Shown here: positions 1-64,000 of the stretch, piece by piece
Position numbering within the stretch: position 1 is the first letter of the stretch
How the letters are laid out: each line of letters begins with the position of its first letter
Assembly: GCA_026122225.1 (NCBI GenBank)
Contig: JANEZZ010001410.1
Coordinates: 62,001 to 126,000, forward strand
Reading direction: 5' to 3'
From: Heloderma charlesbogerti
Lineage: Eukaryota; Chordata; Lepidosauria; Squamata; Helodermatidae
DNA length: 64,000 nt
Notes under the pieces: generated by a model
What the model was told of the DNA's origin: nothing
Database searches by the model: none
Seen by the model: only the letters and a program-made list of their open reading frames with translations
Position numbers and translations under genes: made by a program

Positions 1-240
1 TTGCAGATTTTCCATGTTGTTGTTGTTTTAATTGCACAAATTACGGCTGAATTTTGCACAGATTTGCATGATTTATACAAATTTCAGCTGCAATTCATGT
101 AAAGTATGTAAATTGCAGCTGCAAGCACAAATTATGCAAATTTCAACCACACCCTATGCAAATTATGCAAAATTTGGCCATAATTTATGCAAATCTGTAT
201 CCGTGCAAATACAGTATAGATAAATTACAACACAAAAAAT
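1..240. repeat. AT-rich foldback-like fragment
   Basis: The stretch repeats TGCAAAT, ATGCAAAT and CAGCTGCAA-type words in both orientations, as in the arms of small foldback elements elsewhere in the window. Its left side lies outside the window, so termini cannot be seen. No coding potential is credible. Confidence 0.35.
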
Positions 241-604
241 ACACAAAAAGCTCCTGGAGTTTGGGGGAAAAGCCACGACTTGGCCCCCAAATGCAATCTG
301 AGTCAAGCACATTGCAGAACTCTTATCGAGCTAAAAAAGAGATGGATTTCCCAGCAATGGACATTCCAACATACACTATGACAAAGGGGTGTTGAACCTC
401 AGTCCCTTGGACTAAATCTGGCCCACCTGGGGTCTTAACACAGCTCTCCTGCAGGTCCCCTGGCCCCACACCCTTTCCCCCAACCACCAATCATTTGGTG
501 GTTCCCTGGCTTTTCTACAATCTCCCCCATTCTAAAATATTTAAATCCCTCTCCCTAGTCTTCTAAGTAAGTGCTTTCAGCTAAACTGTGCTGATTTGTT
601 TGGT
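241..604. other. No recognised feature
   Basis: Mixed-composition sequence with no convincing gene, repeat end or RNA structure. Confidence 0.4.
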
Positions 605-1184
605 ATCCCCCAGCCGTATTTATTTATTTATTTACAATATTTATATACCACTCCACATCTAGAACAGATTTCAGAGCAGTGAATACAAGAGATAAAACAG
701 TAAAAGGCTAAAGAGATTGGAACACCACCTTAAAATCATGCTTTTTAAAAAACAGAATGACCTTAAGAACCATGGCTGGTCAGTTAAGGGATGCCTCCTA
801 GAACAGTACTGTTTTCAGGAGGGTCCAGAAGCAACCCAGTGGTGGTGCCTGCCTGACCTCCAGGTGCAGGGAGTTACAGAGAAAGGGGGACACCACATTG
901 AAGGCCCTTCTCTGAGTGGATCCCAATTGGGTCATAGGTCTATCTGGAACCACCAGGAACATGCCTTCTGATGACCTCAGTGGCCAGGTGGATTGGTAAG
1001 GGAGAAGGCACTCTCTCAGGTATCCTGGTCCCAAGTTCTTTAGGGCTTTGTACACTAGGACGCATACCTTAAACCTGGTCCGGTAGGGAATAGGCAGCCA
1101 GTGCAGTTCCCTCAACAAAGGAGCTACATGCTGAAAAGGGGCAGGTCCTGACAACAGCCAAGCTGCTTTTGCCTTTGGTCTCAC
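605..1184 (-). mobile_element. L2-type LINE, 3' end fragment with ORF2 C-terminus
   Basis: The minus strand encodes, without a stop over positions 1184-798, the typical C-terminal tail of an L2-like ORF2. It shows the LREL-HWLPI motif, an FKV-LVYKAL helix, LGPGYL, and an ending in LLKTVLF. Below it are a short non-coding tail and the (TTTA)-rich 3' end at about 620-640. The 5' part including the RT is absent, so this is a dead 5'-truncated copy. The family is recognised from its C-terminal motifs only; the exact L2 clade cannot be decided by eye. Confidence 0.7.
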
Positions 1185-2235
1185 CCACCACTGGAATGCA
1201 GCCCCTGAGAGCTTCTTTGAAATGGAATTTGGCTCTCAAGGTGAAAGAGGGTTGACACCCCTGCTACTACGTTTGGACTACGACGGGCCTGGTAAGCCCC
1301 CAAACCTCAAGTGTGACAGTTCAGGTTGAATGGGATTTGCATGACTTTGGGGGGAAACAAAGACCATTATGCAAATCTCTAAGGCTGAAGGGATTTTGCA
1401 GGTACCATCCCTGTGGTAGAGTGAATTTTCAATTATTCCAAGAGTACCGTCAAAGAGACATTGTCACCAGAGTATCTCCCCTGACTCCAGCCACACCACC
1501 ACCACTTTTAACCTTGGGACAAATCCAATTCTTCTGTGACACCTAAAGACATAAAATTTGTTAGCTGTAACAATGTATCCTGTCAAGCAGCTGAGGCTCT
1601 GTCATATTAATTACTTTACTCAGTAAGTTAAACAAATGATATGATCGCAGAATTCAGGGGAGAGACACCCTCCCAGGAGTTCTGAAAGGAGGAGGAGGAG
1701 GAGGAGGAGAAAAAGATGAAAAGGTTAGTCTTTCTAAGAGCATCCGAACTAGAATTGGTAATTTGATGCAAAGGAGTATTAATTTGTGGCAAGGCTACTT
1801 TCTTCTTAATATAATGCTATATCAAACATGGTAATAATAAACACATAATTTATAAGGCTCTCAGGGAAAAAAAAGTTCCTTCATTTCCAATATTTTTGGG
1901 CTATGCGTGGCGCTAAAGTAAAATGGGGGAGTCCCCTTGAACAATTTCATTTGTTTGACTCTAAATCTCTGGTGGCATCAGATAGTCTATTGCCCAGGAG
2001 GGTCTCATCTTTATGCTGACAATACTTGACATCAATTGTTGTGCTCCAATGATGCCAATGGAGACCCCCTTTTAACCTTCCTCATGGGTGGGGGGCAGAT
2101 TTCAGGAACCAAGCAGCTGATGGAGAAGGTTTAAACCTCCCCTCCCAGCATGAGGTGGTCTCAATCCAGATTGGGACTGCACACACTAGAGTAAGCAACT
2201 GAGAGGCGTGTGGGGGGGGGGTCAGCTGCACACTA
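1185..2235. other. No recognised gene; short (GGA)n
   Basis: Ordinary AT-leaning sequence with a (GGA)n run at about 1687-1710. I see no coding exon with flanking splice sites and no repeat end that I can place. Confidence 0.4.
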
Positions 2236-2239
2236 CATA

Positions 2240-2906
2240 ATGACTGTATCATGTACAAAGTTCTCTGAATTCCATCTCGAAGCTCATTCAAACTCAAATT
2301 TCTACCCGACTGCAAGCTTTGGTGCGTGTTTTTTTCTTGTTACATGAAAATACATCTGCAGTTGTGTGCGTATTTTCCCAAATGAGGGCCAATATGATGT
2401 CATGGTTAGAGTGTTGGGCTGGGACTTGGGAGATCTGGGTTCTAGTCCCCACTCAGCCATGAAGGTCACTGGGTGACTTTGTTCCACTTACTGATTCTCA
2501 GCCTTACCTACCTCACAGGGTTGTTGTGAGGATAAAATGGAGAGGAGGACCATGTAGCTGCCTTGGGTTCCTTGCAAGAGGAAAGAATGATGGATATAAG
2601 TGCTATCATTTTTGTTGTTGTTGTACACATCCATTGTGTGCATCTTTGAAATGTATGCATTCTTCTCCCATTGATTAAAGCATACTTGTGCGCATTTTTC
2701 AAAAGTACGCATTCTTTTCATGGACAGGTTTTCAAATGTAAGCTGTCTTCAAACTCCTTTATTTCGGTCTGCAAATCACAGCATCAGCTTGGAAATGTAC
2801 AGACCTCAACCACAGATTGCATCCAAGTTCATGTTCACTCCAGAAGGTGCAAACTGGTTAAATCCTGATCGAAAATGAACTGAAATGAATTTTTCATACA
2901 TCCCTA
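2240..2906. mobile_element. MITE of the TATGAGAAATT family, interrupted by a SINE
   Basis: The right end reads TTTTCATACATCCCTA at 2891-2906, preceded by a segment around 2840-2890 that is the inverse of the left ends at 4002 and 24617 (gatcaggatt, cagttcattt words). The part around 2270-2380 resembles 56920-57010. A tRNA-derived SINE sits inside at about 2385-2610. The left terminus is degraded. Confidence 0.5.
2385..2612 (+). mobile_element. tRNA-derived SINE
   Basis: The head has a tRNA-like promoter: an A-box-like TGGTTAGAGTGTTGG and a B box in GGTTCTAGTCCCC. The body follows (cactgggtgact, cctcacagggttgttgtgag, gataaaatgg), and the tail is TTGTTGTTG. This body is common in squamate genomes. 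It is a retroposon, not a functional tRNA gene. Confidence 0.65.
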
Positions 2907-2994
2907 GACCCTAAGAGTATATTTTTTGCACCAGGCACTGGTTGGTGATCCTCAGGCTTTGGGTAAAAAAAAAAAAGTAATGCTCTCTGTCATG

Positions 2995-3155
2995 GATCTG
3001 TCCTTGATGGTGGTTTGGAAATGTCAGCTGGCCCAGAATTCAGTGGCAGAACAGTTCTAGTGCCAGCCACAGAGGGAGGATGTTACTGCAATTCTAAATG
3101 ATGCCCACTGGTTACCAATTACTTTCTGGACTCAGTCCCTAAGCCCTGCTTCAGG
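2995..3155 (+). mobile_element. L2-type LINE fragment
   Basis: A short remnant whose plus strand around 3100-3125 reads as N-D-A-H-W-L-P-I-T. HWLPI is the diagnostic motif near the C-terminus of L2-like ORF2. No continuous frame remains. Confidence 0.45.
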
Positions 3156-3365
3156 AAGGACCATAGCTCAGTGGCAGAGCACCGGTTTTGCATGCAGGAG
3201 GTCCCAAGTTCAATCCCCGGCAACTCCAGGTCCCCCGGCATCTCCAGGTCCCCAGCAAGGACTCCTGTCTGTGTTCCTGGAGAGCCACTGTCAGGAACAG
3301 TCAACAATACTGTGGTAGGAGGACCAGCAGCCTCACTCAGTATAAAGCAGCTTCTAGTGTTCCTG
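3155..3365 (+). mobile_element. tRNA-derived SINE (TAGCTCAGTGG head)
   Basis: It starts with ATAGCTCAGTGGCAGAGC (A box), then TTTGCATGCAGGAGGTCCCA and GTTCAATCCCC (B box). A duplicated ctccaggtcccc stretch and a tail with CAATACTG and GTATAAAGCAGCTTC follow. A-box and B-box spacing is tRNA-like, but the rest of a tRNA cloverleaf is absent. Confidence 0.75.
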
Positions 3366-3745
3366 TGCATTGTTTGTCTCCTCTTCTGTTCCTCTGTGTG
3401 AGTGAAACTGTCCACTTGGGGAAAATGTGCAGAAACTCTTTTAGCCTTCATAGGATGCTGAATCCACAGGGGTTACTAAGTCCAGCATAGAGCTTTCAAG
3501 ATATTTTCATTAAGAAAGTTTTCTTTTTAATGAAGCCCTATATTAATAAGACCCAGCTGGATGACTCTTTCTGGAACAGAGCAAAGCACTGAAATCCAGA
3601 ATTAAGAAATGAGGAGCTCGTGGGAGGAAAGAATATTTCTAACTGAATAGTGCATTTCCCCGGGTAGGTGTCTGACTCTGTTTTGAATAATGTTGGGAGG
3701 GTGCTGACTGTGGTCTATCTATGCCTGTAAAGGAAAACACACATA

Positions 3746-3810
3746 GTCACATGGGGGGGGGGAGTGGAGATTGTGTGTGTGTGTGTGTGCACGTGCGTGC
3801 ATGCATGCAT

Positions 3811-3842
<32 letters not shown>

Positions 3843-3872
3843 AAGAAAGAAAAAGAAAGAAAGAAAGCAAGA

Positions 3873-3903
<31 letters not shown>

Positions 3904-3907
3904 CATG
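3746..3907. repeat. Compound microsatellite
   Basis: Consecutive runs of G, (TG)n, (GCAT)n, (GA)n, (GAAA)n and (GGCA)n. Open frames here are low-complexity artefacts. Confidence 0.9.
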
Positions 3908-4001
3908 TACTGTGAGGCATGTACAGTGGAACGACATGTCATCCAGTGAAAATGACAAGCTGGATTAGGTGTAGGGAAAATGAAGTATTTCTTTGCATAA
4001 T

Positions 4002-4310
4002 TAGAGATGTATGAGAAATTTGTTTCAGTTTGTTTTTGATCAGGATTTACCCAGTTTTCACCTTTCAGAGAAAACATGGACTCCAATGCAACCTGTGGTC
4101 AAACTCTGTACATTTCCAAGGTTGTAATGTGATTCACAGATGTAAACAAATGTGTTCAACAGCAGGCATTTCTTTTTTTGAAAAATGCATACAAATACAT
4201 GATTTTAATCATTGGGAGATGAATGTGAATGGGAGAAAAATGTGCACAGGAATACGGATGGATTTTCACGCAAAAAGAAAAAAGAAGAAGCTCATAATCT
4301 GCTATAGTCA
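4002..4310. mobile_element. MITE of the TATGAGAAATT family, left part
   Basis: It begins TAGAGATGTATGAGAAATT and continues with the gttttgatcaggatt and cacctttc words that also occur at 24617 and, inverted, at 2830-2906 and 57190-57267. No right terminus or TSD was found, so it is probably truncated. Confidence 0.5.
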
Positions 4311-4369
4311 CGACTCAGAATGACCGTCAAGATAAAATGTGGAGAACTTTGAGCTGAGCTTGAGTGATA

Positions 4370-4505
4370 CACAATGCACAGTTAACTTAGAAATTCACTG
4401 CCACAGAATGATGTGATGGCTACTCATTTGGATACCTTTAAAGGAAGATTAGACAAGTTCATGGAATTTAGGCCTATCAGTGGCTATCTGTCTTTGATTC
4501 TGTGG
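4370..4505 (+). mobile_element. CR1 LINE 3' fragment
   Basis: It matches the CR1 3' region found inverted at 5360-5450: aattcactgccacag, gtgatggctac, ttaaaggaagattagacaa. It is a short 5'-truncated remnant with no coding capacity. Confidence 0.55.
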
Positions 4506-4559
4506 ACAGTTGTCCAGCATGGTTGACTGCAAGAACTGCAGGGCTGGTTGCCTCCAAGA

Positions 4560-4760
4560 ACAGGAACATAGGAGGCTGCCTTTTGCTGAGTCAGATTACT
4601 GGTCCATCTAGATCAGTATCATCTACACTGAGGGGCAGCAGCTTTCATGCCCACCATGGACTTTCATGCCAACTCTGGATTGAACCTGGGATAGGGATGG
4701 CAAAGGAATCCAGTTGGGGGGTAGAGCTCAGTGAGTTTTCACCAGTGGACCCCAGGCTTG
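4560..4760 (-). mobile_element. tRNA-derived SINE, inverted
   Basis: The plus strand shows the reverse complement of the TAGCTCAGTGG SINE: cataggaggctgcctttt, gctgagtcagatta, ggtccatctagatcagtat, then gattgaacctgggat near the tRNA-like head. It is diverged and has no intact A box. Confidence 0.6.
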
Positions 4761-4794
4761 CCTGACTCAATGTGTGCAAAGCTGGGCAAGCTCA

Positions 4795-4995
4795 CAGTTT
4801 TGTTTTTTTAAAAAAATGTGCACATCATGATTTGCACAAAATTGCGGGTATAAATATTTATGGAAATCACAATTCGCACAAAATTGCGTTATTTACAGCC
4901 GCCATTTTGTGCAAATCACAATTTCCATAAATATTTATATCCACAATTGTGCACAAATAATGGCTTGTGGATTAAAAAAAAAAAAGTGGGGAATT
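4795..4995. repeat. AT-rich foldback palindrome
   Basis: The arms around TAAATATTTATGGAAATCAC and its complement, centred near 4890, form an imperfect hairpin of roughly 180 bp flanked by T-rich and A-rich runs. Element termini and a TSD are not resolved. Confidence 0.5.
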
Positions 4996-5124
4996 TCCCA
5001 AATTTCGGGAAGTGACCCATCACTCAGCTCGCAAATGCTCACCGAGTCAGGGATGCCTCAGGGATCTGTTAAGCCAAAAGTGAACAGGATTTCCCTACAA
5101 CAGCCATCCCTAACCTGGGATCTT

Positions 5125-6475
5125 TCTGCATGTAAGAATAAGAACATAAGAAGAGCCATGCTGGATCAGATCAAGGGTCTGTCTAGCCCAGGATTCTGTT
5201 CACACAGTGGCCAACCAGCTGTCGGCCAGGAACCCACAAGGAGGACATGAGTGCAACAGAACCTCCCACCCATGTTCCCGAGCAATTGGTGTACATAGGC
5301 TTACTGCTTCTGGTACTGGAAGTAACACATATCCATCAAGACTAGTAGCCCTTGATAGCCTTTTCCTCCAGAAATTTGTCTAATCCCCTTTTAAAGCCAT
5401 CCAAATGGGTGGCCATCACTACATCCTGTGGTAGTGAATTCCATAGTTTAACTATGTGCTGTGTGATGAAGTCCTTCCTTTTATCTGTCCTGAATCTCCC
5501 ACCAATCAGCTTCATGGGATGACCTGGGTTCTAGTATTTTGTGGAAGGGAGAAAAAGGGAGAAAAAGGGAGGGAGGGTGTCTCCCTATCCACATTCTCCA
5601 CGCCATGCATAATTTTGTACACCTCTATCATGTCTCCCCATACCCTTCCTTATTTCCAAGCTAAACAATCCCATGTTGTAACCTTCTCTCATAGGGGAGG
5701 TGCTTCAGCAACTTGATCATTTTAATTACCCTTTCCTGCACTTTTTCCAGCTCTACAATAATGTATATATGCCTAACATGGAGTTTGCCTTTTTTTTTTT
5801 CTTTTTTTACAGCAGCCGCACACTGGATTGACATCTTCATTGAGCTGTCCACCACAGCCCCGAGATCTCTTTCTTGGTTGGTCACCGCTAGCTCAGTTCC
5901 CATCAGGTCATACTTGGTCGGGATTTTTTGCCCCAACGTGCATCGTTTTACACTTGCTTACATTGAGCCTCATTTAGATGCCCATTCTCCCAATTTAGAG
6001 AGATCCTTTTGGAGCTCTTCACAGTCCTTTTTTGTTTTGACCACCCTAAATAATTTGATGTCATTGGCAAACTTGACCACTTTACTGTTGATTCCTAATT
6101 CCAGATCGTTTATGAACAGGTTGAATAGCATTGGTCCTAATACAGATCCCTATGGGACCCCACTATTTATTTCCCTCCATTGGGAGAATTTACCACTTAT
6201 TCCTACTCTCTGCTCTCTGTTCTTTAACCAGTTACCAACCATAAGAGGTCCTGTCCTCTTATTCTATGACTGCCAAGTTTGCTCAGGAGTCTTTGGTGAT
6301 GGACTTTGTCAAAAGCCTTTTGGAAGTCCAAGTAAACAGTGTCTACCAGATCACCCCTGTCTATATGTTTATTGACACTCTCAAAGGACTCTAAAAGGTT
6401 AGTGAGGTTACGTACCTTTGCGGAAGCCGTGCTGATTCTTTTTCAGGAGGTCTTCTGCCACTGAGCTACAATCCT
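5125..6475 (-). mobile_element. CR1 LINE, 5'-truncated, inverted
   Basis: Reading the minus strand, the remnant covers late RT and the downstream part of ORF2 (for example E-R-D-L-G-A-V-V-D-S-S near 5870) and then the 3' non-coding region (ttcactaccacaggatgta, atgttcttatt). The 3' end lies at about 5130. Frameshifts and a T-rich expansion at 5791-5806 break the frame. It is a non-functional copy of the same class as the plus-strand CR1 at 15345-24425. Confidence 0.75.
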
Positions 6476-6918
6476 TTCCCTAAGGAGGAGCACCGACCAA
6501 GTCACGGCTCTTCGTGTAGCAAGTCAGGAGATAGATTAGGCTGAAAGTGTTAAATTATGTTCCTGGGAAGCTGTGGGATTTCTGGGAAGCTTATTAGGGG
6601 GTTTCAGTTAGAAGATCAATCATGGCAGAGAAATGTAGGGATGAGAGAGCCAGGGATGTTTGAGCTCACCTGAAATTCTCTGAACTTTACTTCAAAGCTT
6701 GGTTCTGCTCACTCCCATTGTCATTTGCAACCTGTTTCTTTGGTTCATTCAGATGGGGTAAGTTGTGCATTTTGTGAATGTGGATGGAAGTTTGGGAAAC
6801 TGCAAACGTTTTCAGAGAACATGCCCTCCTGTTCACATTCGGGCTGGCAAATGAGGCATTTCCAGTTTGTGAACTGATGCAAAATCCTCATACATTACTA
6901 TGCAAGGGGAGCATCGAG
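6476..6918. other. No recognised feature
   Basis: Unique-looking sequence between a CR1 remnant and a foldback element; nothing identified. Confidence 0.35.
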
Positions 6919-7747
6919 TAGGGATTGGTGGACTCCTTGGAGTCCATACTTGGCAGGTGCTCCAGCAGCCACACCACTGCCACCCCGTCCATGAAAGCCA
7001 GGCTGCGTGAGACCCAGGAGGGCTCAGAGAGCTGCCTGGGAGTGCACTGCAGCTGCCCACTCCTCTATGCGAGCCACCACCTTTTCCACAAAACAGGACT
7101 GTATATTTTCATAGATTTACTGTTGTGCACAATGGTGGGTGGAAAGGGCCATTCCACAGCATTAGAGTCCTCGAATGTTGTCAGACTGGTGCTTTCCAGC
7201 CACCGTTGTGTGCAACAATAAATCTATGAAAATATAGAGCCCCATCTTATGCAAAAGGGGCTCTATATTTTGGTGCATTGCATAGCTGGGATGGGAGGGG
7301 GAGAAAGCATTGATCCTTTCTCCACCTCCCATCCTAGGCCAGCAACATGGGAGCCGGGGCTTGATGGGAGGACGGTGAGAGGAGTTTCACTCTCATCTTC
7401 CTCCTCCCCTGAAGCCTCTGCCTTCATGGTAGCTGGGATGGGAGGGGGAGAAAGGATTCTGCCCCCCTCCAGCTGAGCCATGCACCCACATCAGCTTTTT
7501 CTGTAAATTAAATCTTGAGCACAATGGCCAGCCGGAAAGTGCTGGCCATTGTGCGCAAGATTTAATTTATGGAAAATAACAAGTCACCATTTGCAACTTG
7601 GCTGTGAGCACTTGCAAGTGGGACTGGGAAGTCCTGGCAGCTCACACAGCTCAGTGGGTGGGGGCTTGGCAAGCCACGTCCAGGGGGCCAAGTGGGGGGG
7701 GAGTCCATCAGACTCCACCCCCTACATGGACATTTGTGACATCCCTA
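6919..7747. mobile_element. Foldback hAT-like MITE, diverged
   Basis: It begins TAGGGATTGG and ends GACATCCCTA, with a decayed 8-bp TSD (gcatcgag at 6911-6918, gtgttgag at 7748-7755). The three mismatches are transitions. Inside are long hairpins: AAATCTATGAAAATATA arms at about 7085-7240, and a stem at 7505-7568 with GCTGGCCATTGTGC as its inner strand. There is no transposase. Divergence of the TSD suggests an older insertion than the GATAGGCTA-type copies. Confidence 0.7.
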
Positions 7748-7825
7748 GTGTTGAGTTATTTCTAGGGTGCCTTCTCTGTTCATCAGGGATGGTTGCAAGG
7801 TACATGTGGACAGACTGTATGCCGT

Positions 7826-8000
7826 AGAACAGGGGTGTAGAACCTTTGGCCCACTGGGCCCCTGGAACCCCCTGAAGTGCAAGCCCCACCCCCTGGAGGA
7901 ATCACCCTGGAGGGCACCCTGGCTGTTATCTCCAACCTGAGACTGGAGATAACATTTGGGATGCAGGTGATGGGGACTCAGCCCATGCTGGTAAGAGTGG
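7826..8000. repeat. Unclassified interspersed repeat
   Basis: It begins CAGGGGTGTAGAACCTTTGG. Its body words (agccccaccccctggagga, atctccaacctgagactgg) recur, rearranged or inverted, at 56170-56390. I cannot assign a class. Confidence 0.35.
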
Positions 8001-8099
8001 CTGGGTAGTCCAGTCCCTTGCCCCCCTACCCTCCCACCCAAAGCACCAAAACAGGCCTTCTAGTCATCAACTCCACATCACAAATATTTGTGTGGCCTA

Positions 8100-8489
8100 T
8101 CACATCAAAAAACAGGGACACAAATGGCGTAGTGGACGCCATTTGCGGCCGTAAAGCTGGTAGATTAATCTAAATGCAGCCGTAAATGGCTGCATTCAGG
8201 CTAATCTACCAGCTTTATGGCCGCAAATGGTGCCCACTATGCCATTTGCATCCGGAGTCTAACTTAGCACAGCGATACGGCATGGCAATGGCTGCCGGCC
8301 ATATTGACATTCACCAGCGATGCGGAGCAGGTGGCCAGCTCCACTGGATCGACGCAAAGACGGATCTGACCCAGATGGATTTCAGGGGCGGCAGAGGTGA
8401 GTGCTCCATTCCACCACAGGCCCCAATGGGGCTGGATTCTTGGAGTCCAGCCTGATTGGGGCCATGGCAGAATTCTCCCCCATCCCTAC
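8100..8489. mobile_element. Foldback MITE, CCGTAAATGGC subtype
   Basis: A central hairpin (8107-8253) has arms carrying GCCATTTGCGGC and TAGATTAATCTAAATGCAG-like words. To the right is a GC-rich arm with a donor-like AGGTGAGT at 8395-8402 and the end GGCAGAATTCTCCCCCATCCCTA at about 8489. The left terminus is unclear. It belongs with 30781, 41647, 54129 and 62862. Confidence 0.55.
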
Positions 8490-9140
8490 ATGCATTCTAC
8501 AGAATTCTGAGCTACATGCAAGCCAAGAAGCCCAATAATCTCCCCTGCAGGTCCTACTCTTTCCAGCACAAGCTGGCTGGACAGCTGTGTATGGTGTAGG
8601 AGCAACACAAAGCCAAGGGATGCAGCATAAAGGGGAAGGCGACTTCTAGACTAGGCAAAAGCATGGTGCTCCCCTCCCATGACACACACACGAGAATCTG
8701 CTCTGTACCCGGATAGCAGCAGGGCTCAAGAGGAGCTGGGATGGTCCAAGGCAATCGGCATCCCTTGAACCAAAACTGCTGCAACTGGAACAGGCCAAGC
8801 AAGTCATTGCAATGCACAAAAGAATCCACAACATGAAGAAGCCAAGGGAATATACCACTCCCACCATAGCTTAGACTGTAAGCTTTTAAGAGCTTCAAGA
8901 TGCCAGGAGATAAATTTGTGGAGGACACATTGATGCCCAAGTGGTCATGGGAGCAAAGTGGAACCTTCAGGGTTAGAGGCACTATGCCACTAAACAGCAA
9001 TGACCAGGGAACAACAACTGGAAGGCTAGTGCCCTTTATGCCCTGTTTGGCTGGACATGGTCAGAAACAGAATGCTAAAATAGATGTTCCTTTGGTCTGT
9101 TCTTATTGCTCTTAATATGGTTCACTCCAGTGGTATGTCA
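8490..9140. other. No recognised feature
   Basis: An open frame of about 148 codons on the minus strand (9000-8554) has no recognisable domain and lies in what looks like non-coding sequence; I do not call it a gene. Confidence 0.35.
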
Positions 9141-9149
9141 ATCACAGAG

Positions 9150-9412
9150 AGCCAACGTGATGCAAGGGCTAGAGTTTTGCACTTCAATAACGACCTGTGT
9201 TTAATTCCCTATTCCACTGCCTGGGCCAAGCTGACTGGGTGACTTGGACAAGTCACTCTCTGTTAGCCTAACCTACTTCATAGTATTGTGAAAACAAAAT
9301 GGGGCTGGGAGCAGAAATGCCAGCTTGAACCCATTGGAAGAAAAGTGAGAGGATTAGATAAAAAGTAGATAGATGGACAGACAGACAGACAGACAGACAG
9401 ATGAATTGAAGT
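9150..9412 (+). mobile_element. tRNA-derived SINE with (ACAG)n tail
   Basis: A diverged copy of the SINE type at 2385: gagccaacgtgatgcaagg, ctgggtgacttggacaag, cctaacctacttcatag. It is followed by a tail and an (ACAG)n microsatellite at about 9377-9402. Confidence 0.55.
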
Positions 9413-9929
9413 TAGGATCCAAGGACAGGGATGGATCCAGACTTAATTAGTACTAGGGTGACTGTAAACCTCCAGTAGTAGGTGAATAAAAGGAGGGATT
9501 TTTACATTTTACATGTGACTCACTACACTGACATGTTTTGAGATTCTTCTCACATGATTAGTTCTTGTAGGTCACCTGTGAGCTGTTTCCAGCCCCAAGA
9601 ATTGGACTCATGATGATTTGCTTTTTGAAAGAGCCCATTTCCGCGATGCCTGCCATGCCCATGAGGTATTTGTGAGTTTTTTAAACTTGGCAATTCATGC
9701 CCTTCAGTCAGTACTCAGAAGCCAGGTGATGTTCTGGAAATTACATACCCATTTTTCCCCCCACATCAGTTTTAGCAGTCAAAAGAGATGCAGCTGCCTT
9801 TTCCACATAAACTTATGAAATTCTCTCTCCATGTTAGGAGGGCAAGAGAACTCAACTCACAGTACATTTTGTAGAACAGGCTCCAGAAAGCTCATGATTC
9901 AGGAAGAGTGTGATCTCTTCCTGTGTTGC

Positions 9930-10550
9930 CAACTCACTGAGGAAATGGGGCAGGTGAGAGAGGTGGCCAAGGAGAGGGGTGTAGCCCTAAGGGAGAGGTG
10001 GCAGAATGGTGTCAGGGTGGAAACTGAGCAGATAGAACCCCAGAGCAGTTCTGATTCTGAGGAGGATCAGCAATCCATGGGAGAGGAGCAAACTTATCCC
10101 TCACAGGCACAGCAGCTGGCAGAGATTCCTCCTGCCAGCATTCCTGAGATAGATAGTGACCCAGACAGTGAGAGAGTGTGGGAGGGGGGCTTGCTGGACC
10201 CTCAGTGCAGATGCAGGGAGCGACGAGCTATGGAGGGCGCAGAAAGGAGGCGTAGTGCTTGTTTGGCACGCAAGCAACGGCCGCCTCCTGTGGACCCAAG
10301 GGAAAGAGGGAGGATCTCTCCCTAGCCCATAAGTTCAGGGCCTTCAAGTGACTCTCCTTCAAACGGGGATCAACTGCCTATTCGGAGCATAGGCCACTCT
10401 GCTGTTCCTTGCTTAGTCGCTACTGATTAGCATCTGATAGAGTCAGTAAGTTGTAAATGGATTAAAGCCTTGAAAATAATCCTTTTGTCTGTGTCTTGAG
10501 TTGGCTATTGGAGTAGACTGAAAGAGGCTGCCAGGGTGCTCCTGACAAAT
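9930..10550 (+). mobile_element. Possible LTR retrotransposon end (solo LTR or fragment)
   Basis: The right part (10440-10550) has an LTR-like layout: ggattaaagccttgaaaat near a polyadenylation-like region, a T/G-rich stretch with ttgtctgtgtcttgag, then an end in GCTCCTGACA. An open frame over 9831-10325 rich in Glu, Arg and Ser has no domain I recognise and probably runs through the U3 region. The left LTR boundary and a TSD are not visible. Confidence 0.35.
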
Positions 10551-10684
10551 GGACTGCGAGGCCTGGCAGGCTGGATTCAGTCATGGTCCAAAGGTTCCCT
10601 ACCTCTCAACTAAGGTTTCTCTGTAATGATGGTAGCTGTGAAGGACACAACAGTGGTCTGCAGTTAGGTCTACACCAATTGTTC

Positions 10685-10720
10685 TGTGAATGGGATGTGG
10701 CGAAACACATCCCATTCACA
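10685..10720. repeat. Perfect 15-bp inverted repeat
   Basis: TGTGAATGGGATGTG and its exact complement are separated by 6 bases. It is probably a remnant of a small foldback element. Confidence 0.7.
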
Positions 10721-10749
10721 TGAAGAATGGGGCCACTATTGCAGGCCAT

Positions 10750-11415
10750 CCAAGGTCCCTGGTCTGAGTGAGAGAGGAAGGAGGGGGGGTGAGTGTCTAG
10801 ACACCTACTATCTCTAGCTGCATTCTGAAGGCTTCTTCATCATAATGATGATGGCGGCAGCAGCAGGTGGGAGCATAGGAGAGGAGAAAAGCTGTCATAT
10901 TTCCCCAAGAGCACAAAGGGTGAAGATGAAAAACAACTGAAAGAAGAGTGTGAGCCTGGGAGAAACACCCATGAAAAAACCTTTCATTACTGGAGATGGG
11001 CTTCCTGCTCTGGTTGAGTGCTGTCACATAAATACAGCAGCCAACGGGTTGTGGTAGCACCAGCCTGGAAAAGAATGGGCTTCCGAAGGAACATTTCAAC
11101 CTTATAAGACATTGCTCAAAATTACTGCCGTGAGGTCCTGAGCTGCTACAATCGAGGGATAATTTATTGCCCAAAGAAGTCAACTCCATCTCCTTGGAGG
11201 TGTTCTGAACCTTACAGGAAAGGTCGTTAAGGTAACTAATGTCAAAAATAAAACCCATGGGGCACATACCCCCATCACCTGTTCAAAAGCAGGCAAGGGG
11301 ATCATGGAAGACAGTTAACTTGCAACAAGGACATAGACTAAAATAATAATTCATTCTGCAGGAGACATTAGAAAACCAATGGTGGGATGGTTCAGTGGTT
11401 AGATTGTTGGTCCAA
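10750..11415. other. No recognised gene
   Basis: Unique-looking sequence. A 156-codon open frame on the minus strand has no recognisable domain. A SINE-head-like ggttcagtggttagattg lies at about 11389-11410. Confidence 0.35.
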
Positions 11416-11423
11416 GACAACAG

Positions 11424-12216
11424 TAGGGATGTACAAAAGTCACTTACCTTTTGCGGATTATGTTGATGGTGGGAGGGGAGGTGTTCCGTCCCTGCCCCTG
11501 GAATCCTTGCCGGAGGGGGAGGCACTCCGTCCCTCCCCCCAGGAATCCTCCGTGGCCGGCTGTGCTCTGCGGCAGCTCCGCAGAGCAGCCAGCCAGGCCC
11601 AGCCAGACCAGAGCTGTCCGCAGCCAGATTTCCGGCCGTGGAGGGCTCTGGGTAAAAAAAAAAAACCACGTACGCAAATGGCGGCGGCTACGGCCGCTGC
11701 CATTTGCGTTCCTTATTTTTGCTGTCTTAATCTACGTAAATATTTACGTAGATTATGACGGCGAAAATGAAGGGGAACACAAATAGCGTGGCGGGCGCTA
11801 TTTGCGTCCCTTTTTGATTCACCGCTTTAGCCTACGTAAATATTTATGTAGATTAAGACAGCAAAAATAAGGAATGCATTCACGTACGCGTTTTTGTTTT
11901 TGTTTTAAACCTAGACATGATAGGCTACGTAAAACTTTACGTAGCCTATCATGTCTTTTTTTTTTTTTTTTACAAGCCTGGAAATGGCGGCGGCAGCAGC
12001 CGGTCGGAAGACCAGCCGCCACAGCCGCCGCCGTCAAAGCCTCCGCCACAGCCGCCACTGCCACCCGGAAGATCCGCCACAGGTAAGTCTCGTCCAGGGG
12101 GCGATCCGCGGGGGGGGCAGGGGGGTGGTAGGCCGTTCTGCCACGGAGTTTGGGGGGCCGAATGCACTGGCATTCGGCCTCACCGAGATCCATGGCGGAA
12201 TTCTCTGACATCCGTA
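11424..12216. mobile_element. GATAGGCTA-type foldback hAT-like MITE
   Basis: The termini are TAGGGATGTACAAAAGT and CTGACATCCGTA, with an 8-bp TSD (gacaacag 11416-11423, ggcaacag 12217-12224; 7 of 8). From left: an A-type end with an outward donor (AGGTAAGT on the minus strand, 11442-11449), a GC-rich arm, CAAATGGCGGCGGC inverted pairs, TAGATTA/GTAAATATTTAC hairpins centred at 11745 and 11850, a GATAGGCTACGTAAA hairpin at 11930, a polypyrimidine run ending in ACAAG, an ATGGCGGCGGCAGCAGCC segment, then donor AGGTAAGT at 12081-12088 and a B-type end. No transposase. Confidence 0.85.
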
Positions 12217-12404
12217 GGCAACAGAGGCCTCTGCCACGCTCTTTCCCTGATGACTCCTGCCAAAAGTCCCAACTGCTTCCCCATTCCCCTGTCTCATTCT
12301 CTTTTACCAAAGTTATCCTGTGATTTTCAGCTTGATACCATTAAAAGGTGCTTTCACAACTGCTCTTTGGAACAGCTCTTCATTTGTTTGTTTCTAACCA
12401 TTTA

Positions 12405-13660
12405 GAATAGAATAGTAGAGTTGGAAGGGGCCTATAAGACCATCGAGTCCAACCCCCTGCTCAGTGCAGGAATCCAAGTCAGAGCATCCCTGACAGATGG
12501 CTGTCCAGCCTCATCTTGAATGCCTCCAGTGTGGGAGAGCTCACCACCTCCCTAGGGAATTGGTTCCATTGTCGTATTGCTCTAACAGTCAGGACATTTT
12601 TCCTGATGTTCAGCCAGAATCTGGCTTCCTGTAACTTGAGCCCATTATTCCATATCCTGCATTCTGGGATGATCAAGAAGAGATCCTGGCCTTCCTCTCT
12701 GTGACAACCTTTCAAGGACTTGAAGAGCACTATCATATTTCCCCTCAGTCTTCTCTTCTCAAGGCTAAACATACCAGTTCTTTCATTCTCTCCTCATAGG
12801 GCTTTGTTTCCAGTCCCCTGATCATCTTTGTTGCCTTCCTCTGAACCCTCTCTAGCTTGTCTGCATCCTTCTTAAAGTGCGATGCCTAGGACTGGACACA
12901 ATACTCCAGACGAGGCCTAACCAGTGCTGAGTAGAGGGGAACTAGACTTCCCAGGATTTGGAAGCTATGCTTCTATGAATGCAGCCCAAAAGAGCATTTG
13001 CCTTTTTTTTTGCAGCCACATCACATTGTTGGCTCATATTCAGCTTGTGATCTACAACAAGTCCAAGATCCTTCTTGCTTGTAGTGTTGTTGAGTCACGT
13101 ATCCCCCATCTTGTAACTGTGCATTTGGTTTCTTTTTCCTTGGTGCAGACCTTGGCATTGATCCGTATTAAATTTCATTCTGTTGTTTTCTGCCCAGCAC
13201 TCCAGTCTATCCAGATCACTTTTAATTCTGTTTCTGTCTTCCAAGTTATTAGCTATCCTGCCCAATTTTGTGTCATCTGCAAATTTGATCAGCATTCCCT
13301 GCACCTCCTCATCCAATTCCTTAATAAATATGTTGAAGAGCACTGGGCCCAGGACTGAGCCCTGCAGTACCCCGCTTGTTATCTCTCCCCAGTTTGAGAA
13401 GATCCCACTGATAAGCACTCTGTGAGTCTCATTCTGTAGCCACCTTGTGGATCCACCTGATTGTTGTTTCATCTGGCTCACTTTGAGCTAGTTTGCTCAT
13501 CAGGATATCATGGGGCATTTTGTTGAAAGCTTTGCTGAAGTTGAGGTATATTATGTCCACAGCATTCCCACAGTCCACAAGGGAGGTTACCTGATCAAAA
13601 AAGGAGATCAGATCAGATTCGTCTGGCAGGATTTGTTCTTTGATCTATAAAGACTCCAGG
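12405..13660 (-). mobile_element. CR1 LINE, 5'-truncated, inverted, RT core partly intact
   Basis: Over 13481-13095 the minus strand keeps an open frame of about 128 codons. It contains RT motif B (LQGSVLGPVLFNIF) and motif C with the catalytic pair intact (FADDTKLG), then the E-N-N-R-M-K-F-N segment. Downstream the frame decays into the 3' region, which ends at about 12405 next to the tagagttggaaggggcc motif typical of CR1 3' ends in reptiles. Truncation near 13660 removes the endonuclease and upstream RT, so it cannot move itself. Confidence 0.8.
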
Positions 13661-14140
13661 CAGGACATTTTTAGTGGTGGCATGGAACTCCCACCCCACA
13701 GATATTCTCCCTGCCCCTTCCCTCACCTGATTTCACCAACCATTTAAGAAGTGTTTCATTCAGAGAGTCTTTCTTTCAGAGCAATTACTTTGAGATGTGT
13801 GTTTTAAATCCTATGGTGGCTGGTTTCTCAAGTTGGTTTTTAGATGGCTTTAGCCCCATCTAGGCTTTCAAAATCATGTAGGCTGAATGCTCATAAAGCA
13901 GTCTGGGATTGTGCTTACTTTCCCTGCCCTGACCTCTCCACTTCCATAGTACACATGCTCATTGATGTTTGTATTCCTTTGGGTGCAATGTGTTCTTCCA
14001 TTCCACTGAAGTTTCTGGGAGAGGGGACAGCAGGTGCAATCCCTTGCCTATCTGACCACATAATTTGGAATGCTTGACAGTCATTGGCACTGTAGGTTAT
14101 TTGGGGAGGGGGGCACATATGGTTTCACTGTCACATCATT
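13661..14140. other. No recognised feature
   Basis: Unique-looking sequence between two repeats. Confidence 0.35.
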
Positions 14141-14144
14141 GAAT

Positions 14145-14314
14145 TGTTTTATTTATTTATTCATTCATTCCTTCATTTATTCATTTCATTTCATTTCTAT
14201 ACTGCCCAATAGCTGAAGCTCTCTGGGCAGTTCACAAAAATTAAAACCAAAAAGCACACAGTAAAACAATATAAAATATAAAAACATTGGTGGTTTTTAA
14301 AAACCTTCATGTTA
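14145..14314 (-). mobile_element. L2-type LINE 3' tail
   Basis: A (TTTA)/(TTCA)-rich tract, then ctatactgcccaatagctg and gctctctgggcag. This is the recurrent inverted L2-like 3' end in this window. The same signature occurs at 27055, 32590, 40320 and elsewhere. Confidence 0.55.
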
Positions 14315-14322
14315 CTTTGAAT

Positions 14323-15247
14323 TAGGGATGTGCACTGCTTTGGCCTGAAGCCTGAGTTCTGAGTTGAAGCAGGGTGCTTTGGGCCACTTCGGGCTGCCTC
14401 CAACTTGAGACGGAGGGGGCACGAAATGGCCCGAAGTGAATCGGGGAGTTCTGAAGTGCTTCAGTGTGCTTCAATACAATCCAGAGGCCCAGCTGCCACT
14501 CCGTCGGCCAGCCCAAGGTCTTTACCTGGGTCCTCTGGATGCATGCCAGCAGCTGTCTTGTTCTTCCAGAGGGAGGAGCCATTTCTAAAATGGCTCCTCC
14601 CATTCCCCGGAACAATAAGATGGCTGCCTGTGCATGTCCAGAGGGCCCGGGAGCTGGCAGTGGCAACAGCTCCCCGGCGGCAGCCTGCTCTCCTTGCAAG
14701 CTGCTGCCACTGGCCTCACCCAAGCCAGGAACCCATGAAGGCTTGAGCAGAAGCAGGAGTCGTCCTCCATCCAGGCATCCTCTCCTCCTTGCAAGGAAGG
14801 GAAAGGGAGCAATTGGAGGGGGACTCCTGCCTCTGCCGCCTGACTCAAGCCTTCATGGGCTCCTTCCATGCAAGGAAGGAGGCCACCCAGGCTTGGCAGG
14901 CAGCCGGTGCAAAGAGGGCAGAACAAGTAGTTGGCGGACTGCAACAGTGCTGGCAGCCCCTTCCCCAGTGGCTCCCCCAGCAGCAGCTCCCCTGGAGGCA
15001 GCAGCAGCCGTGGAGGCTCCCCTGCCAGTGGCACCCCCCCCCCATGGAACAAGGGCCCAGGTAAGGAGCTGGGGGCTGGGTGGCATGTTGGGGGGGGCAA
15101 AGCAGGATTCGGGTGTCTGAATCCTGCTTTGGTTTCATAGGCCGAGACGAGTCCCCCCCCCCTCGAATAAGCCCGAGCCAAATGGGCCTGCCTTGGAAGC
15201 CCAGAAGAGGCTTCCAAGTCGGATTTGGGGGTCCATGCACAGCCCTA
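14323..15247. mobile_element. GC-rich foldback hAT-like MITE
   Basis: The termini are TAGGGATGTGCACTG and CATGCACAGCCCTA, with TSD ctttgaat (14315-14322) and gtttgaat (15248-15255). The arms are about 80% inverted copies of each other by eye and GC-rich (gccactggcctcacccaag, caagggaagggg words). Outward donor-like sites lie at both ends: CCAGGTAAAG on the minus strand at about 14519-14528, and CAGGTAAGG at 15058-15066. Interior sequence is unrelated to the GATAGGCTA group. Long GC-rich open frames on both strands are by-products of composition. Confidence 0.8.
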
Positions 15248-15396
15248 GTTTGAATGTACTGTAGAAAAAAGAGTCAAAAGTTCCTGAATAATAATGATGG
15301 TGATCATGATCATGGAGATAATAATAATAATAATAATAATAAAAACAGAAGCTCGAAGAGCTACAGCAAGCTGAGGCAGAAGAGGAAACTGCTGAG

Positions 15397-16142
15397 ATGA
15401 GGAAAAATGAAGTAGAAGATACTCCTTGGAAAAGGGTGACAGTTAGCAGCAGAAGAACTAGAAGCCACTCTACACCAGTGGAGGCAGTGGAGCTAGGGAA
15501 CCATTTCCAGGTACTTGTGGATGAGACTGGAGGACAGCCTGCAGAGGAAGGGTTACAGCGGAACCTGCATGAGAGCGAGCAAGAGGCTGAAGGTCAGTCA
15601 AGCAGAGGCAATGAAATCAAGGCCTACAGCTACAAGAAGAGAAGAGTAGTAGTAGTGGGAGACTCCTTGCTGTGTGGGATCGAGACCCAAGTATGTCGCG
15701 AAGACCCGTGGACTCGCCAGGTATGCTGTCTCCTGGGAGAACAGATTACAGACAGGACTGAAGGGTTGCCTACACTCATAAAGCCCACAGACAGCTATCC
15801 CTTTCTTCTCATGCTCATGGGAACAAATGATACTGTCAAGCGGAGCTACGAAGAAATCACATCAGACTTTGAAGCTCTGGGAAGGAAACTCAAGAACTTT
15901 GGGCCCCAGATAGTTTTCTCATCCATCCTTCCAGTAGTTAGAAGAAGGATAGAAAGGGAAAGAAAAATACTCTGGGTGAATGACTGGCTATGAAGCTGGT
16001 GCTGATGAGAGAGATTTGGATTCTGGGACCACGGGCTATACTTCCTGGAAGATGGACTGTGGGCAAGGGACGGGTTGCACCTCACAAAGGCTGGGAAGAA
16101 TGTGTTTGGCCACGGCATGAAGAACTTCATCAGGAGGGCTTG
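15397..16142 (+). pseudogene. CR1 ORF1 remnant with SGNH/GDSL esterase domain
   Basis: An open frame of 198 codons shows the esterase block I signature V-V-V-G-D-S-L-L (near 15645-15670) and the M-G-T-N-D-T block (near 15815-15832), then stops at 15993. In another frame the catalytic D-G-L-H-L-T block follows at 16069-16086, continuing G-K-N-V-F-G-H-G, so a frameshift lies between the two. In CR1 this esterase-type ORF1 is thought to act on lipid esters or membranes, but its role is poorly known. The N-terminal part upstream of 15397 is incomplete. Confidence 0.75.
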
Positions 16143-16283
16143 AAACTGAATCCTACGGGGAAGGGAGACATAAAGTTGGGGGTAACAATGGACAAAGGCT
16201 CATGCACTGCAACGGAGAGAACAGCTCTAATAGTGCCCAATAATAGTCTTCAGAAACATGTAGGAAGAAAGCCAGACTATGAA

Positions 16284-16792
16284 GCACATGGTCTTCAGTG
16301 TCTATATACTAATGCCCAGAGTATGAGAAACAAACAGAACGAACTTGAACTCTTAATACGGGAGGGAAATTATGACTAGATAGGTGTAACTGAGACTTGG
16401 TGGGATGACTCCCATGACTGGAATACAGCAATTGAAGGATATAACTCGTTCAAAAAGAAGAGGAGGAACTGAAAGGGAGGTGGGGTTGCACTATATGTGA
16501 AAAATGCGTATCTCTGCCCAGAAATACAGGAGGATGAGCTTGGTAGCCCCGTTGAGTGCATCTGGCTTAAAATAAACAGAGCAAAGAATAACAGGAACAT
16601 GGTGGTTGGGGTCTACTACTGGCCACCCAATCAAGGAGAAGACAAGGATCAAATTTCTGAAAAGCTAATTGCCACCATTTCAAGGAAGCATGATGTAATA
16701 GTAATGGGGGACTTCAATTTCCCCGATACTAGTTGGGAGACAAATTCTGCAAAACATGGCCCCTCCAAGAGATTCCTGACTTGTGTTGCTGA
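16284..16792 (+). pseudogene. CR1 ORF2 endonuclease, N-terminal piece
   Basis: Apurinic-like endonuclease region: L-Y-T-N-A-Q-S-M-R-N-K at the start, T-E-T-W-W-D-D after an in-frame TAG at 16376-16378, then G-V-A-L-Y-V-K after a TGA near 16469, and V-M-G-D-F-N-F-P-D-T near 16705-16731. The second stop looks like decay of a CGA codon. The endonuclease would nick target DNA to prime reverse transcription. The piece ends at the foldback insertion at 16793. Confidence 0.8.
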
Positions 16793-17716
16793 TAGGGATG
16801 TCAGAGAATTTCGCCACGAATCTCGGGGAGGTCGAATGCCAGCGCATTCAGCCCCCTGAAATCAGTGGTGAAACGGTCTGCCACACCCCCCCCGGGATGG
16901 GACTTACCTTGTGCGAATGTCCCTGGTGGAGGTGGCTCCGGCAGCAGTTCGGTGGTGGTGCGGCAGCGGCGGCTGCAGCGGCCGGTCTTCCGACTGGCTG
17001 CCGCCGCCGCCATTTCCAAGTTAAAAAAAAAACAAAAACGTGATAGGCTACGTAAAGATTTATGTAGCCTATCACGGCTAGATTTTTAAAAAACACCGTG
17101 ATAGGCTACGTAAATGTTTACATAGCCTATCACGGCTGAGTGGGGAAAAAAAACCTGTGCGTACGCAAATGGCGGCGCCCATGGGCGCCGCCATTTGTGT
17201 TCCTTATTTGGGCACATGTAGTCTACGTAAACATTTAGGTAGACTACGGCGAAAATAAGGGCAACACTATTTGCGTTCCCCTTATTTTCGCCATAGTCTA
17301 CGTAAATGTTTACGTAGACTACACGTGCCAAAATAAGGAATGCAAATGGCAGCGCCCATGGGCACCGCCATTTGCGTACACGCAGTTTTCTTTTGTTTTT
17401 TCACTCAGCCGTGATAGGCTACGTAAACATTTACGTAGCCTATCACGGCTGACTGCAGGGACACAAACGGCGGCGGCTATGGCCGCCGCCATTTGCGTCC
17501 CGGCCGGCCAGGATTCGTGGCGGAAGGGACGGGGCACCTCCCCCCTTGCCAGAATTTGGGGGGGGAGGGACGGGTGCCTCTCCCCAGCCAGAATTTCTGA
17601 GGGGAGGGATGGGGCGCCTCCCCCCCAGCCAGAATTTCAGGGGGAGGAACGGAGCACCTCCCCCCCCACCGCAAATCAAGTTTCGGGTTCAGGTAAGGGA
17701 CTTTCGTACATCCCTA
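16793..17716. mobile_element. Foldback hAT-like MITE, CR1 insertion 1
   Basis: It runs from TAGGGATGTCAGAGAATTT (B-type end) to TTCGTACATCCCTA (A-type end). The flanks gttgctga (16785-16792) and gtgctgat (17717-17724) are a TSD apart from one lost base. Inside are GATAGGCTACGTAAA hairpins at about 17055, 17118 and 17425, GTAGTCTACGTAAA hairpins at about 17235 and 17305, and inverted CAAATGGCGGC pairs at about 17170-17205 and 17465-17500. A donor on the minus strand (ACTTACCT) lies at about 16909-16916. Confidence 0.85.
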
Positions 17717-18295
17717 GTGCTGATCATTTTGTCCAACAAAAGGTAGAGGAAGGAACTAGAGGATCAGCTATCCTTGACTTGATCCTAACCAACAGAGATG
17801 ACTTATTGGATAAAGTAGCAGTTATGGGAAATATGGGTGAAAGTGACCAGGTTATACTTGAGTTCTTGATTCCAAAGGAAGAAAAGCCGAGTGTAGCCAA
17901 ACACGTACCCTGGAGTTTAGGAAAGCCAATTTTAATAAACTCAGAACAATGACAAGTAATGTCCCACAGCAAGAAACCCTAATGAGAAAAGGAGTCCAAG
18001 ATGGGTGGGAGCTTTTAAAAAAGGAAATTCTCAAGGCACAATTACAAACAATTCCAACAAGAAAAAAAGGTAGAAGGCAACTGAAGAAGCTAATGTGGCT
18101 TCAAAAAAGCTTAGAGATGACCTGGAAACAAAAAAGGACACATACAGGAAGTAGAAGGAAGGCCAAGCTACGAAGGAAGAGTACATGCAGGTAGCACAGG
18201 ATTTCAGGGATGGGATCAGGAAAGCTAAAACTGAGAATGAGATGAGATTAGCAAGGGACGCTAAAATCAACAAATAGTCTTTCTTCAGATATGCG
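17717..18295 (+). pseudogene. CR1 ORF2 endonuclease end and linker
   Basis: It resumes with A-D-H-F-V-Q-Q-K-V, then L-D-L-I-L-T-N-R-D-D-L and S-D-Q-V, the C-terminal endonuclease strand with its S-D-H-type motif (here S-D-Q). A frameshifted Lys/Arg-rich linker follows. It stops at the insertion at 18296. Confidence 0.75.
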
Positions 18296-18979
18296 TAGGG
18301 ATGTCAGAGAATTCTGCCACGGATCCTGGGGAGGCCGAATGCCAGCTCATTCAGCCCCCCAAAATCGGTGGCAGAATGTTCTGCCCCCCCATCCCCCCGG
18401 GATGAGACTTACCTGGGGTGGAACTTCCTGGCGGCGGCTCCGGCGGCGGTTCGGCGGCGGCGGCGGCTGGTCTTCTGACCAGCTGCCACTGCCGCCATTT
18501 CCAGTTAAGAAAAAAAAAAAGACATGATAGGCTACGTAAAGATTTACGTAGCCTATCACGGCTAGGTTTAAAAAAAAAAACGTGATAGGCTTGGTAAATG
18601 TTTACGTAGCCTATCACGGCTGACTTTAAAAAAAAAACACAACGCGCATATGCAAATGGCAGCCGTGACCGCCACCATTTGCGTATGCACATTGTTGTTG
18701 TTGTTTTTTAAGTCAGCCGTGATAGGCTACATAAACATTTACATAGCCTATCACGGCAGACTGCAGGGACGCAAACGGCGGCAGCTACGGCCGCTGCCAT
18801 TTGTGTCCCTGCTAGCCAGTGGACGGATGTCTGGCTGCTGGCGGAGCTGGCTGGCGGCTCCACAGAATCCCTGCAGAGCACAGCCAGCCGGCCAGGATTC
18901 CAGGGGGGGAGGAATGGAGTGCCTCGCCCCCCACCATCAACATAATCCGCAAAAGGTAAGTGACTTTTGTACATCCTTA
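18296..18979. mobile_element. Foldback hAT-like MITE, CR1 insertion 2
   Basis: It runs from TAGGGATGTCAGAGAATTC to TTTGTACATCCTTA. The flanks gatatgcg (18288-18295) and aatctgtg (18980-18987) agree at 5 of 8. The CR1 frame F-R-Y-V-H-S-K-R-Q across the junction supports that this is the original target. GATAGGCTA hairpins lie at about 18545, 18600 and 18735, with inverted ATGGC pairs between. A minus-strand donor lies at about 18408-18415 and a plus-strand AGGTAAGT at about 18954-18961. Confidence 0.8.
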
Positions 18980-19523
18980 AATCTGTGCATAGCAAAAGAC
19001 AGAGGAAAGAAATGGTGGTTCAGCTATCAAATAAGGATAGCAAAATGATAACAGATGATAAGGAAAAGGCAGAAATGCTCAATGCCTACTTTGGCTCAGT
19101 CTTCTCCCAAAAGAGGGTCTATGACTCCCCCTGGCAAAGGCGAAGTACAGGTGAAGGGGCAGGATTGCAGCTTGAGATTCATAGGCATATGGTCAAGGAA
19201 CACCTAATTACTTTGAATGAGTTCTAATCTCCAGGGCCAGGTAAACTGCATCCCAGAGTAATAAAGGAACTGGCAGAAGAACTCTCAGAATCACTGCCTA
19301 TTATCTTTGAGAAATCCTGGAGGACGGGTGAAGTGCCAGATGATTGGAGGAGGGCTAATGTTGTCCCTATCTTCAAAAAGGAGAAAAAGGAGGAACCTGG
19401 GAACTACAGACCAGTCAGTCTGACATTAATCCCTGGGAAAATTCTGGAGCAGATGATAAAGCAATCCATCTGTAAGCACCTTGAAAACAATGCAGTGTTT
19501 ACTCAGAGCCAACATGGATTTCA
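18980..19523 (+). pseudogene. CR1 ORF2, RT N-terminal region
   Basis: It contains the L-N-A-Y-F-G-S-V-F motif upstream of RT, then P-D-D-W-R-R-A-N-V-V-P-I-F-K-K, G-N-Y-R-P-V-S-L-T and the K-I-L-E-Q-M-I helix, with S-Q-H-G-F at the end. These are RT motifs 0 to 2a of CR1-type LINEs. An in-frame stop (TAA) lies near 19226, and the piece is cut by insertion 3. Confidence 0.8.
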
Positions 19524-20265
19524 TGTTGGAGAATTCCGCCATGGATCTCAGTGAGGCCAAATGCCAGTACATTCGGCCCCCCAAAATCCATTGTGGAACG
19601 AAGACTGCCCGCCCCCACACCCCATGAAAGGCGCACGAAACGGGACACCCACCTGCTGCCGTTTGTGCTGCTTTGCGAATGGTGGCCACCATTTGCTTCT
19701 TCATCATAGCCGTGATAGGCTACTTAAATACTTATGTAGCCTATCACAGCTAACGCAGGGATGCCATTTGCGTTCCCTTTTTTTTGGCCGTGATAGCCTA
19801 CATAAATATTCACATAGCCTATTACAGCAAAAGAGAGGGGTGCAAATGGCATAGTGGCTGCCATTTGCGCTCATCTCTTTTGCCGTAATAGGCTACGTAA
19901 ATGTTTACATAGCCTATCACGGACAAAAAAAAAGGGAATGCAAATGGTGGCTGCCATAGCCACTGACATTTTTGTTCACTGTTTTGTTTGTTTTTTGCCA
20001 TGATAGGCTACGTAAATGTTTACGCAGCCTATCATGGCAAAATACAGGGACACAATTGCGGGGGCTACGGCAGCCACCACTTGCGTCCCTGTGCAGGCTG
20101 CCCAGCAGCTGGATGTCCAGCTGCGGGCGGCCCCGGCCAGTAGCTCCATAGAATCGCCACGAAGTGGAGCCGGCTGGAGAGAATTTCGGGGGGAGGGACG
20201 GAGAGCCTCCCCCCCCACCACGAATGTCACCCTTCGAAAAGGTAAGTGAATTTCGTACATCCCTA
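19524..20265. mobile_element. Foldback hAT-like MITE, CR1 insertion 3
   Basis: The left terminus has lost the first bases and part of the TSD (it starts TGTTGGAGAATTCCGCC). The right terminus TTCGTACATCCCTA is intact, followed by attcatca. The upstream flank keeps atttca. The CR1 G-F sequence resumes after it. GATAGGCTACxTAAA hairpins lie at about 19735, 19810, 19895 and 20020, with inverted CAAATGG pairs. A plus-strand AGGTAAGT lies at about 20239-20246. Confidence 0.75.
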
Positions 20266-20670
20266 ATTCATCAAAGCAAATCCTGCCAGACTCATCTGAT
20301 CTCATTTTTTGATCCAGTCACCTACCTTGTGGACTGTGGGAATGTTGTGGACATCGTATACCTCAACTTCAGCAAAGCTTTCGACAAAGTGCCCCATGAT
20401 ATCCTGATGAGCAAACTAGCTCAAAGTGGGCTAGATGAAACAACCCTCAGGTGCATCCACAGTTGGCTACAGGATCAGACTCAAAGAGTGCTGATCAATG
20501 GGATCTTCTCAAATGAGGGAGAGGTAACAAGCGGGGAACTGCAGGGCTCAGTCCTTGGCCTAGTGCTCTACAACATTTTTATTAATGACTTCGATGATGA
20601 GGTGCAGGGAATGCTGATCAAATTTGCAGAAGACAAAAAATTGGGCAGGATAGCTAATACCCTGGAAGAC
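20266..20670 (+). pseudogene. CR1 ORF2, RT catalytic core
   Basis: It has motif A as V-Y-L-N-F-S-K-A-F-D-K-V-P-H, motif B as L-Q-G-S-V-L-G-L-V-L-Y, and motif C as F-A-E-D-K-K-L-G. The usual F-A-D-D-T catalytic Asp pair is changed to Glu-Asp, so this RT would be dead even without the insertions. The frame is otherwise open to 20670, where insertion 4 interrupts N-T-L-E-D. Confidence 0.85.
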
Positions 20671-21567
20671 TAGGGATGTACGAAACTCACCTTTTCACGG
20701 AATCTTTCATGGTGAGGGGGGACGTGCTCCATCCCTCCCCCCGGAATCCTTGATGGGGGGGAAGCCGATCCGGTCCTCCACCCCGGAATCCTCAATGGCT
20801 GGTGGTTCCCCCAGTGGTGGCTCCGTCGGTGGCAGCTCTGGCGGCGGCGGTGGCGGCTCCGGCGGTGGCAGCGGCTGGTCTCCTGGCTGGCAATGGCCGA
20901 GCTGCTGCCGCCGCCATTGCCATCCTGGCTTGCAGCTGTGATAAGGTACATAAGAATTTACGTAGCCTATCACGGCTGGGTAAAAAGAAAACAGCCAGCA
21001 TACACAAATGGCAGCGGCTACGGTGGCCGCCATTTGCGTTCCCTATTTTTCGCTGATTTATCTTACATAAATATTTACGTAAGATAAAACAGCAGAAAAA
21101 AGGGGAATGCAAATAGCGCCCACTACGCTATTTGCATTCCCCTTTTTTTCGCCGTTTTATCTTACGTAAATATTTACGTAACATAAATGGGCAAAAAATA
21201 GGGAACGCAAATGGCGGCTGCCATAGCCTCCGCCATTTGCGTATGCTGGGTGTTTTTTGTTTTTTTATTACCCAGCCGTGATAGGCTACATAAATTCTTA
21301 AGTACCCTATAACGGCTGCAAGCCAGGACTGCAATGGCAGCAGCAGCAGCCCGGCCGCTGCTGGCCAGGAGACCAGCCACCGGAGCTGCTGCTGCCGCTG
21401 CCGGAGCTGCCGCCGCCACCGCCAAATCTGCCCCAGGTAAGTACCATCCCGGGGGGATTCTGTGGGGGGACGGGTGGCAGGAGGACGTTCTGCTACAGAT
21501 TCCGGGGGCCGGATTCTAAAGAATCCGGCCTCACTGGAATCCATGGCGGAATACTCCGCCATCCCTA
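20671..21567. mobile_element. Foldback hAT-like MITE, CR1 insertion 4
   Basis: A perfect 8-bp TSD tggaagac (20663-20670, 21568-21575) fixes both ends: TAGGGATGTACGAAAC and CGCCATCCCTA. The long inverted arms contain glycine-codon-like GGCGGC runs, inverted CAAATGGCGGC pairs, TTATCTTACGTAAATATTTACGTAAG-type hairpins centred at about 21070 and 21170 (a TTAC core instead of GATAGGCTA), and flanking GATAGGCTA or related hairpins at 20960 and 21290. Donors face outward at both ends: AGGTGAGT on the minus strand at 20685-20692, and AGGTAAGT on the plus strand at 21435-21442. Confidence 0.95.
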
Positions 21568-21712
21568 TGGAAGACAGAAACAGAATTCAAAGTGATTTTT
21601 ATAGGCTGGAGCGCTGGGAAGAAAACAACAGAATGAAATTTAATAGGGATAAAGGCCAAGTTCAACACCTAGGAAAAAGAAACCAAATGCACAGTTACAA
21701 GATGGGCGATAC
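21568..21712 (+). pseudogene. CR1 ORF2, post-RT piece
   Basis: It encodes E-D-R-N-R-I-Q-S-D-F, then E-N-N-R-M-K-F-N and Y-K-M-G-D-T, the same segment seen inverted at 13095-13250. Insertion 5 splits the frame at D-T | W-L. Confidence 0.85.
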
Positions 21713-22257
21713 TAGGGATGTCAGAGAATTTCTCCATGAATCTCGGGGAGGCCAAATGCCAGCGCACTTGGCCCCCCGAAATTGGTGGGGAAATGGTCTG
21801 CCCCCCTGCCCCCCCCCCGGGACAGGGCTTACCTTGCTCAAATGTCCCTGGCGGCATCAGCTCCAGCACGGTTCGGCAGCGGTTCGGCGACAGCAGCGGC
21901 GGTGGCCAGTCTTCTAACCGGCTGCCACCGCTGCCATTTCCAAGTTAAAAAAAAACAAAAACAAACAAACGTGATAGGCTACGTAAAGATTTATGTAGGC
22001 TATCACAGCTAGATTTTTTAAAAAACACCGTGATAGGCTACGTAAGCATTTACGTAGCCTATCACAGCTGACTACAGGGACGCAAATGGTGGCGGCTACG
22101 GCCGCCGCCATTTGCATCCCAGCAGGAGATGTGGTTTCGCGGCCAGAGGGATGGGGCACCTCCCCCCCAGCCAGAATTTCGGGGGAAGGGACAGAGCACC
22201 TCCCCCCCACCACAAAGCAAGCATCAGGATCAGGTAAGGGACTTTAAACCATCCCTA
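21713..22257. mobile_element. Foldback hAT-like MITE, CR1 insertion 5
   Basis: Perfect TSD ggcgatac (21705-21712, 22258-22265). A B-type left end (TAGGGATGTCAGAGAATTT) is joined to a right end GTAAGGGACTTTAAACCATCCCTA. It is a short copy with two GATAGGCTACGTAA hairpins (about 21985 and 22050) and one inverted CAAATGG(T/C)GGCGGC pair at 22083-22120. Confidence 0.95.
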
Positions 22258-22447
22258 GGCGATACTTGGCTCAACAATACCACAAGCGCGGAAGATCTTG
22301 GAATTGTTGTAGATCACAAGCTGAATATGAGCCAACAATGTGATATGGCTGTAAAAAAGGCTAATGCTCTTTTCAGCTGCATTAATAGAAGCATAGCTTA
22401 CAAATCCTGGGAAGTCCTAGTTCCCCTCTACTCAGCACTGATTAGGC
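22258..22447 (+). pseudogene. CR1 ORF2, C-terminal piece
   Basis: It reads W-L-N-N-T-T-S-A-E-D-L-G-I-V-V-D-H-K-L-N-M, then Q-C-D-M-A-V-K-K-A-N and the S-A-L-I-R region, the C-terminal module of CR1 ORF2. The first 8 bases are the TSD of insertion 5, and the last 8 (gattaggc, 22440-22447) are the left TSD of insertion 6. Confidence 0.85.
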
Positions 22448-23050
22448 TAGGGATGGTGGAGAATTTCTCCTCGAAACTTCGGGGGGCCGAGGGCCAACGT
22501 GTTCGGCCCCCCGAACAAGTTTCGGGGAGAAATTCTCCGCACCCCCCCACCCCCCGCAGCCCCCCTGGGACGGGACTTACCTTTGTCGAATGTCCCTCCC
22601 GGCGGCAGGTCCGGCCGGCAGTTCGGCGGGTGTTCGTCCGGGGCGGGAGCGGCAGCCGGTCTTTTGACCGGCTGCCGCCGCCGCCGCCATTGCAATAAAA
22701 GAAAAAAAAAACGCCCCCGTGATAGGCTACGTGACAATTAACATAGCCTATCATGGCTGACTTTGCAGATCTAGCCGTGATAGGCTACGTTAATCATCAC
22801 GTAGCCTATCGCGGAGGCGTTTTTTTTTTTTTAAACTTTTGAGTTCGCGGCTGGGCGAGGCGAGGCGCCTCCTCCCCGGCCTGAATTTCGGCCGGGCGAG
22901 GTGGGAAGCCTCCCCCCCGGCCTGAATTTCGGCTGGGCGAGGTGGGAAGCCTCCCCCCCCGGCCTGAACTTTGCAGGGGGAGCAGCGAAGCGCCTCCCCC
23001 CCACCGCGAACAAGCTTCGAGGACAGGTAAGTGACTTTCGTCCACCCCTA
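22448..23050. mobile_element. Foldback hAT-like MITE, CR1 insertion 6
   Basis: Perfect TSD gattaggc (22440-22447, 23051-23058). The ends TAGGGATGGTGGAGAATTT and TTCGTCCACCCCTA mark the B/C-end subfamily shared with 38546, 45161 and 60530. Two adjacent hairpins (about 22740 and 22795) have GATAGGCTACGTGA or related arms. The right arm is tandem GAGGCGGGAAGCCTCC-like GC hairpins. Minus-strand donor at about 22578; plus-strand AGGTAAGT at about 23025-23032. Confidence 0.95.
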
Positions 23051-23129
23051 GATTAGGCCTCATCTGGAGTACTGTGTTCAGTTCTGGGTGCCACACTTTA
23101 AGAAAGATGCAGACAAACTGGAGAGGGTG
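23051..23129 (+). pseudogene. CR1 ORF2, last coding piece
   Basis: It continues L-I-R-P-H-L-E-Y-C-V-Q-F-W-V-P-H-F, a hallmark of the CR1 ORF2 C-terminus, then K-L-E-R-V before insertion 7. Confidence 0.8.
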
Positions 23130-24190
23130 TAGGGGTGTACAAAAGGGGTGTACGAAACCCCGCTTACCTGTCTCCACCGGGTTCCGCTGGTGGGGGGAAG
23201 TGATCCGTTCCTCCCCTCGAAAACCTGCCTGGCTGGCTCCGCTCCGTGGCCAGGCCACAAAGCCGCTGGCCAGGACAACCCACAGCAGGGCCTCCAGCCG
23301 TTGCCGGGCTGCTGCAGATGCAAATGGCGTCCTGCGTAGGGGACACCATTTGCGTAGGGATGGCAGAGAATTCCGCCACGGGATTCGGTGAGGCCAAATG
23401 CCAGTGCATTCGGCCCCCCGAACTCCATGTCGGAACAGCCTGCCACCCCCTGCCCCCCCCCGCAGATCCCCCCCGGGACAAGACTTACCTGGGGTGGATC
23501 TTCCGGGTGGTGACGGCGGTGACGGCGGCCGGTCTTCCGACCAGCTGCCGCCACCACCATTTGCAGTCTTGAAAAAAAAAAAAAAGACATGATAGGCTAC
23601 GTAAAGATTTATGTAGCCTATCATGGCTAGGTTAAAAAAAAAAAAGCGCCTACACAAATGGCGGCGGCTACGGCCGCCGCCATTTGCGTTCCTTATTTTC
23701 ACCCGTCTTAGTCTACGTAAATATTTATGTACACTAAGACGGTGAAAATAAGGGGAATGCAAATAGCGTTCCCTTATTTTCGCCGTAGTCTACCTAAATC
23801 TTTACGTAGACTACAGGGACCAAATAAGGAACATGAATGGCGGCTCCCTATGGGCACCGTCATTTGCGTACGCGCTTTTTTTTTTTTCCAAATCACCCGT
23901 GATAGGCTACATGACGATTTACATAGCCTATCACAGCTGACTTTGGAAATCTAGCCATGATAGGCTATGTAAATCGTTACGTAGCCTATCACGGGGGTGT
24001 GTGTGTGTGTTTTTACTTTACTTTTTTTTCGCAGCCGGGTAGACGGGGCGCTCCTCCCTGGCCTGAATTTCAGCGGCAAGGGATGGGGCGCCTCCCCCCC
24101 TTGCCTGAACTTTGGGGGGAGAACCGAAGTGCTTCCCCCCCACCGCGAAGCAAGCTGCGGGACCAGGTAAGTCCCTTTCGTCCATCCCTA
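23130..24190. mobile_element. Mosaic foldback MITE, CR1 insertion 7
   Basis: It starts TAGGGGTGTACAAAAG, contains a second left end at 23355 (TAGGGATGGCAGAGAATTC), and ends TTCGTCCATCCCTA at 24190. The flanks do not match, and some CR1 is missing, so this looks like two elements joined by a deletion or recombination. It contains GATAGGCTA hairpins at about 23610, 23925 and 23975 and GTAGTCTACxTAAA hairpins at about 23720 and 23800. Donor-like sites face outward at 23485 (minus) and 24165 (plus). Confidence 0.7.
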
Positions 24191-24425
24191 CTTCTCGATC
24201 ATCCCAGAGTGCAGGACATGGAATAATGGGCTCAAGTGACAGGAAGCCAAATTCCTGCTGAACATCAGGAAAAAATTCCTGACTGTCAATGCAATACAAC
24301 AATGGAACCAATTCCCTAGGGAGGTTGTAGGCTCTATGGGCAGGGGGTTGGACTCTTTGGTCTTATAGGTCCCTTTGAACCCCAATATTCTATGATTCTT
24401 TGACTCTATGATTGTATGAACTAAC
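24191..24425 (+). mobile_element. CR1 3' end
   Basis: The 3' region (caggaagccaaattcctgc, aacaatggaaccaattcc, gggggttggactctttgg) ends in the short tandem tail attctatgattctttgactctatg, typical of CR1. The same part is inverted at 12420-12680. Confidence 0.8.
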
Positions 24426-24616
24426 TTTTTCCAAAAGTTCTCTAATCTTCTCAAAACATTTTTGTGTTCCCATGAAAACAGTCAGAATTTTGGCTTGGCA
24501 AAATCCTCCATATTTTTTCCAATTGTCCTTTAGGTGAAATTTGGTGACAACCTAAAACAGGTGGAATTTGGGGCCCCTAGAATTTGGGGGCCCTTTGGTC
24601 TGAGGCGGCCTGACCA
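24426..24616. other. No recognised feature
   Basis: AT-rich sequence between a CR1 end and a MITE. Confidence 0.3.
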
Positions 24617-24960
24617 TAGGGATGTATGAGAAATTCATTACAGTTCATTTTTGATCAGGATTTTACTCAGTTTGCACCTTCTGGACCAAACGTAGACTCG
24701 GGCGGAATTTGTGGTTGAAGTTCGTACATTTCTGAGCTTGCAGTGTGATTTGTGGACCAAGAAAAATGCATTTGACAGCATGTCCAGCTCTGAAAAACAT
24801 GTACTTTTGAAAAATTCATGGAAATATGCTTTAATCAATGGGAGATGAATGGGCAGATTTCAAAGATGCTGACAACTGATGCATACATTAAAAAAATACA
24901 CACAGAAATACAGATGAAAGAGAGAAAAGCAGAGCTCACAATCTGATACACACTTGAGTC
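24617..24960. mobile_element. MITE of the TATGAGAAATT family, left part
   Basis: It begins TAGGGATGTATGAGAAATTC and shares tttttgatcaggatttta and ttgcaccttctgga words with 4002 and, inverted, with 2830-2906 and 57190-57267. No matching right end found nearby. Confidence 0.55.
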
Positions 24961-25235
24961 AGAATGATCTTTGAAAACTTTGGTGAGAACTTTGGTGAGA
25001 AATTTGGAGAACTTTGGTGAGCTTGAGTTTTGATGATTGCCACATACCTATGTTAAAGTGAAAAGGCAACTTTTTTGCCGCTATTGAATTACCATCACTT
25101 TTCAGTGGCAATTTGGCAGCAGCAATTTCAGTGGCAGAGGCGTATAGCTCATGGTGCTTTGGGAGGATGGGAAACTGGCCTCTGGGCCCTCTGAACTTGC
25201 CCACCCATGACCTAGAACATAAGGACAGCCCCCTT
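24961..25235. other. No recognised feature
   Basis: Contains a local duplication of gaactttggtgagaa; otherwise nothing identified. Confidence 0.35.
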
Positions 25236-25243
25236 CATGGCTG

Positions 25244-26057
25244 TAGGGATGTACAAAATTGGCCTTACCTGGCTCCGCCGGGTTCCACTGGCGGGGCGAG
25301 GCGCTCTGTCCCTCCCCCCGGAATCCTCACTGGGGGGGAGGCTCTCTGCGCCTCCCCCCCGGAATCCTGGCTGGCTGGCTCCGCTCCGCGGGGATTCCGC
25401 GGAGCCACCGGCCGGCTCCTCCAGCAGCCAGACATCTGGCCACTGGCTAGCAGGGATGCAAATGGTGGTGGCCGTAGCCACCGCCGTTTGCGTCCCTGTA
25501 GTCAGCCATGATAGGCTATGTAAATCTTTACGTAGCCTATCACGTCTGACTTTTTAAAAAAAAACAACGCGCGTACACAAAGGGCGGCAGCTACAGCCGC
25601 CACCATTTGCGTTCCTTATTTTGGCCTGTCTTAGTCTACGTAAAGATTTACATAGACTAAGACGGTGAAAATAAGGGGAACGCAAATAGTGTAGCGGACG
25701 CGCGTTTTTGGTTTTGTTTTTAAGTCAGACGTGATAGGCTACGTAAAGATTTATGTAGCCTATCACATCGTTTTTTGTTTTTTTAAAAAAACCTAGCCAT
25801 GATAGGCTACGTAAATCTTTACATAGCCTATCATGTCTTTTTTTTTCTTCCAAGAATGCAAATGGTGGCAGCGGCAGCCGGTCGGAAGACCGGCCGCCGC
25901 CGCCGCCCAGAAGATCTACCCCAGGTGTGTCTCATCCCGGGGGGGGATCCGCGGGGGGCGGGGGGGTGGCAGACTGTTCCGCCACGGAGTTCGGGGGGCC
26001 GAATGCACTGGCATTCGGCCTCACCGAGATCCATGGTGGAATTCTCTGATGTCCCTA
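25244..26057. mobile_element. GATAGGCTA-type foldback hAT-like MITE
   Basis: Perfect TSD catggctg (25236-25243, 26058-26065); ends TAGGGATGTACAAAATT and CTGATGTCCCTA. Hairpins: GATAGGCTA at about 25525, 25750 and 25815, and TTAGTCTACGTAAA at 25645. Inverted CAAATGGTGG pairs flank. A polypyrimidine run ending in CCAAG at about 25855 precedes ATGCAAATGGTGGCAGCGGC. The right donor has mutated to AGGTGTGT at about 25924. Confidence 0.95.
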
Positions 26058-26179
26058 CATGGCTGTCACCAAAACCTGTGGCAACAAATCGCAAAACTAT
26101 GTATCATGTGAAGCACTTTTCTTTTTGGCATGTCCTCAATGTACAGCCAATTTCACTAAACCTTGCATTCTAGTATTAT

Positions 26180-26280
26180 ATGAGAGAGAGAGAGAGAGAG
26201 GGAGAGAGAGAGAGAACTCCTTCTGTCCATTTCCACCACACTATGCATAATTGTATAAGCCTTGATCATGTCTCCCCCCA

Positions 26281-26312
<32 letters not shown>
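26180..26312. repeat. (GA)n and (CA)n microsatellites
   Basis: GA/GAGA run at about 26181-26214 and a pure CA run at about 26282-26312. Confidence 0.9.
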
Positions 26313-26316
<4 letters not shown>

Positions 26317-26379
26317 TTTGTCAAAACTAAGAAGCCCCAAACATTGTAAGTAAAGATGGGCTGAAATATTGGAGATGAG

Positions 26380-26523
26380 GATCTTCTTCTTCTTCTTCTT
26401 CTTCTTCTTCTTCTTCTTCTTCTTCTTCTTCTTCTTCTTCTTCTTCTTCTTCTTCTTCTTCTTCCTCCTCCTCCTCCTCCTCCTCCTCCTCCTCCTCCTC
26501 CTCCTCCTCCTCCTCCTCCTCCT
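26380..26523. repeat. (CTT)n then (CCT)n microsatellite
   Basis: About 28 CTT units followed by about 20 CCT units form an uninterrupted polypyrimidine strand of about 145 bp. Poly-Lys, poly-Arg and poly-Gly open frames here are artefacts. Confidence 0.95.
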
Positions 26524-26544
26524 CTTTTGAGGTTTTCTGAACTG

Positions 26545-26665
26545 TTGGAGAATTTCAAACCCCCCAGGTTTGATCCCTGGGAAGCTGCTGCCAGGCAGTG
26601 TAGACAATACTGTGTGAAATGACCCATAGTCTGACTCAGCTTCCTATGTTCCTGTGTCAATGTGC
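26545..26665 (+). mobile_element. tRNA-derived SINE, 3' part
   Basis: Starts within the B-box region (ggtttgatccctgggaag) and continues gtgtagacaatactgtgtg, gtctgactcagcttcctatg. It is the same family as 3155 and 63296 but truncated at the 5' side. Confidence 0.6.
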
Positions 26666-26825
26666 AGGTGAAATACTGATGGTAGGCTGAATTTCATAGA
26701 GTCCTGCAGTCCTTCACAAACCATCATGTTAAGTATAACACACCATAAAACCTTTCAGCTGTGGACATCATGGCAACATAAAAGCTGTTTTCTCATCATG
26801 ATTTATGCAGCCTTGATTTTTGGGA

Positions 26826-26857
<32 letters not shown>

Positions 26858-27194
26858 AATGACTGAACCTTGTGAAGGGAAACAAAGAGCAATTACACCA
26901 GAGCTGTGTTATGCATGAATTACGACTAAAGAAATGAACACATTGTATTATCCTTACATTAAGAATCAGGCTGAACTGTCTGTTATCATAGGTAGTCTAC
27001 GGAGTAGAGTCCACCCACTATGTTGTTGTTGTTGTTGTTGTTGTTGAACATTTCTACACCACCTCATAGCTGAAGTTCTCTCATATTAGGGTATCTAAGG
27101 CTGCAATCTTATACACTGAATGAGAAGTAAATCCAGTTGGACTCAATGGGGCTTACGTCTGAATAGAGATGATAGGATTGCAGTATAAGACGGC
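26666..27194. other. Unique sequence with (TG)n/(AG)n, (TTG)n and an L2-like tail
   Basis: Microsatellites at about 26827-26855 and 27021-27047. The words catttctacaccacctcatagctg at about 27050-27075 are the L2-type 3' signature. No gene seen. Confidence 0.5.
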
Positions 27195-27345
27195 ATAATG
27201 CAACCTTCCCCGATCTGGCACTCTCTAGGTATTTGAACTACAGTCCCCATCATACCCAGCTATGGTCCATGCTGGCTGAGAAAGATGGGACTTGCAGTCC
27301 AACCCACAGGGTGGACACCAGTTTGGGGAAGGCTGGTATAATGCG
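27195..27345. mobile_element. Small palindromic MITE
   Basis: The two ends AACCTTCCCCGATCTGG and CCAGTTTGGGGAAGGCTGG are inverted copies, and the inner arms (gaactacagtccccatcat, atgggacttgcagtccaac) pair with each other. A related repeat is at 44200-44305. Confidence 0.65.
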
Positions 27346-27575
27346 GTACCCTCCAATAACACTAATTTCCATGCCATAGTAGAGATTTCCTGGTACCTGT
27401 ACTTAGTTAATGATTTCACATACCCTCAACATGTCACAGCTAAAATTATGGATGTTCTTGTGTACCTGGGCAAAGACTCCTTTTCTCTCACCAAGTACTA
27501 TTGCTGGAGTACACCCTGTCCTAGGGACGGCTCAGGCAGCTGATTGAGTCTGGGAATCCAGCTGGCACCCCTGAG

Positions 27576-28776
27576 TAGGGATGTACAAAAGTGACTTACC
27601 TTTCGTGGATTATGTTGATGGTGGGGGGGAGGCGTTCCGTCCCTCCCCCCGGGATCCTGGCCAGGGGGAGAGGTGCTCCGTTCCTCCCCCCCAGAATCCT
27701 CGAACGGCGGGCTGTGCTCCGTGGCAGCTCCGCGGAGCAGCCGGCTAGGCCCGGCCCGGCCAGGCCAGAGCCGTCCACAGCCGGATTTCCGGCCACGGAG
27801 GGCTCTGGGTAAAACAACAACAACAACAACAAAAAACACGTACACAAATGGCAGCGGCTATGGCTGCCGCCATTTGCATTCCTTCTTTCTACCGTCTTAA
27901 TCTATGTAAATATTTATGTAGACTATGATGGCGAAAATAAAGGGGAACGCAAATAGGGTAGCGGGTGCCATTTGCGTCCCCTTTTGATTCCCCGTTTTAG
28001 CCTACGTAAATATTTACGTAGGCTAAAACAGGGAATGAAAAAGGGACGCAAATAGCGCCCACTATGCTATTTACGTTCCCCTTGATTTTCGCCATCATAG
28101 TCTATGTAAATATTTATGTAGATTAAGATGGCCAAAAAGAAGGAACGCAAATGGCGGCGGCCGTAGCCACCGCCATTTGTGTACGTGTTGTTTTTTTTAA
28201 AACCCACCCCCAACCATGATAGGCTACGTAAAGATTTACATAGCCTATCATGTCTTTTTTTTCTTTTTCTTTTTAAACCTAGCCATGATAGGCTACGTAA
28301 ATCTTTACGTAGCCAATCTCGTCTTTTTTTCCCCCCACAAGCCTGGAAATGGCGGCAGTGGCAGCCGGTCAGAAGACCGGCTGCCGCTGCCACCTTCGCC
28401 GGAGCCGCTGCCTGGAAGATCCACCCCAAGTAAGTCTCATCCCGGGGGGGATCCGCGGGGGGGCGGGGGGGCAGGCGTAAATCATTACATAGCCCATCAC
28501 GGGTGTGTGTGTGTGTGTTTTACATTCACATTGTAATGGCGAAAGTCCAAAATCATTACGTAGCCTATCACGGGTGTGTGTGGTTTTTTTTTACATTCAC
28601 TTTTTTATTTTGCGGCCGGGGAGACAGGGTGCTTCTTCCCAGCCTGAATTTCGGCTGGGCGAGGCGGGGCGCCTCCCCCCCCGGCCTGAACTTTGGGGGG
28701 AGAACCGAAGCAGGGCGCCTCCCCCCCACCGTGAAGCAAGCTGTGGGACCAGGAAAGTGACTTTCATACATCCCTA
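27576..28776. mobile_element. Mosaic GATAGGCTA-type foldback MITE
   Basis: It starts TAGGGATGTACAAAAGTG (A-type end; minus-strand donor at about 27594-27601) and ends TTTCATACATCCCTA (C-type end). The outer flanks cccctgag and aaagcaac do not match. A break near 28465-28480 joins a B-type interior (ATGGCGGCAGTGGCAGCC, then CAAGTAAGT) directly to a half-hairpin TAAATCATTACATAGCCCATC. It is best read as a deletion or recombination between two insertions. Hairpins: GATAGGCTACGTAAA at about 28235 and 28300; TAGCCTACGTAAA at 28015. Confidence 0.75.
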
Positions 28777-29015
28777 AAAGCAACTTGCATGTTTGCAGTT
28801 TTTATTTTCTCTTAATGCCTTTTGTCTCACTCAGCTCTATTGTGTAAATACTTTTAGTTATGATTTGCTTGCTTTAATGTACCAGTAAACTGTTGTGGTT
28901 AAACCCTGTATCTAGAGTGTCCTTCTCAGGGAGAGAGCATGTTGGCAGGGTTCTGCACCGAGACCACTCTTCCCTGCACCGGCCTTTGACAGCCAGCATG
29001 CAGAAGAGGGAATGA
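28777..29015. other. No recognised feature
   Basis: T-rich then mixed sequence; no gene or repeat end identified. Confidence 0.3.
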
Positions 29016-30241
29016 ACAATGACAGCCAGCGATAGGGTAATGGTGGCAGCCGCCATTACTGTACCGTCTAGTATAGGCAGTAAAGCCTTGAGTTTACCTA
29101 ATTGCAGCCATTTACAGCCCTATTTAGGTAAAAAAAACAAACAGCGCTTTACAGCCACAAGTGGTGTCCACTATGTCATTTGCGGCTGTATTTCTCCCAG
29201 CAGTATGGTAATGGCAGCTGCTATTACCGTATCGCCTGTAGGGATGTACGAAAGTCACTTACCTTTTACGAAATTTGATTCGCGGTGGGGGGAGGCGCTC
29301 CGTCCCTCCCCCCCCGAAATTTTGGCTGCGGGGGAGGCGCCCTGTCCCTTCCCCCTGAAATTCTGGCCAGGGGGGAGGCGCCCTGTCCCTTCCGCCGTGA
29401 ATCCTGGCCGGCTGGGTCTGCAAAAGGCGGCAGTAGCCGCCACCATTTGCGTCCCTGCAGTCAGCCGTGATAGGCTACGTAAATGTTTATGTAGCCTATC
29501 ATGGCTGAGTTAAAAAAAAAAAAAGCACGTACACAAATGCACGTGTAGTCTACATGTCTGGCACGTGTAGACGTGTAGTCTGGCATGTCTGGCACATGTA
29601 GTCTACACGTCTGGCCGCGTTTGGCACGTCTAGTCTACGTAAACATTTATGTAGACTACGGCGAAAATAACGGGAATGCAAATAGCGTAGACAGTATTGG
29701 CGCCGCCATTTGCGTACGTGTGGGTCTTTGTTTTTTTTTTAACTCAGCTGTGATAGGCTACGTAAACATTTATTTAGCCTATCACAGTATTTTTTAAAAG
29801 TCTAGCCATGATAGGCTACGTAAATCTTTACATAGCCTATCATGTTGGGGGGGGGGTTAAACTTTGAAATGGCGGTGGTGGCACCCGGTCGGAAGACTGG
29901 CCGCCGCAGCTGCCGCCGCCAAATGGCCACCGAACCGCCACCGGAGCCGCCGCCGCCAGGGAGATTCGCCCAAGGTAAGTCCCATCCCGGGGGGGCGGGG
30001 AGGGCAGACCGTTTTGCCACCGATTTCGGGGGGCCGAATGCACTGGCATTTGGCCTCCCCGAGATTCATGGCAAAATTCTCTGACATTCCTAATCGCCTG
30101 TGCTATGGAGCTGGAGTTACGTTCCGAGGGAAATCCTCTGGACATGGAGGTAAGTTGTACCGTTCTGCCACAGATTCCGGAGGCCGGATTCCAAAGAATC
30201 CAGCCTCATTCGAGACCGCAGCAGAATTCTCCAACATCCCT
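29016..30241. mobile_element. Older foldback element split by a younger one
   Basis: Outer parts are about 29016-29238 and 30101-30241. The outer left part has arms (GTAATGGTGGCAGCCGCC, TTTACAGCC) of the CCGTAAATGGC subtype. The outer right part has donor GAGGTAAGTT at about 30148-30157 and ends CCAACATCCCTA at 30241. The left terminus is degraded, and no TSD is seen for the outer copy. Confidence 0.6.
29239..30092. mobile_element. GATAGGCTA-type foldback hAT-like MITE, nested
   Basis: Perfect TSD atcgcctg (29231-29238, 30093-30100); ends TAGGGATGTACGAAAGTC and CTGACATTCCTA. Hairpins: GATAGGCTACGTAAA at about 29485, 29775 and 29825; GTCTACGTAAA at about 29645. A short tandem amplification of an ACGTGTAGTCTAC-like unit fills 29540-29640. 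Donors: minus-strand ACTTACCT at about 29259, plus-strand AGGTAAGT at about 29973. Confidence 0.95.
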
Positions 30242-30780
30242 AGTCAGGACTCACTGCAAGCCCAATTGAGCCCAGCTGCATAATGGCAGGAGGGCTAAAT
30301 ACTTCTGCAGCAACTTCCACTAATTATCTTGAACATCTGCCTCAGATTTGTGGGAGCATACCTTCATAATTCACCATCAGAATCTGGATATTTCTGGAAT
30401 TTGTCAGCAACTCTACAGCTCATGCCTCCCCTTTTTTTCTTAACACCCAACAGGATTTGAGCCTTGCTTTTAAAAAGATGTGCAAGCTGAAAACATGAAG
30501 AAAACCTGCTATAATAAGATATTAAGTATCACATCTGTGCAGTGAAGGGGAGGTCTACAGAAGACAATCCAGACTGTAGGTACTCACACAGCCTTATTCC
30601 AACTGCTTTAATTTCTCATTCTTTCCTTTTGTTAAAATATTATTTAAAATAAATTAAACTGAGCCAACACCTCTGTGCATTATTTAATAGCTGTTAATGT
30701 CATTCATAATAATTACTGGAATAGCCAACATACCATTCTAATTGTCTTAATTGTAGATCGTTAGTTATTGCAACCACAAT
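30242..30780. other. No recognised feature
   Basis: AT-rich unique-looking sequence. Confidence 0.35.
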
Positions 30781-31267
30781 TAGGGATGGCGGAGAATTCT
30801 GCCATGGATCCCACTGAGGCTGGATTCTAAAGCATTTGCCCCCCACCCGAGTCCATGGCAGAACGGACAACTTACCTCCGCCTCCCTGCGGAATCCTCTT
30901 CGGCCGGATCCTCCGGCTCTGGAGCACCAGTGATACAGCCGCCATGCATATCGCTGTCTGAGGAGTATTGACTGCAGATGCAAATGGCATCCAGGACACA
31001 ATTTGCAGCCATAAAGGTCTTAGTTTAAGGTAAATGCAGCCGTAAATGGCTGCATTTAGCTTAAACTAAGACCTTTACGGCCGCAAATGGTGTAGTGGAT
31101 GCCATTCGCGTCTGCAGTCAATACCCTTCAGCCAGTGATACGGCAATGGCGGCTGTACTGCTAGCACTTCAGAGCTGGCCAGTGACTCTGCAGAATCGCA
31201 GTGGAGCGGAGCCAGAAGAAGAGGATTCCAGGGGAGAAACGGATCGCCTCCCCCCAAGGGTGGATTC
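30781..31267. mobile_element. Foldback MITE, CCGTAAATGGC subtype
   Basis: It starts TAGGGATGGCGGAGAATTC. A long hairpin centred at about 31043 carries GCAAATGG and CCGTAAATGGCTGCATTTA. A minus-strand donor ACTTACCT lies at about 30869. Its right end abuts the next element at 31268, so no clean terminus or TSD remains. Confidence 0.65.
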
Positions 31268-32079
31268 TAGGGATGTACGAAAGTCACTTACCTTTTAGCG
31301 AAATTGTTTCGGGGTGGGGGGGAGGCACTCTGTCCCTCCCCCCAAAACTCTGGCTGGGGGGGGGAAGCGCTCCGTCCCTCCCCCCCGAAATTCTGGCTGG
31401 CCGTCTCCGCTCCGCAGGGATTCTGCAGTCCGCCGTGATAGGCTACATAAATGTTTACGTAGCCTATCACGGCTGATTAAAAAAAAAAAAGCGCGTACGC
31501 AAATGGCGGCGCCCATGGGCGCCGCCATTTGCGTTCCTTATTTTGGCATGTCTTAGTCTACGTAAACATTTACGTAGACTACGGCAAAAATGAGGGAATG
31601 CTATTTGCGTTGCCCTCATTTTCACCGTAGTCTACGTAAATCTTTACGTAGACTAGACGTGTCAAAATAAGGAACGCAAATGGCAGTCCCCATGGGAGCC
31701 GCCATTTGCGTACGCGCTTTTTTTTTTTTTTCAAAGTCACCCGTGATAGGCTATGTGACGATTTACATAGCGTATCACGGCTGACTTTGGAAATCTAGCT
31801 GTGATAGGCTATGTAAATCGTTACATAGCCTATCACGGTTGTGTGTGTGGGTTTGTTTTTTTTTTACTTTTTTTTCGCGGCTGGGTAGACGGGGCGCTCC
31901 TACCTGGCCTGAATTTCACCGGTGAGGGATGGGGCACCTCCCCCCTGGCCTGAGTTTTGGCCGGGCGAGGTGGGGCGCCTCCCCCCCCCTCACCTGAACT
32001 TCAGGGGGAGAACCGAAGTGCCTCCCCCCCACCGCGAAGCAAGCTTCAAGAACAGGTAAGGGATTTTCATCCATCCCTA
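31268..32079. mobile_element. GATAGGCTA-type foldback MITE with A and C ends
   Basis: It runs from TAGGGATGTACGAAAGTC to TTTTCATCCATCCCTA. The flanks gtggattc and caggtaag do not match. Hairpins: GATAGGCTA at about 31455, 31765 and 31820; GTCTACGTAAA at about 31570 and 31640; inverted ATGGCGGC pairs at 31500-31530 and 31680-31712. Minus-strand donor at about 31287. Absence of a TSD and the adjoining loose B end (32080-32197) suggest recombination. Confidence 0.75.
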
Positions 32080-32197
32080 CAGGTAAGTCCCATCTGGGGG
32101 AGGGTGGGGGCCCATTCCGCCACCAATTTCAGGGGGCCGAATGAGCTGGCATTTGTCCTCCCCGAGATCCACGGCAGAACTTCCGTACATCCCTACA
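32080..32197. mobile_element. Detached B-type end of a foldback MITE
   Basis: It begins directly at CAGGTAAGTCCCATC and runs to CCGTACATCCCTA. It is the same as the last 120-130 bp of B-ended copies such as 12080-12216, without the rest of the element. Confidence 0.65.
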
Positions 32198-32430
32198 ATC
32201 CATGTGCTCCAGACTCTCAGCATTCAATAGAGCAAGTTTCAAAAAGTAGTAGTCCGAAAGTAAGTGGATTGTAGCCTGAAGATGAACAAGAATAACGTAA
32301 TTCTTGGCCCTGCAATTCCGGAATGATCTCCCTGAGGAGGCCTGCCTGGTGCCAACACTGTTATCTTTCAGCACCAGATCAAGACTTTGTCTTTTCCCAG
32401 GCATTTGGGAGCATGTGGTGAGTTTTCATT
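32198..32430 (+). mobile_element. L2-type LINE 3' fragment, copy 1
   Basis: It contains the L2-type ORF2 end L-R-N-D-L-P-E-E-A, with R-L-C-L-F-P at the C-terminus. It is about 90% identical by eye to 46673-46895, starting in both at the atccatgtgctccagact motif. Confidence 0.65.
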
Positions 32431-32757
32431 GATCCTGGATTTGTGTTATAGTTTGGCTGATGACTCAAAGTTTTTTTTTAGATATATGTTGTCTTTGTGT
32501 TTACTTTCTGTTTGTGTGTTTTTTATATTTTACATTTTGCAAATTGTACTTTTAATAGTCTAACCTTTGGAAACCACTCACAGAGCTTCAGCTATGGGGC
32601 AGTATAGAAATTATTATTATTATTATTATTATTACTATTATTCCTCTTCTTCTTCCTTCTTCTCCTCCTCCTCCTTCTTGTTTATGGTGCAGCAAGGCCA
32701 GAAGTGCAAGTGACTGACCTACAAGAGTATCAGATGACTCAGCAGATCATCGGCCGA
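32431..32757. repeat. L2-like tail, (TTA)n and (TTC)n
   Basis: T-rich tract, then cagagcttcagctatggggc (L2-type 3' signature) and (TTA)n at about 32608-32642 running into pyrimidine-rich TTC/CTC. No gene. Confidence 0.6.
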
Positions 32758-32765
32758 CCTACAGA

Positions 32766-33260
32766 TAGAGTTGTGTGAACTCCCATGGGTCTGCCCTGTG
32801 ACCCGCTTGCCAGATCCCTGCCCACTGCTGGACCCGGTTCGCTCTGGGACACGAGCCAGCTGGTAGTTCACAAGAGCCCAGAGAGTACTGTCACTGCCGC
32901 TGCCATGAGCAACTGCGTCCCTCTCTGCCGAGCACTGACAGAGGGGTGCAGTTACTCTTGGCTGCGGTGGCAAGGTGATGGGATAGGGAAGCATCGCTTC
33001 CCTTTCCTGTCACCCAGAGCAACTGTGCCCCTCTCTGCTGAGGACCAGCAGAGAGGGGCACAGTTGCTCTCAGCAGCAGGATGGGAAGCCTTCCCATCCT
33101 GCCGTCACCGCTCAGGCAAGTAGCAGGGGCCGCCACGCTTGCCCGACTTGACATGCACTGCATTGGGCAAGAGCAGGAGGTCACAGACTGGCATCCAGGG
33201 GGTGAGCTGGTGGGAACCAGCCAAGCTCGAGCCCCCAAACAGATGGTCAAGACAGCTCTA
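32766..33260. mobile_element. Foldback hAT-like MITE, TAGAGTTGTG subtype
   Basis: Ends TAGAGTTGTGTGAACTC and AAGACAGCTCTA, with TSD cctacaga (32758-32765) and cctacaaa (33261-33268). Strong hairpins lie at 33016-33070 (two 25-bp perfect arms, 5-base loop) and 33078-33100. Donor-like AGGCAAGT (a GC-type donor) is at 33114-33121, with a mirrored CTGGCAAGCG on the minus strand at about 32804-32813. Confidence 0.75.
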
Positions 33261-33299
33261 CCTACAAAAGTTGCGTGAGATCTGGTCAATTGACCGTAA

Positions 33300-33455
33300 T
33301 AGGGGTGTATGGATTACTCACCCCATTCCTGTCTGGGGCGTCCACGGTGGAGGGGAGGCAATCCGTCCCTCCCCCTGGAATCCTCCCCAGCTGGTTTCAC
33401 TCCATGGCAAGTCCCCGGAGCTGCCGGCCAGCCACGGCCGCCAACAGCTCAGCTT
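33300..33455. mobile_element. Foldback MITE left-end fragment
   Basis: TAGGGGTGTATGGATTACTC then a GC-rich arm with ggaggggaggcaatccgtcc, as in A-type ends. A donor-like ACTCACCC lies on the minus strand at about 33315. The interior and right end are missing. Confidence 0.55.
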
Positions 33456-33950
33456 TGTATTTCCACATCCAGCTCATTAGCAAACCTGTTAGTTATCTCA
33501 CTGGGTGACTTGGGGCTGGACTCTAACCACTAGATCATTCTTCTGTTATGAAACTCATGAAGAAAAAGAGACAGTATAATGGCAAGTTCTTTTTGAAGCA
33601 GTCACACTTGTACAAATGCAGCATGAAGGGAAAGATCAGCAACCTTCTCTTTGTTTGAATAAAAAGCACACTCTGCACATGCTCAGGGAATGGACAAAAT
33701 GAGGAATAAACATACCAGGGAATATGAAGAACTATATTTTTCCATTATGTGTGTGTGGGGGGGGGATCTCCCTCAATCCAGCTGTTCCCTGGAAACCCCA
33801 AGTAAACTGTGAAAGTAAACGGAGATGGAGGATTTCAATTGAAAAAGAACACCCACAAACAAGGTGGTGAGGACAATTCATTTTTTAAAAAAAAAAAACT
33901 TACATATTTATTATTGGAATAACCTACCTTACGTTTTTATTTACGAAAAT
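33456..33950. other. No recognised gene
   Basis: Includes a possible inverted SINE fragment (ctcactgggtgacttgggg) at about 33497-33540. Nothing else identified. Confidence 0.35.
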
Positions 33951-33954
33951 TTCG

Positions 33955-34101
33955 CAACTCTGTGCAGATGACCAAAAAAAAGCCGCATGACTGCCTGCTC
34001 CGCAGGACCTTGTAGTGCCATTCCGCAGAGGATTCCGTGGCACGGACAGAAGGGAATTCGATCCCATTTCAGTCTGTGGCAGAATTCTCTGACATCCCTA
34101 A
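33955..34101. mobile_element. Foldback MITE right-end fragment
   Basis: The end reads GTGGCAGAATTCTCTGACATCCCTA (terminal 20 at 34082-34101), a B-type terminus, preceded by the cattccgcagaggattcc GC-rich arm. Partner end missing. Confidence 0.5.
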
Positions 34102-34144
34102 GTAAATTAAGAAATATGTACAAGAAATGTATGTACCATCTTTC

Positions 34145-34545
34145 ACCAAAAAGCTTGTTTTATTTATTATTTATTGATTGGCTAGATTTGTCTACCACCC
34201 AACTGGCAATCCCCTTACTGTGGTTTACAGTCATAAAGCAACAACAACAACAACATAACGAGACCGAAAGTACAACAAGAAAAGAATCAGAGTAATACAA
34301 TATTAAACATTTAAAATACTAAAAAGATTACGGAAGCAGCAGTAAAATTAATAATCAGAGCAATACATTAAAAATTAAATTATTGCTGGAAGAAGGTCTT
34401 AACCTGGCATCTAAATGTACACAGTGAAGACGCCAGTTGATCTCCATGGGAAGGGCATTCTACAAAGTGGGAGGCATGACAGAGAATGCTCTTTCCCTGG
34501 TAGCCACCCATTACGCCATGGAGAAGAGTTCTCAAAGTTAGAACT
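34145..34545 (-). mobile_element. L2-type LINE 3' non-coding fragment
   Basis: Inverted 3' part with TTTATTTATTATTTATTG, ctaccacccaactggcaat, (AAC)n and, farther on, ggaagggcattctacaaagt. No coding frame. Confidence 0.5.
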
Positions 34546-34559
34546 TTAGTTCTCAAAGT

Positions 34560-35071
34560 TAGGAATGTGCAAACCCACCCGGTACTGGTGGGCACCTACT
34601 GAAGCCGACCCCGGACCCTCACTCGAGTCCCCACAAGCTCGGTGAGCCACCCGCACTCACCCTGCGTCCTGTCCGCAAGTTACCAACATTTTGCCAGGGG
34701 GTCTTGTTGTTGTTTTTGTTGTTGTTTTAAGGAGCTAATTAAAAATGAGCACATTTAAATATGCGCACATTTGGGCTGGGAAAGCTTGATCTATGCAATA
34801 TTAGAGGAATATTGCATAGATCAAGCTTTCCCAGCCCAAATGTGCACATATTTAAATATGCACATTTTTAATTAGCTCCTTTTTTTGTAAAAATAAAACC
34901 TCTGCAAAATGGCGGGAGCTTGCGGACAGGTCCAGGTGAGTGCAGGGAGCATCCAGGAGGGGGTGAGTGGGGGTGAGCAAGCTCAGGGGCTCCCTGGGTA
35001 CAGTCCATGTGTGCAGGCGGGGGGGAGCCTGATGGACTCATGGACTCCCTTGGGCGTCTGCACCATCCCTA
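34560..35071. mobile_element. Foldback hAT-like MITE with a long AT palindrome
   Basis: Perfect TSD ctcaaagt (34552-34559, 35072-35079); ends TAGGAATGTGCAAACCC and CTGCACCATCCCTA. The centre (34731-34880) is an almost perfect palindrome with arms of about 70 bp (GAGCTAATTAAAAATG through AAGCTTGATCTATGC). GC-rich arms carry outward donors: GGGTGAGT on the minus strand at 34655-34662, AGGTGAGT on the plus strand at 34934-34941. Confidence 0.9.
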
Positions 35072-35113
35072 CTCAAAGTAGCCTACATAGGAAAACTGGG
35101 CCACAGTTAAAAC

Positions 35114-36000
35114 TAGGGATGGCAGAGAATTCTACAGAATCTGGCCTCACTGGAATCCATGGCGGAATGGCCTCCTGCCCCCTGCCCCCCCATGGAATCC
35201 CCCGGGATGGCACTTATCTAGGGTGGATGCGGCGGCAGCAACAATGGTGGCTCCGGCCGTGCGGTGGCAGATGTGGCAGCAGGTGCGGCGGCAGGTGCGG
35301 CGGCGGCAGGTGCGGCAGGGGTGGGGGCGGCGGGGGTTGCGGTGGGGATGGCAGCAGGGGCGGCAGAGGGGCGGCAGCAGTGGCGGGGGCGGCAGGGGTG
35401 GCAGCAGCGGGGTGGTGGCGGGGGCGGCGAGGGCGGGGGCGGCGGGGTGGCAGCAGCAGCAGGTGCAGCAGTGGCAGGGGTGGCGGCAGGGGTGGCGGGG
35501 CGGCAGCGGCGGCAGCGGTGGGGGCGGCAGCGGCAGCGGCGGCTGATCTCACTGAGCTACAGTGGCCGCCATTTGCGTTCACTATTTTTTGCCATTCTAG
35601 CCTACGTAAATATTTATGTAGGCTAGAACGGTGAAAAATAGAGAACACAAATGGCGGCCACCATAGCTGCCATTTGCATACGCGTTTTTTTTTACTTTGC
35701 CGTGATAGGCTATGTAAATATTTATGTAGCCTATCACGGTTAAGTACAGGGACGCAAACAGCGGGGGCTACAGCTGCCGCCATTTGTGTCCCTGCTGCCC
35801 AGCAGCCGGATATCAGGCTGTGGGAGGAGCCGGCTGGCAGCTCTGTGGAATCCCCATGGAGAGGAGCCAGCAGGGCAGGACTCTGGGGGGAGGGATGGAG
35901 CACCTCCCCCCCGTCGAGGATTCTGGGGGGAAGGACGGGGCGCCTCCCTCCCACTCCAAAGCAGATCCGCAAAATGGTAAGTGACTTTTGTACATCCCTA
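35114..36000. mobile_element. Foldback MITE with expanded GGC/GCG triplets
   Basis: TSD gttaaaac (35106-35113) and gttaaaat (36001-36008); ends TAGGGATGGCAGAGAATTC and TTGTACATCCCTA. The left arm is replaced by about 320 bp of impure GGC/GCA/GTG triplets (35225-35545). Then come CCGCCATTTGCG pairs, a TAGCCTACGTAAATATTTA hairpin at about 35610 and a GATAGGCTA hairpin at about 35722. The right donor has changed to TGGTAAGT at about 35977. Confidence 0.9.
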
Positions 36001-36008
36001 GTTAAAAT

Positions 36009-37665
36009 ATTTTCTAAGATGGCAGTTTCATGCGCCCTCTTGTTTGAATCTTGAAGGCCTTACCAGGCAGAGGGTATCAATGCCTCCTCAGATTCTCAGT
36101 GGAAGAGGTTGCTGGTGCTGACAGAACAGTAATGTAAAAAGCCCTCTCCCCAACCCTCTCGTTGTTGTTGTTGCCTCACTGGGCCCCCAGTGGTGACAGG
36201 GAAATCACACACACACACCCTTTTGTGCAGTGTTTTAACAATGGCCATGTGCACATCAATAAAGCCTCACAGGAAAAGAATCTTCATGCAATCATACGGA
36301 CAACATGGATTTCACCCTGGAATCACATGTGATGAAGGGTAATATAGAAAGAAGAGAGAGAGGGAGAGGGAGGGAGGAAGGGAGGGAGGGAGGGACGGAG
36401 GGGAATACTTTTGTTCAGTGTGCTGCAAATGTACCAATGTGATGGAAAGAATGTGTCTGCATTCAGTAAAACACCACACCAAAAGAACCTTGATGCAATC
36501 CTATAGAGAACCACATCAAGCACACATGTGTCCATCAGTGAGACATCATATCAAACATTTGAAGCAATCATGTGGACAAACGCATCCAGATTGCTTGTTC
36601 ATGTGTAGTGTGTGGTTGGGGGGAGGGGCTTGCAGTATTTAACGCATGAGTGCAGTGGTATCATACAAGGGGGAAATCCAAATGAGTCGATGGAACTAAA
36701 AACTGAAGCCAATACCAGAATTAATTTTAGAGAGTCTCCTAGTTAATCTCAAATTCAGTAAGGTCTCTTCCTTTCCTAGGCACTTCTACAGGGATAGCCA
36801 ACAGGCAACATTTCAGTTTGATTCAATCCTCTCTTCCATTAATTTCCCTTGGCCCCCAGTGGCTCCATCAAATCTTAATTAAAGTATGGTGTATGTGTGT
36901 GTGGGGGGGGGGGGGGGTTAAAAAAGAACTGCTCCATCTCTCCTGTGTGAAAAAGGAGAAATGAATCCCTGTGTGCATGTCATATCATAGTTTATTGTAT
37001 TGCTGTCTTAAACATTTTATTTGCTGCTCTCTGCCTTGTGAAGGGTTCTTTCAGGAAGTGCATTTAGCCCTAGGAGGATATTTCAGCATCGAAGGGACCA
37101 TCAAGGCTTCACTGCCTCTCCAATTGAGTGTTTATTGATTATTCAATTGAAGGCATGCTTCATAGCAACAAATTTATATCACTTAACTTGCTTTATCCAC
37201 TTTAGCTAATCAGTGATGTCGTTAATGTGATCTTCCCCTACATGGATGAATTCAAATCAAACTAAGGCTGAAAGATCCAGTTTCCAAAATCCTATTGAAA
37301 TATTATCCCCCCTCCCCGCTCCAATGAATAAATAAATAAACCTTTAACTGCACAAGTACTTGTATTTTATTTTGTCTAGTGCCACTGCAACTCTTCCAAT
37401 CATCCCTAATTTTCAGGAACAGCCCCTGTTTTCTGACATCTATCCCTTGACATGCTTTGCAAAACTTTTCTCATTCACATTTTCTCCCTAGAAGTTGGAG
37501 GTTTTAACTATCTATTTACCAAATGGAGACAATGCATTAGGAATTTTCTATTGTTTCCACACTTTTATACACACATGTATAGTTTCACAGAGCTTTCTGT
37601 CTCTTCGGATTCATTTGTGTCCCCCCACCCTCACTTTATACTGATATACGTACAGAAGCATCAAT

Positions 37666-37696
<31 letters not shown>

Positions 37697-38200
37697 CAAG
37701 AAATCTTGATGTGGTTGATATACAGTTGTACAACGATTCTCTTGGAGTGCTGTTTTACCAGAGTGCACGTGTGTGTCTGTGCATCAGTAAAACATGGAAC
37801 AGAAAAAATAGTGATTCCTTTATCTACTTGTTCATGTCAAGAGATGATAGATAGGCAGATGGGCAGATGGGCAGATGGGCAGATGGACGGACAGACAGAC
37901 AGACAGACAGACAGATGATAGTGCTTTGCAATGACTGAGTCTTGGCATGGAAAACAAGTCCAGAGACTATGTCCTTGTGAACCCTGGCTTCCCCCTCCCC
38001 TACTCCTCCACCCCTGCCCCAGACAAATAATTGGAGGGAGTACAGACCTACCTCCAACAGTGTTGTAGAAGATTCAGTTTGTCATTTGGTCCATTTTTAG
38101 CTTCCCTTCAGTATAAGTTCCCAGCAGGATGTTATGGCTGAAAAAGCAGGCTCTCTTGCTTAACCTCAGGTGGTGTCAGGGCTGCAGATGCTGGAGAAAT
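36009..38200. other. Gene-poor stretch with microsatellites and a degenerate short repeat
   Basis: (CA)n at about 37669-37695, (GAGG)n at about 36360-36400, poly-G at about 36903, and (GGCAGATG)n/(ACAG)n at about 37850-37916. A degenerate unit of 60-75 bp (catgtgtccatcag, gatgcaatca, tatggacaac words) recurs at about 36240, 36450, 36525 and weakly at 37640 and 37775. No host exon recognised. Confidence 0.45.
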
Positions 38201-38204
38201 TCAA

Positions 38205-38290
38205 GATTTATTTATTTATTTGTTTATTTATTTATTTATTTCATGTATTACATTTATATCCCACCTTTCCTCTATCCTGGAACAAGGTGG
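38205..38290 (-). mobile_element. L2-type LINE 3' tail
   Basis: (TTTA)n followed by catttatatcccacctttcc, a common L2-type or SINE-tail signature. Confidence 0.45.
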
Positions 38291-38545
38291 CTTCATACTA
38301 GGGCTGTTCACAGACCCCACGATCTGCTTCGGATGCCACTTTGGATCATCCAAAGTGACCCCGATCCACTTTGGACTGATTTGGATCCCCTCCGCTCTGA
38401 CACAGATCCAAATCTGAAGCAAGATTCAAATATCCGGATCACCAGTTTTGGATGTTTCCCCATTGATTTGTGTGGGAAAATACAAATGGTCATAACTTTT
38501 TCAGTTTTTATGATACAGACATGACATTTGGAGAACTCTCCAACC

Positions 38546-39415
38546 TAGGGATGGCGGAGAATTTCTCCCCGAAACTTCGGGGGGCCGAGCGCCAACGCGT
38601 TGGCCGAGCGCCAACCTTCACCGAATGTCCCTCCCGGTGGCTGGTCCGGCCGGCGGTTCGGCGGGTGTTCGAGCAAGGCGGGAGTGGCAGCCGGTCTTTC
38701 GACCGGCTGCCGCCGCCGCCATTGTAATGAAAGAAGAAAAAAAAAACTTCCCCTGATAGGCTACGTGACGATTCACGTAGCCTATCACGGCTAGATTTGC
38801 AAAGTCAGCCATGATAGGCTACGTGAATCGTCACGTAGCCTATCACAGGTGACTTTAAAAAAAAAAAAAAAAAGAGTGTACGGATAATGGCGGCCCCCAT
38901 AGGGAGCCGCCATTCCCGTTCTTTATTTGGTGGCTGTAGTCTATGTAAATGTTTACGTAGACTACGGCGAAAATAAGGGCAACGCTATTTGCGTTGCCCT
39001 TATTTTCGCCGTAGTCTACGTAAACATTTACGTAGACTACAGCCACTAAATAAGGAACGCGAATGGCGGCTCCCTATGGGGGCCGCCATTCGCGTACGCG
39101 CTTTTTTTTTTTTTTTTTAAGTCACCCGTGATAGGCTACGTGACAATTCATGTAGCCTATCACGGCTGACTTTGCAGATCTAGCCATGATAGGCTACGTG
39201 AATCGTCACGTAGCCTATCAGGGGGCATTTTGTTTTTTTTTTACTTTCGCGTTCGCGGCCGGGCGAGGTGACGCGCCTCCTCCCCGGCCTGAATTTTGGC
39301 CGGGCGAGGCGGGAAGCCTCCCCCCCGGCCTGAACTTCGCGGGGGGAGCAGCGAAACGCTCCCCCCCACCGCGAACGGCCTTCGACGACAGGTAAGTGAC
39401 TTTCGTCCACCCCTA
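38546..39415. mobile_element. GATAGGCTA-type foldback hAT-like MITE, GTGA subfamily
   Basis: Perfect TSD ctccaacc (38538-38545, 39416-39423); ends TAGGGATGGCGGAGAATTT and TTCGTCCACCCCTA. The centre at about 38987 (GGCAACGCTATTTGCGTTGCC) has near-perfect arms of about 240 bp. Moving outward there are GTAGTCTACGTAAA hairpins, ATGGCGGCCCCCATAGGG pairs, then two hairpins per side with GATAGGCTACGTGA arms (about 38775, 38830, 39150, 39205). AGGTAAGT at 39390-39397. A deletion removed the left donor region. Confidence 0.95.
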
Positions 39416-39419
39416 CTCC

Positions 39420-39990
39420 AACCCCTGGTGTGGAGGTGACCTGCAAAATTTCAGACAGTTTGGCCCAGTGGTCTTTGTGCTAGGTGGAGTTACATTCTGA
39501 TGTTTTCCACAGAAACTCTCAAAGCAAAGAGCTGAAATTCTCCCTGTTTCCACGCATGCACATGACACCTTGGCCTCTCCCAGCCCCGCTCATCACGCAC
39601 CTCAAAGCCCAGGCAGTTTGGCCCACCAGCTTGTGTGTTAAGCACTGGTGAAATTTGTCTTTTTCCAGGAAAACTCCCAAAGTGAAGAGCTGTAACTTCT
39701 TGCTGTTTCCAAGCAAGCACTTGACACCTTGGTGACTCCCATCCTCCCTCCAGGGCATTGCACCCCCCAAAGCCCGGGCACTTTGGCCCACTGGCTTGTG
39801 TGCTAGGTGCTGGTGAAATTTGACTCTTTCCAGGAAAACTCCCAAAACAAAGAGCCGTAACTTCTCCCTGTTTCCACAGAAGTGCACGACAGCTTGGGTC
39901 TCCCAACTCCTTGAGGGCATCTCACTTGCCAAATTCCAGGCACTTTGGCCCCCTGGCTTGTGTGCAAGGTGCAGGTAAAATTTGATTTTT
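39420..39990. repeat. Tandem repeat, period about 162 bp
   Basis: The word tttggccca/c plus (t)gcttgtgtgc(t)agg(t) starts at about 39458, 39616, 39781 and 39943 (spacings 158, 165, 162). Between them are shared gaaatttg, ggaaaactcccaaa, cttctccctgtttcc and gacaccttgg words. Three full units and a partial fourth; not coding. Confidence 0.75.
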
Positions 39991-40319
39991 TTTCTGAGAA
40001 AAAGCTATGTTAATTTGAAAAATTATGGAAAGGAGAGATGAATTTAATCAAATACAAATAACAAATAACTTGGAGGTAGAAGGAAATAGGAGATGGCAGC
40101 TGGAAGAGGTGCTGCAAAAGACATTGTCCCAAAGGGGATGGAGTATTAAGGAGCGAGGAAATGCTTCCACTACAACCAAACTGTTTCCTTTTAATTTAAA
40201 TTTTGAGGAAAGCTTAATGGTGATCAAAATCAAATGAATTGAAGGAGCAACTCCTAGGAATGCACGTGCGCGCGCACATACACACATGATCATAAGATAA
40301 TCATGTGTGTAAGAGCTTT

Positions 40320-40372
40320 GGCTATTGGGTGGTATAGAAATAAATAAATAAATAAATAAATAAATCATCTAC
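40320..40372 (+). mobile_element. L2-type LINE 3' tail with (AAAT)n
   Basis: agctttggctattgggtgg then tatagaaataaataaataaa: the plus-strand version of the L2-type tail. Confidence 0.55.
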
Positions 40373-40514
40373 CCACATCAGCTCTCTCCCAAAGACACAG
40401 CTAGTGCAATAACTGAACACAGTCTTTTGCCAAAGTATATATACCCCCTTCCTCTACCACTCTCTCTGATTGGAGACTGCTGACATCACTTCTGGCCAAG
40501 AGTTCCTATTTTAT

Positions 40515-40978
40515 ATTATGTAAATTGTTGCAAGCAATGGTATTCCCTGTAGTAACCTATGGCTGCAAGAGCTGGACCATAAGGAAGGCTGAGCGAAGGA
40601 AGATAGATGCTTTTGAACTGTGGTGCTGGAGGAAAATTCTGAGAGTGCCTTGGACTGCAAGAAAATCAAACCAGTCCATACTTCAGGAAATAAAGCCAGA
40701 CTGCTCACTTGAGGGAAGGATATTACAGGCAAAACTGAAGTACTTTGGCCACATCATGAGGAGACAGGATACCCTGGAGAAGATGCTGATGCTAGGGAAA
40801 GTGGAAGGCAAAAGGAAGAGGGGCTGACCAAGGGCAAGATGAATGGATGATATTCTGGAGGTGATGGACTCGACCTTGGGGGAGCTGGGGGTGGCGACGA
40901 CCAACAGGAAGCTCTGGAGTGGGCTGGTCCATGAAGTCACGAAGAGTTGGAAATGACTGACCGAATAAACAACAAACA
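40515..40978 (+). mobile_element. RTE/BovB-type LINE, 3' end
   Basis: An open frame over 40525-40827 encodes the RTE/BovB ORF2 C-terminus: F-P-V-V-T-Y-G-C-K-S-W-T, W-C-W-R-K-I-L-R-V-P-W-T-A, S-I-L-Q-E-I and F-G-H-I-M-R-R. The 3' end gaagagttggaaatgactg with (AACA) tail at about 40965-40980 matches BovB-type tails. It is 5'-truncated. It is close to but distinct from 52950-53500. Confidence 0.85.
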
Positions 40979-41135
40979 AATTGTTGCAAACCCTCGTACA
41001 GAATTATTTGTGTATTTTTCTGCATAACGAAAAAATTCAAATCCATCTGTGAACGGGCGATGGAGCAAAAGGCTCTGGACAATCTGCAAAACACAGATGG
41101 AACAGACTTTACACAGTCTGTATATCCTTAGTCAG
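40979..41135. mobile_element. MITE right-end fragment
   Basis: The words tttgtgtatttttctgcat, gatggagcaaaaggctctg and tacacagtctgtatatcc match 61700-61822, where the end is GTGCATACATCCCTA. Confidence 0.45.
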
Positions 41136-41646
41136 GGCTATCCAGGAGGTTTATGGAGTCTGGGGCAAATGTGATGTTGGGGCCTAGCTATAATGGCCCA
41201 TTCCTGTGTGATGTTCTGGTGAGCAGTTTGGCAGAGTCCAATGGTGCCCTTCTCTTTGTGGGGGACTGGGCTGAAGTGAGTCTTTCCCAGTTGCTTCCCC
41301 TGGCTGTCCTGGCTGGTGCTGGGACTCTGAAGAAGGCTTACGATGAAGGTTGTACATGTTTGGATTGATGGAGGATGGTTTAAGGTCGTTCCCACAGCCA
41401 CAGCTGCATGACAGCTCCTGTTTTTGCAGTCCCACATAAAGATGGGCAAGTTAACTGCATCACCTCATCCTTACCTTCTTTTTTCTGAGCTTTTGTAAAG
41501 AACTCTGGGGTGGATGGGTGGGGGGTTAAATTGAGTGTTTTCCCTGAAAAGGTAGCAACAGTGGTAGCTGGCAACAGTGCAGAGCTCATGACTTGGAGAG
41601 AGGGGTGTCCATTGCTGTTGGGATGCATGGGAATTGTAGTTTCCAG
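41136..41646. other. No recognised feature
   Basis: Unique-looking; overlapping open frames have no recognisable domains. Confidence 0.35.
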
Positions 41647-42713
41647 TAGGGATGTACAAACCCACCACTGTCTGGTCCAGGGGAGGTGTCCATGGAGGGG
41701 CAATTCTGTCTGCTCAGGGCCCTGCAGAATCCTGTGGAGCCCAGCTGCATCTGCCAGAGTTGTCAGAGTGGCTCTCCAGCTCCCTATAAGATGCAATATG
41801 CTAATGGCAGCTGCCATTAGCCTATCGCGGGGAAACTACAGTTGTAAATGGTGTATTGTACACCATTTGTGGCTTTAAAGCACTGACTTTGACCTAAATT
41901 GTAGCTGTTTATGGCTGTATTTCAGTCAAAGTCAGTGCTTTACAGCTGCAAATGTTGTACAATATGCCATTTATGGCTGTAACTTTCCTGCAATAAACTG
42001 AAGGCAGCTGCCATTAGCTTAATGCAACTTACAGGGAGCCGGTGAGCTGCCCCATGGGAACTACTCTGGACCTGGAGGTAGGGATGTACGAAAGTCACTT
42101 ACCTTTTGCGGATTATGTTGATGGTGGGGGGGGGAGGTGCTCCGTCCCTCCCCCCAGAATCCTGGATGGGGGGGAGGCGCTCCGTTCCTCCCCCCAGGAA
42201 TTCTGGCCAGCCGGCTGTGTTCTGCAGGGATTCTGCGGAGCCGCCGGCCAGCTCCGCCAGCAGCTGGACATCCGGCTGCTGGCTAACAGGGACGCAAATG
42301 GCGGCGGCCGTAGCCGCTGCACTTTGCTTCCCTGCAGTCAGCCGTGATAGGCTACGTAAATCTTTACATAGCCTATCACGTCTTTTTTTTTTTTTTAACT
42401 GGAAATGGCGGTGGCGGCAGCCGGTCGGAAGACCGGCCACCGCCGCCAAACCGCCGCCGGAGCCGCCGCCGGAGCCGCCGCCGCCAGGAAGATCCGCCCC
42501 AGGTAAGTCTCATCCTGGGGGGGGGCAGACCGTTCTGCCACCGATTTTGGGGGGCCGAATGCACTGGCATTCGGCCTCCCCAAGATCCATGGCGGAATTC
42601 TCTGACATCCCTACCTGGAGGTAAGTGTAGCAGCTCCTCTGTGGACTTCAGAGGTTGGATTCTTTGGAATATGGCCTCATTTGAGTCCGCAGCGGAATCC
42701 TCCAGCATCCCTA
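41647..42713. mobile_element. Foldback hAT-like MITE, CCGTAAATGGC subtype, with a nested copy
   Basis: Perfect TSD gtttccag (41639-41646, 42714-42721); ends TAGGGATGTACAAACCC and CCAGCATCCCTA. A hairpin at about 41840-41990 carries GTAAATGG and GACTTTGACxTAAAT arms. AGGTAAGT at 42619-42626. It is interrupted by the element at 42079-42613. Confidence 0.9.
42079..42613. mobile_element. GATAGGCTA-type foldback hAT-like MITE, nested
   Basis: Perfect TSD cctggagg (42071-42078, 42614-42621); ends TAGGGATGTACGAAAGTC and CTGACATCCCTA. It has one GATAGGCTACGTAAA hairpin at about 42365, a polypyrimidine run, then ATGGCGGTGGCGGCAGCC and donor AGGTAAGT at about 42501-42508. A minus-strand donor is at about 42096-42103. 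The insertion lies within the outer copy's own donor motif. Confidence 0.95.
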
Positions 42714-42744
42714 GTTTCCAGTGCCTGAACTGGGAGGAAAAGGT

Positions 42745-42832
42745 TGCATCCTCAGTGGCAGAGCATCTGCTTTTCATGCAGAAGTTCCCAGGCTAACTCC
42801 TTGTCATCTCCAGGTAGGGCTGGAAAAGAGGC
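42745..42832 (+). mobile_element. tRNA-derived SINE, 5' fragment
   Basis: cctcagtggcagagcatctg (A-box region), ttttcatgcagaagttccca, and a degraded B box. It is truncated after catctccaggtagggctgg. Confidence 0.55.
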
Positions 42833-44195
42833 CTGCCCAGGGATGTGTGAATCAGGAGAACCTGAGCTCATCAAAATTCCTACTCAAGTCCAAATCACAT
42901 TGAGAGCTTTGCTTCCTTTCTTTTTTTCTTTTCGTATGAAAATCCCGATGTATTTTCTTGCCAACTTTTCTGAATGTGCTGATCAGTTGTGCACATCTTT
43001 GAAATGTGGGGGGATTTCAGTCACACTACCAATGCCGGGCAGGCAGTAAAAGCAGAGTTGTGTCAAGGTGGTCTGCCTCCTGCCTTCCATGGCTGGCAGG
43101 CTGCATTCGGCTTGGCTGAACAGGCTTGCGGTGGTTCCTTCACCAAGGTCCCCTTGCCCAAGACCTCCACTGTAGGCCTTCCCTGATAAATTGTGAAGAA
43201 GTCACTTAAAGGAAAAGCTGAGGCTGAAGCAAAGAGATAAAAAGAAAACACAGGCTGCTGATGAAACTGTGGACACAGGGGGAAAGAAGCACTTTCCGTT
43301 CCATTGCAGGGCTTCATTAACTCCCCATCACATCCCCGCTGCCTAGTGAATAATGGCTACCTCTAACACAGAAATATGTACTGCACTCGCTGCATTAAGC
43401 ATGGCCTCTCTGCGAATGTCTCCCACAAGCAGAACTAATAAAAAGACTAAAGAGAGTGCCGGATCTTCAGCTGACAAATGGGCCAAGGAGGAGATGCCAC
43501 ATCAAGGACTTGTTTGTAGCAGTCCAGGAGATTGATCAAGGGCGGATTGGAAATTGAGCACCTCTTGAGTGCTTTTGGAAAAGGTGATTATGTAGGGGTG
43601 TGTGTTTTCCTCCACCCCCTGCTAGCTGGAGGAGGGGGGATGCTTACACAGCACCAACAAAGATAAACGGCACTGTGGCAGGACTGTCCCCCAAAAATAA
43701 TCTTGATCAACAACATAGGTACCACGAATCTCATTAAATGTGTGCATATGTGCAGTGTTTTGTCAATGCATGCAGCTGCACATGTATATCGTGTGCAAAG
43801 ATGCACACAATGTGCCCTTTGTGCAAAAATAATTGTGCCACTTTGCCGTATGCATGCGCTTCACCTGGAGCGTGTATTGTTAGGGGTGTCTGGAACCACC
43901 ACAGAGGGCTGAGTGTCCCGGGGCAGTGGGTTATTCTGGCTGCACCAATCAGCGGGAGCCAAGAAGAAGTGCTGGAGCCAGCGAACACATACCGCTACCC
44001 AGAATGGCCTAGGAGATGGGCCAGCCCAAGCAAGAGAGCAGCAAGAGGGCAGCCACAGCACCATCTCCATCTTAACAGAGATACATCTCCCACGCCAGCA
44101 AAATGCCCCACACATGGGAGTCTGAGAGGGGTGAGCAAGTGAAAAGCATGCACAGCCTGTCAGTCTCCATGAGGACAGGTTCGGGCAATGTGCGG
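42833..44195. other. No recognised gene; one possible MITE
   Basis: A possible diverged MITE at about 42838-43030 (cagggatgtgtgaatcagg). Otherwise unique-looking; tested open frames show no domain. Confidence 0.35.
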
Positions 44196-44199
44196 CTCT

Positions 44200-44305
44200 C
44201 CAGATATTTTGGTCTACAACTGCCACCAGCCTAAGCCAATGGTGAGGGATGATGGCAGTTGTAGGCCAAAACATCTGGAGTCCAACAAATTGCCCATCCT
44301 TAATT
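44200..44305. mobile_element. Small palindromic MITE
   Basis: ccagatattttggtctacaa and ttgtaggccaaaacatctgg pair across a loop at 44245; outer ends gggcaatgtgcggctc and caaattgcccatcc also pair. Related to 27195-27345. Confidence 0.65.
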
Positions 44306-44434
44306 TAGGAGCCCTCACAGCCATAGGCCAAAAAGGTTCCACTGTGGCTCTGGAAGCAGACACAGAGCAAGAGTATGGGGAACCAGGGCAGCGGGCCTAA
44401 AACCTTTTCCTCTTGAGTCTGAGGTCCATTTAGG
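44306..44434. other. No recognised feature
   Basis: Short unique spacer. Confidence 0.3.
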
Positions 44435-44442
44435 ATGGTTGG

Positions 44443-46286
44443 TAGGGATGGGGGAGAATTTCTACCTGAAACTTCGGGGGGCAGAGTACCAACACATTCG
44501 GCCCCCCAAAATCGGCGGTGAAATTCTCCGCCCCCCCACCCCACCCCCGGGATGGGACTTGCCTTTTACGAATGTCCCTCCCGGTGGCGGGTCCCGGTGG
44601 CGGTTCGTCGGGTCTTCATCAGGGGTGGGGGCGGCAGCCGGTCTTTCGACCAGCTGCCACTGCCGCCATTACAAGGAAAGTAAAACAAAAACAAAAACCC
44701 CGTGATAGGCTACGTAACGATTAACGTAGCCTATCACGGCTAGATCTCCAAAGTCAGCCGTGATAGGCTACGTTAATCCTCACGTAGCCTATCACGGGTG
44801 ACTTTGAAAAAAATAAAGCATGTATGCAAATGGCGGCCCCCATAGAGAGCCGCCATTTGCATTCCTTATTTGGTCCCTGTAGTCTACATAAAGATTTACG
44901 TAGACTACGGCGAAAATAAGGGCAACACAAATAGCGTTGCCCTTATTTTCGCAGTAGTCTATGTAAATCTTTACGTAGACTACAGGGACCAAAAAAGGAA
45001 CGCAAATGGCGGCTCCCTATGGGGGCCGCCATTTGTGTATGCGCTTTTTTTTTTTTTCAAAGTCACCCGTGATAGGCTACGTGATGATTTACATAGCCTA
45101 TCACGGCTGACTTTGGAAATCTAGCCGTGATAGGCTACGTAAATCGTTATGTAGCCTATCTAGGGTTGGCGGAGAATTTCTCCCCGAAACTTCGGGGGGC
45201 CGAGCGCCAACGAACAAGTTTTGGGGAGAAATCCTCTGAACCCCTCCCGTCCCCTGCACACAACCCCCGGGACGGGACTTACCTTCACCGAATGTCCCTC
45301 CCGGTGGCTGGTCCGGCCGGCGGTTCGGCGGGTGTTCGAGCGAGGCGGGAGCGGCAGCCGGTCTTTCAACTGGCTGCCGCCGCCGCCATTGCAATGAAAT
45401 AAAAAAAGAAACGCCCCCTGATAGGCTACGTGACGATTCACGTAGCCTATCATGGCTAGATTTGCAAAGTCAGCCATGATAGGCTACGTCAATTGTCACG
45501 TAGCCTATCACGGGTGACTTTAAAAAAAAAAAAAGTGTGTACGGATAATGGCGGCCCCCATAGGGAGCCGCCATTCCCCTTCCTTATTTGGTCACTGTAG
45601 TCTACGTAAAGATTTACGTAGACTACGGCGAAAATAAGGGCAACGCTATTTACGTAAACATTTACGTAGACTACAGCGACTAAATAAGGAACGCGAATGG
45701 CGGCTCCCTATGGGGGCCGCCATTAGTGTACGCGCTTTTTTTTTAAGTCACCCGTGATAGGCTACGTGATGATTGACGTAGCCTATCACGGCTGACTTTG
45801 CAGATCTAGCCGTGAAAGGCTACGTGAATCGTCACGTAGCCTATCAGGGGGCGTGTTGTTGGTTTTTTTTAACTTTCGCGTTTGCGGCCGGGCGAGGCGG
45901 GAAGCCTCCTCCCCGGCCTGAATTTCGGCCAGGGTGAGGCGGGAAGCCTCCCCCCCGGCCTGAATTTCAGCCGGGGTGAGGCGGGAAGCCTCCCCCTCCG
46001 GCCTGAACTTCGCGGGGGGACCAGCGAAGTGCCTCCCCCCCACCGCGAACGTCCTCCGAGGACAGGTAAGTGACTTTCGTCCACCCCTAAGCCTATCATG
46101 GGCGTGGGTTTTTTTTTTTTTTTTGCAGCCGGGTAGATGGGGCACTTCTACCCGGCCTGAATTTCGCGGGCGAGGGATGGGGCGCCTCCCCCCCCCTCGC
46201 ATGAACTTCGGGGGGAGAAGCGAAGCGCCTTCCCCCCACCACGAAGCAAGCTTCGAGGACAGGTAAGGGACTTTCGTCCATCCCTA
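44443..46286. mobile_element. Foldback hAT-like MITE with a nested copy
   Basis: Perfect TSD atggttgg (44435-44442, 46287-46294); ends TAGGGATGGGGGAGAATTT and TTCGTCCATCCCTA. The outer parts hold hairpins at about 44720, 44785, 45090 and 45145 and GTAGTCTACxTAAA hairpins at about 44890 and 44965. The nested element 45161-46089 breaks the last right-hand hairpin (its target agcctatc is part of the GATAGGCT stem). Confidence 0.95.
45161..46089. mobile_element. GATAGGCTA-type foldback hAT-like MITE, GTGA subfamily, nested
   Basis: Perfect TSD agcctatc (45153-45160, 46090-46097); ends TAGGGTTGGCGGAGAATTT and TTCGTCCACCCCTA. Hairpins with GATAGGCTACGTGA or close arms at about 45435, 45495, 45780 and 45835. 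Donors face outward at both ends: ACTTACCT (minus) 45277-45284, AGGTAAGT (plus) 46064-46071. The right arm has three tandem GC hairpin units (45890-46000). Confidence 0.95.
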
Positions 46287-46294
46287 ATGGTTGG

Positions 46295-46672
46295 TTGGGA
46301 AACTCGGATAGCCACTAGCAGTGTCTGGTGACAAGGGTATAATTCTGCCACATGCCCCAGTTACCTTTGCAGAGTTTGATATGGATGGATGAACTCATCG
46401 GCTCCTACACTGCACACCACTCACCAGAGACCCACTGGCTGCCTGCCCCTCCTCGCTGTGCAATGTGAGCCACCAGGCCATCTGTGGGTGCTCAGCAAGT
46501 GGCGCATGGCCACCCAATCCCTCACCAAGCCACCATTGTATGTAAAAGTAGCTGTTCTGCCTCCCTGCAGAATCCTCTTCAGCCAGATCCACTGGATTCA
46601 TTTGGCGATGGGGGAGGTTATCTTACCCTTAGATAAATAATCCAAATATGTTTCTCTTTTACAATTTTGGTC
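46295..46672. other. No recognised feature
   Basis: Unique-looking sequence. Confidence 0.3.
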
Positions 46673-46895
46673 AATCCATGTGCTCCAGACTCAGCATTCA
46701 ATAGAGCAAGTTTCAAAAAGTAGTAGTCTGAAGGTAAGTGGATGGTAACCTGAAGATGAACAAGAATAATGTAATCCTTGGTCCTGCAATTCCGGAATGA
46801 TCTCCCTGAGGAGGCGTGCCTGATGCCAACATTGTTATCTTTTGGCACCAGGTCAAGACTTTGTCTTTTCCCAGGCATTTAGCAGCATGTGATGA
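46673..46895 (+). mobile_element. L2-type LINE 3' fragment, copy 2
   Basis: Second copy of 32198-32430; the shared part begins at atccatgtgctccagact and ends near cccaggcattt. Confidence 0.65.
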
Positions 46896-47040
46896 ATCAT
46901 AAAGCAGCCATTTATGCAAGATTACAGGCATAAATTGACCATTTACGCCCGTAATCTTGCATGAATGGCACATTTACAGCCGCTATTTGCATAAATGGGG
47001 ATTTGCAAATAAAGGCTGAGGTGCCATTTTTATGTAAATA
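46896..47040. repeat. Foldback palindrome
   Basis: AGCCATTTATGCAAGATTAC pairs with GTAATCTTGCATGAATGGC; outer TTTGCATAAATGG words continue the hairpin. Termini not seen. Confidence 0.55.
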
Positions 47041-47083
47041 GTGGCTTGGTGGACCAGTGGGGACCACTGCACTTGCCTGAATC

Positions 47084-47633
47084 TAGGGATGTACGAAAGT
47101 CACTTACCTTTTGCGGATTATGTTGATGGTGGGGGGGAGGCGCTCCGTCCCTCCCCCTGGAATCCTGGATGGGGGGGGAAGGCACTCCTTTCCTCCCCCC
47201 CAGAATCCTGGCCGGCTGGCTGTGCTCTGCAGGGATCCATTTGCGTACGCGCGGGTTTTTTTTTTTTTTTAAGTCAGACGTGATAGGCTACGTAAAGATT
47301 TATGTAGCCTATCACGGTTTTTTTTTTAAAACCTAGCCGTGATAGGCTACGTAAATCTTTACGTAGCCTATCACGTGTTTTGTTTTTAAAACTGGAAATG
47401 GCGGCGGCGGCAGCCGGTCGGAAGACCAGCCTCCACAGCCTCTGCAGCCGCCGCCGCTGAACTGCCGCCGGAGCCACCGCCAGAGCCACTGCCACCAGGA
47501 AGATCCACCCCAGGTAAATCTCATCCCAGGGGGGGCGGGGGGGGGCAGACCGTTCTGCCACCGATTTTGGGGGGCCAAATGTGCTGGCATTCGGCCTCCC
47601 CAATATCTGTGGCAGAATTCTCTGACATCCCTA
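47084..47633. mobile_element. GATAGGCTA-type foldback hAT-like MITE
   Basis: Perfect TSD cctgaatc (47076-47083, 47634-47641); ends TAGGGATGTACGAAAGTC and CTGACATCCCTA. Two hairpins at about 47300 and 47355, then ATGGCGGCGGCGGCAGCC. The minus-strand donor is intact at about 47100-47107; the right one is mutated to AGGTAAAT at about 47513. Confidence 0.95.
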
Positions 47634-47641
47634 CCTGAATC

Positions 47642-48264
47642 AGGGTGCACAGTCAGGCAAGCATGATGGTCCAACGATTGGAGTCTGGGAGGCCGAATGA
47701 GAGGGAGTCTGCCAGACTCCAACCCTTTTCAGACTCCCATGTCATGTTTGATTCTGATTTCTACACCTCTCTTACACCTAGCTCACTGTGATGAGTGCAA
47801 GCAAGCTCCAGTGGAGCTTAATGAACTAACAGGAGGCCTGGAATGGATTCAAGAGCAGCTGTATTCCTTCCACTGTCGTCCCCCCCACCCCAGCACACGC
47901 ATACCCTATTCCCCTGAGTTCAGCAGGAAAACTGCTAGTGAAGACTATTCCAGACAAAAACCTTTCTGGAGAATCAGCACACTGGCTTTCTGATTTATCA
48001 TTGTGTACAGAGAAGAAGAAAAATGATTGAATTCCACCCTCAAATGCTCTTCATTTATTTTACAAATGACTAGGTGAGGTGTTATTTAAAATTCTCCAAC
48101 AGGGTATGAATGAGAAAGAGAACAAGAGAGCACCCTCAGGAAGTGTTTGGTATAAAGATCAATGGATCCTTCCTTCCCTCGATCATCTCCCACAGCACCC
48201 AGGCATGCAGCACCACCATGCACTGGAGATGCTCAGGAATTTCATTCAGACTGCATTTTTAAGT
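47642..48264. other. No recognised feature
   Basis: Unique-looking sequence with no convincing exon. Confidence 0.35.
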
Positions 48265-48341
48265 GAACCGAACTGATTAAATGGATTTTATCTGTACGCT
48301 GCCCTGAGATCTTAATGATATAGGATGGGATACAAATGTTA

Positions 48342-48386
<45 letters not shown>

Positions 48387-48388
48387 CA
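48265..48388 (+). mobile_element. L2-type LINE 3' tail with (AAAT)n
   Basis: ctgtacgctgccctgagatc, gggatacaaatgttataaat then about eleven AAAT units. Confidence 0.6.
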
Positions 48389-48739
48389 CATTTACCAGTC
48401 TAATATGCAGATCAAAAAAAAATTTCCTGAATTTTGTGATACAGTGCTTGGCTAAAAAAAAAAAAAATACCTGGATGCATAAAAAGATGGGGGAGGTAAG
48501 GATAAAATGTCTACCAAAAAATGTGTATTTCAGGGTAAAATTTGTACAAAAGTTCATAGTTTGCATAAAATGTGTTCAAGAATAATGCTATTTTTGTGTA
48601 TTTTAAAAAAATAAAGATTAACCGGAAAATCGGAGGAACGATGCTATGAATTAACAAATGCAAAACTGATACAGACTGAAAATATGCTGATCCTTCCAAC
48701 CCCACCATGTGCCAGCCATGTTCAGTTGGTGGGGTTCTG

Positions 48740-49060
48740 GCCAAGGTCATCAATGCTTCTTCGGAGCAAGGTGAAGTCCTGCCTTCTTTCTCCTGAAGAA
48801 ATCGATAATTTGTAGAGGTAATCTAGCCAATGTTAGACCTGCTTCCAATCTCCCTTTCTTAAGAAACATGGTAGAACATGTGGAAGCAGGGCAATTCTAG
48901 GCATTCCTGACTGGCCCATCTTTTTTGATATTTTTCAGTCTGGCGTCAGGCCATCATATGGGATAAAGACAGCCTTGGTTGTCCTGATGGCTTGTCCTTT
49001 GTCTTGAGCTTGACAAGGGCAATACCACTAAGGCCAAGTTCACATCTTTGAACTTTCGCT
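48740..49060 (+). mobile_element. L2-type LINE RT fragment
   Basis: Decayed frames read N-L-P-F-L-K-K (RT motif near 48850), then F-Q-S-G-V-R-P-S-Y-G-I-K-T-A-L-V near 48935-48985. This matches the Q-S-G-F-R block of L2-type RT, with multiple indels. Confidence 0.55.
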
Positions 49061-49455
49061 TGGAATCAAAGGCAATTTGGATGTGTGGAGGTGAAGCATG
49101 CAAATGGTTTCCAAGGCTTACCATGTGGCTAGTTTGGAGTTTTTTTCTAGTTAGTTCTGCAGGATGTTAGGGTGTTGGGGGCAGGGGGTGGGGGTTGGAG
49201 CTGTGCCTTGCTTGTTTTGATTGATGATGTCATGTTCAAGCTCATCCTTCATCTAACGTCCACTCTAGTTAGCCCTGGGGACCCATTTGCCTTGCCTGAG
49301 CATACCTACCTGTCTGAAATCTATGGAGGCAGTAGTCACCATCCAATGAACTACTCACCAATGGAAAGAAGGCAGCGGTTTTCACTGGCCCACCTCTGCT
49401 TCTCAAATACTTACCCTCCATTCCACCTCAAAGCTCATTGTAACTCGTGGCTACA
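49061..49455. other. Probable continuation of L2-type debris
   Basis: ttgatgatgtcatgttcaag and later words could be L2 ORF2 C-terminal or unrelated sequence; not resolved. Confidence 0.3.
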
Positions 49456-50152
49456 TAGGGATCTATGAGAATTTAATTTATGTTTGCAAATCATGTGAAC
49501 ATGTCCCACTCACAGTCACAACCCTGAACATGAATGTGACTAGGGGAACATCTTCTCTGAAAATGCTCACACATTCCCAAAGTTGTGTTCATGCTTCAAA
49601 AAATGTACATTTTCACACTTTACTGGATGGGGGAAAACTGTACATTCTTGGTTCACTTTTTTTAAAATGTGCATACTTCCTGTTCAAATGAAATCAGAAA
49701 GAGCATCAATGAACATGGGAAATGAGGCAAGCCAAGCTTCAAGGTGGTGTTTGGAGAATCTGGGTGATCATGAAAATTGCTTGTTTTCCCATCCCTATGT
49801 CCAAATCAGACTGTGAGCTTTGTGGTCTTTTCACACCAAAAACATGCACATCTTTTCTTCTGCATTTTACCAAATGTACCCATCAATTGTGCACATTTTT
49901 GAAATGTACATATTTTCTCCCATTGATTAAAGGTGGTTTTTTTTTATTTTTAAGTACACATTTTTTCCTGCACATTGTTCAACTGCAGGAATTTTTAGGC
50001 ATGGGGGGGTCGTTATGAGAAATGCATTGCAAGCTCAGAAAAGTAAAGGCTTTGACTGCAGAGTGCATTCAGGTCTGTGTTTGGTTCTGGTAGGTACGAA
50101 CTGAGTAAATAAAATAAAAAATGAACCAAAACAATTATTTCATGCATCCCTA
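49456..50152. mobile_element. MITE of the TATGAGAAATT family
   Basis: Starts TAGGGATCTATGAGAATTT and ends TTCATGCATCCCTA. The flanks tggctaca and tgtgtaac agree only weakly. A second TCCCATCCCTATG near 49790 suggests internal rearrangement or nesting. Confidence 0.5.
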
Positions 50153-50487
50153 TGTGTAACTCTTGGCATCTTGTTAAATTAGTTTACTTAAAAAAAAAAA
50201 AGCCTAATGTCATTGTCAATGTGGCTTATAATAGAGGTGACAGACCAGGCAGGGGAGTTCAAGGTGCCCTTGCTTCCTGAACAGGTCATAGTGCCTACGT
50301 ATTGTTTTAAAAAATAAATTAAAAACAACAACACAACATTCAGGCTGTAGCAGACAACCCCACTAGCCTAGACCACAGTGACTAAGCAAATGCGTCTGCA
50401 AAGCCCATAACCTTAAAAACAGCAGCCCACCGATATGAGATAGCAGCCATGTAGAAACCAAACAGGTCTGAGATAGACTGTGCCTAG
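50153..50487. other. No recognised feature
   Basis: Unique-looking sequence. Confidence 0.3.
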
Positions 50488-50495
50488 TTGGAAAG

Positions 50496-50938
50496 TAGGG
50501 ATGTAGGTGAAATTTGTCCAGTATTTTCACACTCTTGAACCAACATATGAACCCCAAAACTCAGTTATCCATTGAAATTCACACTTTTCCAAATTTGCAA
50601 TGGAGTTCTCCAATAAAAAAAGTATACCAAAAACTGTACCTTAAGGGAAAGTGCACACAAAAATGCATACACTCATGAAAATAACATGCAAAAATGCATT
50701 ACATTAAGAAAATTGTTTCCAGAAAATCTGTATATTAGGCGAAATTGTGCACAAAATGCATATATTAGGAGAAATGCCCACCAAAATGCATTTGAACTTT
50801 TATGTGAACTTTTTTCTTCAAAGTTAGGGATGATCAAAATTTAAGATTGGTAAAATTCTCACAGTACAAAATGAACCAAATTTAAGATTGGAAAAATAAA
50901 CTGACAGAAACTGAAACTGACAGGTTTGCCCATCCCTA
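50496..50938. mobile_element. AT-rich hAT-like MITE
   Basis: Ends TAGGGATGTAGGTGAAATT and TTTGCCCATCCCTA with TSD ttggaaag (50488-50495) and ttgggaag (50939-50946). The interior has tandem-like aaaatgcatacattaag words; no donor-like motif and no CpG-rich arm were seen. Confidence 0.75.
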
Positions 50939-51408
50939 TTGGGAAGCCCCCCTTCATGGATCACTGCCTTGTTGTGGTGAAGGGGCTTGCATAACTCAGT
51001 GAAGCCATAAGCTATGCCGTGCAGGGCCACCCAAGACGGACAGGTCATGGCAGAGAGTTCTGACAAAATGTGGTCCACTGGAGAAGGAAATGGCAACCCA
51101 CTCCAGTATTCTTGCCAAGAAAACCCCATGGAACGTATCACAAGGTGAAAAGATATGACGCTGGAAGATGAGCCCCTCAGGTCGGAAGGTGTCCAATATA
51201 CTACTGGGGAAGAGCAGAGAGAATTTCCAAGTAGCGCCAGAAAGAGTGAAGCGGCTGGGCCAAACCCGAAAGGACACTCAGCTGTGGGTGTGTCTGGTGG
51301 TGAAAAGAAAGTCCGATGCTGTAAAGAACAATATTGTTTAGGAACCTGAAATGTAAGATCAATGAATCAAGGTAAGCTAGAGGTGGTCAAACATGAGATG
51401 GCAAGATT

Positions 51409-52300
51409 TTGAACATCAGCATCTTGGGAATCAGCAAAATAAAATGGACAAGCATGGGCAAATTTAATTCAGGTGACCATTATATCTACTACTGTGGGCA
51501 AGAATCCTTTAGAAGAAATGGAGTAGCACTCATAGTCAACAAAAGGGTGGGAAAAGCAGTACTAGGGTACAATCTCAAAAATGATAGAATGCTTTCGGTA
51601 CGAATACAAGGCAAACAATTCAACATCACAGTAATGCAAGACAATGCCCCAACCACTGATGCTGAAGAAGCTGAGGTTGATCAGTTCTGTGAAGACCTAC
51701 AACACCTTCTAGAACTAACACCAAAAAAATAGAGATGTCCTCTTCATCATAGGGGATTGGAATGCTAAAGTAGGAAGTCAAGAAATAAGCAGGATAACAG
51801 GCAAGCATGGCCTTGGTGTACAAAATGAAGCAGGACAAAGGCTAATAGAGTTTTGCCAAGAGAACACACTAATCATAGCAAACATACTTTTCCAACAGCA
51901 CAAGAGGCGACTCTACACATGGACATCACCAGATGGTCAGTATCGAAATCAGATTGATTATGTCCTTTGCAGCCGAAGATGGAGAAGCTCTATACAGTCA
52001 GTAAAAACAAGACCTAGAGCTGACTGTGTCTCAGATCATGAGCTGCTTCTTGCAAAATTTCGGCTGAAATTGAAGAACATAGGGAAAACCACTAAACCAT
52101 TCAGGTATGACTTAAATCATATCCCTTATGAATATACAGTGGAGGTAACAAATGGATTTAAGGGATTAGACCTGATAGACAGAGTGCCTGAGGAACTATG
52201 GACGGAGGTCCGTAACATTGTTCAGGAGGCAGCAATTAAATCCATCCCAAAGAAAAAGAAATGCAAGAAAGTAAAGTGGCTGTCTGATGAGGCTTTATAA
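51409..52300 (+). pseudogene. BovB ORF2 endonuclease remnant
   Basis: Starts I-S-I-L-G-I-S-K-I-K-W-T and has Y-Y-C-G-Q, G-V-A-L-I-V-N-K-R-V, V-M-Q-D-N-A-P-T-T-D-A near 51630, and, after a frameshift, G-D-W-N-A-K-V-G-S (51755-51780), T-W-T-S-P-D-G-Q-Y-R-N-Q-I-D-Y (about 51920-51962) and D-C-V-S-D-H-E-L. These are the apurinic-like endonuclease blocks, including the G-D-W-N and S-D-H catalytic motifs. It could not work because of the frameshift near 51730. Confidence 0.85.
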
Positions 52301-53398
52301 GTAGCTGAGGAAAGAAGGGAAGTGAAAAGCAAGGGAGAAAGGGGAAGATATAACCAACTGAATGCAGATTTCCAGAGAATAGCAAGGAGAGACAAGAAGA
52401 CCTTCTTAAATGAACAATGCAAAGAAATTGAAGAAAACAATAGAATGGGAAAGACTAGAGATCTCTTCAAGCAAATCGGAGATATCAAGGGAATGTTTTG
52501 TGCAAAGATGGGCATGGGTCAAGAAGCAACGGTAAGAACTGGACATGGAACAACCGATTGGTTCAAAATTGGGAAAGGAGTACGACAAGGCTGCATATTG
52601 TGACCCTGCTTATTTAATTGATATGCAGCGTACATCATGAGAAATGCCAGGTTGGATGAATCACAGGTCGGAATTAAGATTGCCGGGAGAATTATCAACA
52701 ACCCCAGATACACAGACGATACCACCCTAATGGCAGAAATCAAAGAGGATCTAAAGAGCCTCTTGTTGAGGGTGAAAGTGGAGAGTGCAAAAGCTGGTTT
52801 GAAACTCAACATTAAAAAAACTAAAATCATGGCATCTGGCCCCATCACTTCCTGGCATATGGAAGGGGAAGAAATGGCAGCAGTGACAGATTTTATTTTC
52901 TTGGGCTCCAAGATCACCACAGACGGTGACTGTAGCCATTAAATTAAAAGACGCTTGCTCCTTGGGAGGAAAGCTATGGCACACCTAGACAGCATAGTAA
53001 GAAGCAGAGACATCACCTTGCTGACAAAGGTTCATATAATCAAAGCTATGGTTTTCCCAGTAGCAACATATGGCTGTGAAAGCTGGACTCTAAGGAAGGC
53101 TGAGCACCAAAGAATTGATGCTTTCCAACTGTGGTGCTGGAGAAGACTCTTACGAGTCCCCTGGACTGCAAGGAGGTCAAATCAGTCCATCCTAAAGGAA
53201 ATCAACCCTGACTGCTCATTGGAAGGTCAGATACTGAAGCTGAAGCTCCAATATTTTGGCCACTTAATGCGAAGAGAAAAGTCACTGGAAAAGACCCTGA
53301 TGCTGGGAAAGATTGAAGGCAAAAGGAGACGGGGATGGCAGAGAATGAGATGGCTAGATAGCATCACCGTTGCAATGAATATGGATTTGAGAGTTTGA
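52301..53398 (+). pseudogene. BovB ORF2 RT and C-terminal remnant
   Basis: After a lysine-rich linker and a deletion, it resumes with G-V-R-Q-G-C-I-L (RT motif B) at about 52578-52601, then Y-T-D-D-T-T-L-M-A-E (motif C; usual Y-A-D-D-T) at about 52710. The C-terminal part shows T-Y-G-C-E-S-W-T, W-C-W-R-R-L-L-R-V-P and F-G-H-L-M-R-R. Motif A (catalytic Asp) is missing in the deleted part. The C-terminal half matches 40525-40827. Confidence 0.85.
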
Positions 53399-53559
53399 GC
53401 ACACTCTGGGAGAGAGTGCAGGACAGGAAGGCCTGGCATGCTATTGTCCATGGGGTCACAAAGAGTCGGACATGACTGAATGACTGAACAACAACAACAA
53501 TTGGGAAGCCACAGGACTAATGGCCATTCACCAAATAGATGACAGATGACAGATGATAG

Positions 53560-53592
53560 ATGATAGATGATAGATGATGATGATGATGATAT

Positions 53593-53629
<37 letters not shown>

Positions 53630-53655
53630 GGATGGAGAGAGAGAGAGAGAGGTTG
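53560..53655. repeat. (GATA)n and (GA)n microsatellite
   Basis: GATGATA-like units running into about ten GATA units, then GA units. Confidence 0.9.
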
Positions 53656-53925
53656 GTGTAAAGCAGCACAACAGCAAAGCAACAAGGAGGCTGTGGATTC
53701 ACTGTGGATGCAGTCAGTCTTAAGGTAAAATGTATAAAAAAGATAAAAAGATTAACATCAGAATAATAAAATATATATTTCAAGCTAAACATTTCAGCTT
53801 CTGCCCTTAGCAGTAACTGTGCTGTTAACTGGATTAATAGAACAGCTACTGATGAGGGTGGAAGCCAAAACTTTTAGCTTGAAATATATTTGTAATACTC
53901 TGTTGTTAGTCTTCCTATCTTTCTG

Positions 53926-53946
53926 ATAGATAGATGATAGATCGAT

Positions 53947-54002
<56 letters not shown>
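53926..54002. repeat. (GATA)n microsatellite
   Basis: About 17 GATA units with one GATCGATGATA interruption. Confidence 0.95.
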
Positions 54003-54128
54003 TCGCCTCAGAACCTGCCTTGGCAATTTGGATAGGGGGCAACCTTGGCTCTGAACCTAAATAGACATTGCACTTTGGATCAGAGCAGAGGTGGAGTCCT
54101 CAGGTTGAAAGATTCAATGACACAAGGG

Positions 54129-54616
54129 TATGGATGTACACCCCCCCTTTCTGGTCTGGGGGTGGGTCCATGGAGGGGAAAATCCTCCAGAGCCCAGCAG
54201 GGTCTGCCAGAATTAGCAGAGTGGCTCTGCAGCTCCCTATAAGACATGATACGCTAATTGCAGCTGCCTTTAGCCTATCGCAGAAAAAATACAGCCATAA
54301 ATGGCATATTTTATGCCATTTGTAGCCGTAAAGCACTGACTGTGACCTAAATTGGAGCTGTTCACAGCTGCATTTAAGTCAAAGTAAATGCTTCATGACC
54401 ACATACAATGCACCATTTACAGCTGTAACTTTCCTGCGATAAGGAGATGGCAGCTGCCATTAGCCTATCATGTTTTTTAGGAAGCTGGAGAGCCACCCAG
54501 CAGGAACTCCTCCAGGCACAGAAGTGAGTGCGGCTGGTCCTCTGCAGACTCTGGAGGTCGGATTCTTTGGAATCTGGCCTCATTTGAGTCTGCGGCAGAA
54601 TTCTCCAACATCCCTA
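54129..54616. mobile_element. Foldback hAT-like MITE, CCGTAAATGGC subtype
   Basis: Ends TATGGATGTACACCC and CCAACATCCCTA with TSD cacaaggg (54121-54128) and gacaaggg (54617-54624). The hairpin at about 54280-54430 has arms ending GTAAAGCACTGACTGTGAC. It is closely similar to 41647-42713 without the nested copy; the donor position reads AAGTGAGT at about 54523. Confidence 0.8.
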
Positions 54617-55134
54617 GACAAGGGTAGGTTTCTTCCCTGCCCTTCAAGCACTCACCCAACCCTGCTTAGTCAGCCTCTCCCAAACACGATGGGCCAATTT
54701 GGGCTTGGAATGGCAACTGCTGCCATCAACACATGTGATAAATCAAAGACAGCTATTCCTGCTGAGACAGGAAGCTGATGCAGCATCTTCCTCCCGTCAC
54801 TTGTGAAATGGGCTGAGTGACACGTTTACAAGGCCAGGAGCTTTCAGGTCGCCTGGCCGTGCTGGGGTATTACTGAAAAGCTGCTCAGCTCGCAGGGATG
54901 AAAAAGCTACTCACCTTCAGCACCGCCACTGCCTGACATATGAGTACTTTATCTTGTTGTTCCTTTCTCTTGCCATGTCCTCTGTGTCAAGAGTGATTGA
55001 CACTGCTCCAAAATGGGGGTCAGAGGGAGGCCAGCTAGATTAATCACTGGAGGAAGAAGGCAAGGTATGTTCATCACACAAATCTGCTTTCTAGGAGCCT
55101 GCTACAGATGATTTGCTCCTTCCCAGTGGAGAAT
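54617..55134. other. No recognised feature
   Basis: Unique-looking sequence. Confidence 0.3.
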
Positions 55135-55350
55135 GGTGGCTCCAGTTTGGAGGGGCTGTGCTTCCATCCTGGGTTTTAATCAGAAGCAGGCAGAACTCTA
55201 AAGGAGATATCCAAGATGTTGAGCCCATTTTGGGAATAGGGTTCAGCACCTCAGATGGCTCCTTTAGAATTCTGCCTGGTTCTGACTAGTCCCAGAATGG
55301 AATCTCCACCCCACTGAAATTGAAGCCACTACCCTCCAATGCTCCTTCCT
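55135..55350. repeat. Small foldback repeat, copy 1
   Basis: gcaggcagaactctaaagga pairs with tcctttagaattctgcctgg; outer ggtggctccagttt pairs with aaattgaagccac. Copy 2 lies at 55680-55885. Confidence 0.6.
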
Positions 55351-55679
55351 CTAGAACAGGAACAACGTACTGGTCCTCTATGGGCTGGATTAGGCCCTTG
55401 AAGCTATTTTAGCCAGCCCCAGATTAGAGGCATGCAGGATTTTTGCTTGTTTCTTTAGTTCTTCCCTTCGTTCTTCATTATTAAAACCTCATTCATTTAG
55501 TTATTCATTCATTTAGCCAGTCACATCCCTCTTCATTATGATTTTGGTTGTTTTCATTCTCCCCCTGCCCCATTCATTTTCACTTCCCACCACTTTTGAA
55601 GGGAGACTTGGGTTCTCTTTTGCTCCTGTAAATTCTGTTTTTTCCATCCAACTCACACAACATTTCCAGGAATCCCATC
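55351..55679. other. No recognised feature
   Basis: Includes a possible interspersed-repeat fragment at about 55355-55430; nothing else. Confidence 0.3.
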
Positions 55680-55885
55680 AGGGGAGGATGGTGGCTCAAA
55701 TTTCGATGAGATGGAGATTCCTTACTGCATTTTAGTTACAACCAGCCAGATATCTAGAGGGGCTATCCCCAAAATGGGTCCAGCACCTTGGATAGCTCCT
55801 TTAGACTTCTAGCTGGTTGTAACTAAAACTCAGAATGGAATCTCTACCCCACCAAAATTGGAGCCACCAGCCTCCACTATTCAGC
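55680..55885. repeat. Small foldback repeat, copy 2
   Basis: tttagttacaaccagccaga pairs with agctggttgtaactaaa; outer words match copy 1 (ggtggctcaaattt, ctaccccaccaaaattgg). Confidence 0.6.
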
Positions 55886-55954
55886 CCTCCAAGGAATCCG
55901 ATCTGTCAAATTTTAGTCAGATTTCTTTAAAAAAAAGGATGCCAGTATTATAGG

Positions 55955-56038
55955 TAATGGGGGGGAGGGAGAGAGAGAGTGAGAGAGAGAGGGGGGGAGG
56001 GAGGGAGGGAGGGAGAAACAGACAGACAGACACACACA
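55955..56038. repeat. GA/GGGA/ACAG compound microsatellite
   Basis: Purine run GGGAGAGAG through (GGGA)n, then (ACAG)n. Confidence 0.85.
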
Positions 56039-56159
56039 TGGTCTAAGTACAATCTAAACTAATTAGGTTGGATCCAGAAAAAGAAATTTGTACTTAGTGA
56101 CCACAGAAATCAGAGGGAATTAAATTAAGGCATGACTAACTTGTATCCTGCCCACCCTC

Positions 56160-56400
56160 CACCCCACCCCACAGATATCTCTGATCTGTTATCTCCAGTC
56201 CTCTTGCAAGCAGGGGAATTCCCACCCTAACCTCAAATTACAGATCTGAGATATCAGTGGCGATTCCTTCAGGAGTGGGGTTTGGAGACCAAGCCCCACC
56301 CCCTGGAGGAATCCATGAATGCTCCACAGGTGGTATAGGGAACCTTTGCAGGCCATATTAGGGCCGTGAGCTAGAAGTCGTCCCCCCCCCCAATCCTCTA
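56160..56400. repeat. Unclassified interspersed repeat, related to 7826-8000
   Basis: Words agccccaccccctggaggaa and agatatctctgatctgttatctcc correspond in part to 7870-7960. Confidence 0.35.
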
Positions 56401-56860
56401 ACCCTTTCATTACCAAAGGAAATGAAGAAGTTCCATGTTTAATGTGCATACATGGGATGAATTTAACCCTTTGTTACTCTTTGCCAAAGCCACCAATCGA
56501 TCTGAATGTTTGGACCTGAACCACATTTCAGATCGTTCTGCTTCTGTAGCCACTGCCTCTGCCTGTGGTGGCTCCATGTTGCTCGACTCCTACTGCAGAA
56601 CATGTGATAACAGCCGATCAGAGGAGGATACATTGTGATGCATGAGGTTGTGATTCATCATAAGTTAGAAAACAATGCCAAGAGCTATGCAGACCACACT
56701 CCTGAGATGCACTTTGGTGAGGTGCATGTGCAAAACTTCAAAAATGCCTCCACATCTCGTAAATAAGAACTTTCATCTGAGTTTACAGCATTAGATTCAT
56801 AACTTGGCAGAGAAATTGAGGATTATGACGGGGACAGTTTGCTTATCACTCTGCACATCA
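56401..56860. other. No recognised feature
   Basis: Unique-looking sequence; a 67-codon frame at 56435-56638 has no recognisable domain. Confidence 0.35.
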
Positions 56861-56869
56861 CCTTCTACA

Positions 56870-57267
56870 TAGTGATGTGCAAATCAGCAAAAGTCCAGCT
56901 CGCAGAAGTTCTTCGAATTCCATCTTGAAGCTCGTTCCAACAGGAGTCTGTATCAGACTGTGAGCTTTGTTTTGCTTGTTTTTTTCCTCATGAAAATCCA
57001 TGCGCATTTCTGCGCATGTTTATTTCCAAATGTACACATCAATTGTGCACATTATTAAAAATACACTCATTTTGAAATTTATGCATTCTTGAAATGTACA
57101 CATGCTGTAAAACATAGGGATTTTTGGTCTGTGAATCACACTGCAAGCTCAGACATGTATGGACTTTGACGATAGACAGTGTCTGAGTCCGTGTTCAGAC
57201 CAGAAGGTGAGAAATGGGTAAAATCCTGATCAAAAATGAACTGAAACAAATCTCTCATACATCCCTA
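56870..57267. mobile_element. MITE of the TATGAGAAATT family, near complete
   Basis: Starts TAGTGATGTGCAAATCAGC and ends CTCTCATACATCCCTA, with TSD cttctaca (56862-56869) and cttccacg (57268-57275), 6 of 8. It links the partial copies at 2240, 4002 and 24617 to an 8-bp TSD family. Confidence 0.65.
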
Positions 57268-57438
57268 CTTCCACGGAGGGTGGCTCCCGCAATTTGAAGT
57301 AAGTGGAATAATACACATTTCCATCAAAAAGAGGGAACACTTATAAGACTGTTAAGTTTAGGGGAGGGTGGCATAACACAACTCAAGTCTGGAGTCTAAG
57401 ATGATCTAAGTGGACTACTGGTCTTGCTGCCTCAAAAT

Positions 57439-58000
57439 AAGTGTTGATGTGGGCTCCCGTCTCAGTCCAGGATACTGGTGGACTGCCCGTGCCTGCTGAG
57501 CCACCCCCACCGAGCCTCTGTCCCCAGTTGACCCCCTCCCATGCTTGCCGAGCCACCCACACTTACCCAGCCCCTTTCTGCCTCCGTCGCTATCACCATG
57601 TTTTGAAAAAACATGGCAATTGCAATACTGTACCCATAGACTTATACACAAAGTGGCACCCTGAATCTTGCATATATGGGCAATTCATGGCACCATTTTA
57701 TGTATATGTCTATGTGCACATTTTTCACACATAGTCTTATATGCAAAATGGCACTGTGAATCTGCCATATACACACGATAAATGGTGCCATTTTGCATAT
57801 AAGTCTATTGGTACAGTATTTTGATGGCCATGTTTTTTTAAAACATGGTGATAGCGACGGAGATGGATAGGGCCTGGGTAAGTATGGGCAGCTCAGCAAG
57901 CAGGCATGCATCTTGAGTGCAGGTCTGGAGATGCAGAAGTGGGGCAGGGGCTAGGTGGGCACCTGGAGAACCTGGGTGGGGGGGCACCCAGGTATCCCTA
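57439..58000. mobile_element. Foldback hAT-like MITE with GTAAGT at both ends
   Basis: Perfect TSD ctcaaaat (57431-57438, 58001-58008). Ends AAGTGTTGATGTGGGC and CCAGGTATCCCTA. Arms of about 280 bp pair around hairpins with ACCATGTTTT/AAAACATGGT, ATAGACTTATA and GGCACC words. GGGTAAGT occurs facing outward on both sides: minus strand 57561-57568, plus strand 57876-57883. The interior shares nothing with the GATAGGCTA group. Confidence 0.85.
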
Positions 58001-58008
58001 CTCAAAAT

Positions 58009-59076
58009 TCACAAATATTTGTAGACTGTTTACTAAATATTCAGAATCTGGATTAGGCTTTCAGTGATCTCCAATTTCAGGTAGATATCTGAAAGTTCTG
58101 GAATGGCCTTTTGTATTTGATAGCATGTGATCAGAGCAATGCAATAGTGTTTAACATTTGCCTGTATAATTCCACCTAAAGCAAAATCCAAAGTGAATTT
58201 GGTGGCTGCTCCTCCTCAAATGAAATATCTGAAGGATTTCAAGGGTGGCCAAAACAATATTTGAGAAGAGGAGTAGTGAAATTCGTTAAGGTTAGTGTGG
58301 TTCCAAACATCCCTCACTTGTCCCTAGATTTTATCTATTGAAAAATCCTAAGCGGATTTGGAGGTTCCCCTTGAGGAGGAATATCTGAGGCATTCCAAAA
58401 GAAGACAACAACAATTTGAATAGGACTAGGGACATTTCGGGGTGGGGGTGGGGATTCACATATCCCTAATCTAGCCCTATCCAGTTGCATTCTCTGATGA
58501 AATAATGTAAGGGTGAGATGCCTGAATGCTGGTGATGACAGGGGCAGATCAACTGGTGGCTGGCTCAAATGAAGGCTTATGTCTTGAGGAGAGAAGTGTC
58601 AGTGACACAGAGAAACCTGATAGTCCCTGTTATGTCCTGCCCAGGGCCATGTGCTCTCTGCCAAATGAATCCTACTGTTCCAATTTCACCATATCTAAAG
58701 TGAAAGTGAATATAGCAGATGGATCCAGACATCATTAACTCATTTCAACTAAGTGGCATCAGCCAATGCCCAAGACTCATGCCTGAGGAAGAGAAGACCT
58801 CCATTGACTATGATGATCCACGACACAGAGAACAGCTGACACTAAGCAGCTATGGGTGTGTGTGCTGAGGATGCCGCCCTAAGTAATATTTGAAGGCTGG
58901 AGTACAAATATTGATGGGAGAGATACAAAAGATGGGGGATGTGGACAGATGTAATAGCAAAAATAAGTGCTGCATCAAGAAAAAACCTCCACATTTCTGA
59001 GAGACAGAATGTTTTTGATGTATACAATGTACATTTGGAGAAATTAAAGGAAGTCCCTTCAGTCTTCAGTGGATGA
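58009..59076. other. No recognised gene
   Basis: Unique-looking sequence; a loose cacatatccctaat near 58459-58470 may be a MITE end. No host exon recognised. Confidence 0.35.
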
Positions 59077-59084
59077 GCTGAGGG

Positions 59085-59971
59085 TAGGGATGGACAAAAG
59101 TCACTTACCTGATCCCGAAGCTTGCTTCGCAGTGGGGGGGAGGTGCTCCATCCCTCCCCCCCAAATTCTGGCCGGGGGGGAGTCGCCCCGTCCCTCCCCG
59201 CCAAAATTCTGGCCGAGGGGGGAGGTGCCCCGTCCCTCCCCGCCGAAATTCTGGCAGGGGGGGAGGTTCCCCGTCCCTCCGGCCGCGAAACATCGTCTCC
59301 TGCCGGGACGCAAATGTTTGCGTCTCTGCAAATGTTTGCGTCCCTGCAGTCCGCCGTGATAGGCTACATAAATGTTTACGTAGCCTATCACGGCTGACTT
59401 AAAAAAAAAAAAGCGTGTACGCAAATGGCAGCATCCATGGGTGCCGCCATTTGCATTCCTTATTTTTGCCCTCTTAATATATGTAAATATTTACGTAGAC
59501 TATGATGGCGAAAATCAAGGGGAACGCAAATAGCGTAGCAGGTGCTATTTGCGTCCCTTTTCAATTCCCCATTTTAGCCTACATAAATATTTATGTAGGC
59601 TAAAATGGGGAATCGAAAAGGGACGCAAATAGCACCCGCTACGCTATTTGCGTTCTCCTTTATTTTCGCCGTCATAGTCTACGTAAATATTTACATAGAT
59701 TAAGACAGCCAAAAATAAGGAACATTTGCTTACGCGGGGGGGGGGTCCCAGAGCCTTCCGCGGCCGGAAATCCGGCTGCGGACAGCTCCGGCCTGGCTGG
59801 GCCTGGCTGGCTGCTCTGCAGAGCTGCCGCGGAGCACAGCCGGCCATGGAGGATTCCGAGGGGGAGGAAGGGATCCCCTCCCTGCCGTCGAGGATTCCAG
59901 GGGGAGGGACGGAACACCTCCCCCCCATGAACATTATCTGTGGAAAGGTAAGTGACTTTCGTACATCCCTA
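59085..59971. mobile_element. Mosaic GATAGGCTA-type foldback MITE
   Basis: A C-type left end (TAGGGATGGACAAAAGTC, donor ACTTACCT minus strand at about 59102-59109) and an A-type right end (TTTCGTACATCCCTA, donor AGGTAAGT at about 59945-59952). The flanks gctgaggg and cataaaat do not match. Hairpins: GATAGGCTACATAAA at about 59375; TAGCCTACATAAA at about 59590; others at 59495 and 59690. Probable recombinant. Confidence 0.8.
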
Positions 59972-59984
59972 CATAAAATACAAT

Positions 59985-61623
59985 TAGGGGTGCACAAAAG
60001 CCACTTACCTGGTCTTGCAGCTTGCTTCGTGGTGGGGGGGAGGCGCTTCGCTGCTCCCTCCGAAATTCAGGCCGGGGAGGGAGGCTTCCCGCCTCACCTG
60101 GCCGAAATTCAGGCCGGGGGGGAGGCGCCTCGCCTCACCCGGCCGCGAAATCAAAAGTAAAAAAAAAAAAACGCCCCCGTGATAGGCTACGTTACGATTA
60201 ACGTAGCCTATCACGGCTAGATCTGCAAAGTCAGCCGTGATAGGCTACGTGAATCGTCACGTAGCCTATCACAGCTGACTTAAAAAAAAAAAAAGCACGT
60301 ACGCAAATGGCGGCCCCCATAGGGAGCCGCCATTCGCGTTCCTTATTTGGTCGCTGTAGTCTACGTAAATCTTTACGTAGACTACAGTGAAAATAAGGGC
60401 AACGCAAATAGCCTATCATGGGGGTGTTGTTGTTTTTTTTACTTTTATTGGAATGGTGGCGGCGGCAGCCGGTCAAAAGACCGGCTGCCGCCTCTGCCCC
60501 TGTCGAAGACCTGACGAACCGCCACCGGGTAGGGTTGGCGGAGAATTTCTTCCCGAAACTTCGGGGGGGCCGAGCGCCAACGTGTTCGGCCCCCCGAACA
60601 AGTTTCGGGGAGAAATCCTCCGAAACCCCCCCGCCCCCCGCACACCCCCCAGGACAAGAGTTACCTTCACCGAATGTCCCTCCCGGTGGCGGGTCCGGCC
60701 GGCGGTTCGGCGGGTGTTTGAGCGGGGCGGGAGTGGCAGCCGGTCTTTCGACCGGCTGCCGCCGCCACCATTGCAATCAAAGAAAAAAAAAACGCCCCCT
60801 GATAGGCTACGTGACGATTCACGTAGCCTATCACGGCTAGATTTGTAAAGTCAGCCGTGATAGGCTACGTCAATCGTCACGTAGCCTATCACGGGTGACT
60901 TAAAAAAAAAAAAAAAAGCGCGTACGGATAATGGCGGCCCCCATAGGGAGCCGCCATTCCCGTTCCTTATTTGGTCGCTGTAGTCTACGTAAATGTTTAC
61001 GTAGACTACGGCAAAAATAAGGGCAACGCTATTTTCGCCGTAGTCTACGTAAACATTTACGTAGACTACAGCGACCAAATAAGGAACGGGAATGGCGGCT
61101 CCCTGTGGGGGCCGCCATTATCCGTACGCGCTTTTTTTTGTTTTTTTTTAAGTCACCCGTGATAGGCTACGTGACGATTGACGTAGCCTATCATGGCTGA
61201 CTTTGCAAATCTAGCCGTGATAGGCTACGTGAATCGTCACGTATCCTATCAGGGGGCGTTTTTTTTTAAAAAAAAAACTTTCGCGTTCGCGGCTGGGCAA
61301 GGCGGGAAGCCTCCTCCCCGGCCTGAATTTCGGCCGGGGCGAGGCAGGAAGCCTCCCCTCCGGCCTGAATTTCGTGGGGGGAGCAGCGAAGCGCCTCCCC
61401 CCCACTGCAAACGTCCTTCGACGACAGGTAAGGGACATTCATCCACCCCTACCGCCGGGACCCGCCGCCGGGAGGGACATTAGGGAAAGGTAAGTCCCGT
61501 CCCAGGGGGGGTGCGGGGGCAGGGGGGTGTGCGGAGAATTTCTCCCCGAAACTACTTTGGGGGGCCAAACACGTTGGCACTCGGCCCCCTGAAGTTTCGG
61601 GGAGAAATTCTCCCCCATCCCTA
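59985..61623. mobile_element. GATAGGCTA-type foldback hAT-like MITE with a nested copy
   Basis: Perfect TSD aatacaat (59977-59984, 61624-61631); ends TAGGGGTGCACAAAAGC and TTCTCCCCCATCCCTA. Hairpins at about 60195 and 60255, a GTAGTCTACGTAAA hairpin at about 60370; a deletion or half-hairpin at about 60410. Minus-strand donor ACTTACCT at about 60002; plus-strand AGGTAAGT at about 61487. Split by 60530-61451. Confidence 0.95.
60530..61451. mobile_element. GATAGGCTA-type foldback hAT-like MITE, GTGA subfamily, nested
   Basis: TSD ccaccggg (60522-60529) and ccgccggg (61452-61459), 7 of 8; ends TAGGGTTGGCGGAGAATTT and TTCATCCACCCCTA. Four hairpins with GATAGGCTACGTGA/GTCA arms (about 60815, 60875, 61180, 61235), and GTAGTCTACGTAAA hairpins at about 60990 and 61050 around the centre. 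Donors: AGGTAACT minus strand 60659-60666; AGGTAAGG plus strand 61426-61433. Confidence 0.9.
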
Positions 61624-61631
61624 AATACAAT

Positions 61632-61822
61632 ATAAAAAGTTTAAAAGCCATTTACATAAAAGCAGAGAGACAACATACAGAAAAATTATGTAAATTCTTA
61701 TGAAACCTAGTATGTAATTATTTGCGTATTTTCCACTTGATGAAGAAAAGAATTGATGGAACAAAAGGTGCGTGACAATCTGTGACATACAGATGGATTT
61801 TACACAGTGCATACATCCCTAG

Positions 61823-61823
<1 letters not shown>
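61632..61823. mobile_element. MITE right-end fragment
   Basis: Ends CAGTGCATACATCCCTAG at about 61806-61823; body matches 40979-41135. The left end is not resolved. Confidence 0.45.

Positions 61824-61829
<6 letters not shown>

Positions 61830-61863
<34 letters not shown>
61830..61863. repeat. (CT)n microsatellite
   Basis: Pure TC run of about 33 bases. Confidence 0.95.
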
Positions 61864-61866
<3 letters not shown>

Positions 61867-62861
61867 TGGCAGGATCCTCATCTTTGACAGTTAAATGGCA
61901 GCCAGTACATCATAGTCTTCTCCATGCTGGGCATAGCTGTATCAATTGAATTTCACCAGTGCAGGTGGGTAAGAATTTCAGCTCAGTGCATTTTTTATAA
62001 GACTTGACCAAAATGCACAAAGTTCTTCAAGCAGTATCCAATGTTAGTCCTACTTAAAGATGTAGACCCATTGAAATGAATGGAACTTTGGTTAGTCACA
62101 ACTAACTTAAGTCCCATTCATTTCAGTTGGTCTACTCTATTTCAAAACTTTTCGGAGAGCATGTTTGGAATTGCAGACAGGATATGTTCACATGAACGGG
62201 ACATGTTAACGCAGAGCAGCAGTGGTGGCAAGTCCGGAGTTGGCTGTGGGCCCTTCTAGCACACAAGGACCACTTTAACGGCCCTAGATGCTAAGCACAG
62301 ATGTTGGCCCTGCCTCCAGCTTCTATTCCAGCCTTTAAATCCTCTATGGAGAGGGGGGCAGTTTTCTGTACCTCTCAAGCAGAGCCTGTATTTCTACCCT
62401 GTTTGCCTTTGCTGGTGTTTGCCATCCTTTTCTCCCTCCTGGCTACTTTGCTTATCTCATTACTAGTTCTCTCTTTGGCAGATCAACAGCAGCAACAAAG
62501 GTGTGCCACACAGAGACATAAACGCCAGAAGTAAACCAACAAAAACCCTGGGCTGTGGAAATCTCAGCACTATCAGAGCAGGCACATCACAACACAAATC
62601 CCTTGGCTTGTGGGCGGTGGCTGGGTGGGAGCTTTGATTTTCCATTAGGATTTCTGTAACAAGCAAGCACAGCATTCAGGGTGTATGAATACAAGGGAAG
62701 TGAAGCTGAATTGGTGCAATAGCTCTGACAGGGAGTGAGTGGGAAACAGAACCTGATAATCAAGTGCGCAACCATGCTTGGCTGGCAAGGGAGTTATGGA
62801 AAAGGAGAAGCTAGACTGCAGAGACTCATTTAACTGTAGAATCAGATATTTGTATGGAAGA
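61864..62861. other. No recognised gene
   Basis: Unique-looking. A frame at 62301-62534 has a hydrophobic Leu-rich stretch (about residues 38-66) but no recognisable family, no splice context and no conservation evidence, so I do not call it. Confidence 0.35.
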
Positions 62862-63270
62862 CAGGGATGGGGGAGAATTCCTCCACGGACCCCAGTGAGG
62901 CCAGATTCAAAAGAATCCGGGCTCCAGAGTCCATGGAGGAATGGATCGCTTACCTCTGCCTCCCTGAGGAATCCTCCCTGGCTGGATCCTCCCTGCTGGC
63001 TGGCTCCAGAGCGCCAGCGATACACCCACCATTGCCACATCGCCGGCTGGGCTGACCGACTCCGGATGCAAATGGTGTCGCAGATGCCACTTGCAGCCAG
63101 AAAGCAATTAGATTAAGCTAAATGCAGCCATAAATGGCCACAAATGGTGTCTGCTACACCATTTGCATCCGGACTCCGGAGTCAGTTTGCCCAGCCAGCG
63201 ATATGGCAAGAGCGGCCAAATCGCTGGTGCTCCCAAGCGGAGGAACAGGTAGGGAATCCACCCATCCCTA
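62862..63270. mobile_element. Foldback MITE, CCGTAAATGGC subtype
   Basis: Begins CAGGGATGGGGGAGAATTC and ends CCACCCATCCCTA; no matching TSD seen. A hairpin centred at about 63125 has GCAAATGGTG and TAAATG(G/C) arms. Donor-like sites: AGGTAAGC minus strand at about 62948, CAGGTAGGG plus strand at about 63245. Confidence 0.6.
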
Positions 63271-63295
63271 GACAGACTGTTTGAACTTGGTCAGG

Positions 63296-63468
63296 GGGCA
63301 TGGCTCAGTGGCAGAGCACCTCCTTTGCATGCAAAAGGTCCCAGATTCAATCCTCAACTTCTCCAGGTAGGGCTAGGAAAGAATTCTGCCTGAAATCCTG
63401 GAGAGTTGCTGACTGTTAATGTGAACAATACTGGGCTAGATGGACCAGTGGTCTTACTCAGTATAAGA
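63296..63468 (+). mobile_element. tRNA-derived SINE
   Basis: GGCATGGCTCAGTGGCAG head, TTTGCATGCAAAAGGTCCC, B box GATTCAATCC, tail with aatactgggctagatggacc and cagtataaga. The foldback element at 63469 inserted in its last bases. Confidence 0.75.
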
Positions 63469-64000
63469 TAGGGATGTCAGAGAATTCTGCCACGGATGCG
63501 GAATCCCCCCAGAATGGAGCTTACCTGGCGGCGGATGCGGCAGCGATGGATGCAGTGGTGGATGCGGCGGTAGCGGTGGCTCCAGCTGGTCTCCCGGCTG
63601 CTGCTGGATTGCTGTGGCCACAAATGGCTGCCGTCGTAGTGGCTGCCATTTGCATGGCTTCCTTTTGCCGTGATAGGCTACACAAATACTTACGTGGCCT
63701 ATCATGGCAAAGAGCAGGGGCACAAATGGCAGCTGCTACATCATTTGTGTCCCTGCTTTTTCCCGTGATAGGCTATGTAAGTATTTACATAGCCTATCAC
63801 GGCAAAAAGAAGCTGCGCAAATGGCGTAGTGGGTGCCATTTGCATGGCTGCCTTTTGCCATGATAGGCTATGTAAATACTTACGTAGCCTATCACGGCTT
63901 GGCGGCCACACAAATGGCAGCTGGCGTAGCGGCGCAGCATTTGTGGCCACAGCACCCCGGCCAAAAGAAGGCTGTCCTAGGTGTGGAGGAAGTGTTTTGG
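63469..64000. mobile_element. GATAGGCTA-type foldback MITE, cut by the window end
   Basis: Left TSD candidate gtataaga (63461-63468); starts TAGGGATGTCAGAGAATTC. Hairpins GATAGGCTA(C/T)xTAA at about 63690, 63775 and 63870, with CAAATGGC(A/G) pairs. Minus-strand donor-like GCTTACCT at about 63521. The right end lies beyond the window. Confidence 0.75.

Follow-up and report, generated by a model that had tools for sequence, protein, structure and literature searches.

Why do so many short repeated elements in one contig of Heloderma charlesbogerti carry, near one or both ends, a strong 5' splice site motif facing out of the element? We addressed this question in a window of 64,000 nucleotides (the whole stretch of DNA analyzed). 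An initial annotation had suggested that functional need keeps a donor there, which could let host transcripts splice out of the element in either orientation. The motif, its near-consensus strength, its outward polarity at both ends, its recurrence between differing interiors, and its shifted homologous position in two related subfamilies (F1 and F2) can be read directly from the DNA; its use in splicing is what we infer.

The elements are small nonautonomous hAT-type transposons (table 1). The short terminal inverted repeat of the hAT type is YARNG, and the tips found here (TAGGGATG/CATCCCTA) fit it. Tip pairs flanked by an 8-bp duplication with at most one mismatch numbered 19 (13 perfect), compared with 0.3 in a shifted control; two of them (4692 and 50496) belong to other families and lack donors. 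Ten long ORFs from the elements had no match in Pfam, one A-side frame compared with proteins gave nothing at E <= 0.01 (45 candidates), and Rfam at gathering thresholds gave no family in the whole window.

Table 1. Elements and element ends in the window, with flanking duplications (TSD) and donors.
Element	Position	TSD	Donors (strand)	Remarks
F2 A-type end (+)	8394..8488		GAGGTGAGT 8394-8402	Outside range of initial annotation
F1, B end left, A end right	11424..12216	GACAACAG/GGCAACAG	11442-11450 (-), 12080-12088 (+)	Donors outward
F4	14323..15247	CTTTGAAT/GTTTGAAT	CAGGTAAAG 14520-14528 (-), CAGGTAAGG 15058-15066 (+)	Left donor scores 7.9
F1	16793..17716	Imperfect	16902-16910 (-), 17690-17698 (+)	Inside CR1-like LINE (by eye)
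F1	18296..18979	Unclear	18407-18415 (-), 18953-18961 (+)	
F1	20671..21567	TGGAAGAC perfect	AAGGTGAGT 20685-20693 (-), CAGGTAAGT 21434-21442 (+)	A end is F1 reference for U/D comparison
F1	21713..22257	GGCGATAC perfect	21827-21835 (-), 22231-22239 (+)	
F1	22448..23050	GATTAGGC perfect	22575-22583 (-), 23024-23032 (+)	
F1	29239..30092	ATCGCCTG perfect	29257-29265 (-), 29972-29980 (+)	
F2 lone A-type end (+)	30147..30242		GAGGTAAGT 30147-30155	Position D
F2 part, A-type left end	30781..31267		GAGGTAAGT 30870-30878 (-)	Position D
F3	34560..35071	CTCAAAGT perfect	AGGGTGAGT 34655-34663 (-), CAGGTGAGT 34933-34941 (+)	
F2	41647..42713	GTTTCCAG perfect	GAGGTAAGT 42618-42626 (+)	Left end just GTGGTGGGT (6.5); nested F1 element sits at right-end donor
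F1, nested	42079..42613	CCTGGAGG perfect	42097-42105 (-), 42500-42508 (+)	
F1	44443..46286	ATGGTTGG perfect	Left A end AAGGCAAGT (GC-type), right B end CAGGTAAGG	Encloses 45161-46089
F1, nested	45161..46089	AGCCTATC perfect	45277-45285 (-), 46063-46071 (+)	
F1	47084..47633	CCTGAATC perfect	47102-47110 (-), CAGGTAAAT 47511-47519 (+)	
Tentatively F3	57439..58000	CTCAAAAT by eye	TGGGTAAGT 57561-57569 (-), 57875-57883 (+)	Left tip not TAGGG
F1	59985..61623	AATACAAT perfect	60003-60011 (-), 61487-61495 (+)	Encloses 60530-61451
F1, nested	60530..61451	CCACCGGG/CCGCCGGG	AAGGTAACT 60659-60667 (-), CAGGTAAGG 61425-61433 (+)	
F2	62863..63270		A-type left end GAGGTAAGC 62948-62956 (-)	Position D; right end CAGGTAGGG

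The outward-donor pattern in these elements is real and unusual. An exact count of AGGTAAGT on both strands of the whole window gave 30 copies, which agrees with the number of about 30 in the initial annotation, and AGGTGAGT, GGGTAAGT, and AGGTAAGG occur 4, 4, and 10 times; because element copies are related, the 30 copies do not represent 30 independent events. Ten of the twelve donor positions given earlier read back as described or at most one base off, the exceptions being 34655 minus, where the 8-mer is GGGTGAGT, and 14519 minus, where the site lies one base further on and is weaker than the listed motifs. Donors were scored with a human 5' splice site matrix. Forty-three sites score at least 11. 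Of these, 40 are within the element footprint, which covers 22.8 kb and was drawn partly by eye (mean of a first-order Markov model, 1.5), and the other 3 are in the remaining 41.2 kb (Markov mean, 3.35). All 40 point outward, as had been claimed for donors at element ends; the automated call gave 39, labelling 30150 as inward because its footprint is a fragment, yet this site points to its own tip at 30242. Counted by end, a donor scoring at least 8.5 is found outward at 53 of 62 ends and inward at 4, and one scoring at least 11 is found outward at 41 and inward at none. Twenty other TAGGGATG tips showed three outward donors and one inward donor of at least 8.5.

The distance between donor and tip differs among the groups. 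B ends mostly have about 20-25 bp, with a single case of 38 bp; for A-type ends the usual range is 93-135 bp, again with one exception (56 bp), and in F3 and F4 the donor is some 100-200 bp from the tip. F1 and F2 carry the donor at different homologous positions, U and D, which are 39 nt apart (ungapped match 39-40 of 75 at this offset, 29-30 at the next best); the F1 sequence homologous to the F2 donor at 30870-30878 is GGTGGCAGG. Among 28 A-type ends, a site of at least 8.5 is present at U only in 18, at D in 5 (one with 8.4 at U), and at neither in 5. We counted this turnover for a splice role, and the fact that it amounts to one switch between two subfamilies against it. When nine representative elements were compared by BLAST at E <= 0.01, one 19-bp hit was the sole match of F3 and F4 to F1/F2. 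The same comparison bore out the earlier remark that 34560, 57439, and 14323 have little else in common, as no match joined the first two and 14323 had no match at all. Relaxing the cut-off gave 34560 and 57439 a best match of 22 bp (86%, E 0.010) that includes the donor; we group them as F3 only tentatively. Two features were counted for a splice role: position +3 is not the same in both F3 elements (GTGAGT vs. GTAAGT), and the two arms of F4 are alike around the donor.

Within the terminal 150 bp, AGGTAAG is the best common 7-mer, being present in 11 of 15 F1 A ends and 22 of the 25 F1 B ends, and ranks ahead of the tip sequence CATCCCT (10 and 18, respectively); this set, also used for AAGY, excludes the A-type ends and four B-type ends of F2, as well as several F1 A ends that are damaged. 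This ranking and the outward polarity were counted for a splice role. Comparison of 60 sites (63 end sites minus L38546, R34100, and L54129, in which the site is deleted or absent) revealed 5 changes from CAGGTAAGT over the three positions -1..+2 and 29 over the four positions +3..+6. Six of these 60 sites score below 8.5 and three further ends have no site, which was counted against a splice role. Rank agreement with the human 5' splice site profile was 0.98 for the 60 sites, partly chosen by donor likeness, and fell to 0.55, equal to that of a one-base shift, in the 50 alignment-defined sites without donor-picked groups. The lower value was also counted against a splice role, and the correlation is not our main evidence.

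A strong rival, which we rate only slightly below a splice role, sees in the motif a subterminal repeat for transposase binding, recognized in DNA by the BED finger of the matching hAT enzyme, its donor likeness being coincidental or incidentally used. In the Hermes study (PMC10368747), the BED domain of this hAT transposase binds AAG(T/C), the left-end repeats beyond STR1 (STR2-7) are antisense and the right-end repeats STR1-5 are sense, mostly outward in our reading, and LE11-27, with bases A16-T22 discussed, contains a quasi-palindrome or paired site; these features predict the same polarity. The present elements may have a comparable paired site within bp 11-27, as AAGT-n-ACTT occurs in 14 of 25 F1 B ends, always at bp 14-22, and mostly outward AAG(T/C) repeats would be a further likeness. 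In B ends, AAGY within the last 60 bp reaches 1.40 outward (0.53 expected) and 0.92 inward (0.27 expected), and the 150-220 bp of end sequence required by Hermes and Tol2, according to the same source, also suits a transposase site. On the other hand, A ends have no clear AAGY excess (outward 0.40 vs. 0.24 over 60 bp and 1.33 vs. 1.08 over 220 bp), AAGY is found in just 40 of the 60 sites, and Hermes is described as having 17 and 14 repeat copies per end, whereas one is prominent per end here. In addition, the conserved core AGGTRAG is longer than the Hermes target and has survived in 23 of the 25 F1 B ends, compared with 15 for its often changed AAGT part, and we estimate that a chance likeness of a DNA-binding motif to the 5' splice site consensus is unlikely.

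The motif might also be inherited baggage, held by chance in one or two ancestral ends and maintained by no function. As would be expected in that case, copies of the same subfamily show clear relatedness, and the motif has decayed in individual ones (GAAAGT, ATAAGT, GTAACT). However, the different positions in F1 and F2 and the near absence of BLAST matches between these and F3/F4 make this explanation improbable; four alignment-defined groups also share little just beyond -2..+6, though anchoring on the donor favors such an outcome. Less probable still is that the donor belongs to a mobile coding exon or an introner-like intron. The nearest ATGG(C/T)GG is open to the donor in 7 of 12 F1 A ends examined, but phases vary between copies and stops occur in 5 of the 12, and a mobile coding exon was rejected. 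Strong donors lie on the exit side in 40 of 40 cases, so that, as judged from the donors, the element's own sites could not remove it as an intron. The AG of the donor itself lacks a high 3' splice site score (median -1.15 in 26 donors; all AG -1.88, 90th percentile 5.1), and it is thus not a recursive splice site.

Because AGGTRAG is better kept than AAGT and changes avoid G|GT, we favor a 5' splice site maintained for a function in RNA, with a confidence that falls a little short of even. The motif would then work as a U1 target in RNA leaving the element. RNA starting inside the element, or entering at an internal acceptor, as such splicing requires, would be spliced from the last element donor to a downstream host acceptor, and since donors are located at both ends, this could take place in either orientation. 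U1 at the donor could also protect the exiting RNA from early polyadenylation. U1 binding, a promoter inside the element, and a benefit to the element are likewise inferred. An acceptor-like site scoring at least 9 is present 25-300 nt upstream on the outward strand for 23 of 44 donors, compared with 9 of 44 on the reverse strand, which was counted for a splice role. With regard to a possible CpG-island promoter, CpG o/e is 0.65-1.26 in 14 F1 elements and 0.29 outside; decay is seen at CpGs of the palindrome, of which 36 are intact and 32 changed, and this makes a strong unmethylated promoter less likely. Three further points were counted against a splice role: no constant reading frame up to the donor was found in F1 A ends; an exit-side donor, unlike an entry-side one, has no obvious tolerance benefit; and accessibility predictions for 31 donors give a mixed picture (mean percentile 0.64; KS p 0.003 vs. 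uniform). Display of the donor in an unpaired loop is not general, and four F3 donors have accessibility percentiles of 0.05-0.36.

It is conceivable, albeit less likely than not, that a vertebrate hAT lineage has been selected at the element level for one outward 5' splice site per end, re-created elsewhere once lost, so that each insertion, in either orientation, would be a U1-docking exit passing element-started or read-through RNA to host splicing. If the donors work, this family of short elements would scatter strong, orientation-independent exit splice sites across the genome, a ready source of new exons of the first and cassette types. Should they prove to be transposase sites, a transposase-binding motif would mimic the 5' splice site.

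Among the literature matches listed, with subscription journals mostly outside their scope, none described hAT elements with an outward donor at either end. Maize Ac/Ds (PMC5432752) resembles the present elements in being hAT, with 8-bp duplications, nonautonomous members, and donors near the ends. According to that study, Ds tends to supply donors, and RT-PCR in tobacco and rice showed two of them to be functional. In Ds1, donors are located 12, 22, and 33 bp from the tip, so that the exon terminates soon after the transcript has passed into the element; in our reading they therefore point inward, opposite to the donor motifs here, which point outward at both ends, and strong entry-side donors of the Ds type are absent from our 62 ends. 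Introners (PMC9860276) are also DNA transposons with splice signals, but they become introns, whereas the present elements have exit-side donors only; for vertebrates, that study reports no pattern of gain. The gene traps formed by L1 and Tigger, which SAFB represses (PMC10901741), likewise have RNA-processing signals able to trap host transcripts. Those elements are long and autonomous and include coding regions as well as polyadenylation sites, whereas the elements described here are short and have their donors near the tips.

Self-comparison revealed about 20 strongly repeated blocks in the window, and the tips of the elements are TAGGGATG and CATCCCTA. Nineteen tip pairs are flanked by 8-bp duplications that differ at one position or none, 13 of these pairs being perfect (0.3 pairs expected from shifted controls), which is the hAT pattern. 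The DNA of the window looks vertebrate, and its CR1-like LINE sequence gives it a reptile-like character. Ten long ORFs from the elements matched no Pfam family, so the elements look nonautonomous.

Four groups (F1–F4) were distinguished. F1 elements have two unlike ends: B, which starts with TAGGGATGTACGAAAGTCACTTACCT, and A, which starts with TAGGGATGTCAGAGAATTCC followed by a hairpin. BLAST (E ≤ 0.01, nine representatives) connected F1 and F2; in the same search F3 and F4 matched no other group, except for one 19-bp match between F1 and the element at 34560. The two F3 members, grouped tentatively, match each other weakly (best match 22 bp, donor included). The interiors of F1 appear by reading to consist of near-perfect palindromes in chains. 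CGGCGG occurs 5.8 times per kb in 14 F1 elements versus 0.26 in seven others, and CpG o/e is 0.65–1.26 and 0.12–0.59, respectively (0.29 outside). CGG-binding proteins derived from hAT elements have been described (PMC8097297).

Coordinates of element groups, end types and other features (L/R, left/right element end; U and D, homologous donor positions in A-type ends)
Feature	Position	Remark
F2	30781, 41647, 54129, 62863, end at 8488, others	A-type end related to that of F1
F3	34560-35071; tentatively 57439-58000	Hairpins between donor and tip (by eye)
F4	14323-15247	
Ends without outward site ≥8.5	R28776, L41647, L54129, R34100, L35114, L38546, L44443, R54616, L14323	L14323: site of 7.9 just beyond the 200 bp scanned
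A-type ends without donor ≥8.5	R34100, L35114, L38546	Broken or deleted
A-type end without donor ≥8.5	L44443	GC type (AAGGCAAGT)
A-type end without donor ≥8.5	R54616	7.5 at D
A-type ends, outer ~90 bp	e.g., 12120-12216	Imperfect hairpin between donor and tip, core GGCCGAATGC-CAGT-GCATTCGGCC
F1 palindrome chains	e.g., 16993-17510, 19740-20100	Units CGTGATAGGCTACGTAAA and CGCAAATGGCGGC
Nested insertion	42079-42613 inside 41647-42713	Target duplication CCTGGAGG overlaps outer element's GAGGTAAGT
Tip	32079	Next 8 bases (32080-32087) are CAGGTAAG; nested insertion on a donor
Older AT-rich family, TAGGGATGTATGA-like tips	2752-2906, 4002-4225, 24617-24851, 57100-57267	Copy at 57267: AAGGTGAGA outward at 61 bp; copy at 4002: AAGGTGAAA at 60 bp
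Duplicated stretch outside elements (by reading)	32200-32420, 46670-46900	46734 copy holds AAGGTAAGT, among only 3 strong non-footprint sites
Long (CTT)n/(CCT)n simple repeat (by reading)	26380-26530	

The initial annotation had counted about 30 exact donor 8-mers over both strands and had described donors facing outward at one or both ends of many copies; exact counting in the window bore out its motif counts. Using a matrix of human 5' splice sites, we detected 43 sites scoring at least 11, 40 of them within the element footprints (22.8 kb) and 3 in the remaining 41.2 kb, against Markov means of 1.5 and 3.35, respectively. All 40 footprint sites face outward, one after correction of a footprint artefact. 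Among 62 donor-family ends, an outward site of at least 11 is present in 41 and of at least 8.5 in 53; the inward numbers are 0 and 4. Twenty other TAGGGATG tips have no site of at least 11, and three outward and one inward of at least 8.5. Since the element pairs 4692-5112 and 50496-50938 have good duplications and lack an outward donor of at least 6, TAGGGATG tips alone need no donor. The outward-donor observation is confirmed and strong.

Comparison of 28 A-type ends, including an internal fragment, showed a donor of at least 8.5 at U only in 18 (F1), at D in five (F2) and at neither in five; for R42713 the D site scores 11.7 and the U site 8.4. When two F2 ends were compared without gaps with the F1 end at 21567, the best offsets gave 39 and 40 matches of 75 (runners-up 29 and 30; medians 21 and 20). 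This F1 end has GGTGGCAGG at the place of the F2 donor, and its own donor lies 39 nt deeper inside. Donor turnover is a single change of position that separates two subfamilies, rather than a series of independent changes. Inheritance of the motif without function is unlikely. As for splice site or transposase site, 60 sites were compared, six of which score below 8.5. Departures from CAGGTAAGT total 5 over the three positions -1..+2 and 29 over the four positions +3..+6, a pattern favored by the picking of some sites by donor likeness. GT is kept in 57 sites and AAGY in 40; +3 is A in 51 and G in 9, and +6 is T in 47, G in 9 and C in 4. The profile correlates with human donors at 0.98, sharing that bias, and at 0.55 in 50 alignment-defined sites, where a one-base shift ties. 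Taken over four alignment-defined groups, information amounts to 1.1–1.9 bits at -2..+6, 0.36 at -3 and 0.61 at +7, partly due to donor anchoring.

It is quite conceivable, if somewhat doubtful, that the motif is a transposase site resembling a donor, and the Hermes literature offers the strongest counter-argument to a splice-site reading. The BED domain of this hAT transposase binds AAG(T/C), and beyond STR1 the left-end STR2-7 are antisense and the right-end STR1-5 sense (PMC10368747), an orientation which we read as outward. That paper places a left-end quasi-palindrome within bp 11-27 and discusses bases A16-T22; here, AAGT-n-ACTT occurs in 14 of 25 F1 B ends, always at bp 14-22, and one half coincides with +3..+6 of the donor. 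However, these ends retain AGGTRAG in 23 of 25 cases versus 15 for AAGT and 17 for its partner ACTT, and no clear excess of AAGY is seen in A ends. Of about four nested insertions observed, two lie on a donor; an insertion preference for the motif is possible.

From sequence, the donor may be kept for an RNA role, for which we estimate slightly less than an even chance. Acceptor-like sites (≥9) lie 25–300 nt upstream on the outward strand of 23 of 44 donors (9 of 44 on the reverse strand), so that an internal exon would be possible in about half. Predicted accessibility of 31 donors has a mean percentile of 0.64 (KS p 0.003), with high values for the majority of F1 A ends and low ones for F3. 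Of 21 elements checked, 12 contain no AATAAA on either strand. That the motif is part of a coding or intron unit is very improbable. In F1 A ends, the frame is open from the nearest ATGG(C/T)GG in 7 of 12; phases vary among these, and the donors lie in no constant frame.

Introners become introns, and one survey reports no pattern of introner gain in vertebrates (PMC9860276). None of the literature matches listed reports hAT elements with an outward donor at each end. Maize Ds elements, also hATs, have been described as favoring donors in exonization, those of Ds1 lying at distances from the tip of 12, 22 and 33 bp (PMC5432752). In our reading, Ds1 donors face into the element, opposite to the outward donors described here.
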